Shown in pieces: positions 1 through 64,000 of a DNA stretch of 64,000 bases. Made by a program: the position numbers and the translations under genes. The DNA is taken from contig JAFDWN010000048.1 in assembly GCA_018268465.1 (NCBI GenBank), positions 1-64,000 of the forward strand, written 5' to 3'. The DNA is from Actinomycetota bacterium (lineage in GTDB: Bacteria > Actinomycetota > Actinomycetes > Mycobacteriales > Mycobacteriaceae). The number at the start of each line of letters is the position of its first letter. The first letter of the stretch is position 1. The notes under the pieces are model-generated. The model was given only the letters and a program-made list of their open reading frames with translations, was not told where the DNA came from and ran no database searches.

Positions 1-23
1 GCCAAAATTGAGACACACCACTA

Positions 24-67
24 GCTCATAACCCAGAGGTCGCAGGTTCGAATCCTGTCCCCGCTAC
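24..67 (+). other. 3' fragment of initiator tRNA-Met (likely att site)
   Basis: The stretch carries the anticodon loop (CTCATAA), the 3' side of the anticodon stem (CCCAG), the variable region, a complete T arm with GGTTCGAATCC, and the acceptor 3' strand ending in CCCCGC. This is the 3' half of an initiator tRNA-Met. The 5' half is missing: the bases before the loop (ACTAG) cannot pair with CCCAG, and no D arm is visible in positions 1-23. A precise 3' tRNA fragment is the usual trace of integrase-mediated insertion at a tRNA gene, so this is probably an attachment-site copy at the edge of an element lying to the left of the window or covering the first 5 kb. A truncated tRNA pseudogene from an old rearrangement is the alternative. 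Confidence 0.75.
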
Positions 68-77
68 TAGGCAAAAT

Positions 78-107
78 GGCCCCGGAGATTTCTCCGGGGG
101 CCGTTTT
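78..107 (+). terminator. Intrinsic terminator after the tRNA fragment
   Basis: An 11-bp GC-rich stem (GGCCCCGGAGA at 78-88 against TCTCCGGGGGCC at 91-102, one bulged G) is followed by TTTT. Its place 11 nt after the tRNA 3' end suggests it is the original tRNA terminator, carried along with the att site. Confidence 0.75.
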
Positions 108-331
108 CATTGGGGTGGGAACACTCTTGGGAACGTTAGGTTATGTGCGGCTTCACGCTTGTGACCCCTCCCGGCGAGTCCGGAGGCTCCCGATCTTGGG
201 AGGATGTGAGTCACGGGATCTCTCGGCAAAATCTCTAACGCGATGAGCCCGCGTGTGTCACACTTCGAATTGCGCTGTAAAGCGCGGGTGGGCCGCATAC
301 CGTCAATCACGCCCCCTTCGGGGGATGCCGA

Positions 332-1606
332 TCACGTCTCGAACACCAACTCCGACCACCAGGTGGTCCGCGTCAGTTTGCCTCCCCCTGGCTTGTCCGC
401 GCCATCCTCGCCGTCAGCCTCCGGCTTGATGATGCGGTGGCCCTGCTTGGCGAGCTCTTCCATCAACGGCTCGTACGGGATCTTTTTCCACTGATCGACT
501 CGGCGCCACGGCACCATTGCGTCGCCGCGGTCGGGAATCCACTCGGTGTCGACGAATGTCGGCGAGGTGGCGTTATGTGATCCGTGATGGCCAACCTTGT
601 AGAACGCCACGTCTCTGACCAGCGACCTCCATTCGGGAGACTGGCGCGCATGATTCCACGCGCCCACCTGTGCGTCGCCAGGGAAGAGGAATTTCAGCGA
701 GCCGACCTCGAGCACGAAGAACAGACTCGTGTTGTTGATGGACCTGTCCAGAAGCGATGCCGCTGCGAGCAGAGCACCGTCATCGAGCGTCACGTCATCG
801 AGTCGCTGCCGCCCCACGGTCGTCGCCAGCTCATCGCCCGGGGAATCGAGCACGAACGAATCGTCGAAGAGCGCGCCGTCGGTTGATTCGTGTTCCGAAT
901 CGCCACCGGCCAGCGCAAACCAGCCGGCGCTCGCCGGTGGCCGCATCTTCTTGATCATCGCGGGGTCCCTCGACGGGCCGAGAACATGCGCGACGATCCC
1001 GAGTTCTTTGACTTCGATTCGGTTGTTGTCAGCATTCTTGTCCGGCAGGAACCGGTGTAGTGCAACCGGTTTCGCGAAACCGCTGCGGTTCGTCTCAAGG
1101 AGTCGATCCATCGCCGTGGGGTTCTCGGTTGAGTTCTCCGCCAAGTCCGACGCAAGCTTGAGCGTCTTCTTAGCGGCCGCGCCGAGTCGCGGTGTCGCCT
1201 GCCGTGACGCGATGAGCTTCGTCAGAGCGTTCGCCGATGCCTTCATCGACACGATTTGGCTCAGCGTGATCGCGTCGTCGTCGCGTTCGTTCTCGACGTA
1301 GGGCAACCACACCTCGTCGACGATGACCCCTCGCCACCGCTCGCTTGCGAAACCCGATACGTGATCCTGGTGGCGGTGGGTGGCGACCACCACATCGAAA
1401 CGCGGCGGCTGCGGGTCGCACTCCTTTCTCAGGTCGTCGATGATGTTCTCGACGGAGAGTTCGATGTCTCGTGACCTGCTCACTGACTGCACCCCGCAGT
1501 CGACCAACATCCGCCAGGTCTGGTCGCCACGCCTAACGGTGACCCGAAATGCGTCGCCGAATCCGACGTTGTACATGCGAACGGCGATCGTCGTGCTGCC
1601 GGCCAT
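332..1606 (-). CDS. Metallo-beta-lactamase-fold hydrolase, ComEC-like
   Basis: A 424-residue protein of the metallo-beta-lactamase superfamily. The metal-binding signature HRHQDH lies at about residues 77-82, a later FLFPGDA supplies the bridging Asp, and KVGHHGSH is typical of the ComEC/Rec2 C-terminal branch. No membrane segments are visible, so it should be a soluble hydrolase acting on nucleic acid or a nucleotide rather than a DNA channel. The chosen ATG begins MAGSTTIAV, 2 nt after the stop of the upstream metallopeptidase gene; a longer reading frame overlaps that gene and was not used. It is the last gene of a three-gene operon with the metallopeptidase and patatin genes. Substrate is unknown. 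A CCCCC-TTC-GGGGG hairpin at 312-324 may end the transcript. Confidence 0.8.
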   Translation of the reverse strand: MAGSTTIAVRMYNVGFGDAFRVTVRRGDQTWRMLVDCGVQSVSRSRDIELSVENIIDDLRKECDPQPPRFDVVVATHRHQDHVSGFASERWRGVIVDEVWLPYVENERDDDAITLSQIVSMKASANALTKLIASRQATPRLGAAAKKTLKLASDLAENSTENPTAMDRLLETNRSGFAKPVALHRFLPDKNADNNRIEVKELGIVAHVLGPSRDPAMIKKMRPPASAGWFALAGGDSEHESTDGALFDDSFVLDSPGDELATTVGRQRLDDVTLDDGALLAAASLLDRSINNTSLFFVLEVGSLKFLFPGDAQVGAWNHARQSPEWRSLVRDVAFYKVGHHGSHNATSPTFVDTEWIPDRGDAMVPWRRVDQWKKIPYEPLMEELAKQGHRIIKPEADGEDGADKPGGGKLTRTTWWSELVFET

Positions 1607-1608
1607 CG

Positions 1609-3741
1609 TCAACTCCCGTCCGCAAGGCTCTGAGCGAAGTGCAGCCGGGCGAAGTCGAGTCGCTCGACAGCAGGCCGGTCGTCCCACAGGCCAAGGGAGT
1701 CCGAGCGATCGAGGTTCTTGAAATACTCGATCATCGACTGCAATCGCTCGATGCCCTGCCGGTGGAATGCGGTTGCGACGCGGTCCTCTGCAGCGGGCTC
1801 GGATGTGAACGGAAGCGGTTTGGCTATAACATATTTCACGAGACCGCCAGGGCGGACTATCAATGTGGTTCCTGCGAACAGGGCAACCTTGACGTCGTCG
1901 ACACCGAGCTCCTTGCTGACTGTCGGCCGCAGGTCGCTCGCGTTCTGGTAGAGCTGAATGACGATCTCCGGCAGCGGTTGTCGGTCATTGGCGATCCTGT
2001 ATGCGGCGTGTACACCGCCAATGGCGATGGTGCGCTTCGGGTCCAATCCGAGGTCGACGACATGTGCGCACGCCCAGGCATGCAGCCCCGCGTACATCTC
2101 CGGATCATGGCCGGCGTCCCCCTTGAGGTCCAAGTCCATCGTCGCGGAGTACACCAGCGCCCCGAGGGGTGCGGGCGCCCCGCCCTCATCCAGGAACGTT
2201 TGATAGAGCCGGTCCGCGAAAGCCTTGCTGCGCAATTCCTTATCCAACGAAGATGACACGATTGCATCAGTCTTATCGAGTCCACGGGCCAGAGCGGTGT
2301 ATATGGTCTTGAGGTTTGACGGTCGACCCGCCTTTACGGACGTCTGGAGCAAGGCCTCCCAGGTGGATTCCCAGATACGGTCCCATGCCTTCCCCGATCT
2401 TTCTCTGACTTTGTCGGGGACTTCCTCGTCGACGGGATAGTGCTCGACGACGCCGCGGAACACTGCTTCTGCAGCGTGATAGGAGCCGTTGAGGTTCAAT
2501 TCGTTTCGCGGTTCAGGCCACCTGAGTCCGTGATCGGTGAGGTTGGCGACCCGCGCCGGATAGATACCGCGTTTGCGCAATGCCTCGACCAGCGCCGCGC
2601 GCATACCGTCCGTATCCTCGGGGTTGATCGCATAGTCGGCGGTCACGATCGCTCGCAACACGTCGCCGAATGTGACATCCGCGTACGGTAGGTAGTCCAA
2701 CGACGCCACAACCATTCCAAGCAGTCGGTCTGCCGTTCGCACCGCTTCATCGGTGACTCGACCAACCAGATCGGGATGCAGTCGTCCGGGCGGCAGTTCC
2801 CCTGTGCCGCTGGACGCTATCCGCACCAGGTCAGCTGTGGTGAGTTTGAAGCGGTCGACGAAGGCATCGAAGACGGCGGCGACGAAGCAGGCGCCTCTCT
2901 CATGGGGCTCGGTCGCCGCCTTGAACAGCTCTGCGGGTCGCTGGTGAACTTCCCGCTGTTTCGGATCGATCGCCTTGCGCAAGGCGCCGCCCCTCCCGGT
3001 GGACACGCCGAACTCGGATGCGAGTTCGAATAGCACACCGCCGGAATCGATTTGGCCGGACGCCTCGGTAAGAGCCTGGAAGACGACGTCACGGTAGGCG
3101 AAGTGCTGGAACAGCGCCACAAGGTCGGCGAAACCCTCGTGAATCGCGAAGACATCACTATTGGTGCTCTCGACGAGGCGTGGCCGGAGCCGGTGCACCA
3201 ATGCATGGGCCATTTCGTGGGCGATGATGTCGGACGACAGACAGGTGAAGATCGTTTGTCCCGGCAGGTCTGCTTTCGGACTGGCCTTGAAGTAGCCGAA
3301 CAGAATCGCTCGCCTGCCGGGATCGAAGAAGGCGTTGCTGCCCTCGAATGCATGCGGGACGAGATAGAGCTGTTTGTCCGCGCGAAACCGGAATCGCCGG
3401 CCGAGGTGGCGCTCGAAGCGTTCGATCACGCTCATCCCTACGGCGTAGACCACCTGCTGATGCGTTCGCGGATCCCCTTCGGTGGGATCGAGGCCGTCCT
3501 GGACCAGGATGAGCGGATCGTTCAGATCGACAAGCGAGTAGTACTTCTGTCGCACCGGGTCGTAGTCGATGACCTGGAGTAGCTCTCCGGCCGGACCAGG
3601 TTTCAGGTTGGGCTCGAAGGCGATGTTGACGGTCAGATACTGTCCGCTGAGCCGTGTCGATGTGGGATCGAATGCGTAGGTCTTGAGCAGTCTGCGCTCG
3701 GGCACCTGAATCGGCGGACCTGACATGTTCGTGGCGTTCAC
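1609..3741 (-). CDS. HExxH zincin metallopeptidase-like protein
   Basis: About 710 residues. The only clear signature is a gluzincin-type site: HEMAH at about residues 175-179, followed some 25 residues on by HEGFAD, whose Glu would be the third zinc ligand. The rest, including roughly 450 residues after the site, matches no family I recognise. The reading frame is open further upstream but overlaps the patatin gene. I chose the GTG at 3741 because GGGGTGGA sits about 4 nt before it; an in-frame ATG lies at 3726. The gene lies between the patatin gene (52 nt upstream) and the MBL-fold gene (2 nt downstream), so the three products probably act together. Proteolytic activity is inferred from the motif. 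No signal peptide is evident, suggesting a cytoplasmic role. Confidence 0.7.
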   Translation of the reverse strand: MNATNMSGPPIQVPERRLLKTYAFDPTSTRLSGQYLTVNIAFEPNLKPGPAGELLQVIDYDPVRQKYYSLVDLNDPLILVQDGLDPTEGDPRTHQQVVYAVGMSVIERFERHLGRRFRFRADKQLYLVPHAFEGSNAFFDPGRRAILFGYFKASPKADLPGQTIFTCLSSDIIAHEMAHALVHRLRPRLVESTNSDVFAIHEGFADLVALFQHFAYRDVVFQALTEASGQIDSGGVLFELASEFGVSTGRGGALRKAIDPKQREVHQRPAELFKAATEPHERGACFVAAVFDAFVDRFKLTTADLVRIASSGTGELPPGRLHPDLVGRVTDEAVRTADRLLGMVVASLDYLPYADVTFGDVLRAIVTADYAINPEDTDGMRAALVEALRKRGIYPARVANLTDHGLRWPEPRNELNLNGSYHAAEAVFRGVVEHYPVDEEVPDKVRERSGKAWDRIWESTWEALLQTSVKAGRPSNLKTIYTALARGLDKTDAIVSSSLDKELRSKAFADRLYQTFLDEGGAPAPLGALVYSATMDLDLKGDAGHDPEMYAGLHAWACAHVVDLGLDPKRTIAIGGVHAAYRIANDRQPLPEIVIQLYQNASDLRPTVSKELGVDDVKVALFAGTTLIVRPGGLVKYVIAKPLPFTSEPAAEDRVATAFHRQGIERLQSMIEYFKNLDRSDSLGLWDDRPAVERLDFARLHFAQSLADGS

Positions 3742-3793
3742 CGTTCCACCCCGGAGCATGCGGTAGTTCGCGCATGGCTTGTGGCTGCGGCGC

Positions 3794-5020
3794 TCACAGA
3801 GCCGGAGCTTTGATCGAGCCGAGTGACGGCACCCGATCCGGGTGATACGCAGCCATCGCAGCACCCGCGAGCCACCAGCCCCGGTAGACGAGTGCGCGGC
3901 ACAAAACTGGGTCCAGTTTGTCGAACACGGTGGGCACCAGCGCGAGGTCGGCACCCTTATACGTGCGGTGTTCGGGAAATCGCTCGCGCCACTCGGCAAG
4001 CTTGCCGGGCCGCGGCTCTGGGAAGTCGGTTGCCAAGGCGAACAGGACGCCCCGGCGGGCGCCCTCGGGAACCGGGCCGGGCGGGCAGCGCTTGAACCGC
4101 CCAACCATCTCTCTGGTGCGCAACGCGGTGCTCTGGCGATAGAGCAATGAGTTGGCGCGAGCTAGATCGCGCACCAGCGGCACCTTCCCGTACGAGCCGG
4201 CGCGCAGCAGCCCGCCCGCGTTGAGCACCACCAGAAACGTCTGCCGATACTGCTCGCCGTCGAGTGCCTCAAGCCCGGTGTTGTCGTATGTGCCACCGTC
4301 GAGCAGCGCAGGCGGGTGGGTGGCGCAGGGGAAAGTCAGCTGATCCAGGACGACTGGCGCGAACGCACCCGGTACGGCCGCGGACGCGGCGACGGCCAGA
4401 CTCAGCTTCACCCCGGTCTCTGCAGTCGGGATCAGCCCGATGGTGTAGTCACCGAGAACATCCCGTTCGAACGTGAATCGCACACCGGATACTTGGTTCG
4501 CCGCGCTGACGATCCAACGCACGCCCGGGTCGAGGTCCGCCATACGTCGCCCCTCAAAGAACCATGCATCGAATTGGTCGGCCAACAAGTCCGTCCTCGT
4601 CCGTGGGCCCAGCGTGCGCCACGCTCCTCGGATGAGCGCAAGCTTGAGTGAACTGGACGAGATCCGTTTCACGAGCGGAGTGACGACAAGATCGTCGACG
4701 GCCTGCGAGGTGAAGTCACGGCCACGCAATTCCGGCCACCTCACCGCGACCATCCCATTGGCTACAGACCCGCCGGACACTGAGGAGACGTAACGGAGAT
4801 CCGGCAGCATGCCTAGATCGGCGAGCAGTCTCACGACACCGACAGCCGGCAGCGTTGCGCGGAAGCCGCCACCAGACATCGTGACGGCGATCGGATCGGC
4901 AGAATCAGGCGGTCTTGCCGGACGCGTGGACTTTCCGCACGGCTGCTGGAGCAGACCCGTTCCGCTAGCCGGCGAATCGGCAGCCCAGACGTCTGGTTCC
5001 CCTCGCTTATTCCGGAACAT
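3794..5020 (-). CDS. Patatin-like phospholipase
   Basis: A 408-residue patatin/cPLA2-type lipid acyl hydrolase. The oxyanion-hole GGGFRA is at about residues 50-55, the nucleophile motif SVSGGS has Ser at about 82, and the catalytic Asp lies in LLDGG at about 240, completing the Ser-Asp dyad. The start is the ATG at 5020 because GGGGGTGGAG stands 4 nt upstream; an ATG at 5071 in the same frame lacks such a site. It is the first gene of a minus-strand cassette with a metallopeptidase-like and an MBL-fold protein. Patatins act as membrane-degrading effectors in several bacterial conflict systems, and this neighbourhood beside a tRNA att site fits that, but the role here is inference. A lipid-metabolism enzyme is the alternative. 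Confidence 0.82.
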   Translation of the reverse strand: MFRNKRGEPDVWAADSPASGTGLLQQPCGKSTRPARPPDSADPIAVTMSGGGFRATLPAVGVVRLLADLGMLPDLRYVSSVSGGSVANGMVAVRWPELRGRDFTSQAVDDLVVTPLVKRISSSSLKLALIRGAWRTLGPRTRTDLLADQFDAWFFEGRRMADLDPGVRWIVSAANQVSGVRFTFERDVLGDYTIGLIPTAETGVKLSLAVAASAAVPGAFAPVVLDQLTFPCATHPPALLDGGTYDNTGLEALDGEQYRQTFLVVLNAGGLLRAGSYGKVPLVRDLARANSLLYRQSTALRTREMVGRFKRCPPGPVPEGARRGVLFALATDFPEPRPGKLAEWRERFPEHRTYKGADLALVPTVFDKLDPVLCRALVYRGWWLAGAAMAAYHPDRVPSLGSIKAPAL

Positions 5021-5130
5021 GACGCTCCACCCCCATGGCTCGATCAATCGATAGCGAAGATCTTGCCCCACTTCTCAAAGCCAGGATGGTAGTTCGGCGT
5101 CCCAAGTCCCGTTGAGGCCCCCGCCGCCGC

Positions 5131-5319
5131 GTGACCGGACGCGCGTACCACTACGACTCGGTGGCCGACCTGATCGCCGAACATGTCGAGAAGGTGCAGG
5201 GCCGGGTCTCGCGCAACCGGCTGCTGCCGGTCGCCCGTACCGCTGGCTACGAGGACTCGGCCCGTAACTTCCAGCGGCTGGTCGCCGAGGTGAAAGCGTT
5301 GTGGCGCAACACTAATCAT
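5131..5319 (+). pseudogene. IS21-family transposase (IstA) remnant
   Basis: The translation contains 63 residues (from TGRAYHYDSVADLIAEHVEK through ALWRNTNH) that I recognise as an internal part of actinobacterial IS21-type IstA, the region just before WSPGEYL in intact copies. The similarity stops abruptly, and neither the N-terminal helix-turn-helix, the DDE core nor istB is present. It is therefore a decayed insertion-sequence scar between the patatin cassette and the IclR regulator. No terminal inverted repeats could be found. Confidence 0.7.
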
Positions 5320-5395
5320 TCGTATCCTGGCCCGGCGACACTTCAGCCACACCTCGTCGTCCCCACGATCAACATCGCCCACACGCGACATCCGG

Positions 5396-6196
5396 CTACG
5401 CGTGGAGTCGGTGAGCGGCCTGGTCCACCGCGGCGCGCAGCTTCAGCCCGATGGCATGCTTGGCGGAGGTCGAAACCCTGCTCGACGGGATCGCGGCATT
5501 GAAAACGAGTGGCGGATGTGAGCTCGACGGAGGAAAGGCGGCGGACACCGCCGTCACCTCCTTCTCGGTTTCCTCCACGCTTATCGAATAGCCCTTCTTG
5601 CGAATCTGTTTGAGGGCACTCTCCAGATCAGCCCTGGTGCGCGGACTGCGCTCGGTGGGCGGTTGGAGTTCCTGATCCGGATAGAGCGCGTACAGCTCCG
5701 CCATGGGCAGCTGCGCCAGCATGGCTCGGCCGCTCGAACTGGAACTCGCCGGCATGGACCGCCCGAGCCGAGACCCCACCTTCACTGCCCGGGGACTCTC
5801 GATCGCGTCGATGAACCGGACCGTGGCCCCGTCGAGCATCACCAGATGGACCGTCTCCTGCAGGTCCTGATTGAGGCGCTCCAGATGCGGTCGAAGGACG
5901 CGCCGAAAATCGAAGCGCTGCAGGATCGAATAGGCGACGCCGGTCAGTGCGGTACCGGGTCCGTACACCCGCGTGTCGTTGTCCTGAGTGACAAATCCCC
6001 GGTACTGCAACATCGCCAGCAGCCGGTGCGCGGTCGAGCTGGCCACGCCCAGGAATGCGCTCACCTCGCTCATCCGCAACTGCGGATGCTCACCGAGGAG
6101 CAACAGGATCCGTAGCGCATTGTCCACCGACTCGATCGGGTACTGCGGCTTGGCAGTATGAGGCGCGGGGGACTGTTCCAGAACTACCTTCTTCAC
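5396..6196 (-). CDS. IclR-family transcriptional regulator
   Basis: About 266 residues. The N-terminal winged helix-turn-helix (ALRILLLLGEHPQLRMSEV, then FLGVASSTAHRLLAMLQYRG) is followed by the IclR effector domain (VHLVMLDGATVRFIDAIES, then GRAMLAQLP). Start is the GTG at 6196 (MKKVVLEQ); the frame is open to 6271 but that ATG lies inside the palindrome at 6263-6279. It is divergent from the P450 gene cluster and is its likely controller. IclR proteins of this type respond to aromatic acids and often activate degradation genes; the ligand here is unknown. The CACAGCAGAGAG half-site at 6194-6205 overlaps its own start, suggesting autoregulation. Confidence 0.85.
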   Translation of the reverse strand: MKKVVLEQSPAPHTAKPQYPIESVDNALRILLLLGEHPQLRMSEVSAFLGVASSTAHRLLAMLQYRGFVTQDNDTRVYGPGTALTGVAYSILQRFDFRRVLRPHLERLNQDLQETVHLVMLDGATVRFIDAIESPRAVKVGSRLGRSMPASSSSSGRAMLAQLPMAELYALYPDQELQPPTERSPRTRADLESALKQIRKKGYSISVEETEKEVTAVSAAFPPSSSHPPLVFNAAIPSSRVSTSAKHAIGLKLRAAVDQAAHRLHA

Positions 6197-6262
6197 AGCA
6201 GAGAGGCTACGCCGGATCGGGCATGCCTGTCGCGGGTAGCGGACGAGGCCTGGACGGCTCTG

Positions 6263-6279
6263 TCTCTGCACAGCAGAGA
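6263..6279. promoter_or_regulatory. Candidate IclR operator palindrome
   Basis: TCTCTGC-ACA-GCAGAGA is a perfect inverted repeat with 7-bp arms. A second half-site, CAGCAGAGAG, occurs at 6196-6205 at the start of the IclR gene. Both lie in the divergent region between the regulator and the P450 operon, where an IclR-type factor would bind. Confidence 0.6.
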
Positions 6280-6403
6280 GTTTCTCTTGAACTCTTGCGG
6301 GCGGCGGGCAGGCGGGGCTCTACTGAGAGGGCCCTCACACAAGGTGACGAGACGCTCTCTCGTCACAATGGCCTGACGTTAGTCCAATAGAGGAAGTAGG
6401 CGC

Positions 6404-7615
6404 GTGCACTCGATTCCGGATTTCGATGTAGACATCTTCGCCGACGATGTCTTGTTGGACCCGTACCCCACCTACGCCCGGATGCGGGAGTTGGGGCCGG
6501 TCGTCCGTGTTACCGCGCACGGCTTCCTCGCAGTGAGCCGCTATGCGGATGTTCGGTCGGTGCTGCTGGACCACGAGCGATTCGTCTCCGGCGAGGGCGT
6601 GGGATTCAACGACGGATTCAACACCGTTCGCAAGAGCAGCGTGATCGCCTCCGATCCGCCACGACACGGCACATTGCGCGGAGTGTTACAGGACCGCTTG
6701 GGACCGCGGGCAATTCGCGATATCCAGCATGTCATTGCGCCGAGGGCGGACAAGCTCGTCGATGAGATGCTTGCACGCGACTCCTTCGACGCCGTCACCG
6801 ACTTCGCCCAGATATTCCCTGTCGAGGTGGTCGGCGAACTGATCGGCATTCCTGCCGAGGCCCGCACTGAACTGCTGCGGTGGGCCAATGGCGCGTTCAA
6901 CGCGTTCGGCCCCCCGAGTGAACGGACATCGGCGGGCCTCGACGACATCGCCGATCAGTTCGAGTTCATCCGGACAGTGGCCGCCCGCGGCAACCTGGCT
7001 CCGGGCAGCATGGGCGCCGCCGTATATGAGGCAGCGGACGCAGGCATCATTCCCGAGGAATACTGCCTGCACCTGCTTTCCGCCTACTTGACGGCCGGCA
7101 TGGACACCACGGTCAACGCCATGGGCGCCATGCTGTGGCTCCTCGGTACTCACCCCGACCAGTGGGACGAGTTGCGGTCGCTGCCCCACCGGGCCGCCGC
7201 GGCGGTCAACGAAGTCCTGCGGATCGAATCTCCTGCTCAACTGTTCTCCAGAGTCGCTGCCGTCGATGCCGATATCGCCGGGGTTCCGATCGCAGCCGGT
7301 GAGCGTGTCGCTGTCCTCTACGCCAGCGGTAACCGCGACGAACGGCAGTATGCCAATCCCGATCACTTCGACATTCATCGGAACCCTGCTGGACATCTCG
7401 CGTTCGGCACAGGACTGCACGCCTGCGCGGGTCAGATCCTCGCGAGGATCGAACTGCAGACCGTCCTGGACGCCATGATCGGCAAGGTCGAGACCATCGA
7501 GGTCGGCGAGCCCGTCCGCAAGCTCAACAACGTGCTTCGCGGGTTCGCCACAGTTCCGGCGGCTTTCGGCTCCGCCGCCGGACAGAGTCGCGAGATCCTC
7601 AGGGGTGCAGTGTGA
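6404..7615 (+). CDS. Cytochrome P450
   Basis: A 403-residue soluble bacterial P450. Seen are the I-helix oxygen-activation motif AGMDTT, the K-helix ExxR (EVLR), and the haem loop FGTGLHACAGQ with the Cys ligand. Start is the GTG at 6404, after AGGAAG. It heads an operon with an aldehyde dehydrogenase (4-nt overlap), an SDR, a permease, a [3Fe-4S] ferredoxin and a ferredoxin reductase, so both electron-transfer partners are encoded beside it. Overall it resembles the CYP199-like group that oxidises para-substituted benzoates. The presence of an alcohol-type dehydrogenase and an aldehyde dehydrogenase suggests stepwise oxidation of a methyl or hydroxymethyl group. The substrate is inference. 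Confidence 0.88.
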   Translation: MHSIPDFDVDIFADDVLLDPYPTYARMRELGPVVRVTAHGFLAVSRYADVRSVLLDHERFVSGEGVGFNDGFNTVRKSSVIASDPPRHGTLRGVLQDRLGPRAIRDIQHVIAPRADKLVDEMLARDSFDAVTDFAQIFPVEVVGELIGIPAEARTELLRWANGAFNAFGPPSERTSAGLDDIADQFEFIRTVAARGNLAPGSMGAAVYEAADAGIIPEEYCLHLLSAYLTAGMDTTVNAMGAMLWLLGTHPDQWDELRSLPHRAAAAVNEVLRIESPAQLFSRVAAVDADIAGVPIAAGERVAVLYASGNRDERQYANPDHFDIHRNPAGHLAFGTGLHACAGQILARIELQTVLDAMIGKVETIEVGEPVRKLNNVLRGFATVPAAFGSAAGQSREILRGAV

Positions 7616-9042
7616 TCGGACGACAATACGGGTCGATGTTCATCGACGGCGACTGGCGGACCGCGCATTCCGGCACTCGGATCGACCTGACCGATCCGGC
7701 AACCGAGCAGTGGATCGCCAGCGTCACCGACGGTGACCGCCACGACATCGCGGCGGCGGCAGCAGCAGCCCGCGCGGCCGCGCCGAAATGGGGAAGCTCC
7801 ACCTCCGCCGAACGTGCCGGCCTTCTGGACGCTCTGGCGGACGCCTTCGAACGGCGGCAAGAGGAGATCGCCCGATTGGTGACGACGCAGAACGGCTCGG
7901 TGCTGTCTCGGTCGCGCCGGACCAACGGCACCCGGCCGGTGGCGCTCTACCGGCACTACGCCGACGTCGCGCGGTCCTTCCGGTCCGAGTCGCGCGGGAC
8001 CGGCGGAGTCACCCGCCGCGAGCCCCTCGGCGTGGTGGGTGTGATCATCCCGTGGAACGCCCCACAATCGCTGCTGGCCAACAAGATCGGACCGGCGCTG
8101 GCATCGGGTTGCGCCGTGGTGATCAAACCCGCCGCCGAGACGTCACTGGATTCCCTGCTGCTAGCGGAGCTCGCCACCTTCGTCGGATTCCCACCGGGGG
8201 TGATCAACGTCGTGACCGGCGGCCGCGAAACCGGTTCCGCGTTGGTCGGATGTGACGAGGTGGACATGATCTCCTTCACCGGATCCACCGCCGCGGGGCG
8301 GGAGATCGCCTCTCGCTGCGGCCGCACGCTCACACCGCTGCTTGCGGAGCTCGGCGGGAAGTCGGCGGCGGTGCTGCTCGAGGACGCTGATCTCGATGTC
8401 TTCGCCGCCAACATGATCACGACGTGTCTGCCCAACACCGGTCAGGTCTGTTATGCCTGCACCCGAATCGTCGCTCCCAGATCGCGATTCGACGAAGTCG
8501 TCGACGTGGTCACGGACGTGCTGAGAGGAGCGCGCGTCGGCCAACCGTCGGACCCGGATGTCGACTTCGGCCCCGTAGTCAGCGACTCGCAGCGTCAACG
8601 AGTCGAGGCGTACATCGCCTCCGCCCGCGGCGAAGGCGCGACCGTGGCGCTCGGAGGCGGGCGGCCGCCGGGGCTGACCTCCGGCTATTTCGTCGAGCCG
8701 ACCGTGCTCCTCGACGTCGACCAAACCATGCGCGTGTTCCGCGAGGAGATCTTCGGTCCGGTCGTCGTTGTGGTAGCCCACGACGGCGATGACCACGCCG
8801 TGCGGCTCGCCAATGACTCGTCGTACGGGCTCGGAGGCGCGGTCTTCAGCCGGGATATCGGCAGAGCGATGGAGGCGAGCCGGCAACTGCAGACCGGCGG
8901 CATCGCGATCAACGGCGCCGAACGCGGCGTCTCGGTGCCGTTCTACGGCTATAAAGACAGCGGTCTCGGTGGCGTCCCCGGCCTCGACGCGCATCTCGCG
9001 TTCAAGTTCATCGCGGCCGCCCGCCTCCCGGAAGAGGTGTGA
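7612..9042 (+). CDS. Aldehyde dehydrogenase (NAD(P)-dependent)
   Basis: A 476-residue member of the ALDH superfamily, normal length. The cofactor region (GVIIPWNAP, KPAAETS, FTGSTAAGR), the general base Glu in AELGGKSA and the catalytic Cys in NTGQVCYACTR are all present. The GTG start overlaps the P450 stop (GTGA), a sign of translational coupling. In this operon it should oxidise the aldehyde made by the P450 and the downstream SDR to a carboxylic acid. The exact aldehyde is unknown. Confidence 0.88.
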   Translation: MIGRQYGSMFIDGDWRTAHSGTRIDLTDPATEQWIASVTDGDRHDIAAAAAAARAAAPKWGSSTSAERAGLLDALADAFERRQEEIARLVTTQNGSVLSRSRRTNGTRPVALYRHYADVARSFRSESRGTGGVTRREPLGVVGVIIPWNAPQSLLANKIGPALASGCAVVIKPAAETSLDSLLLAELATFVGFPPGVINVVTGGRETGSALVGCDEVDMISFTGSTAAGREIASRCGRTLTPLLAELGGKSAAVLLEDADLDVFAANMITTCLPNTGQVCYACTRIVAPRSRFDEVVDVVTDVLRGARVGQPSDPDVDFGPVVSDSQRQRVEAYIASARGEGATVALGGGRPPGLTSGYFVEPTVLLDVDQTMRVFREEIFGPVVVVVAHDGDDHAVRLANDSSYGLGGAVFSRDIGRAMEASRQLQTGGIAINGAERGVSVPFYGYKDSGLGGVPGLDAHLAFKFIAAARLPEEV

Positions 9043-9046
9043 TGCC

Positions 9047-9805
9047 ATGAGCCTTCACGACAAGGTGGTCGTGATCACCGGTGCGGCCCGCGGAATCGGG
9101 GCCGAGTATGCCGAGGCCTTTGCCCGGCGCGGAGCGCGACTGGTGGTGGCCGACATCGTCGATCCCGTAGCCACCGCACAGCGAGCCCGCGACTGCGGCG
9201 TCGAGGCCCTATCCGTCGTGACCGATGTGCGGTCCCGGGACCAAGCCGACGCGATGGTCGCTGCGGCAGTGGGGCGTTGGGGACGAGTCGATGTGTTGGT
9301 GAACAACGCAGCCCGTTACGCAGGTCTGTACCGAGGCCCACTGCAGGACATCCCCGCCGGGGAATGGGACGACGTGATGGCGGTCAACGTTCGGGGTGTG
9401 TGGAACGCGAGTTCGGCGGTACTGGGGGCGATGAGTCGCCGGCAATCGGGAGCGATCATCAACATCTCATCCACCACCGCACTCAAGGGGACACCGGGAA
9501 ATCTCCACTACGTCGCCTCCAAAGGCGCCGTCACGGCAATGACCAGGGCCATGGCGCGTGAGCTCGGAAGATTCTCCATTCGCGTGAACTGCGTAACCCC
9601 TGGCCTGGTGGACAACGAGGCCAGCCGGGAAGGCCACGAAGAGGCATTCGCCGCCCGGGCGGTTGCCCGCGTTCAGGAACGCAGCCTGTCGCGTGACATG
9701 TTCCCGTCGGACCTCGTCGGCGCGGTACTCTTCCTCGCCTCCGACGAGAGCGCTTTCATCACGGGGCAGAGCCTGACCGTCGACGGCGGAGCCGTCCTGA
9801 CGTGA
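9047..9805 (+). CDS. Short-chain dehydrogenase/reductase
   Basis: A classical SDR of 252 residues: cofactor motif TGAARGIG near the N-terminus, NNA at the fourth strand, catalytic Ser in ISS, YVASK with Tyr and Lys, and a C-terminal VDGGAVLT end. The ATG at 9047 lies 4 nt after the ALDH stop; the frame is open upstream but only as an overlap with the ALDH gene. Asp in VVADIVD after the second strand indicates NAD preference. Probably oxidises the alcohol produced by the P450. Confidence 0.85.
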   Translation: MSLHDKVVVITGAARGIGAEYAEAFARRGARLVVADIVDPVATAQRARDCGVEALSVVTDVRSRDQADAMVAAAVGRWGRVDVLVNNAARYAGLYRGPLQDIPAGEWDDVMAVNVRGVWNASSAVLGAMSRRQSGAIINISSTTALKGTPGNLHYVASKGAVTAMTRAMARELGRFSIRVNCVTPGLVDNEASREGHEEAFAARAVARVQERSLSRDMFPSDLVGAVLFLASDESAFITGQSLTVDGGAVLT

Positions 9806-9893
9806 CCACACCATTGGCAAACACCAGCGATCACGGGCCCCAGCCCGCCCCCGTTGACCCAACCATGCCACGTTGCACCCGGATTGAGGAACC

Positions 9894-11264
9894 ATGGCCA
9901 TACACATCATCGGCATAGCCGCTCTTGTGGTGCTCTTCGTTGTCGGCACCTTGCGCCCGGTCAACATCGGTGCACTGGCACTGATCGCGACATTCCTGGT
10001 CGGAACCCTGGTGGTACACGAGGACACCGGCGGCCTGCTCGCGGGATTCCCGGCGAACCTCTTCGTACTCCTCGTCGGGGTGACGTACCTGTTCGGTCTG
10101 GCGACGGTGAACGGCACATTGGAGTGGCTGGTCGACAAGGCCACCGGCTTGGTCGGTGACCGACCGGCCCTGGTCCCCTGGATCATCTTCTGGTTCTCCG
10201 CGATACCCTCGACGCTCGGTGCGCTGGGGCCGGCGAGCGTTGCCATGTTGACGCCGCTCGCCATGCGGATGGGTGAGCGCTACGGCGTGGACCGCCGGAT
10301 GACGGCGCTGATGGTGATGAACGGATCCGGCCTTGGCAACTTTTCACCCCTGAACGCTTTGGCCGCCATCGTCCGGCAAGTCTCGAACGACAACGGTCTG
10401 AACGTTTCCGCATCCGCGTTGTTCATCGGCAACGCCGCGATCAGCCTGGTGTTGGGGGTTGCGGTGTACGTGATCTTCGGCGGCCTCCAACTCATCCGGC
10501 AGGGCAGTCGCAGCTACGGCGGATCGGCCGTCAGTGTCGGACCCGGCGCTGCGGTCGATCCCGGCCCCGGGTCTTTGCATGGGCGCAGCAACGCCGCCGG
10601 GATCGCCGACTCGATGCCGGGCGGGCCGGGAACGGCGGGAACGGTTACCGCGGTGCTTCCGCGAGGTGGCCTGCGAGTCGACCAGTGGGCCACACTCCTT
10701 GTCATCGCTGGTGTGGGGGTCGGGGCATTGGTCTTCGACATCGAGATCGGCTTCCTCGCGCTGACCGCCGCAGGGATCCTGCACCTGGTTTTCCCGGGCA
10801 GGTTCGTCGGCTCCGAAAAGCACATCGTGTGGTCGGTTGTCCTACTCATCTGCGGTGTCGTCACTTTCGTAGCGCTACTGCAGCGCAACGGAACAATCGA
10901 CTTCGTCGGTGAGGCCGTGGCCGGTCTCGGCACCCCACTGCTGGCAGCCTTCTTGCTCTGCCTGGCGGCGGCGGTCACCTCCGCCTTCGGCTCGAGCGCG
11001 GGTTTGCTCGGGGTGCTCATCCCGCTGTCGGTGCCGCTGCTGACCACCGGCGAGATCGGCGTGACCGGCATGATCGTCGCCCTAGCCATTTCCGCCACCG
11101 TCGTGGATGCCACGCCGTTCTCCTCGGTGGGCGCGCTCATCCTGTCCAACGCTCCCGAGGAGGAGCGCCCGACGGTCTTCCGGGCGATGTTCGGCTGGGG
11201 CATGGCAATGGTACTCATCGCCCCGCCTGTCACCTGGTTGGTCTTCATCCTCCCCACCAGTTGA
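9894..11264 (+). CDS. MatC-like (SLC13/IT superfamily) carboxylate permease
   Basis: A 456-residue integral membrane protein with about 11 to 12 hydrophobic segments and a soluble Gly/Ala/Pro-rich loop in the middle (around residues 205-255). The first half (GIAALVVLFVVGTLRPVNIG, then VLLVGVTYLFGLATVNGT) resembles the N-terminal domain of MatC dicarboxylate carriers. Placed between the SDR and ferredoxin genes of the P450 operon, it probably imports the aromatic or aliphatic acid substrate. No binding protein is encoded nearby. Malonate itself is possible but not supported by the neighbours. Confidence 0.75.
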   Translation: MAIHIIGIAALVVLFVVGTLRPVNIGALALIATFLVGTLVVHEDTGGLLAGFPANLFVLLVGVTYLFGLATVNGTLEWLVDKATGLVGDRPALVPWIIFWFSAIPSTLGALGPASVAMLTPLAMRMGERYGVDRRMTALMVMNGSGLGNFSPLNALAAIVRQVSNDNGLNVSASALFIGNAAISLVLGVAVYVIFGGLQLIRQGSRSYGGSAVSVGPGAAVDPGPGSLHGRSNAAGIADSMPGGPGTAGTVTAVLPRGGLRVDQWATLLVIAGVGVGALVFDIEIGFLALTAAGILHLVFPGRFVGSEKHIVWSVVLLICGVVTFVALLQRNGTIDFVGEAVAGLGTPLLAAFLLCLAAAVTSAFGSSAGLLGVLIPLSVPLLTTGEIGVTGMIVALAISATVVDATPFSSVGALILSNAPEEERPTVFRAMFGWGMAMVLIAPPVTWLVFILPTS

Positions 11265-11322
11265 CGGTGTCCGCCGAGAACCCCTATATGACAACAGATT
11301 ACGCAGAGTCAGGAGAGTGTTG

Positions 11323-11523
11323 ATGACAATCAAAGTGACAGCCGACTACAGCGCCTGCCAGGGCTACGGCAATTGCGTCACCGGCGCGGTGGATGTCTTC
11401 GACATCGACGACGACGGCACGGTCGTGCTGTTGAAGGCTGAGATCCCCGACGCCGACCGCGGTCGCGTGGAGGAAGCGGCGCGCAGCTGCCCGGTGAACG
11501 CCCTCGGCGTTGACGAGACCTGA
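11323..11523 (+). CDS. [3Fe-4S] ferredoxin
   Basis: A 66-residue ferredoxin with the three-Cys pattern C-x5-C (CQGYGNC) and a distal CPVNAL, typical of [3Fe-4S] ferredoxins that serve actinobacterial P450s. Start is ATG 11323, preceded by AGGAGAG. It is followed 1 nt later by the reductase gene, and supplies electrons to the P450 at the head of the operon. Confidence 0.9.
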   Translation: MTIKVTADYSACQGYGNCVTGAVDVFDIDDDGTVVLLKAEIPDADRGRVEEAARSCPVNALGVDET

Positions 11524-11524
11524 G

Positions 11525-12751
11525 ATGGCGGCGACCACCGCGGTCGTCGTGGGCTCGTCGATCTCCGGAGTCCGTACGGCACAAGCCCTGCGCACCGAAG
11601 GCTTCGCCGGTCGGCTGGTTCTGGTGGGTGAGGAAAGTGAACTGCCCTACGACAAGCCGCCACTGTCGAAGCGGTTTCTCAGTGCCGGCAATGGTGGTAC
11701 CGACAACCGCCTGCTGTCCCCTGAGAAGGCCGGCGAGCTGGGAATCGAACTCCTGCTGGGAGTATCGGCGACCGGGCTCGACATCGCGACGAAGACGCTG
11801 CAGCTTGCCGATGGCAGCACCGTCGATTGGGACATCGTGGTGCTGGCGACCAGTGCGTCGGCGCGACCCTCGCCATGGCCCGCGCGGTCAGGGGTACACG
11901 TTCTCCGGACGTTGGCCGACGCCCGGGCGCTACGTTCGGACTTGAGCCGGCATCACCCACTGGTGATCGTGGGTGGAGGTTTCATCGGCGCCGAGGTTGC
12001 GGCGGCAGCACAATCGCTCGGATGTGAAGTCACACTCGTCGATCCGCTACCGACCCCGATCGGACGAATCGTGGGTGAGGAACTGGGCGCGGTGTTCAAC
12101 GAACTCCATCACCGCCACGGTGTCGCCACCGAATTCGGTGTGGGAGTGGATTCGATTTCCGGGCGGACCGGGGCTCTGAGCGTGACGTTGACCGACGGCC
12201 GCGTGCTCCGGGCCGGCACCGTCGTCGTCGGGATAGGCGCAGTGCCCAATGACGGGTGGTTATCCGCATCCGCTCTGGAAGTGGCTGACGGCGTCCTCTG
12301 TGACGAGTACTGCCGTGCAGTCAACACCACGAACGTCTACGTCGTGGGTGACTTGGCGCGTCATTTCTGCAGGAGCACTGGCCACTACATCCGCGCCGAA
12401 CATTGGACGAACGCGGTGGACTCTGCGGCGACTGCCGCCCATAACATCGCACATCCGGATCGGCTGCGCTCCCACACGGCCGTCGATTACATCTGGAGCG
12501 ACCAGTACGACTGGAAGATCCAGATTGTCGGTCGCCCCGCACTGGCGGCGGCGCACGAGCTGACCGGGACATTCGCCGGGGAATCGGCACGTGGTGCGGC
12601 GCTTTACTACGACGAAGCAGGTCGGTTTCGGGGTGCGGTGACCGTGAACTGGCCCCGAGCCCTCATGTTGTGCCGGCAGGTTCTGGCGGCAGAAGGAAGT
12701 CTGGCCGACGCCAGAGATCGGCTGGGACAGTTGGCAGCCGGACGGCGCTGA
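11525..12751 (+). CDS. FAD-dependent ferredoxin reductase
   Basis: A 408-residue NAD(P)H:ferredoxin reductase of the putidaredoxin/rhodocoxin type. The FAD-binding start (VVVGSSISGVRTAQAL, the last Gly of GxGxxG changed to Val), ELPYDKPPLSKRFL, the NADH-binding GGGFIGAEVA at about residue 145 and the C-terminal FAD motif (VYVVGDLA) are visible. The ATG lies just after the ferredoxin stop. It completes the class I-like electron chain NAD(P)H to reductase to ferredoxin to P450. Confidence 0.87.
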   Translation: MAATTAVVVGSSISGVRTAQALRTEGFAGRLVLVGEESELPYDKPPLSKRFLSAGNGGTDNRLLSPEKAGELGIELLLGVSATGLDIATKTLQLADGSTVDWDIVVLATSASARPSPWPARSGVHVLRTLADARALRSDLSRHHPLVIVGGGFIGAEVAAAAQSLGCEVTLVDPLPTPIGRIVGEELGAVFNELHHRHGVATEFGVGVDSISGRTGALSVTLTDGRVLRAGTVVVGIGAVPNDGWLSASALEVADGVLCDEYCRAVNTTNVYVVGDLARHFCRSTGHYIRAEHWTNAVDSAATAAHNIAHPDRLRSHTAVDYIWSDQYDWKIQIVGRPALAAAHELTGTFAGESARGAALYYDEAGRFRGAVTVNWPRALMLCRQVLAAEGSLADARDRLGQLAAGRR

Positions 12752-12823
12752 TCGCCGGCGGGTCTACGGAGTCGTGGCGTCGGCACCCTTGTTGACGACG
12801 CCTCGAAACCATCCGGTCGAAAA

Positions 12824-13489
12824 CTACGCCGGACGCGACGAAGCCAGGATGGCCGCCCGGAGCGCGTGTCGCATCCAGGTCCGAAACTCGTCGAGGGTGT
12901 AGCCGAGTCGGCGCACGAGTAGGTCGTAACTCTCGGGGCTGGCGATCACCCATGCGGTGTCGATGGCCTTTTGTGGTGTGAGGCCCTCGGCGAGGGCGCT
13001 GGCGGGGACGTCGCCGAGGATCCTCGAAAGCGTGCGGTGTCTTAGTCTTTGGAGTTCCTGCCAGTCCGCGGCGATCTCGGGGTCGATGGCGGCGGCATCC
13101 CGGTAGAGCTGCCAGCCGTCCGCGGCGCGTTGGGCTATTTCCGTGACGAGGGCTGCGATTTCGGTGAGCCGCTGCTCGGGTGACAAGCCGGTGAACCGCT
13201 GGCTGGCGTCCTCCGGCGATGCGAGGTCGCCGGCGATCGCCCGTTCCATGTACCCCCGGAGCAGCGCGCGCTTGCTTCCCCACGCCAGATAGAGGGTCTG
13301 GACCGAGACGCCGGCGGCCGCCGCGAGTCGGGTGACGGTCGTCGCCGCGTAGCCGTGCGCGGGAAACTCCCCGGCCGCGGCCTCGAGGAGGCGGTTGCGG
13401 GTGTCCTGGCGCAGGGCATCGCCCACTTGTTTCTGCCGGCTCATCGGTTTCGCGGCTTTCGATGGGGTCATGGACAACAGGGTAGTCAT
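12824..13489 (-). CDS. TetR-family transcriptional regulator
   Basis: Up to 221 residues; N-terminal helix-turn-helix (RNRLLEAAAGEFPAHGYAATTVTRLAAAAGVSVQTLY) with a variable ligand domain. Starts at 13489, 13471 and 13444 are all possible and no strong ribosome-binding site decides; the 13444 start gives the usual short lead before the first helix. It is divergent from the CocE-like hydrolase gene at 13549 and probably represses it through the palindrome at 13514-13530. Confidence 0.82.
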   Translation of the reverse strand: MTTLLSMTPSKAAKPMSRQKQVGDALRQDTRNRLLEAAAGEFPAHGYAATTVTRLAAAAGVSVQTLYLAWGSKRALLRGYMERAIAGDLASPEDASQRFTGLSPEQRLTEIAALVTEIAQRAADGWQLYRDAAAIDPEIAADWQELQRLRHRTLSRILGDVPASALAEGLTPQKAIDTAWVIASPESYDLLVRRLGYTLDEFRTWMRHALRAAILASSRPA

Positions 13490-13513
13490 GCTTTAGAGTG
13501 GCGATCAAGTGCA

Positions 13514-13530
13514 TTTGAGTGTCATTCAAA
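13514..13530. promoter_or_regulatory. Candidate TetR operator
   Basis: TTTGAGTGTCATTCAAA is an inverted repeat (TTTGA arms, near-symmetric TG-CA inside) in the 60-bp gap between the TetR gene and the CocE-like hydrolase. Its position between two divergent starts fits an operator for this regulator. Confidence 0.5.
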
Positions 13531-13548
13531 ACCGTACGGAGAATGGAT

Positions 13549-15243
13549 ATGGCCAAGCCGCCGCTCGACCAGCCCTGGGATCGCCCCGGGAAACTCGCGT
13601 ACGCATGGCAGCGGCGGCGCGCGGCCCTGCACCCGCCGGTCACGGTGTATCCGATGCCCGCCGACGTCACCAAGGACGAGGACGTCGAAGTGCGGATGCG
13701 CGACGGAGTCGTGTTGCGGCTCAACCTGTTCCGTCCGGCCGGTGAGGGACCGTTTCCGGTGATCCTGTCGGCGCATCCCTATGGCAAAGACCAGGTACCC
13801 GAGAAGAAGGGTGGCCGGTGGTCACTGAACAAGCAGTTCCGGATCATGAACCAGCCCGAACCGCTGGAGATCTCCGACCAGACCAGTTGGGAGGCACCCG
13901 ATCCGGTGTGGTGGGCCCAGCAAGGGTACGCGGTGATCAACCTGGACACCCGCGGCGGCGGCCACTCCGAGGGTCGCGGCGATCTGCTGTCCGATCAGGA
14001 AGCCGACGACATCGCCGAGGTGATCTCCTGGGCCGCCGAGCAGCCCTGGTCCAATGGCCGGGTCGGGATGCTCGGGGTGTCCTATCTGGCGCTGTCGCAG
14101 TACAAGGTCGCCGCCCTCAATCCGCCTGCCTTGACGGCGATCTGCCCGTGGGAAGGGTTCACCGACGCCTACCGAGACTTCTTCACCCCCGGCGGAATCG
14201 TCGAGGACGGATTCGCCCGCGTGTGGCTGTTCCTGACCAAGCGGGTTGCCCGGCTCAACATCGACCTCGCCGCGCAGCGCCGCGAGCATCCCCTGCGCGA
14301 TTCCTGGTGGGAGGCGCTGACACCGGATCTGTCCAAGATCCAGGTGCCCATGCTGGTCTGCACGAGCTTCTCCGACCACAATCTGCACAGCGTGGGATCG
14401 ATGAGGGCTTTTCAGGAGACCGGGTCGACCGAGCGCCACGCCTACGCCCACCGGGGCCCGAAGTGGGCCACGTTCTACGGAGAGCACGCTCGCCAGGCTC
14501 AACTCGCGTTCTTCGACCGGCACCTGCGCGGGCGCGATGTCGCCCCGCTGCCCCCGATGCGGCTGGAGATCCGCGACCGAGCCGACCACGTCGTCGAAGT
14601 ACGCGACGAGCAGGAATGGCCGCTGGCGCGCACCTGCTGGCAGCAGTTGTTCCTGCGCGCCGACGGCAGCCTCGGCGAGCGACCAGAAGTCACCGACGGC
14701 AACGTCACCTTCGACCTGCAAAACACCGCCGCCGCTTTCGAATACCGATTCTCCGAAGACACCGAACTCAGTGGGCCGATGACCCTGCGACTGCAGGTCA
14801 CGGTCACCGGCACCGATGACCCCCGGTTGTTCGTCGGCGCCGAGAAGTGGTCACGCGGCGCTCCGGTGCCGTTCAACGGCTCCTACGGATACGGTCGCGA
14901 CCGCGTCGCCCAAGGGCGGCTGCGACTGGCGCTGCGCGAACTCGACCCCGAACGCAGCAGACCCCACCAGCCCGAACACTCCTTCCGCACACTGCAACCG
15001 GTTCGCGCCGACGAGCAGATGGACGTCGTCATCCCGCTGAGCTCATCGGCGACCCTGTTTCACGCCGGCGACAGCCTTCGCCTCATCGTCGCCGGCCGAT
15101 ACACCGAACCCCGCAACCCGCTCTTCGGGCACTTCCCCACGCATTACCAGCCCAGCGCCCGCGGTAAGGCGACCATCGGTTGCGGCACCGATCAACCGTC
15201 CGCCTTGGAGATCCCCGTCATCCCAGGCAGCGAATACCGCTAG
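13549..15243 (+). CDS. CocE/NonD-family hydrolase
   Basis: About 564 residues in the X-Pro dipeptidyl-peptidase/CocE family: an alpha/beta-hydrolase domain with the nucleophile in GMLGVSYLA, the preceding INLDTRGGGHSEG, and a C-terminal jelly-roll domain (from about residue 370). Members hydrolyse esters or amides such as cocaine, cephalosporin acid esters or acylated amines. The ATG at 13549 has GGAGA 6 nt upstream; an ATG at 13543 is the alternative. No signal peptide is seen, so it is probably cytoplasmic. It stands alone opposite its TetR regulator. Its substrate cannot be read from sequence. Confidence 0.83.
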   Translation: MAKPPLDQPWDRPGKLAYAWQRRRAALHPPVTVYPMPADVTKDEDVEVRMRDGVVLRLNLFRPAGEGPFPVILSAHPYGKDQVPEKKGGRWSLNKQFRIMNQPEPLEISDQTSWEAPDPVWWAQQGYAVINLDTRGGGHSEGRGDLLSDQEADDIAEVISWAAEQPWSNGRVGMLGVSYLALSQYKVAALNPPALTAICPWEGFTDAYRDFFTPGGIVEDGFARVWLFLTKRVARLNIDLAAQRREHPLRDSWWEALTPDLSKIQVPMLVCTSFSDHNLHSVGSMRAFQETGSTERHAYAHRGPKWATFYGEHARQAQLAFFDRHLRGRDVAPLPPMRLEIRDRADHVVEVRDEQEWPLARTCWQQLFLRADGSLGERPEVTDGNVTFDLQNTAAAFEYRFSEDTELSGPMTLRLQVTVTGTDDPRLFVGAEKWSRGAPVPFNGSYGYGRDRVAQGRLRLALRELDPERSRPHQPEHSFRTLQPVRADEQMDVVIPLSSSATLFHAGDSLRLIVAGRYTEPRNPLFGHFPTHYQPSARGKATIGCGTDQPSALEIPVIPGSEYR

Positions 15244-15358
15244 ACGCCGATCGGCACGCCGCACCTCTCCGCCGACCCTGGCCCGCCGTGCACCGAAACC
15301 AGGTGTCCGTGGACATGGCCCTGTCTGCTCGCCGGATGCTCAAAACGGTTGACAGCGG

Positions 15359-16132
15359 CTAGATCCAGCCGCCTCCCACGTCGAGGGTGGTGCCGGTGAC
15401 GTAGGACGCCTCGGGCGAAAGCAGGAAGGCGACGGCTGCGGCGATCTCGCCGGGTTCGGCGAGCCGGCCCAGCGCGTTCATCGAAGCGATCACGTCCTGC
15501 TCGGGCACGGATGCGAGCGCGGGGTGGATGTAGGACACCGCGTGCACGGTGGCCATGTCGGTGGCCGTTCCGCCCGGGGCGACCGCATTGATCGCGATGC
15601 CGCGCTCGGCCAGTTCCGGGGCCAGGTTGAGCACCATCGCCGACACCGCGGCCTTGCTGGCGGCGTACAGCGTGTGGTGGTGCACGGCGATGCGGGCGCT
15701 GATCGACGACGTCAGAGTGATGCGCCCACCCGTCCCCATCACGGCCGCTGCCGCCTGCGCGGCGAACAGCTGTCCGGCCACGTTGATCCGGAACACGCGG
15801 TCGAAGTCAGCCGCCGTGATGGATGCCAGTGTGCCGAAGTGCTCGACCCCGGCGTTGCTGGCCAGCAGGTCCAGGCCGCCGAGCCGGTCTGCCGATTGCT
15901 CGACCAGCGTGTGGATCTGGGCGGGCTCGCTCACGTCGGCCCGTACGGCGAATGCGCGGTGGCCGGCCGCGGTCAACTCGTCGACCAGCGCGTCGGCCGC
16001 CGCGGCGTCGGCCCGATAGTTGATCGCCACGTCGGCCCCGTCGTCGGCGAGTCGGCGGGCGATCGCGGCGCCGATGCCGCGGCTGCCGCCGGTGACCAAG
16101 GCCCGCTTGCCCGTCAGCCGTTGCGCGCTCAT
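15359..16132 (-). CDS. Short-chain dehydrogenase/reductase
   Basis: A 257-residue classical SDR (TGGSRGIG, NAG at the fourth strand, TSS with catalytic Ser, YAASK). It ends in VGGGWI. Asn-Tyr-Arg after the second strand suggests NADP(H) preference. It is the third gene of a minus-strand operon: its ATG overlaps the stop of the alpha/beta hydrolase gene by 4 nt. It may reduce or oxidise a keto or hydroxy product in the same pathway. Confidence 0.85.
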   Translation of the reverse strand: MSAQRLTGKRALVTGGSRGIGAAIARRLADDGADVAINYRADAAAADALVDELTAAGHRAFAVRADVSEPAQIHTLVEQSADRLGGLDLLASNAGVEHFGTLASITAADFDRVFRINVAGQLFAAQAAAAVMGTGGRITLTSSISARIAVHHHTLYAASKAAVSAMVLNLAPELAERGIAINAVAPGGTATDMATVHAVSYIHPALASVPEQDVIASMNALGRLAEPGEIAAAVAFLLSPEASYVTGTTLDVGGGWI

Positions 16133-17181
16133 GCGGCGAACTCCATACGGAGCCAGCCGATCATGGCCGGGATCACCTGGCCCGCTGCCGACATCGCGCA
16201 GTGGCCGCTGCCCTCGACCAGCTGCACCTGGGTGTGCGGGCGTCCCTGGAACACCAGGGTGTCGGCCTGCGGGACGAAGTAGTCGTCGGCGCCGTTGATC
16301 ACCAGCATGGGTGAATTCGACTGTTGGTCGAGCAGATCGTGTCGGGATAGGGGAGCCATGGAGGCGACCAGTTGCTCTTGGGTGGGTGGTGCGTCCAGAT
16401 GGAGTGCGTTGCCCAGGATGTCGCGCATTCCGAACGGCAGTGCTCCGGCGTTCTGTGGGGTGAACGCGTGATCGACGGGTCCGCCGAGGTCGATGGCGGC
16501 GTCCACCGTCGCCGAGAGCCCGGAGTAGCTGGAGAAGTTGCCGCCGAATGACGCGCCGAAATGTGCGACGCGGCCGTCGCCGAGGGTGCGGGCGTAGTCG
16601 GCGATACCGCGGATCACCTCGTCGGCGCTGCGGTCCATCGCGACGGCCGATTCACCGGTGCCGGGCATGTCGAACGCCAACGTGGTGACCTCGGCGTGCT
16701 GCGTGAAGGCCACCCACCACGGGTCGAAGTCCATCTTGAAGGTGTCGACGCCGCCGCTGCCGATGAGTACGGGACGTGCGGGGTAGTTGCCGTCGGCGGA
16801 GTAGAGGTGCGTGGCCACCTCGACGGTGCCGCCCTGATAGGGCACGGTGATGATGCGTCGTTCGAACGTCACCGGCAGTTCCTTGGCGGCGAGTTCGAAC
16901 TGCTCGAGCTGGTTGGCCAGTGCGGCGGCTCTCGACGGGGTGTTGATGCAGGGGAACTTGGCGCAGCCGTAGACCAGTGACGCCATCCGATGATCGCCCG
17001 CCGCGGCGTATCGGCCGGCCAGCTGCGACCATTCGTAGACCCAGCCGCCGGGCGCGTCGGCCCACATGTCGGTGACGCGGGCGCGCACCTGCTGGATCTC
17101 GTCGAGCGGGACACCGAACTTCTCGAACTGATGTGTCCGGTCATCGAACATGGCCTGGGGATTGATGTCGAAGGTGTACAT
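16129..17181 (-). CDS. Alpha/beta hydrolase, C-C-hydrolase/FrsA-like
   Basis: A 350-residue alpha/beta hydrolase with an N-terminal helical region of about 120 residues. Catalytic elements: GASFGGN (nucleophile Ser), GADDYFV (Asp), GSGHCAM (His). The architecture resembles the family that includes 2,6-dihydroxypseudooxynicotine hydrolase and related esterases that cleave activated C-C bonds. It sits between the flavoprotein monooxygenase (13 nt upstream) and the SDR (4-nt overlap). A hydroxylated aromatic or polyketide intermediate is the likely substrate; this is inferred from the operon. Confidence 0.78.
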   Translation of the reverse strand: MYTFDINPQAMFDDRTHQFEKFGVPLDEIQQVRARVTDMWADAPGGWVYEWSQLAGRYAAAGDHRMASLVYGCAKFPCINTPSRAAALANQLEQFELAAKELPVTFERRIITVPYQGGTVEVATHLYSADGNYPARPVLIGSGGVDTFKMDFDPWWVAFTQHAEVTTLAFDMPGTGESAVAMDRSADEVIRGIADYARTLGDGRVAHFGASFGGNFSSYSGLSATVDAAIDLGGPVDHAFTPQNAGALPFGMRDILGNALHLDAPPTQEQLVASMAPLSRHDLLDQQSNSPMLVINGADDYFVPQADTLVFQGRPHTQVQLVEGSGHCAMSAAGQVIPAMIGWLRMEFAA

Positions 17182-17193
17182 GGGTTCTCGCTC

Positions 17194-18738
17194 CTATCGG
17201 GTGATCGCGCTGAAGAACTCGGGGACGGTCTGCGCGTCATCCAGCGCGGTGACGGCACCGATGTAGGTGTCGGGCCGGACGACAACCCGGCCGCCGTCGG
17301 TGAGTCCCAGCCGGTGCGCGGCGATCCGCTGCGGGTCGGCGATCACCACGTCGTAGCCGGGTACCGGGGTGTCGGTGTCGGCGATGAGCACCTGCTGTCC
17401 GGCCGTCCCGGCGCCCGGGGTGTGTCCGGCCGCCACGGTCACCACGGTGTGGCCCGCGCCCCACGAACTGGTGACGTGCTTGTTCAGATCCTCGTCGCCG
17501 AGGAATGGGAAGTGCTGTCCGGCAGCGATTCTGGCGCCCCGCGGTGCGCGCCCGATCGACAGGGCGCTCTCGGGGTAGGCGATGTTGACCTCGGCGGTGA
17601 CATGCGCCATCAGGCGCGGGACCGCGCCGACGTGGCTCAGCGCCTTCAGCACCGCGTTGCGGATGTGCTGCGCCGGGCCGGTCAGCGTGCCGGCCTTGCT
17701 GAGCCGCTCGGTGAACTCGATCATGTTCTTGGCCACCGGATAACGCTCGGCCTGATAGGTGTCCAGCAGTGCGTCGCCGCCCTGGCCGGTGCACACCGCC
17801 GCCAGCTTCCAAGCGAGGTTGAACGCATCCTGCATGCCGGTGTTCATGCCCTGCCCGCCTGCGGGGCTGTGGATGTGGGCGGTGTCGCCGACCAGAAACA
17901 CCCGGCCCCAACGGTATCGGGAAACCTGGGCGTGGTGCAGTTCGAACGAGGTCATCCAGTGCGGCCGGATCAGCCGGATGCCGCCGACGCGGGCGTCGAT
18001 CACGCTCTGCAGCTCCGCGATGGTGGGGTGCATATTCATCGGTGTGCCCGGGGCGTCGTGCACCTCGGCCATCACCCGTGCTCGGCCGTTGCGCATCGGC
18101 ATGAACAGCACCGGGCCGTCGGGGGAGAAGAAGGTGTACATCGAGTCGTCGTCGTAGTCGTGTTCCACCTCCACGTCGCCGAGCAGGAACCGTTCGCCGA
18201 CGAAGGTGCCTTCCAGTTTGCCGCCGACCAGGTGGCGTACCGTGCTGTGCGCCCCGTCGGCACCCACGACCCAGGCCACATCGAATTCCTCGACGGTGCC
18301 GTCGGGGTGATGCAGGCTGGTGTGCACGGTGTCGCCGTCCTGGCTCAGCGCGGTGAGTTCGACGCCGCGCTCGACGGTGAGGCCCAGCGACGCCAGATGT
18401 TCGCCCAGTACGCGTTCCGTCTCGGTCTGCGGGGTGTTCAGGCTGAACGGGTAGGCGGCGTCGACGCTGTCGAGCGGTACCCGGACCAGCCGGTCGCGTC
18501 CCGAGTACAGCTGCATGCTGTTGGCTTTCACGCCGGTGGCGATCAACGCGTCGGCGACACCCATGCGCGCCAGCATGTCCAGGCTGCGGGCGTGCACGGC
18601 GATGGCGCGGGACTCGTCGGTGGGCAGGGCGAGCTTGTCGACGATGCGGACGGGAACACCGCGGCGGGCCAGCTCGGCGGCGGCGACCAGTCCGACGGGT
18701 CCTGCTCCGACGACCAGGACGGCGGGGGTGGTGGTCAT
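17194..18738 (-). CDS. FAD-dependent aromatic monooxygenase
   Basis: A 514-residue class A flavoprotein hydroxylase. The N-terminal GAGPVGLVAA binds FAD, GADGAHSTVR is the DG motif, and GRVFLVGDTAHIHSPAGGQG is the GD motif, with a C-terminal thioredoxin-like region of about 130 residues as in MhpA and pentachlorophenol-hydroxylase relatives. It is the first gene of the operon controlled by the divergent TetR regulator, through three operator copies at 18752-18832. It should hydroxylate an aromatic or polyketide-like compound using NAD(P)H and oxygen. Antibiotic inactivation (rifampicin-monooxygenase type) is an alternative to catabolism. Confidence 0.85.
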   Translation of the reverse strand: MTTTPAVLVVGAGPVGLVAAAELARRGVPVRIVDKLALPTDESRAIAVHARSLDMLARMGVADALIATGVKANSMQLYSGRDRLVRVPLDSVDAAYPFSLNTPQTETERVLGEHLASLGLTVERGVELTALSQDGDTVHTSLHHPDGTVEEFDVAWVVGADGAHSTVRHLVGGKLEGTFVGERFLLGDVEVEHDYDDDSMYTFFSPDGPVLFMPMRNGRARVMAEVHDAPGTPMNMHPTIAELQSVIDARVGGIRLIRPHWMTSFELHHAQVSRYRWGRVFLVGDTAHIHSPAGGQGMNTGMQDAFNLAWKLAAVCTGQGGDALLDTYQAERYPVAKNMIEFTERLSKAGTLTGPAQHIRNAVLKALSHVGAVPRLMAHVTAEVNIAYPESALSIGRAPRGARIAAGQHFPFLGDEDLNKHVTSSWGAGHTVVTVAAGHTPGAGTAGQQVLIADTDTPVPGYDVVIADPQRIAAHRLGLTDGGRVVVRPDTYIGAVTALDDAQTVPEFFSAITR

Positions 18739-18751
18739 GTCTGCTCCTATT

Positions 18752-18832
18752 TTTCACGAGTCGTTGAAACTTAGATTCACACTATGTTGAAACTGATCCG
18801 CGTGCAAGGGGCAATCTCACGCTACGATGAAA
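18752..18832. promoter_or_regulatory. Three copies of an 18-bp operator
   Basis: Three aligned sites lie in the divergent gap: TTTCACGAGTCGTTGAAA (18752-18769), ATTCACACTATGTTGAAA (18775-18792) and TCTCACGCTACGATGAAA (18815-18832). All fit an inverted pattern of TTCA and TGAA with 8 nt between. The third overlaps the first possible start of the TetR gene. They are probable binding sites of that regulator. Confidence 0.7.
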
Positions 18833-18835
18833 TTC

Positions 18836-19468
18836 ATGAGGAAGAGGTCGGCCACCCCGGGGCCGCGTGACGAACGGGGCGTTCTGCAGGCGCGGATATT
18901 GGCGTCGGCGCGCGCGGAGTTCGCCGCGCATGGTTGGGCCGGCACCACGATTCGGGCGGTCGCGCGCGCCGCCGACGTCGACCCCGCGCTGGTGTACCAC
19001 TATTTCGGTTCGAAGGAAGCGCTGCTCGATGCGGCGACGAATCCACCGCAGCGCTGGTTGGAGGCCGTCGCCGCGACCTGGGTGACCCCCCAGGATCAGC
19101 TCGGTGCGGCGCTGCTTCGCCTGATGTTGGGTGCGTGGGTCGACGAGGAGATCGGCCCGGTGTTGCGTGCGGTGCTGCAGACCGCCGCGCATGAGGAGTC
19201 CACCCGGGAGAAGCTGCGTCGGGTGGTCGAGGCGAGCCTGATGGGGGTTTCGCAGATCGGCCGCGACGAGCAGGACAAGTTGCGGCGCAGCGGGTTGATC
19301 TCGTCGCAGCTCATGGGGCTGGCCATGATGCGCTACGTCTGGCGGATCGAGCCCGTGGCCTCGATGACCGATGACGAACTCGTCGCCGCCATCGCACCCA
19401 ACCTGCAGCGTTACGTCGACGACGAATTGTGGGCGCACGAACCGGAGAAGGCTGTTAGCGCCCCCTAG
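18836..19468 (+). CDS. TetR-family regulator
   Basis: About 210 residues. The helix-turn-helix RAEFAAHGWAGTTIRAVARAADVDPALVYHYFGSKEALL is nearly a textbook TetR sequence, followed by a TetR_C-type ligand domain. An ATG at 18827 is in frame but lies inside the third operator copy, so I prefer 18836. It is divergent from the monooxygenase, hydrolase and SDR operon, which it probably represses together with itself. Confidence 0.83.
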   Translation: MRKRSATPGPRDERGVLQARILASARAEFAAHGWAGTTIRAVARAADVDPALVYHYFGSKEALLDAATNPPQRWLEAVAATWVTPQDQLGAALLRLMLGAWVDEEIGPVLRAVLQTAAHEESTREKLRRVVEASLMGVSQIGRDEQDKLRRSGLISSQLMGLAMMRYVWRIEPVASMTDDELVAAIAPNLQRYVDDELWAHEPEKAVSAP

Positions 19469-19535
19469 CGGTATCGGAGCAGCCCCAAACGGCGGTACCG
19501 CGAAAATGGTTTCCCGCCGCCCCGCCCAGCCCCTA

Positions 19536-19559
19536 TACTGACTGATGTATCAGTCAGTA
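19536..19559. promoter_or_regulatory. TetR-type operator, copy 1 (MFS operon)
   Basis: A perfect palindrome with core CTGACTGATGTATCAGTCAG lies 40 nt before the MFS gene. It matches, at 16 of 20 positions and with symmetric changes, the palindrome at 23756-23775 beside a TetR gene. Both are probably bound by that regulator. Confidence 0.7.
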
Positions 19560-19598
19560 GCAGGACGTGGCGCCCCCACGCCGGGCCGGGAGGAGTGG

Positions 19599-20867
19599 AT
19601 GGTGACCGACCCCCAGGCCCGCTTCGCCGACGCACCCGACGATCCCGACACCCCCGGCGGGTACCGGCCGCTGTTCCGCTTCCAGGGGGTACCGCAGGTG
19701 CTCGCGTCGTCGGTGCTGGCGCGGCTGTCCCTCGGAACGACGACCGTGCTGATCGTGCTGCTGTTTCACGGGACGACCGGCTCCTTCGCACTGGCCGGTC
19801 TGGCCGTCGCCGCGAACTCGATCGGATTCGCCGTCGTGTCCCCGCTGTTCGGCAAGCTCGCCGACCGTGGCTACACCGCCCACATCCTCGTCGTCGTCGG
19901 CATCCTGCAACCCATCTCGACGACGGCCTTCGTCATCTCGGTGTCGCTGGGCTGGTCGGGGCTGGTCAGCGTCGCCCTCGCGGCCCTCAGCGGCGTCACC
20001 TATCCGCCCGTCGGCGCCATCACCCGCGCGGGCTGGGAGCGGATGCTGCCCCGCCACCTGCACAAGGTCGCATACGGCACGGACGCCCTGCTCACCGAGA
20101 TGCTCTACATCCTGGGGCCGATGCTCGCGGCGCTGGCCCTGATCGTGTCCGGGCCTGCGCTCGGATTGATCGTCGGTGCCATCTGTGTGGCGGTGGGTTC
20201 GGTCCTGCTGGCACTGACACCCGACATCCGGCGATTGCGCCGCATCCCGTCGCGGGCACCCACTCAGGCCGCCTCGATGTGGTCGGTCGGCTCGGCCGCG
20301 GTGATCGCGCTCAGCACCGGCATGGGCGTTGCCTTCGGCATGCTCGAGGTCGGCATCCCGGCCTTCGCCTCCGGTTTTCCCAACGGCGACGTGCTCGGCG
20401 CCGTATTGCTCGCCGTCTGGTCGATCGCCAGCGTCGTCGGCGGGGTGGTCTACCTGAAGCTGCCGATTCGCGCGTCGCTGCAAACCCAGCTTCTGGTACT
20501 CGTGGCCGGCAACGCGATCGGGTTCGCGCTGCTCGGTGTGGCCGCCACCCCGATCATGCTCGGCCTGCTGTTGTTACTCGGTGGCCTGTTGATGGCGCCC
20601 GCCGCCACCGCCGAACTGTCCGTGCTGAGCCTCGTCGCCACGCCGGGACGGACGACCGAGACATTCACCTGGCTGGGCACCGGCGCCTACGTGGGCGGTG
20701 CCGCCGGTGCCGCCCTGGCCGGCGTACTCATCGAGCCCATCGGGGTCCGCATGACCCTGTCACTGTCCGCCGTCTTCGCCCTCACCGCGGTCGCCGCGGC
20801 CGCCGTCGCCACGGCGGCGCGCACACCGGCGACCGTCGTCAACACAGAGAAAGGCTGTCGCACATGA
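19599..20867 (+). CDS. MFS transporter
   Basis: About 422 residues with 12 predicted membrane segments of the major facilitator superfamily (loop 2-3 motif GKLADRGY). GGGAGGAG lies just before ATG 19599; GTG 19602 is an equally good start. The stop overlaps the next gene (ATGA), so exporter or importer and oxidoreductase are co-translated. The promoter carries the TetR-type palindrome at 19536. Substrate unknown; likely the compound, or its product, handled by the adjacent FAD enzyme. Confidence 0.8.
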   Translation: MVTDPQARFADAPDDPDTPGGYRPLFRFQGVPQVLASSVLARLSLGTTTVLIVLLFHGTTGSFALAGLAVAANSIGFAVVSPLFGKLADRGYTAHILVVVGILQPISTTAFVISVSLGWSGLVSVALAALSGVTYPPVGAITRAGWERMLPRHLHKVAYGTDALLTEMLYILGPMLAALALIVSGPALGLIVGAICVAVGSVLLALTPDIRRLRRIPSRAPTQAASMWSVGSAAVIALSTGMGVAFGMLEVGIPAFASGFPNGDVLGAVLLAVWSIASVVGGVVYLKLPIRASLQTQLLVLVAGNAIGFALLGVAATPIMLGLLLLLGGLLMAPAATAELSVLSLVATPGRTTETFTWLGTGAYVGGAAGAALAGVLIEPIGVRMTLSLSAVFALTAVAAAAVATAARTPATVVNTEKGCRT

Positions 20868-22441
20868 CCGCACATCCTCCCGCCCGCGCCGACGTCGTGA
20901 TCGTCGGAGGCGGTCACAACGGCCTCACCGCGGCGGCCTACCTGGCGAAGTCGGGCCGTTCCGTGGTGGTGTTGGAGCGTCTCGACGAACCGGGCGGTGC
21001 CGCCATCAGCGCGGTCGCGTTCCCCGGTTTCCCCGCCCGGTTGTCGCGTTACTCGTATCTGGTCAGCCTGCTGCCGCGCAAGATCATCGACGACCTCGGC
21101 CTGGACATCCGGTTGGCGCGCCGCCGGTATTCGTCCTACACACCGGTCCCGGGTGAGGACGTCGGACTGCTCGTCGACCGCCAGGACGGCGACGCCACCC
21201 GGGCGTCGTTCGGCCGGGTGGGCGCGGCCGCCGACGCCGACCCGTTCGCCGCGTTCTACGACGACACCACCAGGGTGGCCGAGGCGCTATGGCCGACGGT
21301 CACCGAGCCGCTGCTCACACGCAGTGCGGCGCGGGCCCGGCTGGGCGACGACCCGCTGTGGAACGCCGTATTCGAACGACCGGTCGGCGAGATGATCGAG
21401 GGGCGCCTGCGCGACGACCTGGTCCGCGGCGTCGCCGCGACCGACGCGCTGATCGGCACATTCGCCAGCGTGCACGACGCCGGCCTCGCGCAGAACCGGT
21501 GCTTCCTCTATCACGTCATCGGCGGCGGCACCGGCGACTGGGACGTTCCGATCGGCGGCATGGGACAGGTCACCGGCCGGCTCGCCGACGCCGCACGCGC
21601 GGCCGGCGCGCACATCGTGACCGGCGCCGACGTCCTGTCTGTCGACCCCGACGGGGCCGTGTCCTACGTGCTGGGTGGCGAAGAACGTTCGATCGTCGGG
21701 ACGCACCTGCTCGCCAACGTCGCACCGGCGGTACTCGCCGGACTGCTCGGCGATGCGGGCGGCGGGGGACCGAAACCCGAAGGCGCCCAGGTCAAAGTCA
21801 ACCTCCTGCTTCGACGTCTCCCGCAGCTGCGGGACGGAGCGGTGACGCCGCGAGCCGCATTCGGCGGCACCTTCCACATCAACGAGTCCTACGGCCAGCT
21901 GGAGAAGGCCTATTCGACGGCGGCGCACGGAGACGTCCCCGACGTCCTGCCGTGCGAGATCTACTGCCACTCGCTGACCGACCCGTCGATCCTGGGTCCG
22001 GAACTCGCTGCGGCCGGTGCGCAGACGTTGACCGTCTTCGGCCTCCACGCGCCGCATCGGCTGCTGACCCCGGAGAACAACGACGAGATGCGTGCCCGGC
22101 TGCAGCAGGCCGCACTCGCGTCGATCAATTCGGTGCTCGCCGAACCGATCGAAGACGTCCTCATGACCGACGAGCAGGGTCGGCCCTGCATCGAGACCAA
22201 GACGACCCTCGACATCGAACACGCCCTGAACATGCCCGGCGGCAACATCTTCCACGGGCCGCTGTCGTGGCCGTTCGTGGAGGACGACACACCGCTGGCC
22301 ACGCCGGCGCAGCGCTGGGGTGTCGGGACCGACCACGAGCGGATCCTGCTGTGCGGTTCGGGCGCGGTCCGCGGTGGAGCGGTGAGCGGTCTGGGCGGAC
22401 ACAACGCCGCGATGGCCGTCCTGGAGTCCCCGGCCGGCTGA
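20864..22441 (+). CDS. FAD-dependent oxidoreductase, phytoene-desaturase-like
   Basis: A 525-residue NAD(P)/FAD oxidoreductase of the phytoene desaturase/CrtI-like group. GGGHNGLTAAAYLAKSG near the N-terminus is the dinucleotide-binding motif, followed by VVVLERLDEPGGA. The C-terminal GSGAVRGGAVSGLGGHNAA is the conserved FAD end. No carotenoid genes are nearby, so it is more likely one of the many CrtI-like enzymes of unknown substrate. It overlaps the MFS gene by 4 nt and shares its operator. Confidence 0.8.
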   Translation: MTAHPPARADVVIVGGGHNGLTAAAYLAKSGRSVVVLERLDEPGGAAISAVAFPGFPARLSRYSYLVSLLPRKIIDDLGLDIRLARRRYSSYTPVPGEDVGLLVDRQDGDATRASFGRVGAAADADPFAAFYDDTTRVAEALWPTVTEPLLTRSAARARLGDDPLWNAVFERPVGEMIEGRLRDDLVRGVAATDALIGTFASVHDAGLAQNRCFLYHVIGGGTGDWDVPIGGMGQVTGRLADAARAAGAHIVTGADVLSVDPDGAVSYVLGGEERSIVGTHLLANVAPAVLAGLLGDAGGGGPKPEGAQVKVNLLLRRLPQLRDGAVTPRAAFGGTFHINESYGQLEKAYSTAAHGDVPDVLPCEIYCHSLTDPSILGPELAAAGAQTLTVFGLHAPHRLLTPENNDEMRARLQQAALASINSVLAEPIEDVLMTDEQGRPCIETKTTLDIEHALNMPGGNIFHGPLSWPFVEDDTPLATPAQRWGVGTDHERILLCGSGAVRGGAVSGLGGHNAAMAVLESPAG

Positions 22442-22465
22442 CGGCCCGGCGAAACCGGCGGTGCG

Positions 22466-23740
22466 CTACGGGCCGCCGGTTCCCGTGCCGGTGTCGCCGC
22501 GAATCACTTCGCCGCCCTTCATGACCCAGCGCACCTCCTCGAGCAGGGTGATCTCGCCGAGCGGATCACCCTGCACGGCAACGAGATCGGCGAACGCGCC
22601 GGGCGCCACCACGCCGACCTTTCCGGTCCACCCCATCAGCGCCGCCGCATCCAGCGTCGCCGCGCGCAGGGCCTCCAGCGGGGTCTGACCCCATTTCACG
22701 TGGTAGGCCAGCTGGCGCGCGTTGAAGCCGTGCGGGTAGATGCCGACGTCGGTGCCGTACGCGATCGGCACGCCCGCCGCCACGCATTTGGCGAAGGCGT
22801 GGCGCTGTGTCAACGTGGTTTCGTCGTTCTTGCGCAAGATGTCCGGGTCCCAGCCGTTGGCCCCGCCGAACTCGGCGATGTAATCCCCGCAGTAGATGTC
22901 GGCGACCAGATAGGTGCCGCGCTCGGCCATCAGCGCGATGCCCTCGTCGTCGAGGAGTGAGCCGTGCTCGATCGAGCGCACCCCCGCCCGGATGGCGCGT
23001 TTGGCGCCCTCCGCGCCGTGCGCGTGTGCGGCGACGGGCACGCCGTAGTGGCCGGCCTCTTCGACCGCCGCCCGCATCTGCTCCTCGGTGAGCTCCGGTG
23101 CGCCCGGCACACCGCCCGCGGACATCACCGCGCCGGTGGCGATGAGTTTGATGAGATCCACACCGCGCTGAATGAGGTTCCGCACCACGTTGCGCACGTC
23201 GTCCACATTGCGTACCACGCCGAAGCGCATTTCCCGCGGCACAGCCGCATCGAAATCAGGGGCCAGACAAGCGACCTCACCGCCGCCCCCGGGGGAGGTG
23301 ACATAGGCCCCCGCGACCTGCATCCGCGGTCCGATCAGCCAGCCTGCGTCGATCCCGTCGCGCAGGGCGACGTCGACGAACGCGCGGTAGGTTCCGACAT
23401 CGCGAACGGTGGTGAACCCGGCCATCACGGTGTCGCGGGCGTTGCGCACGCCGAGAATCGCCTCGTGCGCCGACGTATTCGAGAACAGGGCCGCATATCC
23501 GTGGCCGCCGTCGATGTCGCCGACCAGGTGGGTGTGGCAGTCGATGAGGCCCGGCAGCACGGTGTGCTGCGGAAGTTCGATCACTCGGCCGACACCGTCG
23601 ACGGCGCGCGCCTCGTGTGCGGCCATGACGGCCGAGACGCGGTCGCCCTCCACGAGGACCGCCCGCTCCGCGAGGAGTGCGCCGGACTCGACGTCCAGCA
23701 GAAAGCGCGGGAGCACCACGGTACGGGCGGCGGCGACCAT
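22466..23740 (-). CDS. Metal-dependent amidohydrolase
   Basis: A 424-residue amidohydrolase of the imidazolonepropionase/prolidase-like group. Metal ligands are visible: HTH in DCHTHLVGD, Lys in LIKLIATG (probably carboxylated), His in AHAHG and IEHG, and Asp in YGTDVG. It is cytoplasmic by sequence. The gene is divergent from a TetR regulator, with a 20-bp palindrome between them that also occurs before the MFS/FAD operon ending 25 nt away, so all three enzymes may belong to one pathway. Substrate unknown; cyclic amides, ureides, lactones and dipeptides are all possible. Confidence 0.82.
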   Translation of the reverse strand: MVAAARTVVLPRFLLDVESGALLAERAVLVEGDRVSAVMAAHEARAVDGVGRVIELPQHTVLPGLIDCHTHLVGDIDGGHGYAALFSNTSAHEAILGVRNARDTVMAGFTTVRDVGTYRAFVDVALRDGIDAGWLIGPRMQVAGAYVTSPGGGGEVACLAPDFDAAVPREMRFGVVRNVDDVRNVVRNLIQRGVDLIKLIATGAVMSAGGVPGAPELTEEQMRAAVEEAGHYGVPVAAHAHGAEGAKRAIRAGVRSIEHGSLLDDEGIALMAERGTYLVADIYCGDYIAEFGGANGWDPDILRKNDETTLTQRHAFAKCVAAGVPIAYGTDVGIYPHGFNARQLAYHVKWGQTPLEALRAATLDAAALMGWTGKVGVVAPGAFADLVAVQGDPLGEITLLEEVRWVMKGGEVIRGDTGTGTGGP

Positions 23741-23755
23741 GCGCCGATCCTACTC

Positions 23756-23775
23756 CTGATTGATGCGTCAATCAG
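23756..23775. promoter_or_regulatory. TetR-type operator, copy 2
   Basis: CTGATTGATGCGTCAATCAG is a palindrome between the amidohydrolase and the TetR gene. Its sister copy is at 19536-19559. The four differences between the two copies fall at symmetric positions 5/16 and at the two central bases. Confidence 0.72.
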
Positions 23776-23817
23776 TTAACTGCGGGAGTCGCCGGCAGCT
23801 CCGGTAGGGTTGCCCCC

Positions 23818-24486
23818 GTGCGGTCCCAGCGTGCGCAGATCAGACGAGTCGAAATACTCGCCGCGGCCCTGGCCGAGGTCTCCGCCAGGGGAATCTCCGC
23901 GCTGCGCGTAGCTGATGTGGCCGCCGTGCTCGGGATCAGCAGCGGACTGGTGTTCTACCACTTCGACAGCAAAGAGAAACTGATCGCCGAGACGTTTCGG
24001 TTCGCGGCAGATCACGACCTGCAGGAACTCGATGAGATCCTGCGCCGGCCCGAGCCGGTAGCAGCGCGACTCGGTTTGGCGGCAACACAATACGGCCCGT
24101 CGGGCGATGCGCACGGCTGGCGCATCTGGATCGAAGGCTGGTCGGAAGCCGAGCGCAACGACCACCTCCGCGAGACCATCGAACGGCTCAACGACGCCTG
24201 GCTCGACGGCCTCATCGGCCTGATTCACGAGGGCGTCGGCACGGGTGAGTTCACCGTGGACGACCCCGACGTCGCGGCAACCCACATCCTGGCCCTGCTC
24301 GACGGCACCGGCGTGCGTGCGGCGCTGTGGCCGGCCAACCCGCGCACCGCGGCGTTGCGCGGTCACAACGTCGCGACCATCCAGCGCGCACTCGGCATGA
24401 CCGACGAGGCGGCACGCCAATTCGCCGGACACTTCGACGGCGGCGCCTACGCGGGGGACGCCGCGCCACGGCGCGCATGGTCGTAG
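23818..24486 (+). CDS. TetR-family regulator, BetI-like
   Basis: A 222-residue TetR protein: helix-turn-helix ALAEVSARGISALRVADVAAVLGISSGLVFYHFDSKEKL, then a BetI-type C-terminal domain. The GTG start at 23818 is 42 nt from the palindrome. It is the likely repressor of the amidohydrolase and, through the second palindrome 4.2 kb away, of the MFS/FAD operon. Confidence 0.82.
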   Translation: MRSQRAQIRRVEILAAALAEVSARGISALRVADVAAVLGISSGLVFYHFDSKEKLIAETFRFAADHDLQELDEILRRPEPVAARLGLAATQYGPSGDAHGWRIWIEGWSEAERNDHLRETIERLNDAWLDGLIGLIHEGVGTGEFTVDDPDVAATHILALLDGTGVRAALWPANPRTAALRGHNVATIQRALGMTDEAARQFAGHFDGGAYAGDAAPRRAWS

Positions 24487-24502
24487 TCGCCGCGGCGGCG
24501 TC

Positions 24503-25273
24503 TCAGCGACCCCCGATGAACGCCCATGTGCCGGCGGCGACCGACACCGCGATCGCGCACGCCGCGATGCCCACCCCGGCCGCGACGAGCGCGACCTCCC
24601 TGGCTCCGAACGGCGATGGTCGCGCCCACGTCCGGGTCGGGTAGGCGCCGAATCCGCGGGCCTCCATCGCCGTGGCCAACTTGGATCCCCGGCGCAATGC
24701 GAAGACCAACAGCGCGAACGCCTGCCCGAGATTGCGGCGCAGCCGGGCGTGGTCGGCCACCCCGCGTGCCCGACGGGCGTAGCCCAGATACTGCCAATCC
24801 TCACGCAGCAGGCCGACGAGGCGCATACCGGCCAGTGCTCCGACGACGAAACGTGCGGGCAGCCGCAGAATCTGACCGAGCCCGTCGGCGAGCTCTATCG
24901 GCTGCACATCGAGGAACAAGAACACCGACGGCAGCGCAATCGCCATGATGCGCAGAAACATTGCCAGCGCCAGCTCGATGGAGCCGTCGCTGACGTTGAT
25001 CAGGAGGAAGTGCCAGTGCACCGTGCCGCTGGGTTCGCCGTAGAGGAGATTGGTCAACGCGGTCAACGCGGCCGCGACGGCGATGACCGCACCGCGCAGC
25101 AGGAACGGCCGCCAGCGGACACCGAGCGCGAGGAGCAGCGGCACCTCCAGGACCAGTGCCGTCAGCGCGGAAACCCAATCCACACTGAGCACCAGCGCCC
25201 CCGCGATGACGGCGGCGGCAGCCAATTTCGCGACCGGATTGATGGGGGGCGCCACCGCGTCGACCGTCGTCAT
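24503..25273 (-). CDS. ykoC: ECF transporter T component (EcfT/YkoC)
   Basis: A 256-residue membrane protein with 5 to 6 hydrophobic segments and the two short Ala-Arg motifs of EcfT proteins (ARRARG and AMEARGF) that couple to the ATPases. It is the last gene of ykoEDC; its ATG overlaps the ATPase stop. Upstream is a TPP riboswitch, so the cargo is thiamine or its hydroxymethylpyrimidine precursor. Confidence 0.85.
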   Translation of the reverse strand: MTTVDAVAPPINPVAKLAAAAVIAGALVLSVDWVSALTALVLEVPLLLALGVRWRPFLLRGAVIAVAAALTALTNLLYGEPSGTVHWHFLLINVSDGSIELALAMFLRIMAIALPSVFLFLDVQPIELADGLGQILRLPARFVVGALAGMRLVGLLREDWQYLGYARRARGVADHARLRRNLGQAFALLVFALRRGSKLATAMEARGFGAYPTRTWARPSPFGAREVALVAAGVGIAACAIAVSVAAGTWAFIGGR

Positions 25274-26757
25274 GCGCGGACCGGACGGTCGGGGAGGCGC
25301 AGTTCCACCCGATGGTCGGCGAGGAGGTCGACGAAGTCGGCATCGTGGGTGATCGCCACGACGGCGGTCCCGTCGTCGGCGATGTCGGCCAGCAGGCGGA
25401 TGAGTTCCTCCCAGGTGCGCCGGTCCTGCCCGAAGGTCGGCTCGTCGAGGATGATGACCCCGGGCCGGGCCATCAACACGGTCGCGACCGAAAGCCGGCG
25501 TTTCTCACCGCCGGAAAGGGTGTAGGGATTGCGGTCGGCGAGATGGCTCAGGCGCAGCCGGTCGAGCAGCGCCTCACCCAGCGCCCTGATCTCTGCCGGG
25601 TCACGTTTGAGCGCTTTCGGCCCCAGCGAGATCTCGTCCCGCACCGTGCCGGTGAGGAATTGGTGTTCGGGGTCTTGGAACACGCTGGCGATCCGGGTCA
25701 GCAGGTCCTTGGACCGCCAGCGAATCGGTTCACGATTCTTCGGCGACGGTGCGAAATCCGGGTGGGCCTCGACGGTGCCGTCTCGGGGCGGCAGGAGCCC
25801 GCCGAGTGTCAGCGCCAGCGTGGATTTGCCGGCTCCGTTGGGTCCTGTCACGGCGGTGACGCGGCCGCCGGGGATCTCGATGTCCAGTCCGCCGAGCACC
25901 GGCGGGCCCGACCGGTAACCCAGCGCCAGGCCGGTCGCCGCAAGCAGCGGTTCGCCGACCGGGGGCCGGTGGCGCACGAGATGGGGGACGGGTCCGTCGG
26001 GGACCCAGATACCGGACCGCGCGAGGTGGTCGCGCTCACGCCGGATCGTCTCGTCGGGAGCTCCGTCGGCGACGATGTCGCCCCGCTCACCCAGGACGAT
26101 GACGCGATCGACGACCGGCAGCCAGACCTCGGTGCGGTGTTCGACGACGACGACGGTGGCGTTGTTCACCTCGGCGGCGGCGATCACCGCATCGCGAACC
26201 TCCAGGACTCCGGCGGGATCGAGATTCGCCGTGGGTTCGTCGAGGAGGATGAGACCGGGAGCCATCGCCAGCACACCGGCCAGGGCAAGGCGCTGCTTCT
26301 GCCCGCCGGAGAGTTGCGCGGTGTCGTGCCGCATGGGCAGTTCGAGGCCCACCGCGCGCAGTGCCGCATGGACCCGCGGCCACATCCTGTCGCGCGGGAC
26401 GCCGAAATTCTCCATCCCGAACGCCACGTCGTCACCGACGCGGGAGAGGATCACCTGCGAATCCGGGTCCTGAAGCACCATTCCGATGCGTGCGCGCTGC
26501 TGGGCCGGCCGGGCGCCGTCGACGAGAACCCGTCCCGACTCCTGCCCGTCTTCGGATCCGCCGAGCAGTCCGGCGAGGCCGTGCAGCAGCGTGGACTTCC
26601 CCGATCCCGACGGCCCGAGCAGCAGCACCCGCTGCCCGGCTTCGATGCTCAGCTCCAGATTGCTGACGGCCCAACGGCTTTGCCCGGCGTGCCGCCAGCC
26701 CCAGCCCAGCGCGGACACCTCGGCGCCGCCGAGGTGAACAGCCGAACCGACCGTCAT
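25270..26757 (-). CDS. ykoD: ECF transporter ATPase, two ABC domains fused (YkoD)
   Basis: A 495-residue protein with two complete ABC ATPase domains in tandem. Domain 1: Walker A GPSGSGKS, signature LSGGQKQR, Walker B LILLDEPTA. Domain 2: Walker A GPNGAGKS, signature LSGGEKRR, Walker B VIILDEPTF. ATG 26757 overlaps the stop of the S-component gene by 4 nt; the open frame extends to 27330 but only as an overlap. It energises the YkoE/YkoC membrane pair. Confidence 0.9.
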   Translation of the reverse strand: MTVGSAVHLGGAEVSALGWGWRHAGQSRWAVSNLELSIEAGQRVLLLGPSGSGKSTLLHGLAGLLGGSEDGQESGRVLVDGARPAQQRARIGMVLQDPDSQVILSRVGDDVAFGMENFGVPRDRMWPRVHAALRAVGLELPMRHDTAQLSGGQKQRLALAGVLAMAPGLILLDEPTANLDPAGVLEVRDAVIAAAEVNNATVVVVEHRTEVWLPVVDRVIVLGERGDIVADGAPDETIRRERDHLARSGIWVPDGPVPHLVRHRPPVGEPLLAATGLALGYRSGPPVLGGLDIEIPGGRVTAVTGPNGAGKSTLALTLGGLLPPRDGTVEAHPDFAPSPKNREPIRWRSKDLLTRIASVFQDPEHQFLTGTVRDEISLGPKALKRDPAEIRALGEALLDRLRLSHLADRNPYTLSGGEKRRLSVATVLMARPGVIILDEPTFGQDRRTWEELIRLLADIADDGTAVVAITHDADFVDLLADHRVELRLPDRPVRA

Positions 26758-27368
26758 CGCGGTGCGGGACTCGACACCACCCTGCCGGAGTCGAACCGGC
26801 TGAGCGCCCCCGTCTTGGCCAGCCCTCTGACCACGAACCAGGACAGCACCCCGGCGATCAGGGCGCCGGAGACGATCGCCGACACCGTGTAGATCGCGGC
26901 GAACGCCGCCGCCGAGCCCGGGTACCAGAGGATCAGGTCGTTGACGGCCAGCGCCAGCCCGGCGACCGCCCCGGCGAGCACCGCGACAGGCAGATTCCAG
27001 CGGCGGTAGAGGAACAGCGCGAAGACGAGTTCGGCGCCGAGGCCCTGTACCAGTCCCGACTCGATGGTGAGCACGCCCCATTGATTGCCGACGAGGGCCG
27101 ATACCGTCGCGGCGACCAACTCGCCGTACAGCGCCGCGCCCGGTTTGCGGATCACCAGGGCCGTCAGGACACCGGCGAACAGCCAACCGCCGCCCGCCAG
27201 TGCCTGCAAACCGGGGAGCACCGCACCCAGCGGGGCGGTGATGGGATTGGAAGCGACATTCCAGAAGACGAAGACGAGGCCCGCCGCCACGGCGAGCACG
27301 CTTGCCACCACGATGTCGACGACCCGCCACCGCATGGCGGGTCTGGGGTCAGAGATCTGCTGGTCCAT
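26754..27368 (-). CDS. ykoE: ECF transporter S component (YkoE)
   Basis: A 204-residue membrane protein with about 6 hydrophobic segments, of the YkoE family of thiamine-precursor-binding ECF components (FVFWNVASNP, EGLVQGLGAE-type loop seen as ESGLVQGLGAELVFA). AAGGA lies 5 nt before ATG 27368. Its 190-nt leader follows a TPP riboswitch, so high thiamine pyrophosphate should shut off the whole ykoEDC operon. Confidence 0.85.
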   Translation of the reverse strand: MDQQISDPRPAMRWRVVDIVVASVLAVAAGLVFVFWNVASNPITAPLGAVLPGLQALAGGGWLFAGVLTALVIRKPGAALYGELVAATVSALVGNQWGVLTIESGLVQGLGAELVFALFLYRRWNLPVAVLAGAVAGLALAVNDLILWYPGSAAAFAAIYTVSAIVSGALIAGVLSWFVVRGLAKTGALSRFDSGRVVSSPAPR

Positions 27369-27555
27369 GAGAATCCTTGGGTGTGATGCGGAAGATCCGT
27401 CGGGCGGATCGAGCGATGCGAGTGCGGGTGGCATGACGCCGCAGTGACAGCTGAGCGGGGAACCGTCGCGTGGTCCCGGCACCCGACACGGCGACGGGCG
27501 CACACGCGACGGTGCGATCAGATCGGTGGTACGTGGCAAACAGTGTTCACACGCA

Positions 27556-27643
27556 TCTCCCTACGCCGGCATTACCCGGTCAGGTTCCTACGGTCGACAG
27601 CCGTTCAGCCGTCCTCTCAGCGCACTCGGTGTGCACTCCCGTG
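27556..27643 (-). ncRNA. TPP (THI-box) riboswitch
   Basis: Read on the minus strand the segment shows the conserved THI elements in order: CGGGAGTGC, GCTGAGAGGACGGC, GTAGGAACCTGACCGGGTAA, then TGCCGGCGTAGGGAG. These are the core pieces of the thiamine pyrophosphate aptamer. It lies about 190 nt before ykoE, long enough for a terminator or start-sequestering expression platform, whose exact form I could not assign. Confidence 0.93.
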
Positions 27644-27684
27644 TCTTCTCCGTGTCTCAAGCTAGCGCAGGGGTGCTGACGGCG

Positions 27685-28275
27685 CTAGACCGGGTCGTGC
27701 TCGACGCTGGTGAAGGTCCAGGCCGTCGGTGTCGGTCCCGACCGCCCGTGCCCGGTTTCGCTGGCGACATAGTCGGCCGCCGAGCAGGGGGAGTGGCGGG
27801 CGATGTGGTCGTCTTCCTGCGCTGCCCAGCGCTCCCAGTGCGGGCGGTAGGTGTCGCCGTCGCGCTGCAGCGCGCGCCGCTTGCGAACGGCGTCGGGGGT
27901 TTCGACCCAGATGGCGAGATCGACCAGTGCCCGATGCGGGCGGGTCAACACCCCCACGCCCTCCACGATCAGGCGTTGGCGGGGTGCGACGGTACGCCAG
28001 CCGTCGGCGGTGCCGGTGGCCCAATCCCACCGGCGCCACCGCCCGGGACTGCCACCGGCGCGCGGTTTCAGCAGCTCTGTTCCGACGTGCTCGACTGCCC
28101 ACGCCAGACCGTCCCAGCCGGGGTAGATGTCATCGAGACGGACCACGGCGCTCGCCGCCCACCGCTCGTGCAGTTGATCTGCCAGCGAGGATTTACCCGC
28201 ACCGGAACGGCCGTCGATCAACACCGTCGTCGCATCGGTGGCGGCCAGGCCGCGAGCAAGGTCGTCGAGGTTCAT
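27685..28275 (-). CDS. P-loop kinase-like protein (uridine kinase-like)
   Basis: A 196-residue protein with Walker A GRSGAGKSS near residue 24, VVRLDDIYPGWDG, and LIVEGVGVLT, the layout of small nucleoside or phosphotransferase-type kinases. Start is ATG 28275 (MNLDDLA); the longer open frame overlaps the divergent neighbour. It lies just upstream of the TPP riboswitch, on the same strand, but probably has its own promoter. Substrate unknown. Confidence 0.75.
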   Translation of the reverse strand: MNLDDLARGLAATDATTVLIDGRSGAGKSSLADQLHERWAASAVVRLDDIYPGWDGLAWAVEHVGTELLKPRAGGSPGRWRRWDWATGTADGWRTVAPRQRLIVEGVGVLTRPHRALVDLAIWVETPDAVRKRRALQRDGDTYRPHWERWAAQEDDHIARHSPCSAADYVASETGHGRSGPTPTAWTFTSVEHDPV

Positions 28276-28407
28276 CAAGACAGCTCCAACATCTCGAGGT
28301 GTACCCGCCCCGATCAGGTGGCGTGGCGCTTCGCCGCCCACCACTATGACGGGCCCCGGCTGCGCACGTGACCGTGCACCTTCCCAGCCCGGGGTAGGGT
28401 CCGCGCC

Positions 28408-29517
28408 ATGAGCGACGCACGCCGGCGACGTCACGCCAAGGAGGCGCGACGCGATGCGCGGCGGCTGGAGGCGCGCGACCGCGAGGCGGCCGAGGACGCG
28501 CCGCTGCTCGAGGAGGTACGCCAGGCGCTCGACGGTGGGCATCCGCTGGGTCTGCTCGGCTTGGTCAGCATGCTCGTTCTGGCCGCCGCGCCGGACGACC
28601 CGATCATGGCCGCCACGCACCGGCGAACGGACGCGCCGCGGCTGGCCGACCTCGTCGCCGGATTCATCGACGTGCGGAGCCGGGAGACCACCGCCCTGCT
28701 GACGGTCCTGGCCGAACTGGTCGTCGATGACCACGACATACCGCGGCGGTGCCGGCAAGAAGTCGCCACGCGCAACGACCCGCTGCCGAGATGGCTGTCC
28801 GAACTGCCCCACTGCGAGGTCTACCGTGCCGCACGGATGACGCACGTCCTCGGTGACACCGACGACCTGCTGATCGCCGCGCGGCTGGCCGGCGGTGACC
28901 AATTGACTTGTGTGGTCTCGATCGACCACGACATCGTCTCGGACGTCAAAGACGCGTTCTTCGTGCCGGATTCGATCGATGCGGTGCTGGCCGTGGCGGT
29001 GGCGCAGAACAGCGACCCCGACACCCGTTTCGTGGAGATGGGTCGTGCCGACGCCCGGACTTGGGTTCACGATGCGATGGCGCAGTCGCCGATTCCCCGC
29101 GCGTCGGACTCCTGGCCGAGCTGCCGGGCATTGGTACGGTGGCTGATCCGGCACCTACCGGACGGAGGCGAGGGCTACCGACGCCCTGACTGGGATTCGC
29201 GGCAGCTGTCCGAGTTCCTCGGGACGTTTTTCGCCTCCCCGCAGGGAGCGCCGTTCGACAGGCGCGCTTGTCGGGACCTGCTGTCGGCGCTGGTGCGGAC
29301 CGGCACGGGTGACCCGGTGCGGTGGAGCGCCACACGTATCGGTGCGATACTCGGCGCATCGGCGCCGTCCGGGACCGGCATTGCGCAGGAGCGCGCGGTC
29401 GAAGCGCCGGAGTTGCTACGCGCATACGTGCCGTTCGCCCACGCGCACAGTGGTATTCGCGACGATCTGACCGCAGAGGCGCTTGCGGTGATCGACGAGA
29501 TCCAGCGTGGAGGCTGA
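28408..29517 (+). CDS. Conserved hypothetical protein
   Basis: A 369-residue soluble protein with a charged N-terminal tail (RRRRHAKEARRDARRLEARDREAAED) that could form a coiled coil. I recognise no catalytic motif. Its divergent position beside the kinase and the mycobacterial-style composition suggest a conserved actinobacterial protein of unknown function. The 261 nt after it, up to the desaturase, show no convincing gene. Confidence 0.65.
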   Translation: MSDARRRRHAKEARRDARRLEARDREAAEDAPLLEEVRQALDGGHPLGLLGLVSMLVLAAAPDDPIMAATHRRTDAPRLADLVAGFIDVRSRETTALLTVLAELVVDDHDIPRRCRQEVATRNDPLPRWLSELPHCEVYRAARMTHVLGDTDDLLIAARLAGGDQLTCVVSIDHDIVSDVKDAFFVPDSIDAVLAVAVAQNSDPDTRFVEMGRADARTWVHDAMAQSPIPRASDSWPSCRALVRWLIRHLPDGGEGYRRPDWDSRQLSEFLGTFFASPQGAPFDRRACRDLLSALVRTGTGDPVRWSATRIGAILGASAPSGTGIAQERAVEAPELLRAYVPFAHAHSGIRDDLTAEALAVIDEIQRGG

Positions 29518-29778
29518 GCCGATGATCGCCGACTCGCCGCACCGGGCGGTCCCGGTCCGAGCTCCCCGCGCATCCGCGGGGACGGCGGACTGCTGCCCGC
29601 CGCGGATCTGCGCACGGGCGCGGCAGCGCGCGATCAGGCGATCGCCATCGCGCAGGCGTGACGAAGGTGCGAATCGGGCGTGCCATCACGCTACGGTGAG
29701 TCGTCAGCGCATGGCGTTCGCCGGGGTTCGCCGTGCCTGCGTTGCTTGGGCCTGCCGCACCGGAGCTGAGGACACCTG

Positions 29779-31002
29779 ATGGCCATCACCGATATCCCGA
29801 TGTACGCCCACCTGAGCAAGGAGGACATCGACGCGCTCGGCGCCGAACTCGATTCGATCCGGCGGGAGATCGAGGCGTCCCGCGGTGCGCGTGATGCCGC
29901 CTACATCCGCAGGACGATCCGCTGCCAGCGGGCACTCGACATCGTCGCGAGGCTGCTGATCTTCTCCGACAGACCCGGCTGCCGGGTGGCGGGAACGGCG
30001 TCGTTGGCGCTGGCCAAGAGCATCGAGAATATGGAACTCGGCCACAACATCGTTCACGGCCAATGGGATTGGATGAACGATCCCGAGATCCACTCGACCA
30101 CCTGGGAGTGGGACATGGCCGGGTTGATGTCGCAATGGCGTTATTCGCACAACTACACCCACCACGTGTTCACCAACGTCCTCGACACCGACGACGACCT
30201 CGGATTCGGCATCATGCGGGTGACCCGGGACGAACCCTGGCGGCCGCGGCACCTCGCACAGCCGCTGCGCAACCTGTTGCTCGCGGTGATCTTCGAATGG
30301 GGTATCGCCCTGCACGGCCTGCATTCCGCCCATGAACGCGCAACGTCCCCGGAGGAGCGGGCCGTCCAGTCCCAGGTCTTCCGCGCCAAGATCGCGCGCC
30401 AGGTCGTCAAGGATTACGTGCTCATCCCGGCACTGGGCGGGCGGCGGTGGCGTCGGGTGCTGGCCGCGAACGCGCTGGCCAACCTGTTGCGCAACCTGTG
30501 GGCCTACGTCGTCATCTTCTGCGGGCACTTTCCCGACGGGGCCGAGAAGTTCACGGTCGACGCCATGGAGCGGGAAACCAAGTCCGAGTGGTACCTGCGG
30601 CAGATGCTCGGGACGGCGAACTTCGACGCCGGCCCCGTGTTGGCGTTCACCAGCGGAAATCTGTGCTACCAGATCGAACACCATCTGTTCCCGGACCTGC
30701 CCAGCAATCGCTATCCCGAGATCGCTCAGCGCGTGCGCGCGCTCTGCGACAAGTACGACCTGCCCTACACCACCGGCCCGTTCCTGCGCCAGTTCCTGCT
30801 GACCCAGCGCACCATCCTCAAGTTGGCGCTGCCCGACAGATTCCTGACCGCGACCGTCGACGATGCGCCCGAGACCGCCTCGGAGCGACGGTTCCGATTT
30901 GTGGAAACCTGTCCGCCCGAGCCCGGGGAAGATCCCCGGCCGGGTCTGCGGACGGCGTTGCGCCGGCTGGGTGAATGGCGAAAGGCCCCGGTCGTCGGCT
31001 GA
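29779..31002 (+). CDS. Fatty-acid desaturase, DesA3-like
   Basis: A 407-residue membrane di-iron acyl desaturase. Three His boxes are present: GHNIVH (about residue 94), HNYTHH (about 129) and QIEHH (about 300). Hydrophobic pairs lie between the boxes. It resembles mycobacterial acyl-CoA delta-9 desaturase DesA3 and its relatives, which make oleoyl-CoA with electrons from an oxidoreductase such as Rv3230c; no such partner is adjacent here. Tail residues after about 360 are polar. Confidence 0.85.
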   Translation: MAITDIPMYAHLSKEDIDALGAELDSIRREIEASRGARDAAYIRRTIRCQRALDIVARLLIFSDRPGCRVAGTASLALAKSIENMELGHNIVHGQWDWMNDPEIHSTTWEWDMAGLMSQWRYSHNYTHHVFTNVLDTDDDLGFGIMRVTRDEPWRPRHLAQPLRNLLLAVIFEWGIALHGLHSAHERATSPEERAVQSQVFRAKIARQVVKDYVLIPALGGRRWRRVLAANALANLLRNLWAYVVIFCGHFPDGAEKFTVDAMERETKSEWYLRQMLGTANFDAGPVLAFTSGNLCYQIEHHLFPDLPSNRYPEIAQRVRALCDKYDLPYTTGPFLRQFLLTQRTILKLALPDRFLTATVDDAPETASERRFRFVETCPPEPGEDPRPGLRTALRRLGEWRKAPVVG

Positions 31003-31012
31003 CGGGACAGGG

Positions 31013-31891
31013 CTAACGCGGTTCCCGCAGCCGCACCATTCGAGTGGTCGAACTCTCGTCGAGTTCCACCACGTCGGAGCGCGACCGCAGAAAGTCGCTG
31101 AAAGACCGGAATCCCAGCGACTTTTCGCTGAACGACGGATCCATGCGCTTCATCTGGGCTTTGACCGTCGAATTGTGCAGCCAGTCGACATCGTCCTTTT
31201 CCAGGCCGATCCGCAGGGCGCGGGTGAGCAGTGCGGTCGCGGCATCCTGCGGGTCGGGCGGCTCGGCCTCGTCGGCGGCGGTGGTGCGCCGCGCACGGCG
31301 TTTGGGTGGCGTCGGCTCGCTCTTCTCGGCGGCGGGCTCGTATACGGGCACTCCGGGCAGCGCGTCGTAGGTGACGAACTCGTCGCAGGCCGATGCCAGC
31401 GAACGGCTCGACGAACCTGCCACACCGATGCCCACCACATACCGGCCGAGGCGTTTGCAGCGCTGGGCCAGTGCGATGTAGTCGGAATCTCCGCCGACGA
31501 TCACCACGTGCGTGAGGTCGGGTAGCCGGAACATGTCCTCGACGGCATCGACGGCCAGCCTGATGTCCGCGCCGTTCTTGCCGTACGCCGCGGCGGGGAA
31601 CAGCTGCACCAGATCGATCGCCCGTGCCACCAGTTGACCGCGGTAGCTGGCATTGACGTCGGCCGACCAGTCCGCGTAGGCGCGGGTGAGCACCAGCGTG
31701 CCGTACGACGACGCGAAGTCGACGACGGCGCCGACGTCGACGGTCGCGCGCTGCAGCCGGTCCGGGAACTCGTCACCGGCTTTGGTTCTGTCACGCTGGA
31801 AGGAATTGCGGCCGTTCACCTGGTCGTAGCGCGAGATCACGATGTTGTCGAAGTCGAAATACACCGCGACGCGCGTGGCCGGTTCGGTCAT
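31013..31891 (-). CDS. NYN-domain RNase-like protein with LOTUS/OST-HTH domain
   Basis: A 292-residue protein. Residues 1-160 are a NYN (PIN-like) nuclease domain: AVYFDFDNI with the first acidic residues, ADIRLAVDAVEDM with the next Asp, and VGGDSDYIALA with the last pair. A linker rich in Lys, Arg, Pro and Glu follows, then a C-terminal OST-HTH/LOTUS-like domain (from DAATALLTRALRIGL). ATG 31891 is preferred to an ATG at 31945. The family is linked to RNA turnover; the target here is not known. Confidence 0.8.
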   Translation of the reverse strand: MTEPATRVAVYFDFDNIVISRYDQVNGRNSFQRDRTKAGDEFPDRLQRATVDVGAVVDFASSYGTLVLTRAYADWSADVNASYRGQLVARAIDLVQLFPAAAYGKNGADIRLAVDAVEDMFRLPDLTHVVIVGGDSDYIALAQRCKRLGRYVVGIGVAGSSSRSLASACDEFVTYDALPGVPVYEPAAEKSEPTPPKRRARRTTAADEAEPPDPQDAATALLTRALRIGLEKDDVDWLHNSTVKAQMKRMDPSFSEKSLGFRSFSDFLRSRSDVVELDESSTTRMVRLREPR

Positions 31892-32030
31892 GGGTTCAGT
31901 CTGGCGTATGAGCTCCCCGGCAGGCCGGAATGCGGCCGTTTCCACCCGCGGAACGTCCCCCGGTGACTGCTGTTGTCGGACATTCGATGCAACACAAGAT
32001 ATTTCGATTCCAGCGCGGCGGCGTCGCAGC

Positions 32031-32465
32031 TCAGTCCGCGGGTGGGAACAGGCGTGCGAACTCCTCGGGCAGCGGCCTGGCCCGGCGGGTGGTCGAATCC
32101 ACCGTCACAAGGGTCGCGACCCCGTCGACGGCGACGGTGCCGTCGGCACGTTCGATGCGCTGGGCCAGCGCGAAGCTGGTGCGACCACAACGTGCGGGTC
32201 CGGTGACGATCCGCAGCTGGTCGCCCTGATGGCACGGCTGGCGATAGTTGACGTCGAGATTCACCACGACGGTGATCGTGCCCAGTTCCTCCAGACGCTG
32301 GTAGTCGAAACCGTGGCTCTCGTACCACTCCTCACGGCCCCACTCCAGATACTCGACGAACTTGGCGTTGTTCACGTGACCGTTCACGTCGATCTCGGTA
32401 CTGCGCACCACGGTCTCCACGACCGCTTCGCCGGTCTGCGCTGTCATGTTCTCCACGGTGGACAT
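32031..32465 (-). CDS. Acyl-CoA thioesterase, hotdog fold
   Basis: A 144-residue 4HBT-type thioesterase. The Asp-containing DVNGHVNNAKFVEYLEWGRE is the active-site helix of this family. ATG 32465 or 32447 may be the start. It is a single cytoplasmic gene; substrate chain length cannot be told. Confidence 0.83.
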   Translation of the reverse strand: MSTVENMTAQTGEAVVETVVRSTEIDVNGHVNNAKFVEYLEWGREEWYESHGFDYQRLEELGTITVVVNLDVNYRQPCHQGDQLRIVTGPARCGRTSFALAQRIERADGTVAVDGVATLVTVDSTTRRARPLPEEFARLFPPAD

Positions 32466-32528
32466 GCTCTCAGTGCGACCGTCGATGCGGAAGGCGCTTG
32501 GCGGGAACTCGATGCAACCCCGGCGAGC

Positions 32529-32915
32529 TCACAGGTCGGCGAGGTCGTCGGGCACGTCGACGGCATGCTCACGCAGAACGGCCAGCGCCACCACATCGAG
32601 GGCGCGTTCGTGCGTACAGGCGAGTACCACCGGTGCGGCACATCCGTCTCGATGCGCCAGCAGCCAGTTCGCGGCCGTGACGCACCAGCGGTCGCCGGGC
32701 ACCAGACCGGGGAAGCGGTACGCGGGTGCCGGTGTCGACAGATCGTTGCCGATGGAGCGCTGGTGCTCCAGGAACTCCGCGGTGACGACCGCGCAGATGG
32801 TGTGGCTGCCGAGGTCCTCGGGTCCTGTCGAACAGCAGCCGTCGCGGTAGAAGCCGGTCACCGGATCGGTGCCGCATTCTTCCAGCGGGCCGCCCAGCAC
32901 GTTGCGGTCTGGCAT
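32529..32915 (-). CDS. DUF2237 family protein
   Basis: A 128-residue protein of the DUF2237 family, recognised by its start (NVLGGPLEECGTDPVTGFYRDG) and the GDRWCVTAANW block. Conserved Cys residues suggest a metal or redox role, but no function is established. Start is ATG 32915. Confidence 0.8.
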   Translation of the reverse strand: MPDRNVLGGPLEECGTDPVTGFYRDGCCSTGPEDLGSHTICAVVTAEFLEHQRSIGNDLSTPAPAYRFPGLVPGDRWCVTAANWLLAHRDGCAAPVVLACTHERALDVVALAVLREHAVDVPDDLADL

Positions 32916-33013
32916 CGGACCAGTATCCCCCACACATGCCGACTGGTGGACGGTGCGGGCGCGAAGTCGTTGCGCCACAGGGGTGATCACCGGCGCGGCC
33001 GGTGTTCGGGACC

Positions 33014-33232
33014 TCAGCCGCGCGTTTCCTCCAGCCGGAAGCCCACCCGCAGCGTGACCTGGAAGTGTGCGACGGCGCCGTCGACCAGGTGTCCGCGCAC
33101 CGACTGGACCTCGAACCAGTCCAGCCCGCGCATCGTCTCCGATGCCCGCGCGATGGCGTTGCGGATCGCCGCGTCGGAACTCTCCGCGGAAGTGCCGACG
33201 ATTTCGATGACGCGATAGGTGTGGTCGCTCAT
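33014..33232 (-). CDS. Dodecin
   Basis: A 72-residue dodecin, the flavin-storage protein that forms a dodecamer. The sequence VIEIVGTSAESSDAAIRNAI and the conserved Trp in LDWFEVQS that stacks on the flavin are present. ATG 33232 gives the normal length. It is a single gene. Confidence 0.9.
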   Translation of the reverse strand: MSDHTYRVIEIVGTSAESSDAAIRNAIARASETMRGLDWFEVQSVRGHLVDGAVAHFQVTLRVGFRLEETRG

Positions 33233-33386
33233 GGGGCAAGTTTGCTCCCGGGGCGAAGCCGAGATTGGGGTTTTGGCCCGCTTGGCCCGCAGCCGCGTGA
33301 CACAGCTCGAATCTCGGCGCCGGCACGGGCGATCTCGCCGCATCTCTGGACAGGAGGTGTTGGATGCGTCACACTGGTAGATGAAT

Positions 33387-33401
33387 CGCATACTGTATGC
33401 A
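33387..33401. promoter_or_regulatory. TGCATACNGTATGCA palindrome, sulfatase promoter
   Basis: CGCATACTGTATGCA matches the shared operator at 14 of 15 positions. It ends 31 nt before the GTG start of the sulfatase-like gene and overlaps an upstream in-frame ATG, which argues against that ATG as a start. Confidence 0.75.
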
Positions 33402-33432
33402 GTCGCCTGAAACGCGACCGGGAGGAGCGACG

Positions 33433-34779
33433 GTGTCGAACCGGCGAGACAATGTACTGATCGTGCACTGCCACGACATGGGGCGGTTCCTGGGCGCCTA
33501 CGGGCCCAACGGTGTGCGGAGTCCGCGGCTGGACGAGCTGGCGGCCGAAGGCATCCTGTTCACCCGCGCCCATGCGACCGCACCGCTGTGCTCGCCCGCT
33601 CTCGGGTCGCTGTACACGGGGCGCTACCCCCACAGCAACGGTTTGATCAACCTCGTCCACCAGGGCTGGGAGTACCGGACAGGGGTCCGCACCCTGCCGC
33701 GGATCATGTCCGACGCCGGCTGGTACTCGGCACTCTTCGGAATGCAGCACGAAACCGCGCTGCCGTCGCGCCTGGGCTTCTACGAATTCGACGTGTCGAA
33801 CGCCTACTGCGAGTACGTGGTGGGCCAGGCCACCGACTGGATTCGCACTCGGGCCAAGGCCAGCGAGCCGTTCCTGATGACGGCGGGTCTCTTCGAGGCG
33901 CACCGGCCCTACCCGCGCGAGCGCTACCAGCCCGCCGACCTCGACGACGTGGTGGTACCCGAGTACCTGCCCGACACCGAAGCGGTTCGCCGCGACATGG
34001 CCGATTTCTACGGTGCGATCGCCAGCGCCGACGCCGCCGTCGGCCAGCTGCTCGACGTACTCGCCGACACCGGACTGGACGCCAGCACCTGGGTGGTCTT
34101 CATGACCGATCACGGTCCGGCCTTCCCGCGGGCGATGTCGACGCTCTACGACGCCGGCACGGGCATCGCCCTGATCGTGCGCCCGCCGCGCCGGTCGGGC
34201 GTCGCGCCCCGCGTGTACGACGAGCTGTTCAGCGGCGTGGACCTGCTGCCCACCCTGCTCAGCCTGGTCGGCATCACCGTGCCCGCCGATGTCGAGGGAC
34301 TCTCGCACGCCCACAACCTGCTGGCCGAGTCCGGCGCGGTGGCGACGGTGCGTGATCACGTCATCTCGGCGAAAACCCATCACGATTCGTGTGACCGCCT
34401 GCGCGCCGTGCGCACCAAGGAGTACTCCTACATCGAGGATTACGAGCACCGGCCGTCGCCGGCGTCGTCCTGGCAGGTCAACCACGATTCGCCGGTGAAG
34501 GTGTTCGTCCCCGACATCACCGCCCTGCAGCCGCGCCGCGAGCTCTACGACCTGGTCAACGATCCGCACGAAATGCGCAATCTCCTTGTCGGACAGCCGA
34601 ACGACGATGTGCGTGCCGTGGCAGACCGCCTGGCGGCAACCCTGCGCGCGTGGCGTCCGAACCCCAATGACACCACCCCGTCCGAGCAGGTCGGCGCGCA
34701 GGTGACCGAACAGTATGCGGGTTTCTACTGGCAGATGTTCAACGCCGGCCGGGGGAGTGCCGCGCGCGCCCGCCGCTGA
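33433..34779 (+). CDS. Sulfatase-family protein with altered signature
   Basis: About 448 residues, alkaline-phosphatase superfamily, sulfatase type. Metal-site Asp in HCHDMGR, MTDHGPAF, and GRYPHSNG after the active site are visible. The formylglycine signature normally reads C-x-P-S-R; here it is CSPALGS, so the Arg is replaced by Leu and maturation of the Cys to formylglycine may fail or the protein may use another nucleophile. GTG 33433 follows GGAGGAGCGA. The gene lies 31 nt downstream of the oxalate-region palindrome. Substrate unknown; sulfate ester, phosphonate or phosphate are all possible. Confidence 0.78.
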   Translation: MSNRRDNVLIVHCHDMGRFLGAYGPNGVRSPRLDELAAEGILFTRAHATAPLCSPALGSLYTGRYPHSNGLINLVHQGWEYRTGVRTLPRIMSDAGWYSALFGMQHETALPSRLGFYEFDVSNAYCEYVVGQATDWIRTRAKASEPFLMTAGLFEAHRPYPRERYQPADLDDVVVPEYLPDTEAVRRDMADFYGAIASADAAVGQLLDVLADTGLDASTWVVFMTDHGPAFPRAMSTLYDAGTGIALIVRPPRRSGVAPRVYDELFSGVDLLPTLLSLVGITVPADVEGLSHAHNLLAESGAVATVRDHVISAKTHHDSCDRLRAVRTKEYSYIEDYEHRPSPASSWQVNHDSPVKVFVPDITALQPRRELYDLVNDPHEMRNLLVGQPNDDVRAVADRLAATLRAWRPNPNDTTPSEQVGAQVTEQYAGFYWQMFNAGRGSAARARR

Positions 34780-35010
34780 GGACGTGCCCGGCGCCTCCGA
34801 GTAGCGGGCTACCTGCCGACCCCGGCCGAATCCGCGCACGTACACATCGAATCGTCGCGGCGACAACGGTTCCCGCCCTCGCCACCCCGCCGATGACGTC
34901 GCGCCGCCGCCAATCGGGTAGCGCCCTACGCTAGGCCGCGACCCCGCCGTGCGGCGACGATAATCGGGTGGGGCGTATCCAGGTTCGTGCCCCGCGATCG
35001 GGGGACGACG

Positions 35011-35529
35011 ATGGACGAATCTGCAGCGCGGACCGGCATTCCGAAAGAAGCATGGGCGGCCATCGGCGTCATCGGGGCCGCAGCGGTCACCGGCGCGGTG
35101 TCGCTTGTCGTCAATCTCGGTCATGCCGCAGGCGATACACCAGCCGCGCCGGCGCCGATGGCGGCCAGCGAGACGGCGGCGCCGCCGCCGAGCCCCGTCG
35201 CCGTGATCATGGGCAGCTGGCGCGGGGTCGCCGAGACCGGCGAGGGCCGCGCCCTCGACATCTCCCTGGACATCGACCGTGCATGCGAGGTCGGCGAACT
35301 CTGCGGAGCGATCGGGATTTCCACCGTGCCCTGCTACGGTCAGGTCTTCCTCGACGCCGACGAAGGCGGTGAGCTCGCGTTCCGGGTCGCCAACTTCGAC
35401 GATCGAAGCGACCGCACCTGTCAGGAGGGCGGCGGGGAATTGTTCAGGCTGCGGCCCGACGGGAAACTGGCCTACCGGACGACCTACGAGCCGACCGTCA
35501 CCGGTGTCCTGGAGAAGACCCGCCCGTGA
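35011..35529 (+). CDS. Membrane-anchored hypothetical protein
   Basis: About 172 residues: a short N-terminal cytoplasmic part, one membrane segment (WAAIGVIGAAAVTGAVSLVV), a Pro/Ala linker, and an extracytoplasmic domain with four Cys (in CEVGELC, PCYG, TCQE) that may form disulfides. ATG 35011 has GGGGGA upstream; GTG 34987 is the alternative. The fold resembles small lipocalin-like or beta-sandwich secreted domains of actinobacteria, but I cannot name it. Confidence 0.6.
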   Translation: MDESAARTGIPKEAWAAIGVIGAAAVTGAVSLVVNLGHAAGDTPAAPAPMAASETAAPPPSPVAVIMGSWRGVAETGEGRALDISLDIDRACEVGELCGAIGISTVPCYGQVFLDADEGGELAFRVANFDDRSDRTCQEGGGELFRLRPDGKLAYRTTYEPTVTGVLEKTRP

Positions 35530-35544
35530 CGCGGGCGCGGCACG

Positions 35545-35904
35545 CTACTCGCTCTGCTCCCGCGTCACGTCCTTGATCCACGTCAGTCCCTTCACGGCCT
35601 GGGGCCAGCCCAGGGTGGTCGCCGCCAGCAGTGCCACGTGTTCGAGTTCGGCGGCGGACAGCCCCTCGGCAAGGCCCCGGCGGCAGTGCGAATGGACGGC
35701 GCCGCGGGAGTTGGCACCGATGGCGATCGCCAGGTGGACGAGCCGTTTGGTGTGTCCGTCGAGCGGACCGGCCTCGCCGAGCGCGGTGCCCAGCTGCTGG
35801 AGTGCGGCCCACACATCAGGGTGATCCTCGGCGATCTGGCGAGGCACCCGCGGCAGCGCGACTGCGGGGTTCTCGGACAACTCGGTGGGCAACGCTCGTT
35901 CCAT
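35545..35904 (-). CDS. Carboxymuconolactone decarboxylase (AhpD-like) family protein
   Basis: A 119-residue CMD-fold protein. The helix GANSRGAVHSHCRRGLAEG carries a conserved His and a Cys, but the CxxC pair of AhpD is reduced to one Cys, so peroxidase-type chemistry is doubtful. Start is ATG 35904. It is followed, divergently, by nothing obvious, and lies 158 nt from the FdhF-like gene on the same strand, so it could be co-transcribed with it. Confidence 0.75.
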   Translation of the reverse strand: MERALPTELSENPAVALPRVPRQIAEDHPDVWAALQQLGTALGEAGPLDGHTKRLVHLAIAIGANSRGAVHSHCRRGLAEGLSAAELEHVALLAATTLGWPQAVKGLTWIKDVTREQSE

Positions 35905-36062
35905 CGGATACTCCCTCGTTGGTGGACGTGCAGTCCCATTCTCCGGTGTCGGGCGAGGCGGTACTGGCGAATGAGCCGTCCGGTGGCAGACAGGTTGCAC
36001 CGACAGTTCCGGCGCGGCGGGTGTCGCCGAAACACGTTGCCGCCGAACGGCTCAACCGATGT

Positions 36063-38396
36063 TCAGTCGACGGCGCGCAGACTCGTGGCGGCGCCGGCCA
36101 GCGCCTTGCGCTCGCTCACGGGTTCGAACCGCACGAACACCCCCTTGGACGTCGGCGTGTTGCTGACCTCGGCGACGCTGTCCAGCGGCACGAGCACGTT
36201 CGTCTCCGGATAGTACGACGCCGCGGACCCCCTGGATGCGGGATAGGAGACGATCCGGAAGCTCGGTGCGCGTCGCTCCACACCGTCCTCCCAGGTGCTC
36301 ACCAGATCGACCATCTGCTGATCGGCCAGACCCAGTTCCTCGATGTCCGCGGGGTTCATCAGGACGATGCGCCGCCCGTTCTTGATGCCGCGGTAGCGGT
36401 CGTTGCCGGTGTAGGGAATGGTGTTCCATTGGTCGTGCGAGCGCATTGTCTGCAGGACGAGGTGGCCTTCGGGCGCCTCGATCCGGTCGAACGTGTTGCG
36501 GGTGAACTCCGCCTTACCCGACGCCGTGGCGAACTGATACGCGTTGACGGGGTTGGGCAGCAGGAAGCCGCCCGGCACCCGCACCCGGGTGTTGAAGTCG
36601 GCGAATCCCGGCACGACGCGTGCGATCGCATCGCGGACGAGGTCGTAGTCGGCTTCGTACTCGTCCCAGGGGATCTGCGGGGTGTCGCCGAGTGTCTGCC
36701 GCGCGAGCCGGCATACGATCGCCACCTCGCTGAGCAGGTCGGGGGAGGCGGGTTTCAACCGGCCGTGCGACTGGTGGACGATGCTCATCGAATCCTCGAC
36801 CGTGACGAATTGTTCGCCCGCGGCCTGGATGTCGCGGTCGCTGCGGCCCAGGGTCGGCAGGATCAGCGCGGTATCGCCGCACACCGCGTGCGACAGGTTG
36901 AGTTTGGTCGAAACATGCGCGGTCAGGCGGCAGTTGCGCATGGCCCGCTCGGTGACCTCGCTGTCGGGCGTCGCGCGGACGAAGTTGCCCGCGAAGCCCA
37001 TGAAGAACTTGGCGCGCCCGTCGCGCATGGCCCGGATCGAGTCGACGGCGTCCAGTCCGTGCTTGGTCGGCGGAGTGAAGGCGAACTCACGTTCCAGCGA
37101 ATCCAGGAAGGACTGAGGCATCTTCTCCCAGATGCCCATCGTGCGATCGCCCTGCACGTTGCTGTGGCCACGGACCGGACAGACACCTGTTCCCGGGCGG
37201 CCCAGGTTGCCCCGCAGCATCAGGAAGTTCACGATCTCGCGGACCGTCGGGACGCCGTACTTCTGCTGGGTCACCCCCATCGCCCAGCACACGACGATCT
37301 TCTTGCTGACGAGCACGCGTTCCATCGCGCGTTCGATCTCCTCGGACGAAAGTCCCGTCGCCTCAAGGACATCGCGCCACGCGATCTGTCGGGCGTGCTC
37401 GGTGAATTCGGCGAACCCGGAGGTGTGGGCGTTGATGAAGTCGTGGTCGAGGACCGTGCCCGGCGCGGCGGCTTCGGCCTTGAGCAGCAGCGCGTTGAAG
37501 GCCTGGAACAGGGCGAGATCACCGCACGGCTTGACGAGCATGAACTGATCGGCGAGCGCGGTGCCGCGCCCGAGCACTCCGCTGACCTTCTGCGGGTTCT
37601 TGAAGCGCTTGAGCCCGGCCTCCGGCAGCGTGTTGACGGCGATGATGTGCCCGCCGTTGCGTTTGGTCCGCTCCAGCGCCGAGAGCATCCGGGGCATATT
37701 CGTGCCGGGGTTGATCCCCACGACGAAGACGAGATCGGCGTGCTCGAGGTCGTCGAGGCTGACGCTGCCCTTGCCGACGCCCAGCGTCTGGTTCAGCCCC
37801 GATCCGCTCGACTCGTGGCACATGTTGCTGCAGTCGGGCAGGTTGTTGGTGCCGTACGCCCTGGCGAACAGCTGCAGCAGGAACGCCGCCTCATTGCTGA
37901 GCCGGCCCGACGTGTAGAACAGCGCCTCGTCGGGGGAGTCCAGGCCGCGCAGTTCGGTGGCGAGCACCTCGAACGCCTCGTCCCAGCGGATCGGTTCGTA
38001 GTGGTCCGATCCCGGCCACTTGACCATCGGCTCGGTGAGCCGGCCCTGGTCGTTGAGCCAGGTGTCGGTCTTCGTCGCCAGGGCCGAGACCGAATGCTCG
38101 CGGAAGAACTCCCGGGTGATCCGCCGGGTGGTCGCTTCGTCGTTGATGTGCTTGGCGCCGTTCTCGCAGTATTCGTTGCGAGTGCGTTTACCGGGCTCGT
38201 GTTCGGGCCACGCGCATCCGGGGCAGTCGATCCCGTTGGCCTGGTTGATGTTCAGCAGGTTGATCGCGGTGCGGCGCAACGATGTCTGGTGCAGCGAGAA
38301 TTCCAGCGCATGCATGACCGCAGGTATGCCGGCGGCCCATTCCTTGGGTGGCGTGACCTCAAGGCGCTCGTCGCTGGGAACCTCGGGTGCGGTCAT
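36063..38396 (-). CDS. Molybdopterin oxidoreductase, FdhF/YdeP family
   Basis: About 777 residues of the FdhF/YdeP-type oxidoreductase alpha family. One Fe-S-like Cys set is seen at the start (GIDCPGCAWPE, then YCENG), followed by the molybdopterin domains (NMCHESSG, GINPGTNMPR, VCPVRGHSNVQGDRTMGI). The metal ligand region at CHES carries Cys, so it could act on formate or another small substrate. ATG 38396 has AAAGG upstream. It is minus strand, separate from the fds operon; YdeP-type proteins are known from acid-stress and formate contexts. Its exact role in the formate region is not shown. Confidence 0.8.
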   Translation of the reverse strand: MTAPEVPSDERLEVTPPKEWAAGIPAVMHALEFSLHQTSLRRTAINLLNINQANGIDCPGCAWPEHEPGKRTRNEYCENGAKHINDEATTRRITREFFREHSVSALATKTDTWLNDQGRLTEPMVKWPGSDHYEPIRWDEAFEVLATELRGLDSPDEALFYTSGRLSNEAAFLLQLFARAYGTNNLPDCSNMCHESSGSGLNQTLGVGKGSVSLDDLEHADLVFVVGINPGTNMPRMLSALERTKRNGGHIIAVNTLPEAGLKRFKNPQKVSGVLGRGTALADQFMLVKPCGDLALFQAFNALLLKAEAAAPGTVLDHDFINAHTSGFAEFTEHARQIAWRDVLEATGLSSEEIERAMERVLVSKKIVVCWAMGVTQQKYGVPTVREIVNFLMLRGNLGRPGTGVCPVRGHSNVQGDRTMGIWEKMPQSFLDSLEREFAFTPPTKHGLDAVDSIRAMRDGRAKFFMGFAGNFVRATPDSEVTERAMRNCRLTAHVSTKLNLSHAVCGDTALILPTLGRSDRDIQAAGEQFVTVEDSMSIVHQSHGRLKPASPDLLSEVAIVCRLARQTLGDTPQIPWDEYEADYDLVRDAIARVVPGFADFNTRVRVPGGFLLPNPVNAYQFATASGKAEFTRNTFDRIEAPEGHLVLQTMRSHDQWNTIPYTGNDRYRGIKNGRRIVLMNPADIEELGLADQQMVDLVSTWEDGVERRAPSFRIVSYPASRGSAASYYPETNVLVPLDSVAEVSNTPTSKGVFVRFEPVSERKALAGAATSLRAVD

Positions 38397-38673
38397 CGAA
38401 GCTGGCCTTTCTGCTTGTGCAGGCACATGGGCTATCGCCGCCGCCGGAGCGGTCGGCCTGTCCTGCGGTGTCGGCCTACCCATATACCCGGTATGCCAGG
38501 GGCTGTCACCTTCAATGTTCGCCCGTAACCTGGCAAAGAGTCCAACTGCCGTCGCTTACCGGCTGATAGATGAGAGTTATCACGCCTACGCGCGCCCGTC
38601 GCGAATACGGTCCGCCGCCGCCGTCGGTCGGGGCGTTTGCGGCGATGCCGGCGGGCCGCCCGGGGGTGACGAA

Positions 38674-38919
38674 TTACGAAGCAGCGTAGCCGTAGTACCC
38701 CGCGGCGATCGCGTCGACCCATGCGTGAACCGTTGCCGCAGTGCCGTGGACTTCGGTCTTGACGTGCATTTCGGGTGTGTAGTGGGTGCCCACGAAGCGG
38801 CCCAGTTCGACGTCGACACGCAACAGGGATCCGTCGGAGAGCCGGTGGTGGCCGGTGTGCATCGGGATCGCCCGATCGGTAGTGCCGACCGGTAATCCGG
38901 GAATCTGAATGTGTCGCAT
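38674..38919 (-). CDS. Small hypothetical protein in the palindrome regulon
   Basis: An 81-residue protein (MRHIQIPGLPVG...YYGYAAS), mostly soluble, with several His residues (MHTGHHRL, GTHYTPEMHVK). I know no family. The start ATG at 38919 is 29 nt from a 15-bp match to the shared operator at 38949-38963, so it is probably expressed with the oxalate/formate genes. Confidence 0.55.
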   Translation of the reverse strand: MRHIQIPGLPVGTTDRAIPMHTGHHRLSDGSLLRVDVELGRFVGTHYTPEMHVKTEVHGTAATVHAWVDAIAAGYYGYAAS

Positions 38920-38948
38920 CCTGATCACCACCTGCGGAGGTCCAGTAG

Positions 38949-38963
38949 TGAAGACAGTATACA
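38949..38963. promoter_or_regulatory. Shared palindrome, weak copy
   Basis: TGAAGACAGTATACA keeps the ACAGTAT half and the outer TG and CA; 12 of 15 positions agree with the consensus. It is in the promoter region of the 81-residue protein gene. Confidence 0.5.
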
Positions 38964-39174
38964 GAATCCAGGATGTGATGCAAGACACGTCGGCGGGTGT
39001 GGTAACGCCGCCTTTCCGGATCGGATTCTCCGGGTCTCGCGTGCGGGTCATGCGATGCGCCCAGGCGTGCACGACCCCGGTGCGGACGGGGAGGGTATGG
39101 CCGGCCGCGGACCGGGCGGCGTCTCCCCCGGATGGGGGATTACGGCCGCCAGGCGTTTACTCGCCGTGATCTAT

Positions 39175-39189
39175 CGCATACTGTATGCA
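39175..39189. promoter_or_regulatory. Shared palindrome, distal copy before the reductase-pyk operon
   Basis: CGCATACTGTATGCA, 14 of 15 matches. It lies 132 nt before the reductase-like gene. The 400-bp stretch from 38920 to 39320 otherwise holds only the other two operator copies and a TCCCCC/GGGGGA hairpin at 39124-39139; I see no gene in it. Confidence 0.7.
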
Positions 39190-39287
39190 CCGATGGGCTC
39201 GCCCAACCGCGGTCGCAATCCGGTGGGCCCCCGCTGTTCCGGCGCATGTCAGAGTGCCGGCGGCGAGGCTGAACAGCAGATCACCAG

Positions 39288-39303
39288 TGCATAACTGTAT
39301 GCC
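39288..39303. promoter_or_regulatory. Shared palindrome, proximal copy with one extra base
   Basis: TGCATAACTGTATGCC has both half-sites but one additional A between them. It ends 17 nt before the GTG start of the reductase-like gene. Confidence 0.55.
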
Positions 39304-39320
39304 CTTGGAAGGGAGTGACC

Positions 39321-40343
39321 GTGAAGATTGCAGTCGTCGGAGCCGGAGCGATCGGCGCCTACTGGGGCGCGGCATTGCAGCGCGGCGGTGCGGAGGTGCA
39401 CCTCATCGCGCGTAAGGCGCACCTGCAGGCAATGCGGGAGAACGGTGTCCGGGTGCTCAGCGACCGCGGCGATTTCACGGCCTACCCCCATGCCACGGAC
39501 AACCCCCATGACATCGGGCCCGTCGACTATGTCTTCCTCGGGCTCAAGGCCCACAGCTACCCGACGTGCGGACCGCTGGTGGAGCCGCTCCTGGGCGAGC
39601 ACACCGCGGTGCTCCCCGCCCAGAACGGCATTCCGTGGTGGTACTTCCACGAGCTGGACGGCCCGTACCGCGGTCACCGCATCGAGGCCGTCGACCCGGG
39701 CGGCGCCACCAGCGCCGTGCTGTCACCCGAGCGCGCGATCGGCTGCGTGGTGTATCCGGCCACGACCATCGAGGCGCCCGGGGTGATCCGTCATATCGAG
39801 GGCACCCGATTCTCGATCGGCGAACCGTCCGGCGAGATCTCCGCGCGGTGCACCGCCCTGAGCGAGGCCATGATCGCCGGCGGCCTCAAGGCGCCCGTGG
39901 AAGCCGATCTGCGCAAGGACATCTGGATCAAGCTGATGGGCAACGTCGCCTTCAACCCGCTCAGCGCCCTCACCCGCGCCACCATGGTCGAGATCTGCCA
40001 GAACCAGAACACCCGCCAGGTGGTCGTCCAGCTCATGGAAGAGACGCTGGACATCGCGGCCCGCGTCGGTTGCACCCCCGACATCTCCATCGAGAAGCGG
40101 CTGCGGGGCGCCGAGGGCGTGGGTCACCACAAGACCTCGATGCTGCAGGACCTGGAGGCCGGCAAGGAGCTCGAGCTCGGCCCCATCGTGACGGCGGTCG
40201 TCGAGATGGCCGACCTGACCGGCGCGCCCGCTCCTACCCTGCGGACCGTTCACGCCGCCACCGATCTGCTGTCGCGCACGGCGATCCCGGCCGCCGCGCC
40301 GGCCGCCACCCCCGAGCCGGCACCCGAGCCGGCGCTGCGCTGA
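39321..40343 (+). CDS. Ketopantoate reductase-like (PanE/ApbA) dehydrogenase
   Basis: About 340 residues. N-terminal NADPH-binding GAGAIGAYWG, then LGLKAHS and AQNGIPWWY, and a C-terminal helical domain with KLMGNVAFNPLSALT, as in PanE/ApbA-type 2-oxoacid reductases. GTG 39321 has GAAGGGAG 5 nt before it; GTG 39315 is the alternative. An Ala/Pro-rich tail (about 20 residues) ends it. It is 32 nt upstream of pyruvate kinase and carries two operator copies. Besides 2-dehydropantoate it could act on another 2-oxo acid, such as an intermediate of glyoxylate metabolism. Confidence 0.8.
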   Translation: MKIAVVGAGAIGAYWGAALQRGGAEVHLIARKAHLQAMRENGVRVLSDRGDFTAYPHATDNPHDIGPVDYVFLGLKAHSYPTCGPLVEPLLGEHTAVLPAQNGIPWWYFHELDGPYRGHRIEAVDPGGATSAVLSPERAIGCVVYPATTIEAPGVIRHIEGTRFSIGEPSGEISARCTALSEAMIAGGLKAPVEADLRKDIWIKLMGNVAFNPLSALTRATMVEICQNQNTRQVVVQLMEETLDIAARVGCTPDISIEKRLRGAEGVGHHKTSMLQDLEAGKELELGPIVTAVVEMADLTGAPAPTLRTVHAATDLLSRTAIPAAAPAATPEPAPEPALR

Positions 40344-40375
40344 ACGAGCGAGCTGTCAGAGCCGAAAGGGACACC

Positions 40376-41797
<1,422 letters not shown>

Positions 41798-41818
41798 CGA
41801 TCGTCGGGCGAAGAAGTG

Positions 41819-41849
41819 AGAAGGGGCCGGCGCTTCGCCGGCCCCTTCT
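41819..41849. terminator. Terminator between convergent pyk and PAS genes
   Basis: A perfect 14-bp inverted repeat (AGAAGGGGCCGGCG with CTT loop and its complement) lies between the two convergent genes and probably serves both. Confidence 0.8.
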
Positions 41850-41871
41850 GCGTTACCTACTTCTGGTTTGC

Positions 41872-42354
41872 CTACTTCGCCTCGCGTTCGAGTTCGGCCA
41901 GCCGGCTGCGCAACGCCATCTCTGCGCTGCGCCGCTCGCTCACCTCACGCATGATCGCCGAGATCCCGACGATCGTGCCGGAGTGATCGCGCAACAGCGC
42001 GACGCTGAACTCGATCGACAGGCGGTGGCCGTCGCGGTGCAGCGCGGGCACGCTGAGCAGTTTGTCCCCGTATTTGGTCGTTCCGGTGGCCATGGTGTGG
42101 TCATAGCCCTTCCAGTGTCTGGCGCGTTGTTTCTCCGGGATGATCAGGTCGAGATTCTGTCCCAGAGCGTCAGCCGCGGTGAATCCGAAGATCCGGGTCG
42201 CGCCGTCGTTCCACAGCCGGATGATGCCGTCGGGGTCGGACACCACGATGGCCTCGGGGGACTCCTTGACCACCGCGGCGGCAAGCCAATCCCCGGAGAC
42301 GCCGCCCGGGCTGTCGTTCGTCTCCACCGCGCTGTCGGTGTCAACCACTGCCAT
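41872..42354 (-). CDS. Single PAS-domain protein
   Basis: A 160-residue protein made almost entirely of one PAS domain (VVSDPDGIIRLWNDGATRIFGFTAADALGQ, then the DGHRLSIEFSVALLRD strands) with a short C-terminal helix rich in Arg and Glu that could form a coiled coil. There is no kinase, cyclase or DNA-binding domain. It may bind a flavin, haem or small ligand and signal through a partner. It is divergent from the LysR gene, with a weak operator copy between. Confidence 0.82.
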   Translation of the reverse strand: MAVVDTDSAVETNDSPGGVSGDWLAAAVVKESPEAIVVSDPDGIIRLWNDGATRIFGFTAADALGQNLDLIIPEKQRARHWKGYDHTMATGTTKYGDKLLSVPALHRDGHRLSIEFSVALLRDHSGTIVGISAIMREVSERRSAEMALRSRLAELEREAK

Positions 42355-42440
42355 GTTCGCTCCCTTCTGTGTGTCACATCACATCAGATGTCTCCACGTG
42401 ACTGGACATACACCCGGTGTGCGGCTAGCCTACGGGATAA

Positions 42441-42455
42441 CGAATACTGAATACA
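42441..42455. promoter_or_regulatory. Shared palindrome, degenerate copy
   Basis: CGAATACTGAATACA matches the consensus at 11 of 15 positions. It lies between the PAS gene and the LysR gene. Confidence 0.4.
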
Positions 42456-42513
42456 ATGTCCGGTAGACTGCTCGACAGGCCGGCAACGGTGCGGAAGGCG
42501 AGGAGGACGACTC

Positions 42514-43503
42514 ATGCTGCTGCGTCAGCTCGAGTATTTCGTCGCGGTCTCGCGGGAACGGCACTTCGCCCGCGCCGCCGAAACGTGCTACGTATCGCAG
42601 CCCGCGCTCTCCACGTCGATCGCCAAACTGGAACGCGAACTCAACGTCACGCTGATCAACCGCGGGCAGAACTTCGAAGGACTCACACCCGAGGGTGAGC
42701 GGCTGGTGGTGTGGGCCAAGCGGGTGCTCGCCGAGCACGACGCACTCAAGGCCGAGGCGGAAGCCATGCGGTCTGGAATCTCCGGGGTGCTGCGGCTGGG
42801 TACGGGGCCCACCGTGTCGACGACGACGGCGCTTCCCGTGGCCGCGTTCTGTGCGCTACACCCCCTGGCCCGGGTGAAAGTCTGTTCGCGGCTGTCGTCG
42901 ACCGAACTGCTGCGCCAGCTCCGCGACTTCGAATTGGACGCCGCCATTGCGCATTTCGGTCCCGACGACCAGTCGGGCCTGGAGGTGGTGCCGCTCTACG
43001 AGGAGCAGTACGTGCTGCTCGTCTCGGGCGAACAGCTCGTCCCCGCCGCGCGGACCATCACGTGGGCCGAGGCCGCTCAGCTTCCGCTGGCCTTGCTGAC
43101 GCCCGATATGCGATTCCGCCAGTTCATCGACAAGGCGTTCGCGAGCTCCGGGGCGGTTGCCATGCCTCAAGTGGAAACCGACTCCGTGGCTTCGCTTTAC
43201 GCACACGTCGCCACCGGAGCGTGGGCAAGCGTGGTGCCACACACCTGGCTGCGGGATATGCCGGTGGCCGGCGCGGCGCGTGCGATCCGCCTGGTGGAAC
43301 CCGACGCGAGGGCGCAGATCTCGATGGCCATCCACGCCGCGGGACCCGGATCGGTGGCCGCGCGGGCATTCCTCAACGTCGCGATGGCGACCGCGCTCGA
43401 CGAAGTCTTCGAACTGAAACGTCAAGACCCCGTGGGCAATCGGCCGGGGTCGGGGAAATCGGTTCCCGGCGGACAGGCAGTCGACGCAATGTCGATCGTG
43501 TGA
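42514..43503 (+). CDS. LysR-family transcriptional regulator
   Basis: A 329-residue LysR protein: N-terminal helix-turn-helix (LEYFVAVSRERHFARAAETCYVSQPALSTSIAKLERELNV) and a two-lobed substrate-binding domain from about residue 90. It sits directly upstream of oxc-frc in the same direction. A T-N11-A box at 43566-43582 in front of oxc is its likely target, so it is the probable oxalate-responsive activator of oxc-frc. The ligand could be oxalate, oxalyl-CoA or formyl-CoA; this is inference. Confidence 0.87.
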   Translation: MLLRQLEYFVAVSRERHFARAAETCYVSQPALSTSIAKLERELNVTLINRGQNFEGLTPEGERLVVWAKRVLAEHDALKAEAEAMRSGISGVLRLGTGPTVSTTTALPVAAFCALHPLARVKVCSRLSSTELLRQLRDFELDAAIAHFGPDDQSGLEVVPLYEEQYVLLVSGEQLVPAARTITWAEAAQLPLALLTPDMRFRQFIDKAFASSGAVAMPQVETDSVASLYAHVATGAWASVVPHTWLRDMPVAGAARAIRLVEPDARAQISMAIHAAGPGSVAARAFLNVAMATALDEVFELKRQDPVGNRPGSGKSVPGGQAVDAMSIV

Positions 43504-43565
43504 CCGCATGCGTGCGGCGGGCGCTCCGGTGACTCGAACTCACGCGAAAAGAGTTGGGACATAGT

Positions 43566-43582
43566 GATAAACGGCAGTTATC
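43566..43582. promoter_or_regulatory. Candidate LysR box before oxc
   Basis: GATAA-N7-TTATC contains the T-N11-A pattern typical of LysR-type boxes. It lies 98 nt before the oxc start, in the 176-bp gap after the LysR gene. No TGCATACNGTATGCA copy is present in this promoter. Confidence 0.6.
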
Positions 43583-43679
43583 GGGTCATTGGTGACAAGT
43601 CTTGGACGCACGTAGCCACGACCCGGAGAGTAAAGAAACAAGTTCAGGACAAGCGCTAACGCCAGGAAGGGCCCTCACC

Positions 43680-45413
43680 ATGACCATTGCTTCCATGCCG
43701 GACACGGAGGCGGGGCACGCCGAAGAGCCGCGTACCCTCACCGATGGCATCCATCTGGTCGTCGACGCACTGAAGCTCAACGATGTCCACACCATCTACG
43801 GTGTGGTCGGCATTCCGATCACCGACCTGGCCCGGGTGGCCCAGGGTTCGGGCATTCGCTACATCGGGTTCCGCCACGAGAGCGACGCGGCACACGCCGC
43901 CGCCGCCGCCGGATTCCTCACCAAGAAGCCGGGCATCTGCCTGACGGTATCGGCCCCCGGCTTCCTCAACGGTCTGGTCGGGCTGGCCAACGCCACCACC
44001 AACTGCTTCCCGATGATCCAGATCTCCGGGTCCAGCGAGCGTCACATCGTCGACCTGCAGCGCGGTGACTACGAAGAGATGGACCAGCTCGCCGCTGCCA
44101 AGCCGTTCTGCAAGGCGGCCTACCGCATCTCGCGTGCCGAGGACATCGGCCGCGGTATCGCCCGTGCGATCCGCACGGCGGTGTCCGGCCGTCCCGGCGG
44201 CGTGTACCTCGACATCCCGGCCGCCGTGCTCGGTGAGGTCGTCGACGCGGTCGAGTACGCCAAGACCCTGTGGAAGGTCGTCGACCCCGCACCCAAGCAG
44301 CTGCCCGACACCGAATCCGTCGATCGCGCTCTGGAACTGCTCGCCGGCGCCAAGCGCCCGCTGATCGTGCTCGGCAAGGGTGCCGCCTACGCGCAGGTCG
44401 ACGAGACCATCCGGGAGTTCGTCGAGTCCACCGGCCTGCCCTACGTGCCGATGTCGATGGCCAAGGGTCTGCTGCCCGACGACCATCCGCAGTCGGCCGC
44501 CACCGCTCGGTCGCTTGCGCTGAAGAAGGCCGACGTCGTCATGTTGATCGGCGCCCGCCTGAACTGGCTGCTCGGCCACGGCGACGCACCGCAGTGGAAT
44601 CCGGATGCCAAGTTCATCCAGGTCGACATCGCCGCCGCCGAGATGGACAGCAACCAGCCGATCGCGGCTCCGCTGGTCGGTGACATCGGCTCGGTGCTCG
44701 AGGCGCTCAACGAGCGTGCCAAGCCCGGCCAGATCACCGCCCCGGTGGAGTGGCGCGAAGAGCTCGCCGGACGCTCGGCCCAGAACATCGGCAAGATGGC
44801 GGGCCGCCTGGAGGCCGCGCAGACCGCGCACCCGATGAAGTTCCTCGGCGCACTGCAGGCCATCCGCGACGTCCTCAAGGACAACCCGCAGGCCTACGTG
44901 GTCAACGAGGGTGCCAACGCACTCGACCTGGCACGCAACACCATCCCCATGTCGGTGCCGCGGCACCGGTTGGACAGCGGTACGTGGGGCGTGATGGGCA
45001 TCGGCATGGGTTACGCGATCGCCACCGCCGTCGAGACCGGCGAGCCGGTCATCGCGATCGAGGGTGACAGCGCATTCGGCTTCAGCGGTATGGAGCTGGA
45101 GGCGGTCTGCCGCTACAACCTGCCGATCGTCACGGTGATCCTCAACAACAGCGGTGTGTACCGCGGTGACGACGCCTCGCCCAACGGCGATCCCGCGCCG
45201 ACCGCGCTGCGGGCCCGGCACGAGTACATGATCAAGGCCTTCGGCGGCAAGGGCTACCAGGCGACCACCCCGCAGGAGGTGGCCGAGGCCCTGCGCGAGG
45301 CACTGGCCTCCGGACGCCCCGCGCTGATCGACTGCGTGATCGACCCGTCCGACGGCACCGAGAGCGGCAACATCGCCCACCTCAACCCCAAGGGCATCAC
45401 CGTCCCTCACTGA
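43680..45413 (+). CDS. oxc: Oxalyl-CoA decarboxylase
   Basis: A 577-residue thiamine-diphosphate enzyme that converts oxalyl-CoA to formyl-CoA and CO2. The N-terminal Glu region (YGVVGIPITDLARVAQ, then FRHESDAAHAAAAAGFLT), the PYR domain SAPGFLNGL, and the C-terminal ThDP motif GDSAFGFSGMELE (about residue 462) with NNSG (about 488) are all seen, and the length matches oxalyl-CoA decarboxylases. ATG 43680 has AGGAAGG 9 nt upstream. It is followed 84 nt later by frc. Cytoplasmic. Confidence 0.95.
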   Translation: MTIASMPDTEAGHAEEPRTLTDGIHLVVDALKLNDVHTIYGVVGIPITDLARVAQGSGIRYIGFRHESDAAHAAAAAGFLTKKPGICLTVSAPGFLNGLVGLANATTNCFPMIQISGSSERHIVDLQRGDYEEMDQLAAAKPFCKAAYRISRAEDIGRGIARAIRTAVSGRPGGVYLDIPAAVLGEVVDAVEYAKTLWKVVDPAPKQLPDTESVDRALELLAGAKRPLIVLGKGAAYAQVDETIREFVESTGLPYVPMSMAKGLLPDDHPQSAATARSLALKKADVVMLIGARLNWLLGHGDAPQWNPDAKFIQVDIAAAEMDSNQPIAAPLVGDIGSVLEALNERAKPGQITAPVEWREELAGRSAQNIGKMAGRLEAAQTAHPMKFLGALQAIRDVLKDNPQAYVVNEGANALDLARNTIPMSVPRHRLDSGTWGVMGIGMGYAIATAVETGEPVIAIEGDSAFGFSGMELEAVCRYNLPIVTVILNNSGVYRGDDASPNGDPAPTALRARHEYMIKAFGGKGYQATTPQEVAEALREALASGRPALIDCVIDPSDGTESGNIAHLNPKGITVPH

Positions 45414-45497
45414 TCCGGACGCAGCGGTCGAAAACCGTTGCACCACAACAGACGACAAAAAGTGCAGACGACGAACACAAAGGAAAGGAAAAACGCG

Positions 45498-46754
45498 ATG
45501 TCAGAACTTCCGCTCTCCGGGATCAAGGTGATCGACTTCACCGGCGTCCAGGCGGGCCCGGCGTGCACCCAGATGCTCGCCTGGTTCGGAGCCGACGTAC
45601 TGAAGGTGGAGCGCCCGGGTGGGGGTGACGTCACGCGGAATCAGCTGCGCGACATCCCCGAGCTCGACGCCCTCTACTTCACGATGCTCAACAGCAACAA
45701 GCGTTCGCTGGCCATCGACACCAAGTCGCCCGAGGGCCTGGCCGTGATGGAGAAGCTGGTCCGCGAGGCCGACGTCCTGGTGGAGAACTTCGCCCCCGGC
45801 GCGATGGACCGCATGGGCCTGTCGTGGGAGCAGCTGCAGGAGTGGAACCCGCGCCTGATCTTCGGCTCGGTCAAGGGCTTCAACGACGACTCCTCGTGGA
45901 ATGACCTCAAGGTCTACGAGAACGTCGCCCAGTGCGCCGGCGGCGCCGCGTCGACCACCGGTTTCTGGGACGGCCCGCCGACCGTCAGCGGTGCCGCGCT
46001 CGGTGACAGCAACACCGGCATGCACCTGCTGATCGGCCTGCTCGCCGCGATCATCCACCGCGACAAGACCGGCAAGGGCCAGCGGGTGTCGGTGTCCATG
46101 CAGGACGCCGTCCTCAACCTGTGCCGCGTCAAGCTGCGCGACCAGCAGCGTCTGGACAAGATCGGCTACCTCGAGGAGTACCCGCAGTGGCCGAACGGTG
46201 AGTTCACCGACGTCGTGCCCCGTGGCGGCAACGCCGGTGGCGGCGGCCAGCCCGGCTGGGTGGTCAAGTGCAAGGGCTGGGAGTCCGATCCCAATGCCTA
46301 CATCTACTTCACCATCCAGGAGCAGAACTGGAAGCGCACCGCCGAGGCCATCGGCCGGCCGGAGTGGGTCACCGATCCCGGTTACAACACGGCTCGCGCC
46401 CGCCAGGACAAGATCTTCGACATCTTTGCCGAGATCGAGAAGTGGCTGGCCGACAAGACCAAGTACGAAGCGGTCGACATCCTGCGCAAGTGGGAGGTGC
46501 CGTGCGCGCCGGTCATGTCGATGAAGGAGATCGCCGAGGACGCCGATCTGCGCAAGTCGGGCACCGTCGCCGAGGTGGAGCAGCCGGGTCGTGGCACGTT
46601 CCTCACCGTGGGCAGCCCGGTGAAGTTCTCGTCGTTCAAGCCGGACATCAAGGCCGCGCCGCTGCTCGGTGAGCACACCGATCAGGTCCTGGCCGAGCTC
46701 GGTTACGACGCCGAGGCGATCGCCAAGCTGCACGAGAGCAAGGTCGTCGTCTAG
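45498..46754 (+). CDS. frc: Formyl-CoA:oxalate CoA-transferase
   Basis: A 418-residue family III CoA transferase closely resembling Oxalobacter Frc. It moves CoA from formyl-CoA to oxalate, giving oxalyl-CoA and formate. The start [20 protein letters not shown], and catalytic Asp170 in GDSNTGMH, are conserved; the GGGGQ loop is present as [15 protein letters not shown] 45498 follows AAAGGAAAGG. It is in an operon with oxc, and a terminator follows. Together with oxc it forms the catalytic cycle in which formyl-CoA activates the next oxalate. Confidence 0.95.
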
Positions 46755-46840
46755 TCGATCACTCCATGTCCGCGCTCTGCCGGCACGCCGAGGGGGAGCC
46801 CGGGCGCGTCGGCGGGATTCCCCGGCGCGGGCGAAGTGAG

Positions 46841-46871
46841 AACCGCCCCAGGTCCTCGACCTGGGGCGGTT
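46841..46871. terminator. Terminator after oxc-frc
   Basis: A 14-bp perfect stem (AACCGCCCCAGGTC, loop CTC, then its complement ending in GGTTT) closes the oxc-frc transcript before the fds promoter. Confidence 0.82.
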
Positions 46872-46947
46872 TCACATCCCGGCCCCGACGCCCCGCTAGT
46901 GTGATCTACATCGCACCGAAATCCGCGCGGGCCTGGCCATCACATAC

Positions 46948-46962
46948 TGCATACAGTATTAT
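46948..46962. promoter_or_regulatory. Shared palindrome, fds promoter
   Basis: TGCATACAGTATTAT keeps one half-site fully and most of the second; it also lies inside a wider ATACTG-CATA-CAGTAT inverted repeat (46944-46959). It ends 31 nt before the fdsG start. Confidence 0.65.
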
Positions 46963-46993
46963 CGCTGTATCTATTCGGCGGGAGGAGGCGCTC

Positions 46994-47485
46994 ATGAATC
47001 CGACATCCACGGGTGGGGCGACCACAACGACAGAGTCTCGGGTCCGGGCGATCGCCGCCTCCCATCGCGGGCAGCGCGGCGCACTGATACCCATCCTGCA
47101 TTCGATCCAGGAAGATCTCGGCTACGTTCCCGCCGAGGCCATCGCGGTGCTCGCCGACGAACTCAACCTGTCCCGCGCCGACGTGCACGGCGTGGTCACC
47201 TTCTATCACGACTTCCGGTCCGAACCGGCCGGCCGCACCACCGTGCGGGTGTGCCGCGCCGAGGCCTGTCAGTCCCTGGGCGCGGGCCGACTGGTCGACC
47301 ACCTGCGTGAGCGCCACGGCATGGCGCTGGGGGAGACCAGCGCCGACGGCGCGGTCACCGTCGAGCAGGTGTTCTGCCTGGGCAACTGCGCGCTGGGCCC
47401 GGCGGCGCAGGTCAACGGGCGACTGGTGGGCCGCGTCGACGAGGCGCGCCTGACTTCGATTCTCGACGAGGCGGTTGCACGATGA
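46994..47485 (+). CDS. fdsG: NAD-dependent formate dehydrogenase gamma subunit
   Basis: A 163-residue NuoE-like thioredoxin-fold [2Fe-2S] subunit. Cluster Cys are in VCRAEACQSLG and FCLGNCALGP. It passes electrons from the alpha subunit toward the flavin subunit. ATG 46994 follows GGAGGAGGCG. It is the first gene of fdsGBAD; its stop overlaps fdsB by 4 nt. The promoter carries the shared palindrome. Confidence 0.92.
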   Translation: MNPTSTGGATTTTESRVRAIAASHRGQRGALIPILHSIQEDLGYVPAEAIAVLADELNLSRADVHGVVTFYHDFRSEPAGRTTVRVCRAEACQSLGAGRLVDHLRERHGMALGETSADGAVTVEQVFCLGNCALGPAAQVNGRLVGRVDEARLTSILDEAVAR

Positions 47486-49089
47486 GCGATTCGACCACGC
47501 CGGTCACGGTCTACGTGCCCTGCGACTCCGCGGCCCGATCCGTCGGCGCCGACGCGGTGGCCGACGCCCTGGTCGGTGCGGCCGCGCGCCACGGACATCC
47601 GATCCGGGTGGTGCGCAACGGCACTCGAGGAATGCTGTGGCTCGAGCCGCTGGTCGAGGTGGAGACTCCCGAGGGGCGCGTCGGCTACGGGCCGGTGGCG
47701 GCATCGGACGTGGACGAACTCGTGGCCGCCGGCCTGCTCGGCGGCGCGGATCTGCCGTCACGGGTGGGTCTCGTCGACGAACTGCCCTGGCTGGCATCGC
47801 AGAACCGGGTGACCTTCGCCAGGGTCGGAATCACCGACCCGCTCTCCCCGGACGACTACGTGCGCCACGGCGGCCTGGCCGGGCTGACCCGCGCCCTGGA
47901 GATGACCCCTGCCGAGGTCGTCGCCGAGGTGACCGAATCGGGCTTGCGCGGGCGCGGTGGTGCGGGATTCCCCGCCGGCATCAAGTGGAAGACGGTGCTG
48001 GAGTGCACCGACCCGCTGAAGTTCGTGTGCTGCAACGCCGATGAGGGGGACAGCGGGACCTTCGCCGACCGGATCGTCATGGAGGGTGACCCCTTCATGC
48101 TCATCGAGGGCATGACGATCGCCGCGCACGCCGTCGGGGCCACCGAGGGCTACGTCTACATCCGGTCGGAATACCCCGATGCGGTGGCCGCGATGCGCAC
48201 CGCCATCGAACTCGCCCGCGGCCGGGGCTGGCTCGGCGAGAACATCCTGGGCTCGTCGCTGAACTACGACATGCATGTGCGCGTCGGCGGCGGGGCCTAT
48301 ATCTGCGGCGAAGAGACCTCCATGCTGGAAAGCCTGGAAGGCAAACGCGGCATGGTGCGGGCGAAGCCGCCCATCCCGGCCATCAACGGCCTGTTCGGCA
48401 AGCCGACCGTCGTCAACAACGTGCTGACGCTGGCGACCGTGCCGAAGATCCTCGCCGACGGCGCGCCCGCCTACCAGAAGCTCGGCGTCGAGCGTTCGCG
48501 CGGCACCCAGGTGTTCCAGCTCGGCGGCAACATCGCCCAGGGCGGCATCGTCGAGACGGACTTCGGCATCTCGCTGGGTGAGCTCGTGAACGGGTACGGC
48601 GGCGGCACCCTCTCGGGGCGTGCGGTGCGCGCCGTGCAGGTGGGCGGTCCGCTCGGCGCGTATCTGCCGACCGCCCAGTTCGATCTCCCCATGGACTACG
48701 AGGCGTTCGTGGCCGCGGGCGCCATGGTCGGCCACGGCGGCATCGTGGTGTTCGACGACACCGTGGACATGGCCTCCCAGGCGCGGTTCGCGATGGAGTT
48801 CTGCGCGGCCGAGTCGTGCGGCAAGTGCACCCCGTGCCGGGTCGGCTCGGTGCGCGGTATGGAGGTGATCGACCGGATCGTCGCCGGCGAGAACCGCGAC
48901 GAGAACCTGGCCGTGCTCGAAGACCTGTGTGACGTCATGACCGACGGATCGCTCTGCGCCATGGGCGGTCTCACACCCATGCCGGTGCGCAGCGCGATCA
49001 CGCATTTCCCCGACGACTTCTTCGCCCCCAGAGCGGGCGGAACGACCATCCCCCTGAGTATCAGCGTGAGGACGGAAGGTAAGCCATGA
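47482..49089 (+). CDS. fdsB: NAD-dependent formate dehydrogenase beta subunit
   Basis: A 535-residue NuoF-like subunit that holds FMN and a [4Fe-4S] cluster and reduces NAD. N-terminal ferredoxin-like part, then the flavin/NADH region (GLRGRGGAGFPAGIKW, GDSGTFADR, GGGAYICGEETS), and the C-terminal ESCGKCTPCRVG cluster with a later Cys in LCAMGG. It is coupled to fdsG and fdsA by ATGA overlaps. Confidence 0.94.
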   Translation: MSDSTTPVTVYVPCDSAARSVGADAVADALVGAAARHGHPIRVVRNGTRGMLWLEPLVEVETPEGRVGYGPVAASDVDELVAAGLLGGADLPSRVGLVDELPWLASQNRVTFARVGITDPLSPDDYVRHGGLAGLTRALEMTPAEVVAEVTESGLRGRGGAGFPAGIKWKTVLECTDPLKFVCCNADEGDSGTFADRIVMEGDPFMLIEGMTIAAHAVGATEGYVYIRSEYPDAVAAMRTAIELARGRGWLGENILGSSLNYDMHVRVGGGAYICGEETSMLESLEGKRGMVRAKPPIPAINGLFGKPTVVNNVLTLATVPKILADGAPAYQKLGVERSRGTQVFQLGGNIAQGGIVETDFGISLGELVNGYGGGTLSGRAVRAVQVGGPLGAYLPTAQFDLPMDYEAFVAAGAMVGHGGIVVFDDTVDMASQARFAMEFCAAESCGKCTPCRVGSVRGMEVIDRIVAGENRDENLAVLEDLCDVMTDGSLCAMGGLTPMPVRSAITHFPDDFFAPRAGGTTIPLSISVRTEGKP

Positions 49090-51905
49090 CCCTGCTTGAC
49101 GAACCCGACTACGGAACCCCGGCCAAGGACGGTCCGGCCACGGTCTCGCTGGAGGTCGACGGACTTCCGGTGTCCGTCCCGGAGGGCACCTCCGTCATGC
49201 GGGCGGCCGCGCTGGCCGGCATCGACGTGCCGAAACTGTGCGCCACCGACACCCTCGAGGCGTTCGGTTCGTGCCGACTGTGCTTGGTGGAGATCGACGG
49301 TCGCCGCGGCACGCCCGCGTCGTGCACCACCCCGGTCGCCGACGGCATGGTGGTCCGCACCCAGACGCCCAAGGTGGCCAAGCTCCGCGAGAACGTCATG
49401 GAGCTCTACATTTCCGACCACCCGCTGGACTGCCTCACCTGCTCGGCCAACGGCGACTGCGAGTTGCAGGACATGGCGGGCGCGGTCGGGCTGCGGCAGG
49501 TCCGATACGGCTACGAGGGGGCCAACCACCTCGACTCGGTCAAAGACCAGAGCAACCCGTACTTCGACTTCGACCCGGCCAAGTGCATCGTGTGCTCCCG
49601 CTGTGTGCGGGCGTGCGACGAGATCCAGGGCACCTTCGCGCTGACGATCGAGGGCCGGGGTTTCTCGTCCAAGGTGTCGCCCGGCGCGGCCGAGAGTTTC
49701 ATGGACTCCGAATGCGTGTCCTGCGGCGCCTGCGTGCAGGCCTGCCCGACGGCCACGCTGCAGGAGAAGTCTGTCATCGAACTCGGCATGCCCTCCCGGT
49801 CGGTGGTCACGACCTGCGCCTACTGCGGCGTGGGCTGCTCGTTCAAGGCGGAGCTGCGCGGCGACGAACTGGTCCGCATGGTCCCCCACAAGGACGGCGG
49901 CGCCAACGAGGGCCATTCCTGTGTGAAGGGCCGGTTCGCGTTCGGCTACGCCACCCATCCGGATCGGGTGTTGCGGCCCATGGTGCGCGAGAAGATCACC
50001 GATCCGTGGCGTGAAGTCGAATGGGACGAGGCCATCGGCACCGTCGCCCGCAAGATGCTCGACATCCGGGCGCGGTTCGGCTCGGAGGCCATCGGCGCCA
50101 TCACATCGTCGCGCTGCACCAACGAAGAGGTCTACGTCGTCCAGAAGATGGTGCGTGCCGCCTTCGGCAGCAACAACGTGGACACGTGCGCCCGGGTGTG
50201 CCACTCGCCCACCGGATACGGCCTCAAGCAGACCTTCGGCGAATCGGCGGGCACCCAGGACTTCCGGTCGGTGGACCAGGCCGACGTCATCATGGTCATC
50301 GGGGCCAACCCCACCGACGGCCACCCGGTGTTCGCCTCCCGGATGAAGCAGCGGCTGCGCCAGGGCGCGAAGCTCATCGTCGTCGACCCCCGCCGTATCG
50401 ACCTGGTGCGCTCGCCGCATATCGAGGCCGAACACCACCTGCCGCTGCGGCCGGGCACCAACGTGGCGATCGTCAACGCCATGGCCCATGTGATCGCCAC
50501 CGAGGGCCTCTTCGACCAGGAGTTCGTCACCTCGCGCTGCGAGGGATTCGAGGAGTGGGTGGAGTTCATCTCCCGCCCGGAGAACAGCCCCGAGGCCGTG
50601 GAGCCGATCACCGGGGTGCCGGCCGCCGACGTGCGCGACGCGGCGCGGCTGTACGCCACGGCCGGTAACGGGGCCATCTACTACGGCCTCGGCGTCACCG
50701 AGCACAGCCAGGGTTCCACCATGGTGATGGGTATGGCCAACCTCGCGATGGCGTGCGGCAACATCGGGCGCGACGGCGTCGGGGTGAACCCCCTGCGCGG
50801 CCAGAACAACGTCCAGGGCAGCTGCGACATGGGGTCGTTCCCCCACGAACTGCCCGGCTACCGGCACATCTCCGATGACGCGGTCCGCCAGATCTTCGAG
50901 AACCTCTGGGGCACAACCCTGTTCCCCGAGCCGGGGTTGCGTATCCCGAACATGTTCGACGCCGCGATCGACGGGACCTTCCGCGGTCTTTTCGTCCACG
51001 GCGAGGACATCGCGCAATCCGATCCCAATGTGCAGCACGTGCTGGCCGCGCTGAGCTCGATGGAGCTGGTGGTGGTGCAGGACCTGTTCCTCAACGAGAC
51101 CGCGCAGTTCGCGCATGTGTTCCTGCCCGGTGCGTCGTTCCTGGAGAAGGACGGCACCTTCACCAACGCCGAGCGCCGGATCAACCGGGTTCGAGCGGTG
51201 ATGAAGCCGAAGAGCGGTATGCACGAATGGGATATCGTGTGCCAGATCGCCACCGCGATGGGCTACCCGATGCGCTACGACCACCCGGGCCAGATCATGG
51301 ACGAGATCGCTTCGGTCACACCGACATTCGCGGGTGTGTCGTTCGAGCGGCTGGATCAGCTGGGCAGCATCCAGTGGCCGTGCGACGAGGAGGCCCCGGA
51401 GGGCACCCCGATCATGCACATCGAGACGTTCACCCGGGGCAAGGGGCATTTCATGCCGACGCCCTTCGTGCCGACCGACGAGCGCAGTACTCGGCGTTTC
51501 CCGCTCATCCTCACCACCGGCCGGATCCTGAGTCAGTACAACGTCGGTGCGCAAACGCGCCGCACCGCCAACGTCGCCTGGCACCGCGAGGACGTCCTGG
51601 AGATCCATCCCCACGACGCCGAGGACCGCGGGATCACCGACGGTGACGAGGTCACCCTGGCCAGTCGGGTCGGCGAGACCCGGTTGCGGGCGCAGATTTC
51701 CGACCGGATGCCCGCGGGGGTCGTGTACACCACGTTCCACTATCCCGGCACCGGCGCCAATGTCGTGACGACGGAAAACTCGGACTGGGCGACAAACTGC
51801 CCGGAATACAAGGTGACCGCCGTCCAGGTGTCCCTTGCCCGTCCGGTCACGCTGGATGCCGAGCAGGCCGACGGCAGTGTGTTCGCTACAGGATTGGTGG
51901 ATTGA
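49086..51905 (+). CDS. fdsA: NAD-dependent formate dehydrogenase alpha subunit
   Basis: A 939-residue molybdenum or tungsten catalytic subunit. The N-terminus is NuoG-like ([2Fe-2S] ferredoxin domain with FGSCRLC, then His/Cys and two [4Fe-4S] sets CIVCSRCVRAC and CVSCGACVQAC); the next set is CAYCGVGC. The catalytic Cys is Cys368 in DTCARVCHSP. The molybdopterin domains follow (GANPTDGHP, GVNPLRGQNNVQG). It oxidises formate to CO2. The enzyme is soluble, as there is no twin-arginine signal. It needs FdhD (gene nearby) to sulfurate the cofactor. Confidence 0.95.
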   Translation: MTLLDEPDYGTPAKDGPATVSLEVDGLPVSVPEGTSVMRAAALAGIDVPKLCATDTLEAFGSCRLCLVEIDGRRGTPASCTTPVADGMVVRTQTPKVAKLRENVMELYISDHPLDCLTCSANGDCELQDMAGAVGLRQVRYGYEGANHLDSVKDQSNPYFDFDPAKCIVCSRCVRACDEIQGTFALTIEGRGFSSKVSPGAAESFMDSECVSCGACVQACPTATLQEKSVIELGMPSRSVVTTCAYCGVGCSFKAELRGDELVRMVPHKDGGANEGHSCVKGRFAFGYATHPDRVLRPMVREKITDPWREVEWDEAIGTVARKMLDIRARFGSEAIGAITSSRCTNEEVYVVQKMVRAAFGSNNVDTCARVCHSPTGYGLKQTFGESAGTQDFRSVDQADVIMVIGANPTDGHPVFASRMKQRLRQGAKLIVVDPRRIDLVRSPHIEAEHHLPLRPGTNVAIVNAMAHVIATEGLFDQEFVTSRCEGFEEWVEFISRPENSPEAVEPITGVPAADVRDAARLYATAGNGAIYYGLGVTEHSQGSTMVMGMANLAMACGNIGRDGVGVNPLRGQNNVQGSCDMGSFPHELPGYRHISDDAVRQIFENLWGTTLFPEPGLRIPNMFDAAIDGTFRGLFVHGEDIAQSDPNVQHVLAALSSMELVVVQDLFLNETAQFAHVFLPGASFLEKDGTFTNAERRINRVRAVMKPKSGMHEWDIVCQIATAMGYPMRYDHPGQIMDEIASVTPTFAGVSFERLDQLGSIQWPCDEEAPEGTPIMHIETFTRGKGHFMPTPFVPTDERSTRRFPLILTTGRILSQYNVGAQTRRTANVAWHREDVLEIHPHDAEDRGITDGDEVTLASRVGETRLRAQISDRMPAGVVYTTFHYPGTGANVVTTENSDWATNCPEYKVTAVQVSLARPVTLDAEQADGSVFATGLVD

Positions 51906-51906
51906 C

Positions 51907-52128
51907 ATGTCGCACGACGTGCCGACGGAGATCCGTCTGGTCAACAAGATCGCCGTTCATTTTGACTATCTGCCCACCGAGGAGGCGGCCGCCGCGGTGG
52001 CCGACCACGTCACCAAGTTCTGGAATCCGCGGATGAAGCGGCGGCTCTTCGAGCTCGTCGACGCGCAGATCGACGCACTGGTGCCGGTGGCCGCTGCCGC
52101 GGCCGCACTGCTGCGGCAGCCGGTCTGA
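51907..52128 (+). CDS. fdsD: Formate dehydrogenase accessory subunit
   Basis: A 73-residue protein like the small delta subunit of soluble NAD-dependent formate dehydrogenases, which helps assembly of the active enzyme. Features: ATEIRLVNKIAVHF-like start (TEIRLVNKIAVHFDYL), HVTKFWNPRMKRRL in the middle. ATG 51907 is 1 nt after the fdsA stop. Confidence 0.85.
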   Translation: MSHDVPTEIRLVNKIAVHFDYLPTEEAAAAVADHVTKFWNPRMKRRLFELVDAQIDALVPVAAAAAALLRQPV

Positions 52129-52134
52129 TCCTCG

Positions 52135-52163
52135 CACTGCTGCGGGCGGGTCCCGCAGCAGTG
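52135..52163. terminator. First of two tandem hairpins after fdsD
   Basis: A perfect 12-bp stem (CACTGCTGCGGG, loop CGGGT, and complement) starts 7 nt after the fdsD stop. Confidence 0.7.
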
Positions 52164-52178
52164 CTCTCCCAGTACGAT

Positions 52179-52231
52179 CCGAACGCCGATGCGCGGGAAC
52201 CGGAATCCGGTTCCCGCGCATCGGCGTTCGG
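52179..52231. terminator. Second hairpin, 25-bp perfect stem
   Basis: Positions 52179-52203 and 52207-52231 are exactly complementary, with an AAT loop. It ends 2 nt before the OFA transporter stop and lies between convergent genes, so it probably serves both as a bidirectional terminator. Confidence 0.8.
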
Positions 52232-52232
52232 G

Positions 52233-53576
52233 TCAGGGCAGGTGGATCGGCGGGTATCCGGGGCGGTGCAGCAGCCGCGTCAGCGCGGCCGCGCTCAGAC
52301 TGACGACGCCTGCGGCGGCGAACACCACCGGGAGGTTCTGGGAGGCGATCGATGCGGCGGGCAGTCCGACACCGATGATGCCGCCGACGATCTTGGCGCT
52401 GTACACCAGCCCGAAGTTGCGAACGGAATTGCGCTCCCCGAAATAGTCGGCGACCAGGCTCGCGAACAGCGAGTAGAACGCGCCACCGGCCAGTCCGCTC
52501 AGCGCGGCGGCTGCCACGAAGGCCGCCGCCTGGTGATGTGCGGCGCAATAGACCAGGGACAGCTGCGCCACACCCTGCAGCAGCAGGGCGGCACTGAGCG
52601 TGCGGCGCCTGCCGTGGCGATCGGAGATCCGGCTGACCACGGTGCGTCCCGCGCCGTTGACCACAGCCAGCATCCCGGCCGCCGTCGCGGCGACGCCGAG
52701 GCCGAAACCGTTGGCCATGGCCATGATCGGGACGTACACGATCGCCAGGAGGGATACCGCGGCGGCGAACACCAGGATCAGATACATCGCCGCGAACGCC
52801 GAGGTGCGCGCCGCCTGCCCGGGGGAGTATTGACGCACGGCGGGCGCGTTGTTGGTCAGGCTGCGGTTCACCCGCTTGTCGACGGCCCAAAGTTTGGGAT
52901 CCACCTCCGGCGGCCACCAGCCCGCCGGGGGATCGCGGAAGAAGGCGCCGGCGACGGCCACGACGGCCACGATGCCCAGGCCCACTCCGGTGAAGATCGC
53001 CGACTGGTTCTGAGGCGTCAGGCCCACGGCAAACAGCGCGATCAGCGGTACCGCCCCGTAGCCGAAGGCCCCGGTGACCAAACCGATCCGTGCTCCGCGC
53101 TGTTCGGGATACCACTTGGCGACGGTGGCGGAGCATGTTGCGTAGACGATGCCGGCCCCCGTACCCGAGAGCACGGAGTAACCGAGGATCGCGAGCGCGA
53201 GGCTGTCGGTGTGGGCGAGTGTGACCGGACCTGCACCGCACAGCAGCGCGCCGATGAGCATCGTCCGCGACGGGGAGAGGGCGAACCGGTGGTTCAGCGC
53301 CGCCGTCGGTGCGGCGGCACCGGCCTGGAACACCACCCAGAGGGCCAGCACCCACAGGGCGCCCGTGAGGCCGGCACCGTCGGGGCGCAGCGATGTCAGT
53401 GCGACGGCATACCCGAACTGCAGGACGCCGATCGCGGCCATCGCCGCCCAGGGCAGCCAGAGCATCCACGCGCGGGAGCGGCCCATGATGTCCTGAGGTC
53501 GCTCGCCGACCCGGTACGACCGCCCGTGCAGGTCTCGGATCTCCAGCACCGCGACACCGCCATCTTTACCGGACAT
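52233..53576 (-). CDS. OFA-type MFS transporter (oxalate/formate), copy 1
   Basis: A 447-residue protein with 12 membrane segments, related to the second copy at 60500-61903 and to the OFA (oxalate/formate antiporter) branch. Shared features: an N-terminal cytoplasmic lead ending in GRSRAWMLWLPWAAM, VYATCSATVAKWYPEQRG, and a middle loop FFRDPPAGWWPPEVDP. It should exchange oxalate for formate or import one of them. The operator palindrome lies 18 nt before its start. It is divergent from fdhD. Confidence 0.83.
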   Translation of the reverse strand: MSGKDGGVAVLEIRDLHGRSYRVGERPQDIMGRSRAWMLWLPWAAMAAIGVLQFGYAVALTSLRPDGAGLTGALWVLALWVVFQAGAAAPTAALNHRFALSPSRTMLIGALLCGAGPVTLAHTDSLALAILGYSVLSGTGAGIVYATCSATVAKWYPEQRGARIGLVTGAFGYGAVPLIALFAVGLTPQNQSAIFTGVGLGIVAVVAVAGAFFRDPPAGWWPPEVDPKLWAVDKRVNRSLTNNAPAVRQYSPGQAARTSAFAAMYLILVFAAAVSLLAIVYVPIMAMANGFGLGVAATAAGMLAVVNGAGRTVVSRISDRHGRRRTLSAALLLQGVAQLSLVYCAAHHQAAAFVAAAALSGLAGGAFYSLFASLVADYFGERNSVRNFGLVYSAKIVGGIIGVGLPAASIASQNLPVVFAAAGVVSLSAAALTRLLHRPGYPPIHLP

Positions 53577-53594
53577 GGCCCACCTCCGCAGGAG

Positions 53595-53609
53595 TGCATA
53601 CAGTATGCG
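53595..53609. promoter_or_regulatory. Shared palindrome, OFA copy 1 promoter
   Basis: TGCATACAGTATGCG, 14 of 15 matches; 18 nt before the transporter start codon. Confidence 0.8.
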
Positions 53610-53672
53610 ACTATTAAACTATGATCTGCATCACATGTCCAGCGTCCATGTGTCATGGATAACTCAGGATCT

Positions 53673-53687
53673 TGCAGACAGTATGCG
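53673..53687. promoter_or_regulatory. Shared palindrome, fdhD promoter
   Basis: TGCAGACAGTATGCG, 13 of 15 matches. The two palindromes of this divergent region are 78 nt apart centre to centre; this one is 74 nt before the fdhD start. Confidence 0.72.
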
Positions 53688-53761
53688 ATGTGGGTAGGCT
53701 CGCGAGTGCTCAGAAACGGGCCGACGCCGGCCCGGCATGCCGAGGGAACCGAGGTCAGGAC

Positions 53762-54610
53762 ATGGGGCGTGTCACCAGTCGACGCCGCGTCACCCGGCTC
53801 GTCGACGGTCAGGTCAGCGCGCGGCCCGACACGCTGGTCGTCGAGGAACCCCTGGAGATCCGGGTCGCCGGACGGCCGCTGACGGTGACCATGCGAACGC
53901 CGGGTCACGACTTCGACCTGGCCGCAGGCTTTCTGGTCAGCGAAGGTGTGGTGCGGCGCGGCCGCGAAGTCGCCGGCATCCGGTACTGCGCCGGCGCCAC
54001 CGACGACGGAGCCAACACCTACAACGTCGTCGACGTGGTGCTCGCCGCCGACGTGCCACCGCCGGACCCCTCCCTGGAGCGCAACTTCTACACGACGTCG
54101 TCGTGCGGGCTATGCGGCAAGGCGAGCCTGGACGCGGTGCGCACCACGGCGGCATGGTCGGTGCACGACGACCCCCTGCGGGTGGATGCCGCCACGGTCG
54201 CCGCGCTGCCCGACCGCCTGCGCGCGGCCCAGCAGATCTTCTCGAGGACCGGAGGTCTGCACGCGGCGGGACTGTTCAGCGCGGATGGCGAATTGCTGTG
54301 CCTGCGTGAAGATGTCGGGCGGCACAACGCCGTCGACAAGGTCATCGGATGGGCGCTGCGCGAGGACCGGCTGCCGTTGCGCGGTACGCAGCTGCTGGTG
54401 AGTGGTCGCGCCTCGTTCGAATTGGTGCAGAAAGCCGTCATGGCGGGCATACCCCTGCTGGCTGCGGTGTCGGCGCCGTCGTCGCTGGCGGCCGATCTCG
54501 CCGCCGACAACGGGCTCACCCTCATCGGCTTCCTGCGCGGCACGACGATGAACGTCTACTGCGGCGGGCACCGGCTCGGTGTCGGGGATACGGCGCTCGT
54601 CGACGCCTGA
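53762..54610 (+). CDS. fdhD: Formate dehydrogenase accessory sulfurtransferase FdhD
   Basis: A 282-residue FdhD that transfers sulfur to the molybdenum cofactor of formate dehydrogenases. The Cys pair is C115 and C118 in SSCGLCGK; the conserved [13 protein letters not shown] is near residue 182, and the end SRASFELV-like ([12 protein letters not shown]) is present. ATG 53762 is used; the open frame begins at 53672 inside the operator. It is single, divergent from OFA copy 1, and serves fdsA and possibly the FdhF-like enzyme. Confidence 0.9.
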
Positions 54611-54719
54611 CGTCCCGTCACCCCCGGCGGCGGGCCGTTGCGCCGCCCGAAATGAGGCCGGGGAAAGCGGCGGACGGCCGCGTGCGGGCGAGGCTGCTGA
54701 GGTCGGCGAATCCGACCAT

Positions 54720-54734
54720 TGCATACAGTATGCT
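54720..54734. promoter_or_regulatory. Shared palindrome, pnt promoter
   Basis: TGCATACAGTATGCT, 14 of 15 matches. It lies 325 nt before pntAA, so a long leader follows. Confidence 0.75.
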
Positions 54735-54851
54735 ATTCGCATATCCTTCTCCCAGGCCGAGAGCATCGTTGCCCGCCTGATGCCGTGCGCGCCAGCCGCG
54801 GCCGGACCGCCAACACCCAGGTCGGCGGCCCGACCAGGCTCATCACACGGG

Positions 54852-54871
54852 ACAGGACGCTGTCCTGTTTT
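54852..54871 (+). terminator. Short terminator-like hairpin in the pnt leader
   Basis: ACAGGAC-GCT-GTCCTGT followed by TTTT forms a 7-bp stem with a U tract. It lies between the operator and a small open frame, so it may act as an attenuator rather than a gene end. Confidence 0.5.
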
Positions 54872-54889
54872 CACCGCCGGAAGAGGAAT

Positions 54890-55045
54890 ATGAGGCCGAT
54901 CCGAGCAAGCCGGACAGTGCCGGCGATCGCAGGCGCGCCAGCGCGGCGTCCCACCCCTTCGGGGTTCGTCTCCCTCGTGACGGCCGCGGCCGAATCATCG
55001 GGCGGCGATGCCTGGCGTACCGACATGGCCTACTCGAGAAAGTAG
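54890..55045 (+). CDS. Possible small protein in the pnt leader
   Basis: An open frame of 51 residues (MRPIRASRTVPAIAGAP...MAYSRK) follows a good ribosome-binding site (GGAAGAGGA) and ends 14 nt before pntAA. No homologue is known to me and the composition is ordinary for GC-rich non-coding DNA, so it may be a leader peptide or chance. The 324-bp stretch from 54735 to 55058 holds only this frame and the hairpin. Confidence 0.3.
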   Translation: MRPIRASRTVPAIAGAPARRPTPSGFVSLVTAAAESSGGDAWRTDMAYSRK

Positions 55046-55058
55046 AGGCGAACGAATC

Positions 55059-56153
55059 ATGACAGACAAGACGACGGTCGGCGTGGTTGCCGAGTCCGGC
55101 GCCGATGAGCGGCGCGTTGCGCTGGTCCCCAAGGCGGTGGCAGCGCTGGTCGGCAGCGGTGCGGCCGTGGTGGTGGAGGCCGGTGCGGGCCTGCGGGCAC
55201 TGCTGCCCGACGAGTTGTACGTGGCCGCGGGCGCGTCGATCGGGGATGCCTGGTCGGCCGACATCGTGGTGAAAGTGGCTCCGCCCAGCGCCGGTGAGGT
55301 AACGCGGTTGCGGGCTGGGCAGACGTTGATCGGGTTCCTGGCCCCGCGCAACGCCGACAACCAGATCGGCGCCCTCAAGGCGGCCGGGGTGGCGGCGTAC
55401 GCGGTCGAGGCTATTCCGCGGATTTCGCGGGCCCAGGTGATGGACGCGTTGTCCTCGCAGGCCAACGTGGCCGGATACAAGGCGGTCTTGCTGGCCGCCT
55501 CGGAGTCCACCCGGTTCTTTCCGATGCTGACCACCGCGGCGGGCACGGTCAAACCGGCCACGGTGCTGGTGCTGGGCGTCGGCGTGGCGGGGTTGCAGGC
55601 ATTGGCCACCGCCAAGCGGTTGGGCGGGCGGACCACGGGCTACGACGTCCGTCCCGAGGTCGCCGATCAGGTGCGGTCGGTGGGCGCGCAATGGCTCGAT
55701 CTGGGGATCGACGCGGCCGGTGAAGGTGGCTATGCGCGCGAACTGTCCGAGGAAGAGCGTGCGCTGCAACAGAAGTCGCTGGAGAAGGCGATCACCGGAT
55801 TCGACGTGGTGATCACGACGGCGTTGGTGCCGGGGCGTCCCGCGCCGCGGTTGGTCACCGCCTCGGCGGTGGAAGGAATGAAGCCGGGCAGCGTAATCGT
55901 GGATATGGCCGGGGAAACCGGCGGTAACTGCGAGTTGACCGAGCCGGGCCAGACAGTGGTCAAACACGGCGTGACAATCTGCTCGCCGCTGAATCTGCCC
56001 GCGACGATGCCCGAGCATTCCAGCGAGCTGTATTCGAAGAACCTCACCGCGCTGCTGGACCTGTTGGTCACCGACGGTGTGCTGGCACCAGATTTCGACG
56101 ACGAAGTGATCGCGGCGTCCTGCGTGACGCGCGCCGCGAAGGAGGCGGTCTAA
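55059..56153 (+). CDS. pntAA: NAD(P) transhydrogenase subunit alpha, part 1
   Basis: A 364-residue soluble NAD(H)-binding subunit of the proton-translocating transhydrogenase. ESGADERRVALVPKAV at the start and GVGVAGLQALATAKRLGG as the dinucleotide motif are typical of this AlaDh/PNT family. ATG 55059 has no strong Shine-Dalgarno. It is followed directly by pntAB. With formate dehydrogenase producing NADH, the enzyme can supply NADPH for biosynthesis. Confidence 0.92.
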   Translation: MTDKTTVGVVAESGADERRVALVPKAVAALVGSGAAVVVEAGAGLRALLPDELYVAAGASIGDAWSADIVVKVAPPSAGEVTRLRAGQTLIGFLAPRNADNQIGALKAAGVAAYAVEAIPRISRAQVMDALSSQANVAGYKAVLLAASESTRFFPMLTTAAGTVKPATVLVLGVGVAGLQALATAKRLGGRTTGYDVRPEVADQVRSVGAQWLDLGIDAAGEGGYARELSEEERALQQKSLEKAITGFDVVITTALVPGRPAPRLVTASAVEGMKPGSVIVDMAGETGGNCELTEPGQTVVKHGVTICSPLNLPATMPEHSSELYSKNLTALLDLLVTDGVLAPDFDDEVIAASCVTRAAKEAV

Positions 56154-56483
56154 ATGTACGACCAGTTGTTGGCCAATATCGCGATCCTGGTCCTGGCCGG
56201 GTTCGTGGGATTCGCCGTGATTTCCAAGGTGCCCAACACCTTGCACACGCCGTTGATGTCGGGCACCAACGCCATTCACGGCATCGTGGTGCTGGGCGCA
56301 TTGATCGTGTTGGGCAATCTGCCCGGTGATGCGGGCTGGGGAGTGCGGATCATCGCGTTCGTGGCGTTGATCTTCGGCACGCTCAACGTGATCGGTGGCT
56401 TCCTGGTCACCGACCGCATGCTGGGTATGTTCAAGGCCAAGCCCGCCGCGGCGAAGGCGTCGAAAGCTGGAGCCGGACAATGA
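56154..56483 (+). CDS. pntAB: NAD(P) transhydrogenase subunit alpha, part 2
   Basis: A 109-residue membrane subunit with three to four hydrophobic segments and the conserved SKVPNTLHTPLMSGTNAIHG. ATG follows the pntAA stop at once, and its stop overlaps pntB by 4 nt. Confidence 0.92.
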   Translation: MYDQLLANIAILVLAGFVGFAVISKVPNTLHTPLMSGTNAIHGIVVLGALIVLGNLPGDAGWGVRIIAFVALIFGTLNVIGGFLVTDRMLGMFKAKPAAAKASKAGAGQ

Positions 56484-57913
56484 ATTACTTCGTCAATGTG
56501 TTGTACATCGTCGCATTCGCGCTGTTCATCCTCGGCCTGTCGGGGCTGACCGGGCCCAAGACGGCGGTGCGCGGCAACTGGATCGCCGCGTTCGGCATGG
56601 GTCTGGCGGTGGTGGCCACCTTGATCAAGGTGCGCGACACCGCGGCGATCAACTGGATCCTGATCATCGCCGGTCTGGCGATCGGCGTGATCCTGGGTGT
56701 GCCGCCGGCCAAGAAGACCAAGATGACCGCGATGCCACAGCTGGTGGCGTTGTTCAACGGCGTCGGTGGTGGCACGGTCGCGTTGATCGCGTGGGCGGAA
56801 TTCCTCGAGACCGACGGCTTCGCTCATTTCAAACCCGACCAGCACCCGACGGTGGCGCTGGTGGTGGGGTCGCTGTTCGCGGCGATCATCGGCTCGGTGT
56901 CGTTCTGGGGTTCGCTGGTGGCCTTCCTGAAGCTGCAGGAGATGCTGCCCAAGAATGTCGAAAAGACGTTGGTGGCCTCGGCGAAGTTCTTCCAGGCGGC
57001 CAATATCGCGCTGCTGCTCGGTGCGGTGGCGATGTCGGTGTACATCGGTGTCAACGCCGGGACGGGCACTCCGGGCTGGACGATCGTGCTGGTGCTGGTG
57101 CTGGCCGGCGTGATGGGCCTGTTCGTGGTGTTCCCCATCGGCGGCGCGGATATGCCGGTGGTCATCTCGCTGCTCAACGCGCTCACCGGGCTTTCGGCCG
57201 CGGCGGCGGGTCTGGCGCTGAACAACACCGCGATGATCGTGGCCGGCATGATCGTGGGCGCGTCGGGTTCGATCCTGACCAACCTGATGGCGGTGGCGAT
57301 GAACCGGTCCATCCCGGCGATCGTGTTCGGCTCGTTCGGCGGCGGCGATGCCGGCCCCGGTGGCCCGGGTGGCGAACAGGGCACCGTCAAGGCGACCAGC
57401 GCCGCGGATGCGGCGATCCAGATGGCGTATGCCAATCAGGTGATCGTCGTGCCCGGTTACGGCCTGGCCGTGGCGCAGGCCCAGCACGCGGTCAAGGAGA
57501 TGGCCGAGCTGTTGGAGAACAAGGGGGTGGAGGTCAAATACGCCATCCACCCGGTGGCCGGCCGGATGCCCGGGCATATGAACGTGCTGCTCGCCGAGGC
57601 CGACGTCGCCTACGACGCGATGAAGGAAATGGACGACATCAACGGCGAATTCAACCGCACCGACGTCACGCTGGTCATCGGCGCCAACGACGTCACCAAC
57701 CCCGCGGCGCGCAACGACCCGTCCAGCCCGATTCACGGGATGCCGATCCTCAACGTCGACCAGTCCCGGTCGGTCATCGTGCTCAAGCGGTCGATGTCCT
57801 CGGGTTACGCCGGTATCGACAACCCGCTGTTCTTCGCCGACCAGACCTCCATGCTCTTCGGCGATGCCAAGAAGTCCGTCGGCGAGATGACCGAGGAGCT
57901 CAAGGCGCTCTGA
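56480..57913 (+). CDS. pntB: NAD(P) transhydrogenase subunit beta
   Basis: A 477-residue protein: about eight membrane segments, then a soluble NADP(H)-binding domain (from about residue 305), with VVPGYGLAVAQAQHAV and GANDVTNPAA. It carries the proton path together with pntAB. A hairpin at 57933-57967 follows. Confidence 0.93.
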   Translation: MNYFVNVLYIVAFALFILGLSGLTGPKTAVRGNWIAAFGMGLAVVATLIKVRDTAAINWILIIAGLAIGVILGVPPAKKTKMTAMPQLVALFNGVGGGTVALIAWAEFLETDGFAHFKPDQHPTVALVVGSLFAAIIGSVSFWGSLVAFLKLQEMLPKNVEKTLVASAKFFQAANIALLLGAVAMSVYIGVNAGTGTPGWTIVLVLVLAGVMGLFVVFPIGGADMPVVISLLNALTGLSAAAAGLALNNTAMIVAGMIVGASGSILTNLMAVAMNRSIPAIVFGSFGGGDAGPGGPGGEQGTVKATSAADAAIQMAYANQVIVVPGYGLAVAQAQHAVKEMAELLENKGVEVKYAIHPVAGRMPGHMNVLLAEADVAYDAMKEMDDINGEFNRTDVTLVIGANDVTNPAARNDPSSPIHGMPILNVDQSRSVIVLKRSMSSGYAGIDNPLFFADQTSMLFGDAKKSVGEMTEELKAL

Positions 57914-57932
57914 CCCGGCACCAACCGCAGGC

Positions 57933-57967
57933 AACGGCCCCCAGTTCCACCGGAACCGGGGGCCGTT
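57933..57967. terminator. Terminator after pntB
   Basis: AACGGCCCCC and GTTCC on one side pair with GGAAC and GGGGGCCGTT on the other, with one A-C mismatch and a 3-nt loop. Confidence 0.75.
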
Positions 57968-58103
57968 CGCCGTGCGGTGCGGGACGCCACGGGCGCGGGG
58001 TGGGCACGTGCCGGCCGGGAGCCCGCCGTTGCCGGCAGCGCCGCAGCACGCCACGCCATGGCGCCGTGTCGGCCACCGGATCTTCGGTGCCGGCGATGCG
58101 AAA

Positions 58104-58132
58104 GGCCCCCATTTCCAATGGAAATGGGGGCC
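58104..58132. terminator. Terminator after sucCD and the small gene
   Basis: GGCCCCCATTTCC, loop AAT, and perfect complement; on the minus strand it is followed by TTT. It lies 22 nt after the 35-residue frame at 58154-58261. Confidence 0.75.
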
Positions 58133-58153
58133 GTTCCGATCGTCGGCAAGCGG

Positions 58154-58261
58154 TTACCGTTCCGCGGTCCGCTCCCGGGCGCACTGTGCGTATCGGCGCT
58201 GCGCCCACTCGATGCAGAAACCCACCGAGATCACCAGCGACGTCGCGATATACGCGGCCAT
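58154..58261 (-). CDS. Possible 35-residue membrane protein coupled to sucD
   Basis: The frame starts with an ATG that shares a base with the sucD stop (TGATG), a classic reinitiation arrangement, and encodes [20 protein letters not shown] followed by a basic tail RRYAQCARERTAER. The hydrophobic part could span a membrane. The frame is followed by a perfect terminator hairpin, so it lies inside the sucCD transcript. I know no family, and no stronger evidence of translation exists. A chance frame is possible. Confidence 0.5.
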   Translation of the reverse strand: MAAYIATSLVISVGFCIEWAQRRYAQCARERTAER

Positions 58262-59160
58262 CAGACGGGCTGTGCCGGCTGGAGGAAGTGTGCGCGCACC
58301 AATTCGGCGCTCTCCGAAGGGGTCTTGCCGACCTTCACGCCCGCGGCTTCGAGGGCTTCCTTCTTGGCCTGTGCGGTGCCGGCGGAGCCCGACACGATGG
58401 CGCCCGCATGGCCCATGGTCTTGCCCGCGGGCGCGGTGAAGCCGGCGACGTAGCCGATGACCGGTTTGGTGACGTGCCGTTCGATGTAGGCAGCCGCACG
58501 CTCCTCGGCGTCGCCGCCGATCTCACCGATCATCACGATGACTTCGGTGTCGGGGTCTTTCTCGAAGGCCTCCAGCGCGTCGATGTGGGTGGTTCCGACG
58601 ATCGGGTCGCCGCCGATGCCCACCGCCGTGGAGAAACCGATGTCGCGCAGTTCGTACATCATCTGATAGGTCAGGGTGCCGGATTTGGACACCAGACCGA
58701 TGGGGCCCTGGCCGGTGATGTTGGCGGGGATGATGCCGGCGTTGCACTGGCCGGGGGAGATGACACCCGGGCAGTTCGGTCCGATGATCCGCGTCGCGTT
58801 GCCCTTGGCGACGGCGTGGGCCCAGAAGTAGGCCGTGTCGTGTACCGGAATGCCCTCGGTGATGACCACCGCGAGCGGGATGCCCGCATCGATGGCTTCC
58901 ACCGCGGCGTCCTTGGCGAATTTCGGCGGTACGAAGATCACGCTGACGTCGGCGCCGGTCTCCTTCATGGCCTCCTCGACCGTTCCGAACACGGTGAGCT
59001 CGGAGCCGTCGATGGTGACCTTCTGTCCCGCCTTGCGGGCGTTCACGCCGCCCACGATCTGCGAACCCGCCTGCGACATCTTGGTGGCGTGTTTGGTGGC
59101 CTCGGATCCGGTGAGGCCCTGGACGATGATCCTGCTGTTGGAATCGATGAAGATCGACAT
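58261..59160 (-). CDS. sucD: Succinyl-CoA synthetase alpha subunit
   Basis: A 299-residue ADP- or GDP-forming succinyl-CoA synthetase alpha subunit. Conserved: [31 protein letters not shown], and the phosphorylated His251 in GHAGAI. It makes succinyl-CoA or the reverse with SucC. It is 5 nt after sucC. See the finding on why this operon may belong to oxalate metabolism. Confidence 0.93.
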
Positions 59161-59165
59161 GGTGA

Positions 59166-60335
59166 TCAGGCTCCTGCTGCGGCGAGTTCGGCGGCCTTGT
59201 CTGCCGCGTTGTCCATGGAGTCCACCTGGGTGACCAGGGGGTGGTTGGCGCGGTCGAGGATCGCGCGACCCTCGTCGACGTTGTTGCCGTCGAGACGGAC
59301 CACCAGCGGCTTGGTCGCCTCGTCGCCGAGGATCTTCAGCGCCTCGACGATGCCGGTCGCGACCGCATCGCAGGCGGTGATGCCGCCGAACACGTTGACG
59401 AACACCGACCGGACGGACGGGTCGTTGAGGATGACGTCCAGCCCCGCGGCCATCACCTCGGCCGAAGCCCCGCCGCCGATGTCGAGGAAGTTGGCGGGCT
59501 TCACGCCGCCGTGCTTCTCACCGGCGTAGGCAACCACGTCGAGGGTGGACATCACCAGCCCCGCGCCGTTGCCGATGATGCCGACCTGCCCGTCGAGTTT
59601 GACGTAGTTCAGATCCTTCGCCTTGGCCTTGGCCTCCAGCGGATCCTCGGACTGCTTGTCGACGAGGTCGGCGTGGCCGGGCTGGCGGAAGGCGGCGTTC
59701 TCGTCCAGGGTGACCTTGCCGTCGAGCGCGACGATGGTGTCGGCGCTGTCGCGCACGAGCGGGTTGACCTCCACCAGCGTGGCGTCCTCGGCTACGAACG
59801 TCTCCCAGAGCTTGACCAGGACCTCGGCGGCCTGGTCGCGGATCTCGGCGGGAAAGCCGGCCGCGGTGAGGATCTCAACGGCCTTGGCCGTGTCGACACC
59901 GGTGGTCGCATCCACCGGCACCTTCGCCAGGGCTTCGGGCCGTTCCACGGCGAGCTGCTCGATCTCCATGCCGCCCTCGGCGGAAGCCATCGCCAGGAAC
60001 GTCCGGTTGGTGCGGTCGAGGAGGTAGGAGACGTAGTACTCCTGGGCGATGTCCGACGACTCGGTGACCAGCACCCGCCGGGCGATGTGGCCCTTGATGT
60101 CCATCCCGAGTATGGCCGCGGCCTTCTCCCTGGCGTCGGCGGCATCCGTGGCCAGCTTCACACCACCGGCCTTGCCCCGCCCGCCCGTCTTCACCTGGGC
60201 CTTGATCACGACCTTGCCGCCGAGTCGCTCGGCCACCTCCTGGGCTTCGGCCGGAGTGCTCGCGACCGCGCCGTCCAATACCGGTACCCCGTGCTCGGCG
60301 AAGAGGTCTCTCGCCTGATGTTCGAATAAGTCCAT
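59166..60335 (-). CDS. sucC: Succinyl-CoA synthetase beta subunit
   Basis: A 389-residue ATP-grasp subunit: [19 protein letters not shown] start, [20 protein letters not shown] in the nucleotide-binding region, [11 protein letters not shown], and FVNVFGGI near the end. ATG 60335 is only 7 nt from the palindrome at 60343-60357, so a ribosome-binding site is absent and the transcript may be leaderless or nearly so. The longer open frame (start 60461) crosses the operator and is unlikely. Confidence 0.93.
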
Positions 60336-60342
60336 ACTTGAT

Positions 60343-60357
60343 TGTAGACAGTATGCA
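60343..60357. promoter_or_regulatory. Shared palindrome, sucC promoter
   Basis: TGTAGACAGTATGCA, 13 of 15 matches, 7 nt before the sucC start. Confidence 0.72.
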
Positions 60358-60438
60358 CTTCGAAAGGGAAGAGCGAATTCCGTTCGGCGGAGGCAACTTT
60401 CGTCCTTTGTGCTCGACGGATCGACCCGAACATGAGAA

Positions 60439-60469
60439 GGCCCCGGGTGAGGAAACCTCACCCGGGGCC
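60439..60469. terminator. Terminator after OFA copy 2
   Basis: GGCCCCGGGTGAGG, AAA loop, perfect complement. It is 31 nt after the transporter stop on the minus strand and before the sucC promoter. Confidence 0.8.
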
Positions 60470-60499
60470 CGACTCGCGCTATACGTCCGGCGTCGATGC

Positions 60500-61903
60500 C
60501 TAGTCGACTACGAGCGTCTTCTCCTCGTCACGAGTCGTCTTCGGAAAAGGCGACTGCGTCGGCGCCCCCTGCCCGTGCTTGAGCTTGGGCTGCTTGAGGA
60601 AGATGGAGATGAAGGCGCAGGCCACGCCCACCGAGCCGGCGATCATGAATGCCGCACCGTAGCCCCAGTTGGCCACGACCATCGATCCCAGGCCCGCACC
60701 GACCAGACCGGAGATGACCTTCGAGCTGTACACCAGGCCGTAGTTGGTGGCGTTGTTGTTCTCGCCGAAGTAGTCGGCGGTCATCGCGGCGAACAGCGGG
60801 AAGATCGCACCGCCACCGAAGCCGGAGACCATCGAGGCCAGCAGGAACAGCGGCATGCTGCCGATGGAGCCCGACAGGTAGACCGCGTACTGCGAGAGCC
60901 CGAGGACCACGCAGACCAGGATCAGCGTCTCGCGGCGTCCGTAGCGGTCGGAGATCCAGCCGATGACGCCGCGGCCGGTGCCGTTGATGATGGCCTTGAG
61001 GCTCATGGCCAGGGCGACGATGCCACCGGCGAAGCCCATTTCCTTGCCGAACGGCACCTGCATGGCGATACCGAAGATGTTGATGCCGGCGGTGCACAGC
61101 AGGACGAACCACATGAGCGGCAGGATGCCGGTCTTGACGGCCTCCATCGGGGTGTACTGCTTGGGCGCCGGCGGGTTCTTCTTCAGTGCGCGAGCGATCC
61201 GCGGGTCGGCGCTGGCCTTCAGCGGGTCGACGTGCGCGGGCCACCAGTTCTTCGGCGGATCCTTGAAGAAGAAGCCGCTCACCGCGACCAGGCCGGCCAG
61301 GAAGAAGCCGACGGCCGTCAGCAGCCAGGTGTAGTTGCTGACATCCAGGTAGGAGGTGAACAGGAAGATGAAGGGCACCGAGCCGTAGGCGAAGCCGCCG
61401 TTGACGAAGCCGGTCTTGCCGCCCTTACGTTCCGGATACCACTTGCCCACCATGTTGACGCAGGTGGCGTAGACGAGGCCGGCCGCCGTGCCGCCGAAGA
61501 AGCCGAAGCCCAGGTAGGCGATCCACACGGTGGGCGAATAGGCCAGCGACAGGTAGCCGAGGAGGGATCCGACCGCACCGAGCATCATCGCGGCCTTGGC
61601 CGAGAGGGTGCCGTTCTCGCGCATCTTGCCGGCGGGGAAGGCGATGGCGGCCTGGAAGAACACCCACAGCCCCAGCAGCCAGAAGATGTGGCCGCTCTCC
61701 CAGCCGTGCGCCCCGACCAGCGTGTCCTCGGCGGAGGTGAACGCATACTCCGAGGAGCTGATGGCCATCATGGAGATCCATGGCAGCCATACCATCCATA
61801 CCCGGGACCGGCCGAGGATGTCCTTGTCGGTCTCGCCGACCCGGTAGACCCTGCCATTGTCGTCGGTTATTTCTCGGTACTTCGGTTCTGCTGTTGTACT
61901 CAT
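60500..61903 (-). CDS. OFA-type MFS transporter (oxalate/formate), copy 2
   Basis: A 467-residue, 12-segment transporter of the OFA branch. It shares the N-terminal [15 protein letters not shown] and the loop [16 protein letters not shown] with the copy at 52233-53576. It is immediately downstream of the second CoA transferase gene (68 nt), so transport and activation of oxalate are co-expressed. Confidence 0.86.
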
Positions 61904-61971
61904 GTCGGTCGAATGCCTCCTGCTTTCCCCTGTGATACTGCGACGGATTTAGTTATGGGTGTGGGAATCCA

Positions 61972-63198
61972 TCAGATGACTCCCTTTGCTTTGAGCGTGG
62001 CGAGCTGATCGGCCAGGCCGAGCTCGGAACCGTAGATGTCCGCGTTGTGCTCGCCGAGCAGGGGAGAGCGTTGGACGTCAACCGGTGAATCGGACAGTTT
62101 GATCGGGCAGCCGACAGTGGTGAATTCACCGCGCTCGGGGTGATCCACCTTCACGACCATGTCGTTGGCGGCCAGCGACTCGTCCTCGAAGATCTCTTTG
62201 GTCGAGAGGATCGGGCCGCACGGGATGTTGTGCTTGTTGAGCGTTTCGAGGACCTGCCATTTGCCCAGGCCCATGCTCCACTCCTCGATCAGCTGGAACA
62301 TCTTGTCCAGCTTGTTGAGGCGCGCTTCCGGGGTGCTCCATTCGGGATCGGTGACCAGTTCGGGACGGCCGATCAGATTCGCGATCGGTTCCCAGCCCAC
62401 GGGCTGCACGACCACGTACACGTAGTCGTTGGGCCCGCCCGGGGCGCACTTCACGGCCCAACCCGGCTGTCCGCCGCCGGATGCGTTGCCCGAGCGCGGA
62501 ACCTCGTCGCCGAACTCGTCGTTCGGGTATTCGTTGAGGGGTCCGTGCTGCAGCCGCTGGTGGTCGCGAAGCTTGACCCGGCACAGGTTGAGCACCGAAT
62601 CCTGCATGGCGACAGTCACCCGCTGGCCGCGGCCGGTGTGCTCACGCTGGTAGAGCGCGGCCAGGATGCCGGCGACGGCGTGGATGCCGGTGCCCGAATC
62701 ACCGATCTGGGCGCCGGTGGCCATCGGCGGGCCGTCGATGAAACCGGTGGTGCTCATCGACCCGCCCATCGCCTGGGCGATGACCTCATAGGCCTTGTAG
62801 TGGGTGTAGCGGCCTTCGCCGAACCCCTTGATCGAGGCGAAGATCAGCCGGGGGTTGATCTCCTGCAGCGTGTCCCACCCGAACCCCATGCGGTCGATCG
62901 CCCCCGGACCGAAGTTCTCGGCCAGGATGTCGAACCGGGGCAGCATCTCGGTGAAGATGCGCTTCCCCTCGGGCGACTTCATGTTGAGCGTGATGCTCCG
63001 CTTGTTGCAGTTGAGCATCGTGAAGTAAAGGCTGTCGACGTTCGGGATGTCGCGCAGCTGCTTGCGCGTCACATCGCCGCCGGGTGCCTCGAGCTTGATG
63101 ACGTCCGCGCCGAGCCAGGCGAGGATCTGGGTGCACGACGGTCCCGACTGGACATGTGTCATGTCGAGGACACGCACGCCTTCGAGGGCCTTTCGCAA
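61972..63198 (-). CDS. frc: Formyl-CoA transferase-like, second copy
   Basis: About 408 residues, family III CoA transferase. It has the Frc start ([20 protein letters not shown]), the catalytic Asp167 in GDSGTGIH, and the glycine loop [14 protein letters not shown] 63198 is preferred because AAGGGGA lies 5 nt upstream and the product then matches Frc at the N-terminus; GTG 63213 is the alternative. It differs enough from the oxc-linked copy that it may use another CoA donor such as succinyl-CoA. It is upstream of the OFA copy 2 gene. Confidence 0.88.
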
Positions 63199-63328
63199 GA
63201 CATTCCCCTTCACTTGCGGATGGACAGGTCCACCGGATCCCGACGCTCCCGCGTGGGGATCAACCACAGGTTGAGTTCGTCAGTGACTTCACGCCGAACC
63301 CGGCGTAGCGTCACTGCCTACCGAATAT

Positions 63329-63343
63329 TGCATACAGTTGATG
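63329..63343. promoter_or_regulatory. Shared palindrome half-site before frc copy 2
   Basis: TGCATACAGTTGATG contains one good half (TGCATACAGT) and a poor second half. It is about 130 nt before the frc copy 2 start. Confidence 0.45.
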
Positions 63344-63393
63344 GTCTTGTGAAGCCGCTCACTGGTTCTGTCAGAAAGTAACCGACGTCACAA

Positions 63394-63408
63394 TGCGTAC
63401 GGTATACC
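63394..63408. promoter_or_regulatory. Shared palindrome, second copy before frc copy 2
   Basis: TGCGTACGGTATACC matches the consensus at 12 of 15 positions; another half-site (GCATACAATCAG) follows at 63409. The centre base is G here, A or T elsewhere. Confidence 0.5.
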
Positions 63409-63417
63409 GCATACAAT

Positions 63418-63802
63418 CAGAGCGCAAGACGAATCGTCGACTTTGTTTCCCCGCCTCTGCGCCTGCCCGTCGCGGGTCGCCTCCGGATCGTCGCGCGAAA
63501 GGTCCGGATATCGGACCTCGACGCCGTCGGGGTGATCCTCGGGAGGTGCGCCCCGTGCCGCGTATGAGCGGGTGCGCCAGGACGGGTAGGGCCAGTCTCC
63601 TGACGGCCCGGTTCCACATTCCTGGACGTCAGCTGTGTATCGAAACATGGTGCAGATAAAGAAGATTCACAATTTGCGCGCGGGCGAGCGGGTGAGCGCC
63701 GTTGGCGGCCAGTTCTTCTCTGTGAAAGTGCTTGGAGCTTCGCTGTGAAAACGCTTGAGGCAGTAGACGTATGGGAGTTACCGGGGTCACACTCAGCAGT
63801 AC
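63418..63802. other. Intergenic stretch with a 23-bp spaced direct repeat
   Basis: No convincing gene lies between the frc copy 2 promoter and the operator at 63803. Several frames are open on both strands but have no family likeness and no ribosome-binding site. The visible structure is two similar 18-bp units, CTGTGAAAGTGCTTGGAG (63720-63737) and CTGTGAAAACGCTTGAGG (63743-63760), spaced 23 bp apart. Confidence 0.5.
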
Positions 63803-63817
63803 CGCATACGGTATGCA
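63803..63817. promoter_or_regulatory. Shared palindrome near the right edge
   Basis: CGCATACGGTATGCA, 14 of 15 matches. It lies 92 nt before a possible gene start at 63910 whose product runs off the window. Confidence 0.68.
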
Positions 63818-63909
63818 GTCGACGATTTCGGGACTGCCTCCGGTAAGCGGCTGAATCTGGCCACGCTCGCGACAAGCCGCGCGAGAAACAGGGGGTGGGT
63901 CCGTGGGAC

Positions 63910-64000
63910 ATGACCGCACAACGGTCGAAACCGATCGAACCGCCGGGCGCGCCCCGCCAGACCGGTGACGCAGCCACCTGCTGCACCGTCCGCCAACCGC
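63910..64000 (+). CDS. Possible start of a gene running off the window
   Basis: From ATG 63910 the frame is open for 30 codons to the window end (MTAQRSKPIEPPGAPRQTGD...). An in-frame GTG lies at 63895 after AGGGG. The N-terminal stretch is too short to place in a family. Its position after an operator copy makes it a candidate member, or the autoregulated controller, of the regulon, but that is speculation. Confidence 0.3.
   Translation, partial: MTAQRSKPIEPPGAPRQTGDAATCCTVRQP

Follow-up and report, generated by a model that had tools for sequence, protein, structure and literature searches.

The last 31 kb of the window (the whole stretch of DNA analysed, 64,000 nucleotides from a probable actinobacterium) carry genes for the use of oxalate and formate, interspersed with copies of an operator-like 15-mer palindrome with the matrix consensus AYTGCATACWGTATGCART and the core ATAC-W-GTAT. 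These features, and those just past the window end, are given below in their order along the contig. Start codons were chosen by us from the reading frames, and the site-to-start distances depend on this choice.

33387..33401: predicted operator site, 31 nt before the sulfatase GTG start at 33433; 32.6 bits
38949..38970: weak double site, two registers 7 bp apart; 17.1 and 12.6 bits
39175..39189: predicted operator site, ~125 nt upstream of the panE-like reductase gene; 26.8 bits
39288..39302: predicted site with a one-base insertion, 12 or 18 nt before the panE-like reductase gene
39315..40343, + strand: PanE/ApbA-like reductase
40376..41797, + strand: pyruvate kinase (TIGR01064, above cut-off)
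42441..42462: predicted double site, 51-58 nt before lysR; 15.4 and 12.9 bits
42514..43503, + strand: LysR-type regulator
43680..45413, + strand: oxc, oxalyl-CoA decarboxylase (TIGR03254)
45498..46754, + strand: frc copy 1, formyl-CoA transferase (TIGR03253)
46941..46962: predicted double site including 46948, 31 nt before fdsG; 18.2 and 20.7 bits
46994..52128, + strand: fdsGBAD, NAD-linked formate dehydrogenase (fdsB match below the curated cut-off)
52233..53576, - strand: OFA-like MFS transporter copy 1 (TIGR00890, 150 bits, below cut-off)
53595..53609: predicted operator site, 18 nt before OFA-like copy 1; 26.8 bits
53673..53687: predicted operator site, 74 nt upstream of the chosen fdhD Met; 22.9 bits
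53762..54610, + strand: fdhD
54720..54734: predicted operator site, ~324 nt before pntA; 34.7 bits
55059..57913, + strand: pntAB, transhydrogenase
58261..60335, - strand: sucCD, succinate-CoA ligase
60343..60357: predicted operator site, 7 nt before sucC; 23.6 bits
60500..63198, - strand: OFA-like copy 2 and frc copy 2
63322..63343: predicted double site, ~123 nt before frc2; 13.4 and 8.5 bits
63394..63415: predicted double site between frc2 and OFA-like copy 3; 7.9 and 14.6 bits
63803..63817: predicted operator site, 250-259 nt upstream of OFA-like copy 3; 28.4 bits
~64077-65471: OFA-like copy 3, beyond the window, same contig
65584-66321 (L009:1584-2321), - strand: GntR/FCD regulator (P0001), same contig, 1.6 kb past the window
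66376-66390: possible weak self-control site, 54 nt before the chosen gntR start; 9.8 bits, with 0.2 expected per contig

A preliminary description of the window had listed ten copies of the palindrome, all of which are present. Those at 33387, 39175, 53595, 54720 and 63803 have 1 mismatch, those at 53673 and 60343 have 2, those at 46948 and 63394 have 3, and the one at 39288-39302 has an inserted base. The weaker copies that it named at 38949, 42441 and 63329 were found with 3, 4 and 5 mismatches, respectively. With at most 3 mismatches there are 10 matches in the window, compared to a mean of 0.83 and a largest value of 4 in 100 shuffles. Nor is the motif spread at random over the 6.88 Mb genome, since only 8 copies deviate at no more than 2 positions, and 7 of these lie in the last 31 kb of the window. 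When 3 mismatches are allowed, 57 copies are found genome-wide against 49 for the reversed control, so that the 3-mismatch copies elsewhere in the genome are background. The scoring matrix was trained solely on regulator-orthologue loci of other genomes and still recovers the window sites: 15 matches (12 places) on the contig reach at least 10 bits, where 0.2 would be expected. The first 33 kb, said to lack a good copy, indeed contain no matrix match of 4 bits or more. A site at C1:392255 scores 23.5 bits, and the ORF behind it may encode a histone-deacetylase-type enzyme, although it has no NCBIfam family match at E 1e-60. A promoter scan of 53500-54900 found nothing.

The position of the sites relative to the genes was more varied than the preliminary description had proposed. 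Its usual distance of 7 to 31 nt before a start codon holds for 33387 (31), 39288 (12 or 18), 46948 (31), 53595 (18) and 60343 (7), but not for 39175 (~125), 53673 (74), 54720 (324), the sites in 63322-63415 (~120-200) and 63803 (250-259). The last of these precedes the third OFA-like gene, which starts past the window end and could therefore not be seen in the window. An 81-residue protein had also been named as an affected unit, which our reading does not support: the ORF identified at that place (38909-39169) has 86 codons for amino acids (86 aa), runs into the site and gave no family match.

No regulator gene for the motif had been visible in the window, and the candidate does lie outside it, on the same contig. 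Its product combines an N-terminal GntR winged helix (PF00392, 74.1 bits against a cut-off of 27) with a C-terminal FCD domain (PF07729, 83 bits against a cut-off of 24.3). The metal-binding pattern of FCD domains is D/N-H-H-H, and the corresponding residues N157, H161, H203 and H225 align with the D/H/H/H of 7xp0 and 3fms and are identical in 100 of 100 regulator copies. Conservation of residues 71-78 and 80-87 is biased in this 100-copy comparison, because the loci were selected by those peptides. The open frame of gntR itself begins at 66468.

The palindrome clusters before genes of oxalate and formate metabolism, and it travels with this regulator. We fetched 80 named actinobacterial loci by the regulator sequence and counted the motif at no more than 2 mismatches. 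It was present in 70 of them, with 136 sites in total, although these counts are not independent since many of the loci come from close relatives (Amycolatopsis, Streptomyces). In the same loci, 20 scrambled palindromes gave 0-16 sites, and 18 of the 20 gave 0-2. The ten loci that lack a site at this threshold include one, L094, that is also without a matrix site. A core oxalate/formate gene with at least 60% identity was found in 75 of the 80 loci. Across genera, the sites precede panE (34), gntR (30), sucC (29), OFA1 (13), lysR (10), fdhD (9), frc2 (8) and pntA (6), four fdsA rows with negative distances having been left out. The 'oxc' matches at 26-28% identity and the 'fdsA/fdsB' matches at 35-47% represent different enzymes from the respective superfamilies, and most of the 31 'oxc' targets therefore belong to another thiamine-dependent enzyme. 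The 30 sites of gntR itself lie within 400 nt of its start in other genomes, many of them in promoters shared with panE; here the weak 9.8-bit site stands alone.

These data bear on the possibility that the repeats arose by chance or form a selfish repeat family. The repeats are short, and genome-wide their 3-mismatch copies stand at about background level, as such a family or chance would allow. However, the sites hold their positions before the same genes across genera, 135 of the 136 lie outside annotated homologues (one lies inside), and sequence conservation fades ~4 bp outside the 15-mer. Together with the scrambled controls, these observations contradict an origin as chance or selfish repeats, the probability of which we regard as negligible.

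To what extent the motif and the regulator coincide was also apparent from whole genomes, in which motif clusters were first detected without reference to any regulator. Five genomes (G063, G070, G083, G092 and G090) were then picked for motif clusters or kinship, and all five carry a regulator orthologue (66-70% identity) in the motif-cluster region; the next GntR by E-value in these genomes is 36% identical. In G070, which consists of one contig of 9.2 Mb, all five sites lie within 12.6 kb of the orthologue. Conversely, seven of 246 genomes of the class contain oxc while their best GntR reaches merely 30-38% identity. None of the seven has a copy with 1 mismatch or fewer on the oxc contig, and two of these regions, read over 20 kb, contain no site of 10 bits. 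We therefore rejected the idea that the motif merely accompanies oxalate genes.

The motif also occurs in 31 other genomes. In 15 of them, a GntR protein with 41-63% identity is encoded no more than 17.3 kb from the site, and in 12 of these no more than 10 kb away; the stretches read mostly reach 10 kb from the site, and those of G292 and G208 were chosen to reach a known GntR. A search with P0001 alone gave 14 stretches with such a GntR, plus L128 for G261. The latter genome had looked like a counter-example, as the motif lies beside oxc and a search at E 1e-50 gave no GntR. With a less stringent threshold, however, the contig proved to hold two partial matches to the orthologue (54-56%), one of them 16.6 kb from the site. 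A stop lies inside the match in 4 of 24 GntR-positive genomes (G200, G227, G275 and G327). In thirteen of the 31 genomes there is a single isolated match, which is most likely due to chance, as the stretch read contains no GntR. G002, of the same genus, carries a pair of 2-mismatch copies separated by 70 bp, and neither a GntR nor any other window homologue lies within ~10 kb; this pair is not explained by control through the GntR/FCD protein. In G096, the matches form an 11-bp tandem array in a region with no GntR match, no other window homologue and no matrix hit.

Two other regulators encoded nearby might be thought to read the motif. The LysR-type regulator (42514-43503) lies inside the cluster beside oxc and frc with sites 51-58 nt upstream, and 22 of the 80 loci contain an orthologue of at least 60% identity. 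Yet the motif is not confined to LysR-bearing loci: of the 58 loci in which no LysR was found within the fetched stretch (at most 10 kb a side), 51 contain it. G070 and G092 have motif clusters but no LysR match at E 1e-40 genome-wide, while G063, G083 and G090 have LysR homologues of just 41-47% identity, on other contigs. Moreover, the same-genus regions L133 and L134 contain oxc and a LysR at 65%, yet no 10-bit site. LysR-type operators have the form T-N11-A. Presence and absence thus make it very improbable that this protein reads the motif; sites before lysR also occur in other genomes, and LysR is more likely a target. The IclR-type regulator (L009:2666-3436), which lies beside gntR, adjoins gcl, tsr and hyi of the glyoxylate branch and could on that account be a candidate. 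Nevertheless, an IclR with at least 50% identity was found within the fetched stretch in 6 of the 80 loci, and the motif is there in 64 of the 74 remaining loci, which makes this protein extremely improbable as the reader.

The cross-genome comparison strongly supports the earlier proposal that a single factor governs a coherent oxalate/formate gene set. In our view it is highly probable that the palindrome serves the GntR/FCD regulator (65584-66321) as its operator; this protein would repress a local oxalate/formate regulon and probably be released by a small carboxylate derived from oxalate. We infer physical binding, repression and the ligand. The regulator would bind the palindrome as a dimer, and some promoters may take a further dimer in the register shifted by 7 bp. 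It would thereby control uptake via the OFA-like transporters, CoA activation via frc and sucCD, decarboxylation via lysR-oxc-frc, and reduction of oxalyl-CoA to glyoxylate via the panE-like gene, whose product is a putative oxalyl-CoA reductase. Formate oxidation (fds, fdhD) and NADPH supply (pntAB) would be under the same control, and the regulator probably controls its own gene. Its release would probably follow when such a carboxylate (oxalate, glyoxylate or formate) occupies the metal site in the FCD domain.

The same protein might instead activate the genes, or do both, and sites 100-320 nt before a start (54720 here; some sites of pntA and sucC in other genomes) suit either role. However, 12 of the 13 sites of OFA1 and 27 of the 34 of panE are 8-34 nt upstream of the start, a position in which a bound protein should block transcription, and we consider an activating role unlikely. 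Since a distance of 7-35 nt to the start codon is common among the sites, the GntR/FCD regulator most likely represses.

Oxalate-eating bacteria shape soil carbon through the oxalate-carbonate pathway. Among the open-access literature matches listed, we found no transcriptional regulator of actinobacterial oxalate use. The proposed operator would tie together uptake, the two routes open to oxalyl-CoA, the oxidation of formate, and the supply of NADPH and CoA. With a single-operator regulon, it becomes possible to test whether the PanE-like protein, SucCD and Pnt belong to the pathway, and the regulator is a ready candidate for an oxalate-responsive switch. Methylobacterium extorquens reportedly assimilates oxalate by oxalyl-CoA reduction (Schneider et al. 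2012, cited in PMC3720670). The reducing enzyme is reportedly a PanE homologue; here, frc, oxc, the reductase resembling PanE and formate dehydrogenase would make up the same route.

With the FadR subfamily of FCD regulators the protein shares the GntR winged helix, the FCD domain and three metal-site histidines, as well as a local metabolic regulon and a palindromic operator. The preliminary description had proposed a GntR-family FCD factor because ATAC/GTAT palindromes were held to be typical of such regulators. This assignment is very probably right, but its ground fails, since the FadR-subfamily consensus in PMC4494728, TKGT-N2/3-ACMA, has GT upstream of AC, 2-3 nt apart, whereas our motif has AC-N-GT at its centre and sister sites at 7 and 13 bp. 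That consensus is usual, not defining; the same paper names NanR and BioR as exceptions and gives direct repeats of TGGTATAW for NanR (PMC4494728). NanR is thus also an FCD regulator with a non-consensus operator, but it serves another pathway, and the operator here is an inverted repeat with a 1-bp spacer; P0001 scores 92 bits with the NanR model, far below the cut-off of 260. It is an evenly balanced question whether the regulator founds a distinct FCD operator class, defined by ATAC-N-GTAT, overlapping 7-bp registers and a clade with the recognition helix SRQPVREAL. Such a class would comprise a branch that governs oxalate/formate metabolism throughout Actinomycetia, together with the supply of redox equivalents and CoA and a LysR placed under its control, and a branch at 41-45% identity that, judging by the one locus scanned, would govern a mannose-type PTS/amidohydrolase cluster with a sulfatase related to that of the window.

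The 15-bp palindrome (ATAC-N-GTAT type) was present at the positions given for it in the preliminary description, and the window held 10 matches at ≤3 mismatches against 0.83 expected (maximum 4 in 100 shuffles). Across the genome (6,875,363 bases on 72 contigs), seven of the eight copies at ≤2 mismatches fell in the window, within 33387-63817. At ≤3 mismatches the whole genome gave 57 copies versus 49 for the reversed control, which indicates that the weak copies elsewhere are background. A matrix built from other genomes only gave 15 hits of at least 10 bits at 12 places on the window's contig (C42, 82,157 bases, with the window at positions 1-64000), against 0.2 expected under a first-order Markov model; none lay in the first 33 kb, where good copies had indeed been said to be lacking. 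The sole copy at ≤2 mismatches outside the cluster (L010:8255-8269, C1:392255; 23.5 bits) lies 47 nt upstream of an ORF that was read as HDAC-like and has no NCBIfam match at E 1e-60; this copy is either chance or a distant target. Within the cluster, a second molybdopterin oxidoreductase (FdhF/YdeP family) occupies 36063-38483, its closest matrix site being 38949, about 470 nt from the gene start.

A GntR-family FCD protein had been proposed to control these genes, with its gene not visible in the window. That absence stands, and a GntR/FCD gene was found beyond the window end on the same contig, which extends 18 kb further and carries the following features.

Past the window end: third OFA-like transporter, with site 63803 upstream (match below the curated cut-off)
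65584-66321, minus strand: GntR/FCD regulator
Past the window end: IclR regulator
Past the window end: gcl
Past the window end: tartronate-semialdehyde reductase
Past the window end: hydroxypyruvate-isomerase-like gene (match below the curated cut-off)

The chosen GntR start is preceded, 54 nt upstream, by a weak site (AGCATACAGTCGCCA, 9.8 bits).

A pattern search of 100 relatives revealed, among the matches listed, grouped sites in four genomes from beyond the genus (G063, G070, G083 and G092), and the comparison was extended to G090, a congener of G063. All five carry an orthologue of the regulator at 66-70% identity in the same region as the motif group, and the second-best GntR by E-value in these genomes is 36% identical. 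Named genomes were then scanned with an alignment of the regulator, and the best 80 of 466 relatives were taken, including Mycobacterium, Amycolatopsis, Streptomyces, Micromonosporaceae, Nocardioides, Lentzea, Saccharothrix and others. The window's motif occurred at ≤2 mismatches in 70 of these 80 loci (136 sites in 1.457 Mb), while 20 scrambled palindromes of equal composition gave 16, 13 and, for the other 18, 0-2 in the same loci. The derived matrix at 14 bits placed a site in 78 of the 80, a figure that is partly circular. This independent evidence from other genomes supports the GntR/FCD regulator as the motif's reader. Twelve Streptomyces loci (L093, L095-L097, L100, L101, L103, L106, L107, L111, L112 and L121) have two tandem GntR gene copies, with a site 27-128 nt upstream of the second copy in nine.

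A survey of 246 same-class genomes recovered the motif (≤1 mismatch) from 32, the regulator's orthologue (E 1e-50) from 24 and oxc from 11. Eight of the oxc carriers lacked the orthologue at this cut-off. In one of these, G261, partial matches to the orthologue do occur on the same contig, and sites are present as well; the other seven (G011, G017, G029, G053, G058, G249 and G310) showed no copy at ≤1 mismatch on the oxc contig, and their best GntR was 30-38% identical or lacking at E 1e-15. No site of 10 bits was present around oxc in G058 or G029, the two regions read. In G053 (C19; L132:10550-10575), two exact copies are separated by 11 bp, and the 20 kb read there contained no GntR match.

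Among the 31 motif-bearing genomes besides the window's own, a GntR at 41-63% identity lies within 17.3 kb of a site in 15 (within 10 kb in 12). Ten of these 15 belong to a separate branch (41-45%) from one other genus, and all ten share the helix SRQPVREAL. In the one branch locus scanned (L142:3366-10338), a 45% GntR with this helix, accompanied by the motif, has as neighbours a mannose-type PTS, an amidohydrolase, a TauE exporter and a sulfatase; the last shares 42% identity with the sulfatase after site 33387, the first of the window's targets. In G259 and G198 a site lies in an frc region and the orthologue on a different contig. The site of G196 (L150:10000) directly precedes a 32% GntR whose helix reads SRTPVREAL and which may be a further member of the family with a similar operator. 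Thirteen of the 31 have a lone match, probably by chance. The same-genus G002 (C1; L165:9963-10047) has a pair of 2-mismatch copies 70 bp apart, and the 20 kb read there holds neither a GntR nor any other homologue of the window.

In the loci of the best 80 of 466 relatives, annotated homologues occupy 51% of the DNA, and 135 of the 136 sites fall outside them. With sites between divergent genes credited to both, the nearest starts within 400 nt were panE (34), oxc-like (31; mostly another thiamine-dependent enzyme), gntR (30), sucC (29), OFA1 (13), lysR (10), fdhD (9), frc2 (8), pntA (6), OFA3 (4), gcl (2) and fdsG (1), mostly shared with the window. From known enzymology, OFA-like carriers would take up oxalate, Frc and SucCD would handle CoA, and Oxc with Fds would convert oxalate to CO2, yielding NADH; a PanE-like enzyme may use NADPH supplied by Pnt to reduce oxalyl-CoA to glyoxylate, for Gcl and its partners to take further. 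The window's LysR (42514-43503) was rejected as motif reader: two of the five motif-group genomes lack a match at E 1e-40, and the remaining three have just 41-47% homologues, located on other contigs. Since sites precede lysR both in other genomes (34-65 nt) and in the window (51-58 nt), LysR is probably a subordinate regulator.

The window's oxc (43680-45413) is 76-78% identical to those of G180, G261 and G277, which belong to another family of the same class (probably Streptomyces, by inference), versus 68-71% to six same-genus genomes. The GntR orthologue was absent at E 1e-50 from all 14 same-genus genomes among those searched. Together, these comparisons make the cluster look accessory or horizontally acquired.

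The FCD metal positions N157, H161, H203 and H225 are invariant in 100 copies of the regulator and correspond in alignment to the D/H/H/H of FCD proteins with solved structures, which would suit a small carboxylate, e.g. oxalate, as ligand. The closeness of sites to start codons suggests that the regulator acts as a repressor. Among the matches listed in the open-access literature, with oxalate papers such as PMC10192776, PMC12927642 and PMC3720670, no oxalate-linked GntR regulator appeared.

The operator itself is unusual. The matrix consensus is AYTGCATACWGTATGCART, with conservation falling to background about 4 bp beyond the core. Among 173 distinct sites, secondary sites of at least 8 bits occurred 7 bp from the main site in 31 cases, where grafted cores predicted 5.3, and 13 bp away in 8, where they predicted 0, the genomes being related and the counts non-independent. 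Distances of 14, 20 or 21 bp accounted for five more; the remaining spacings tested had none. According to PMC4494728, many GntR operators have weaker half-sites 7-12 nt away, and the FadR subfamily has the consensus GT-N2/3-AC; the present motif departs from that consensus, to which the same source records other exceptions.
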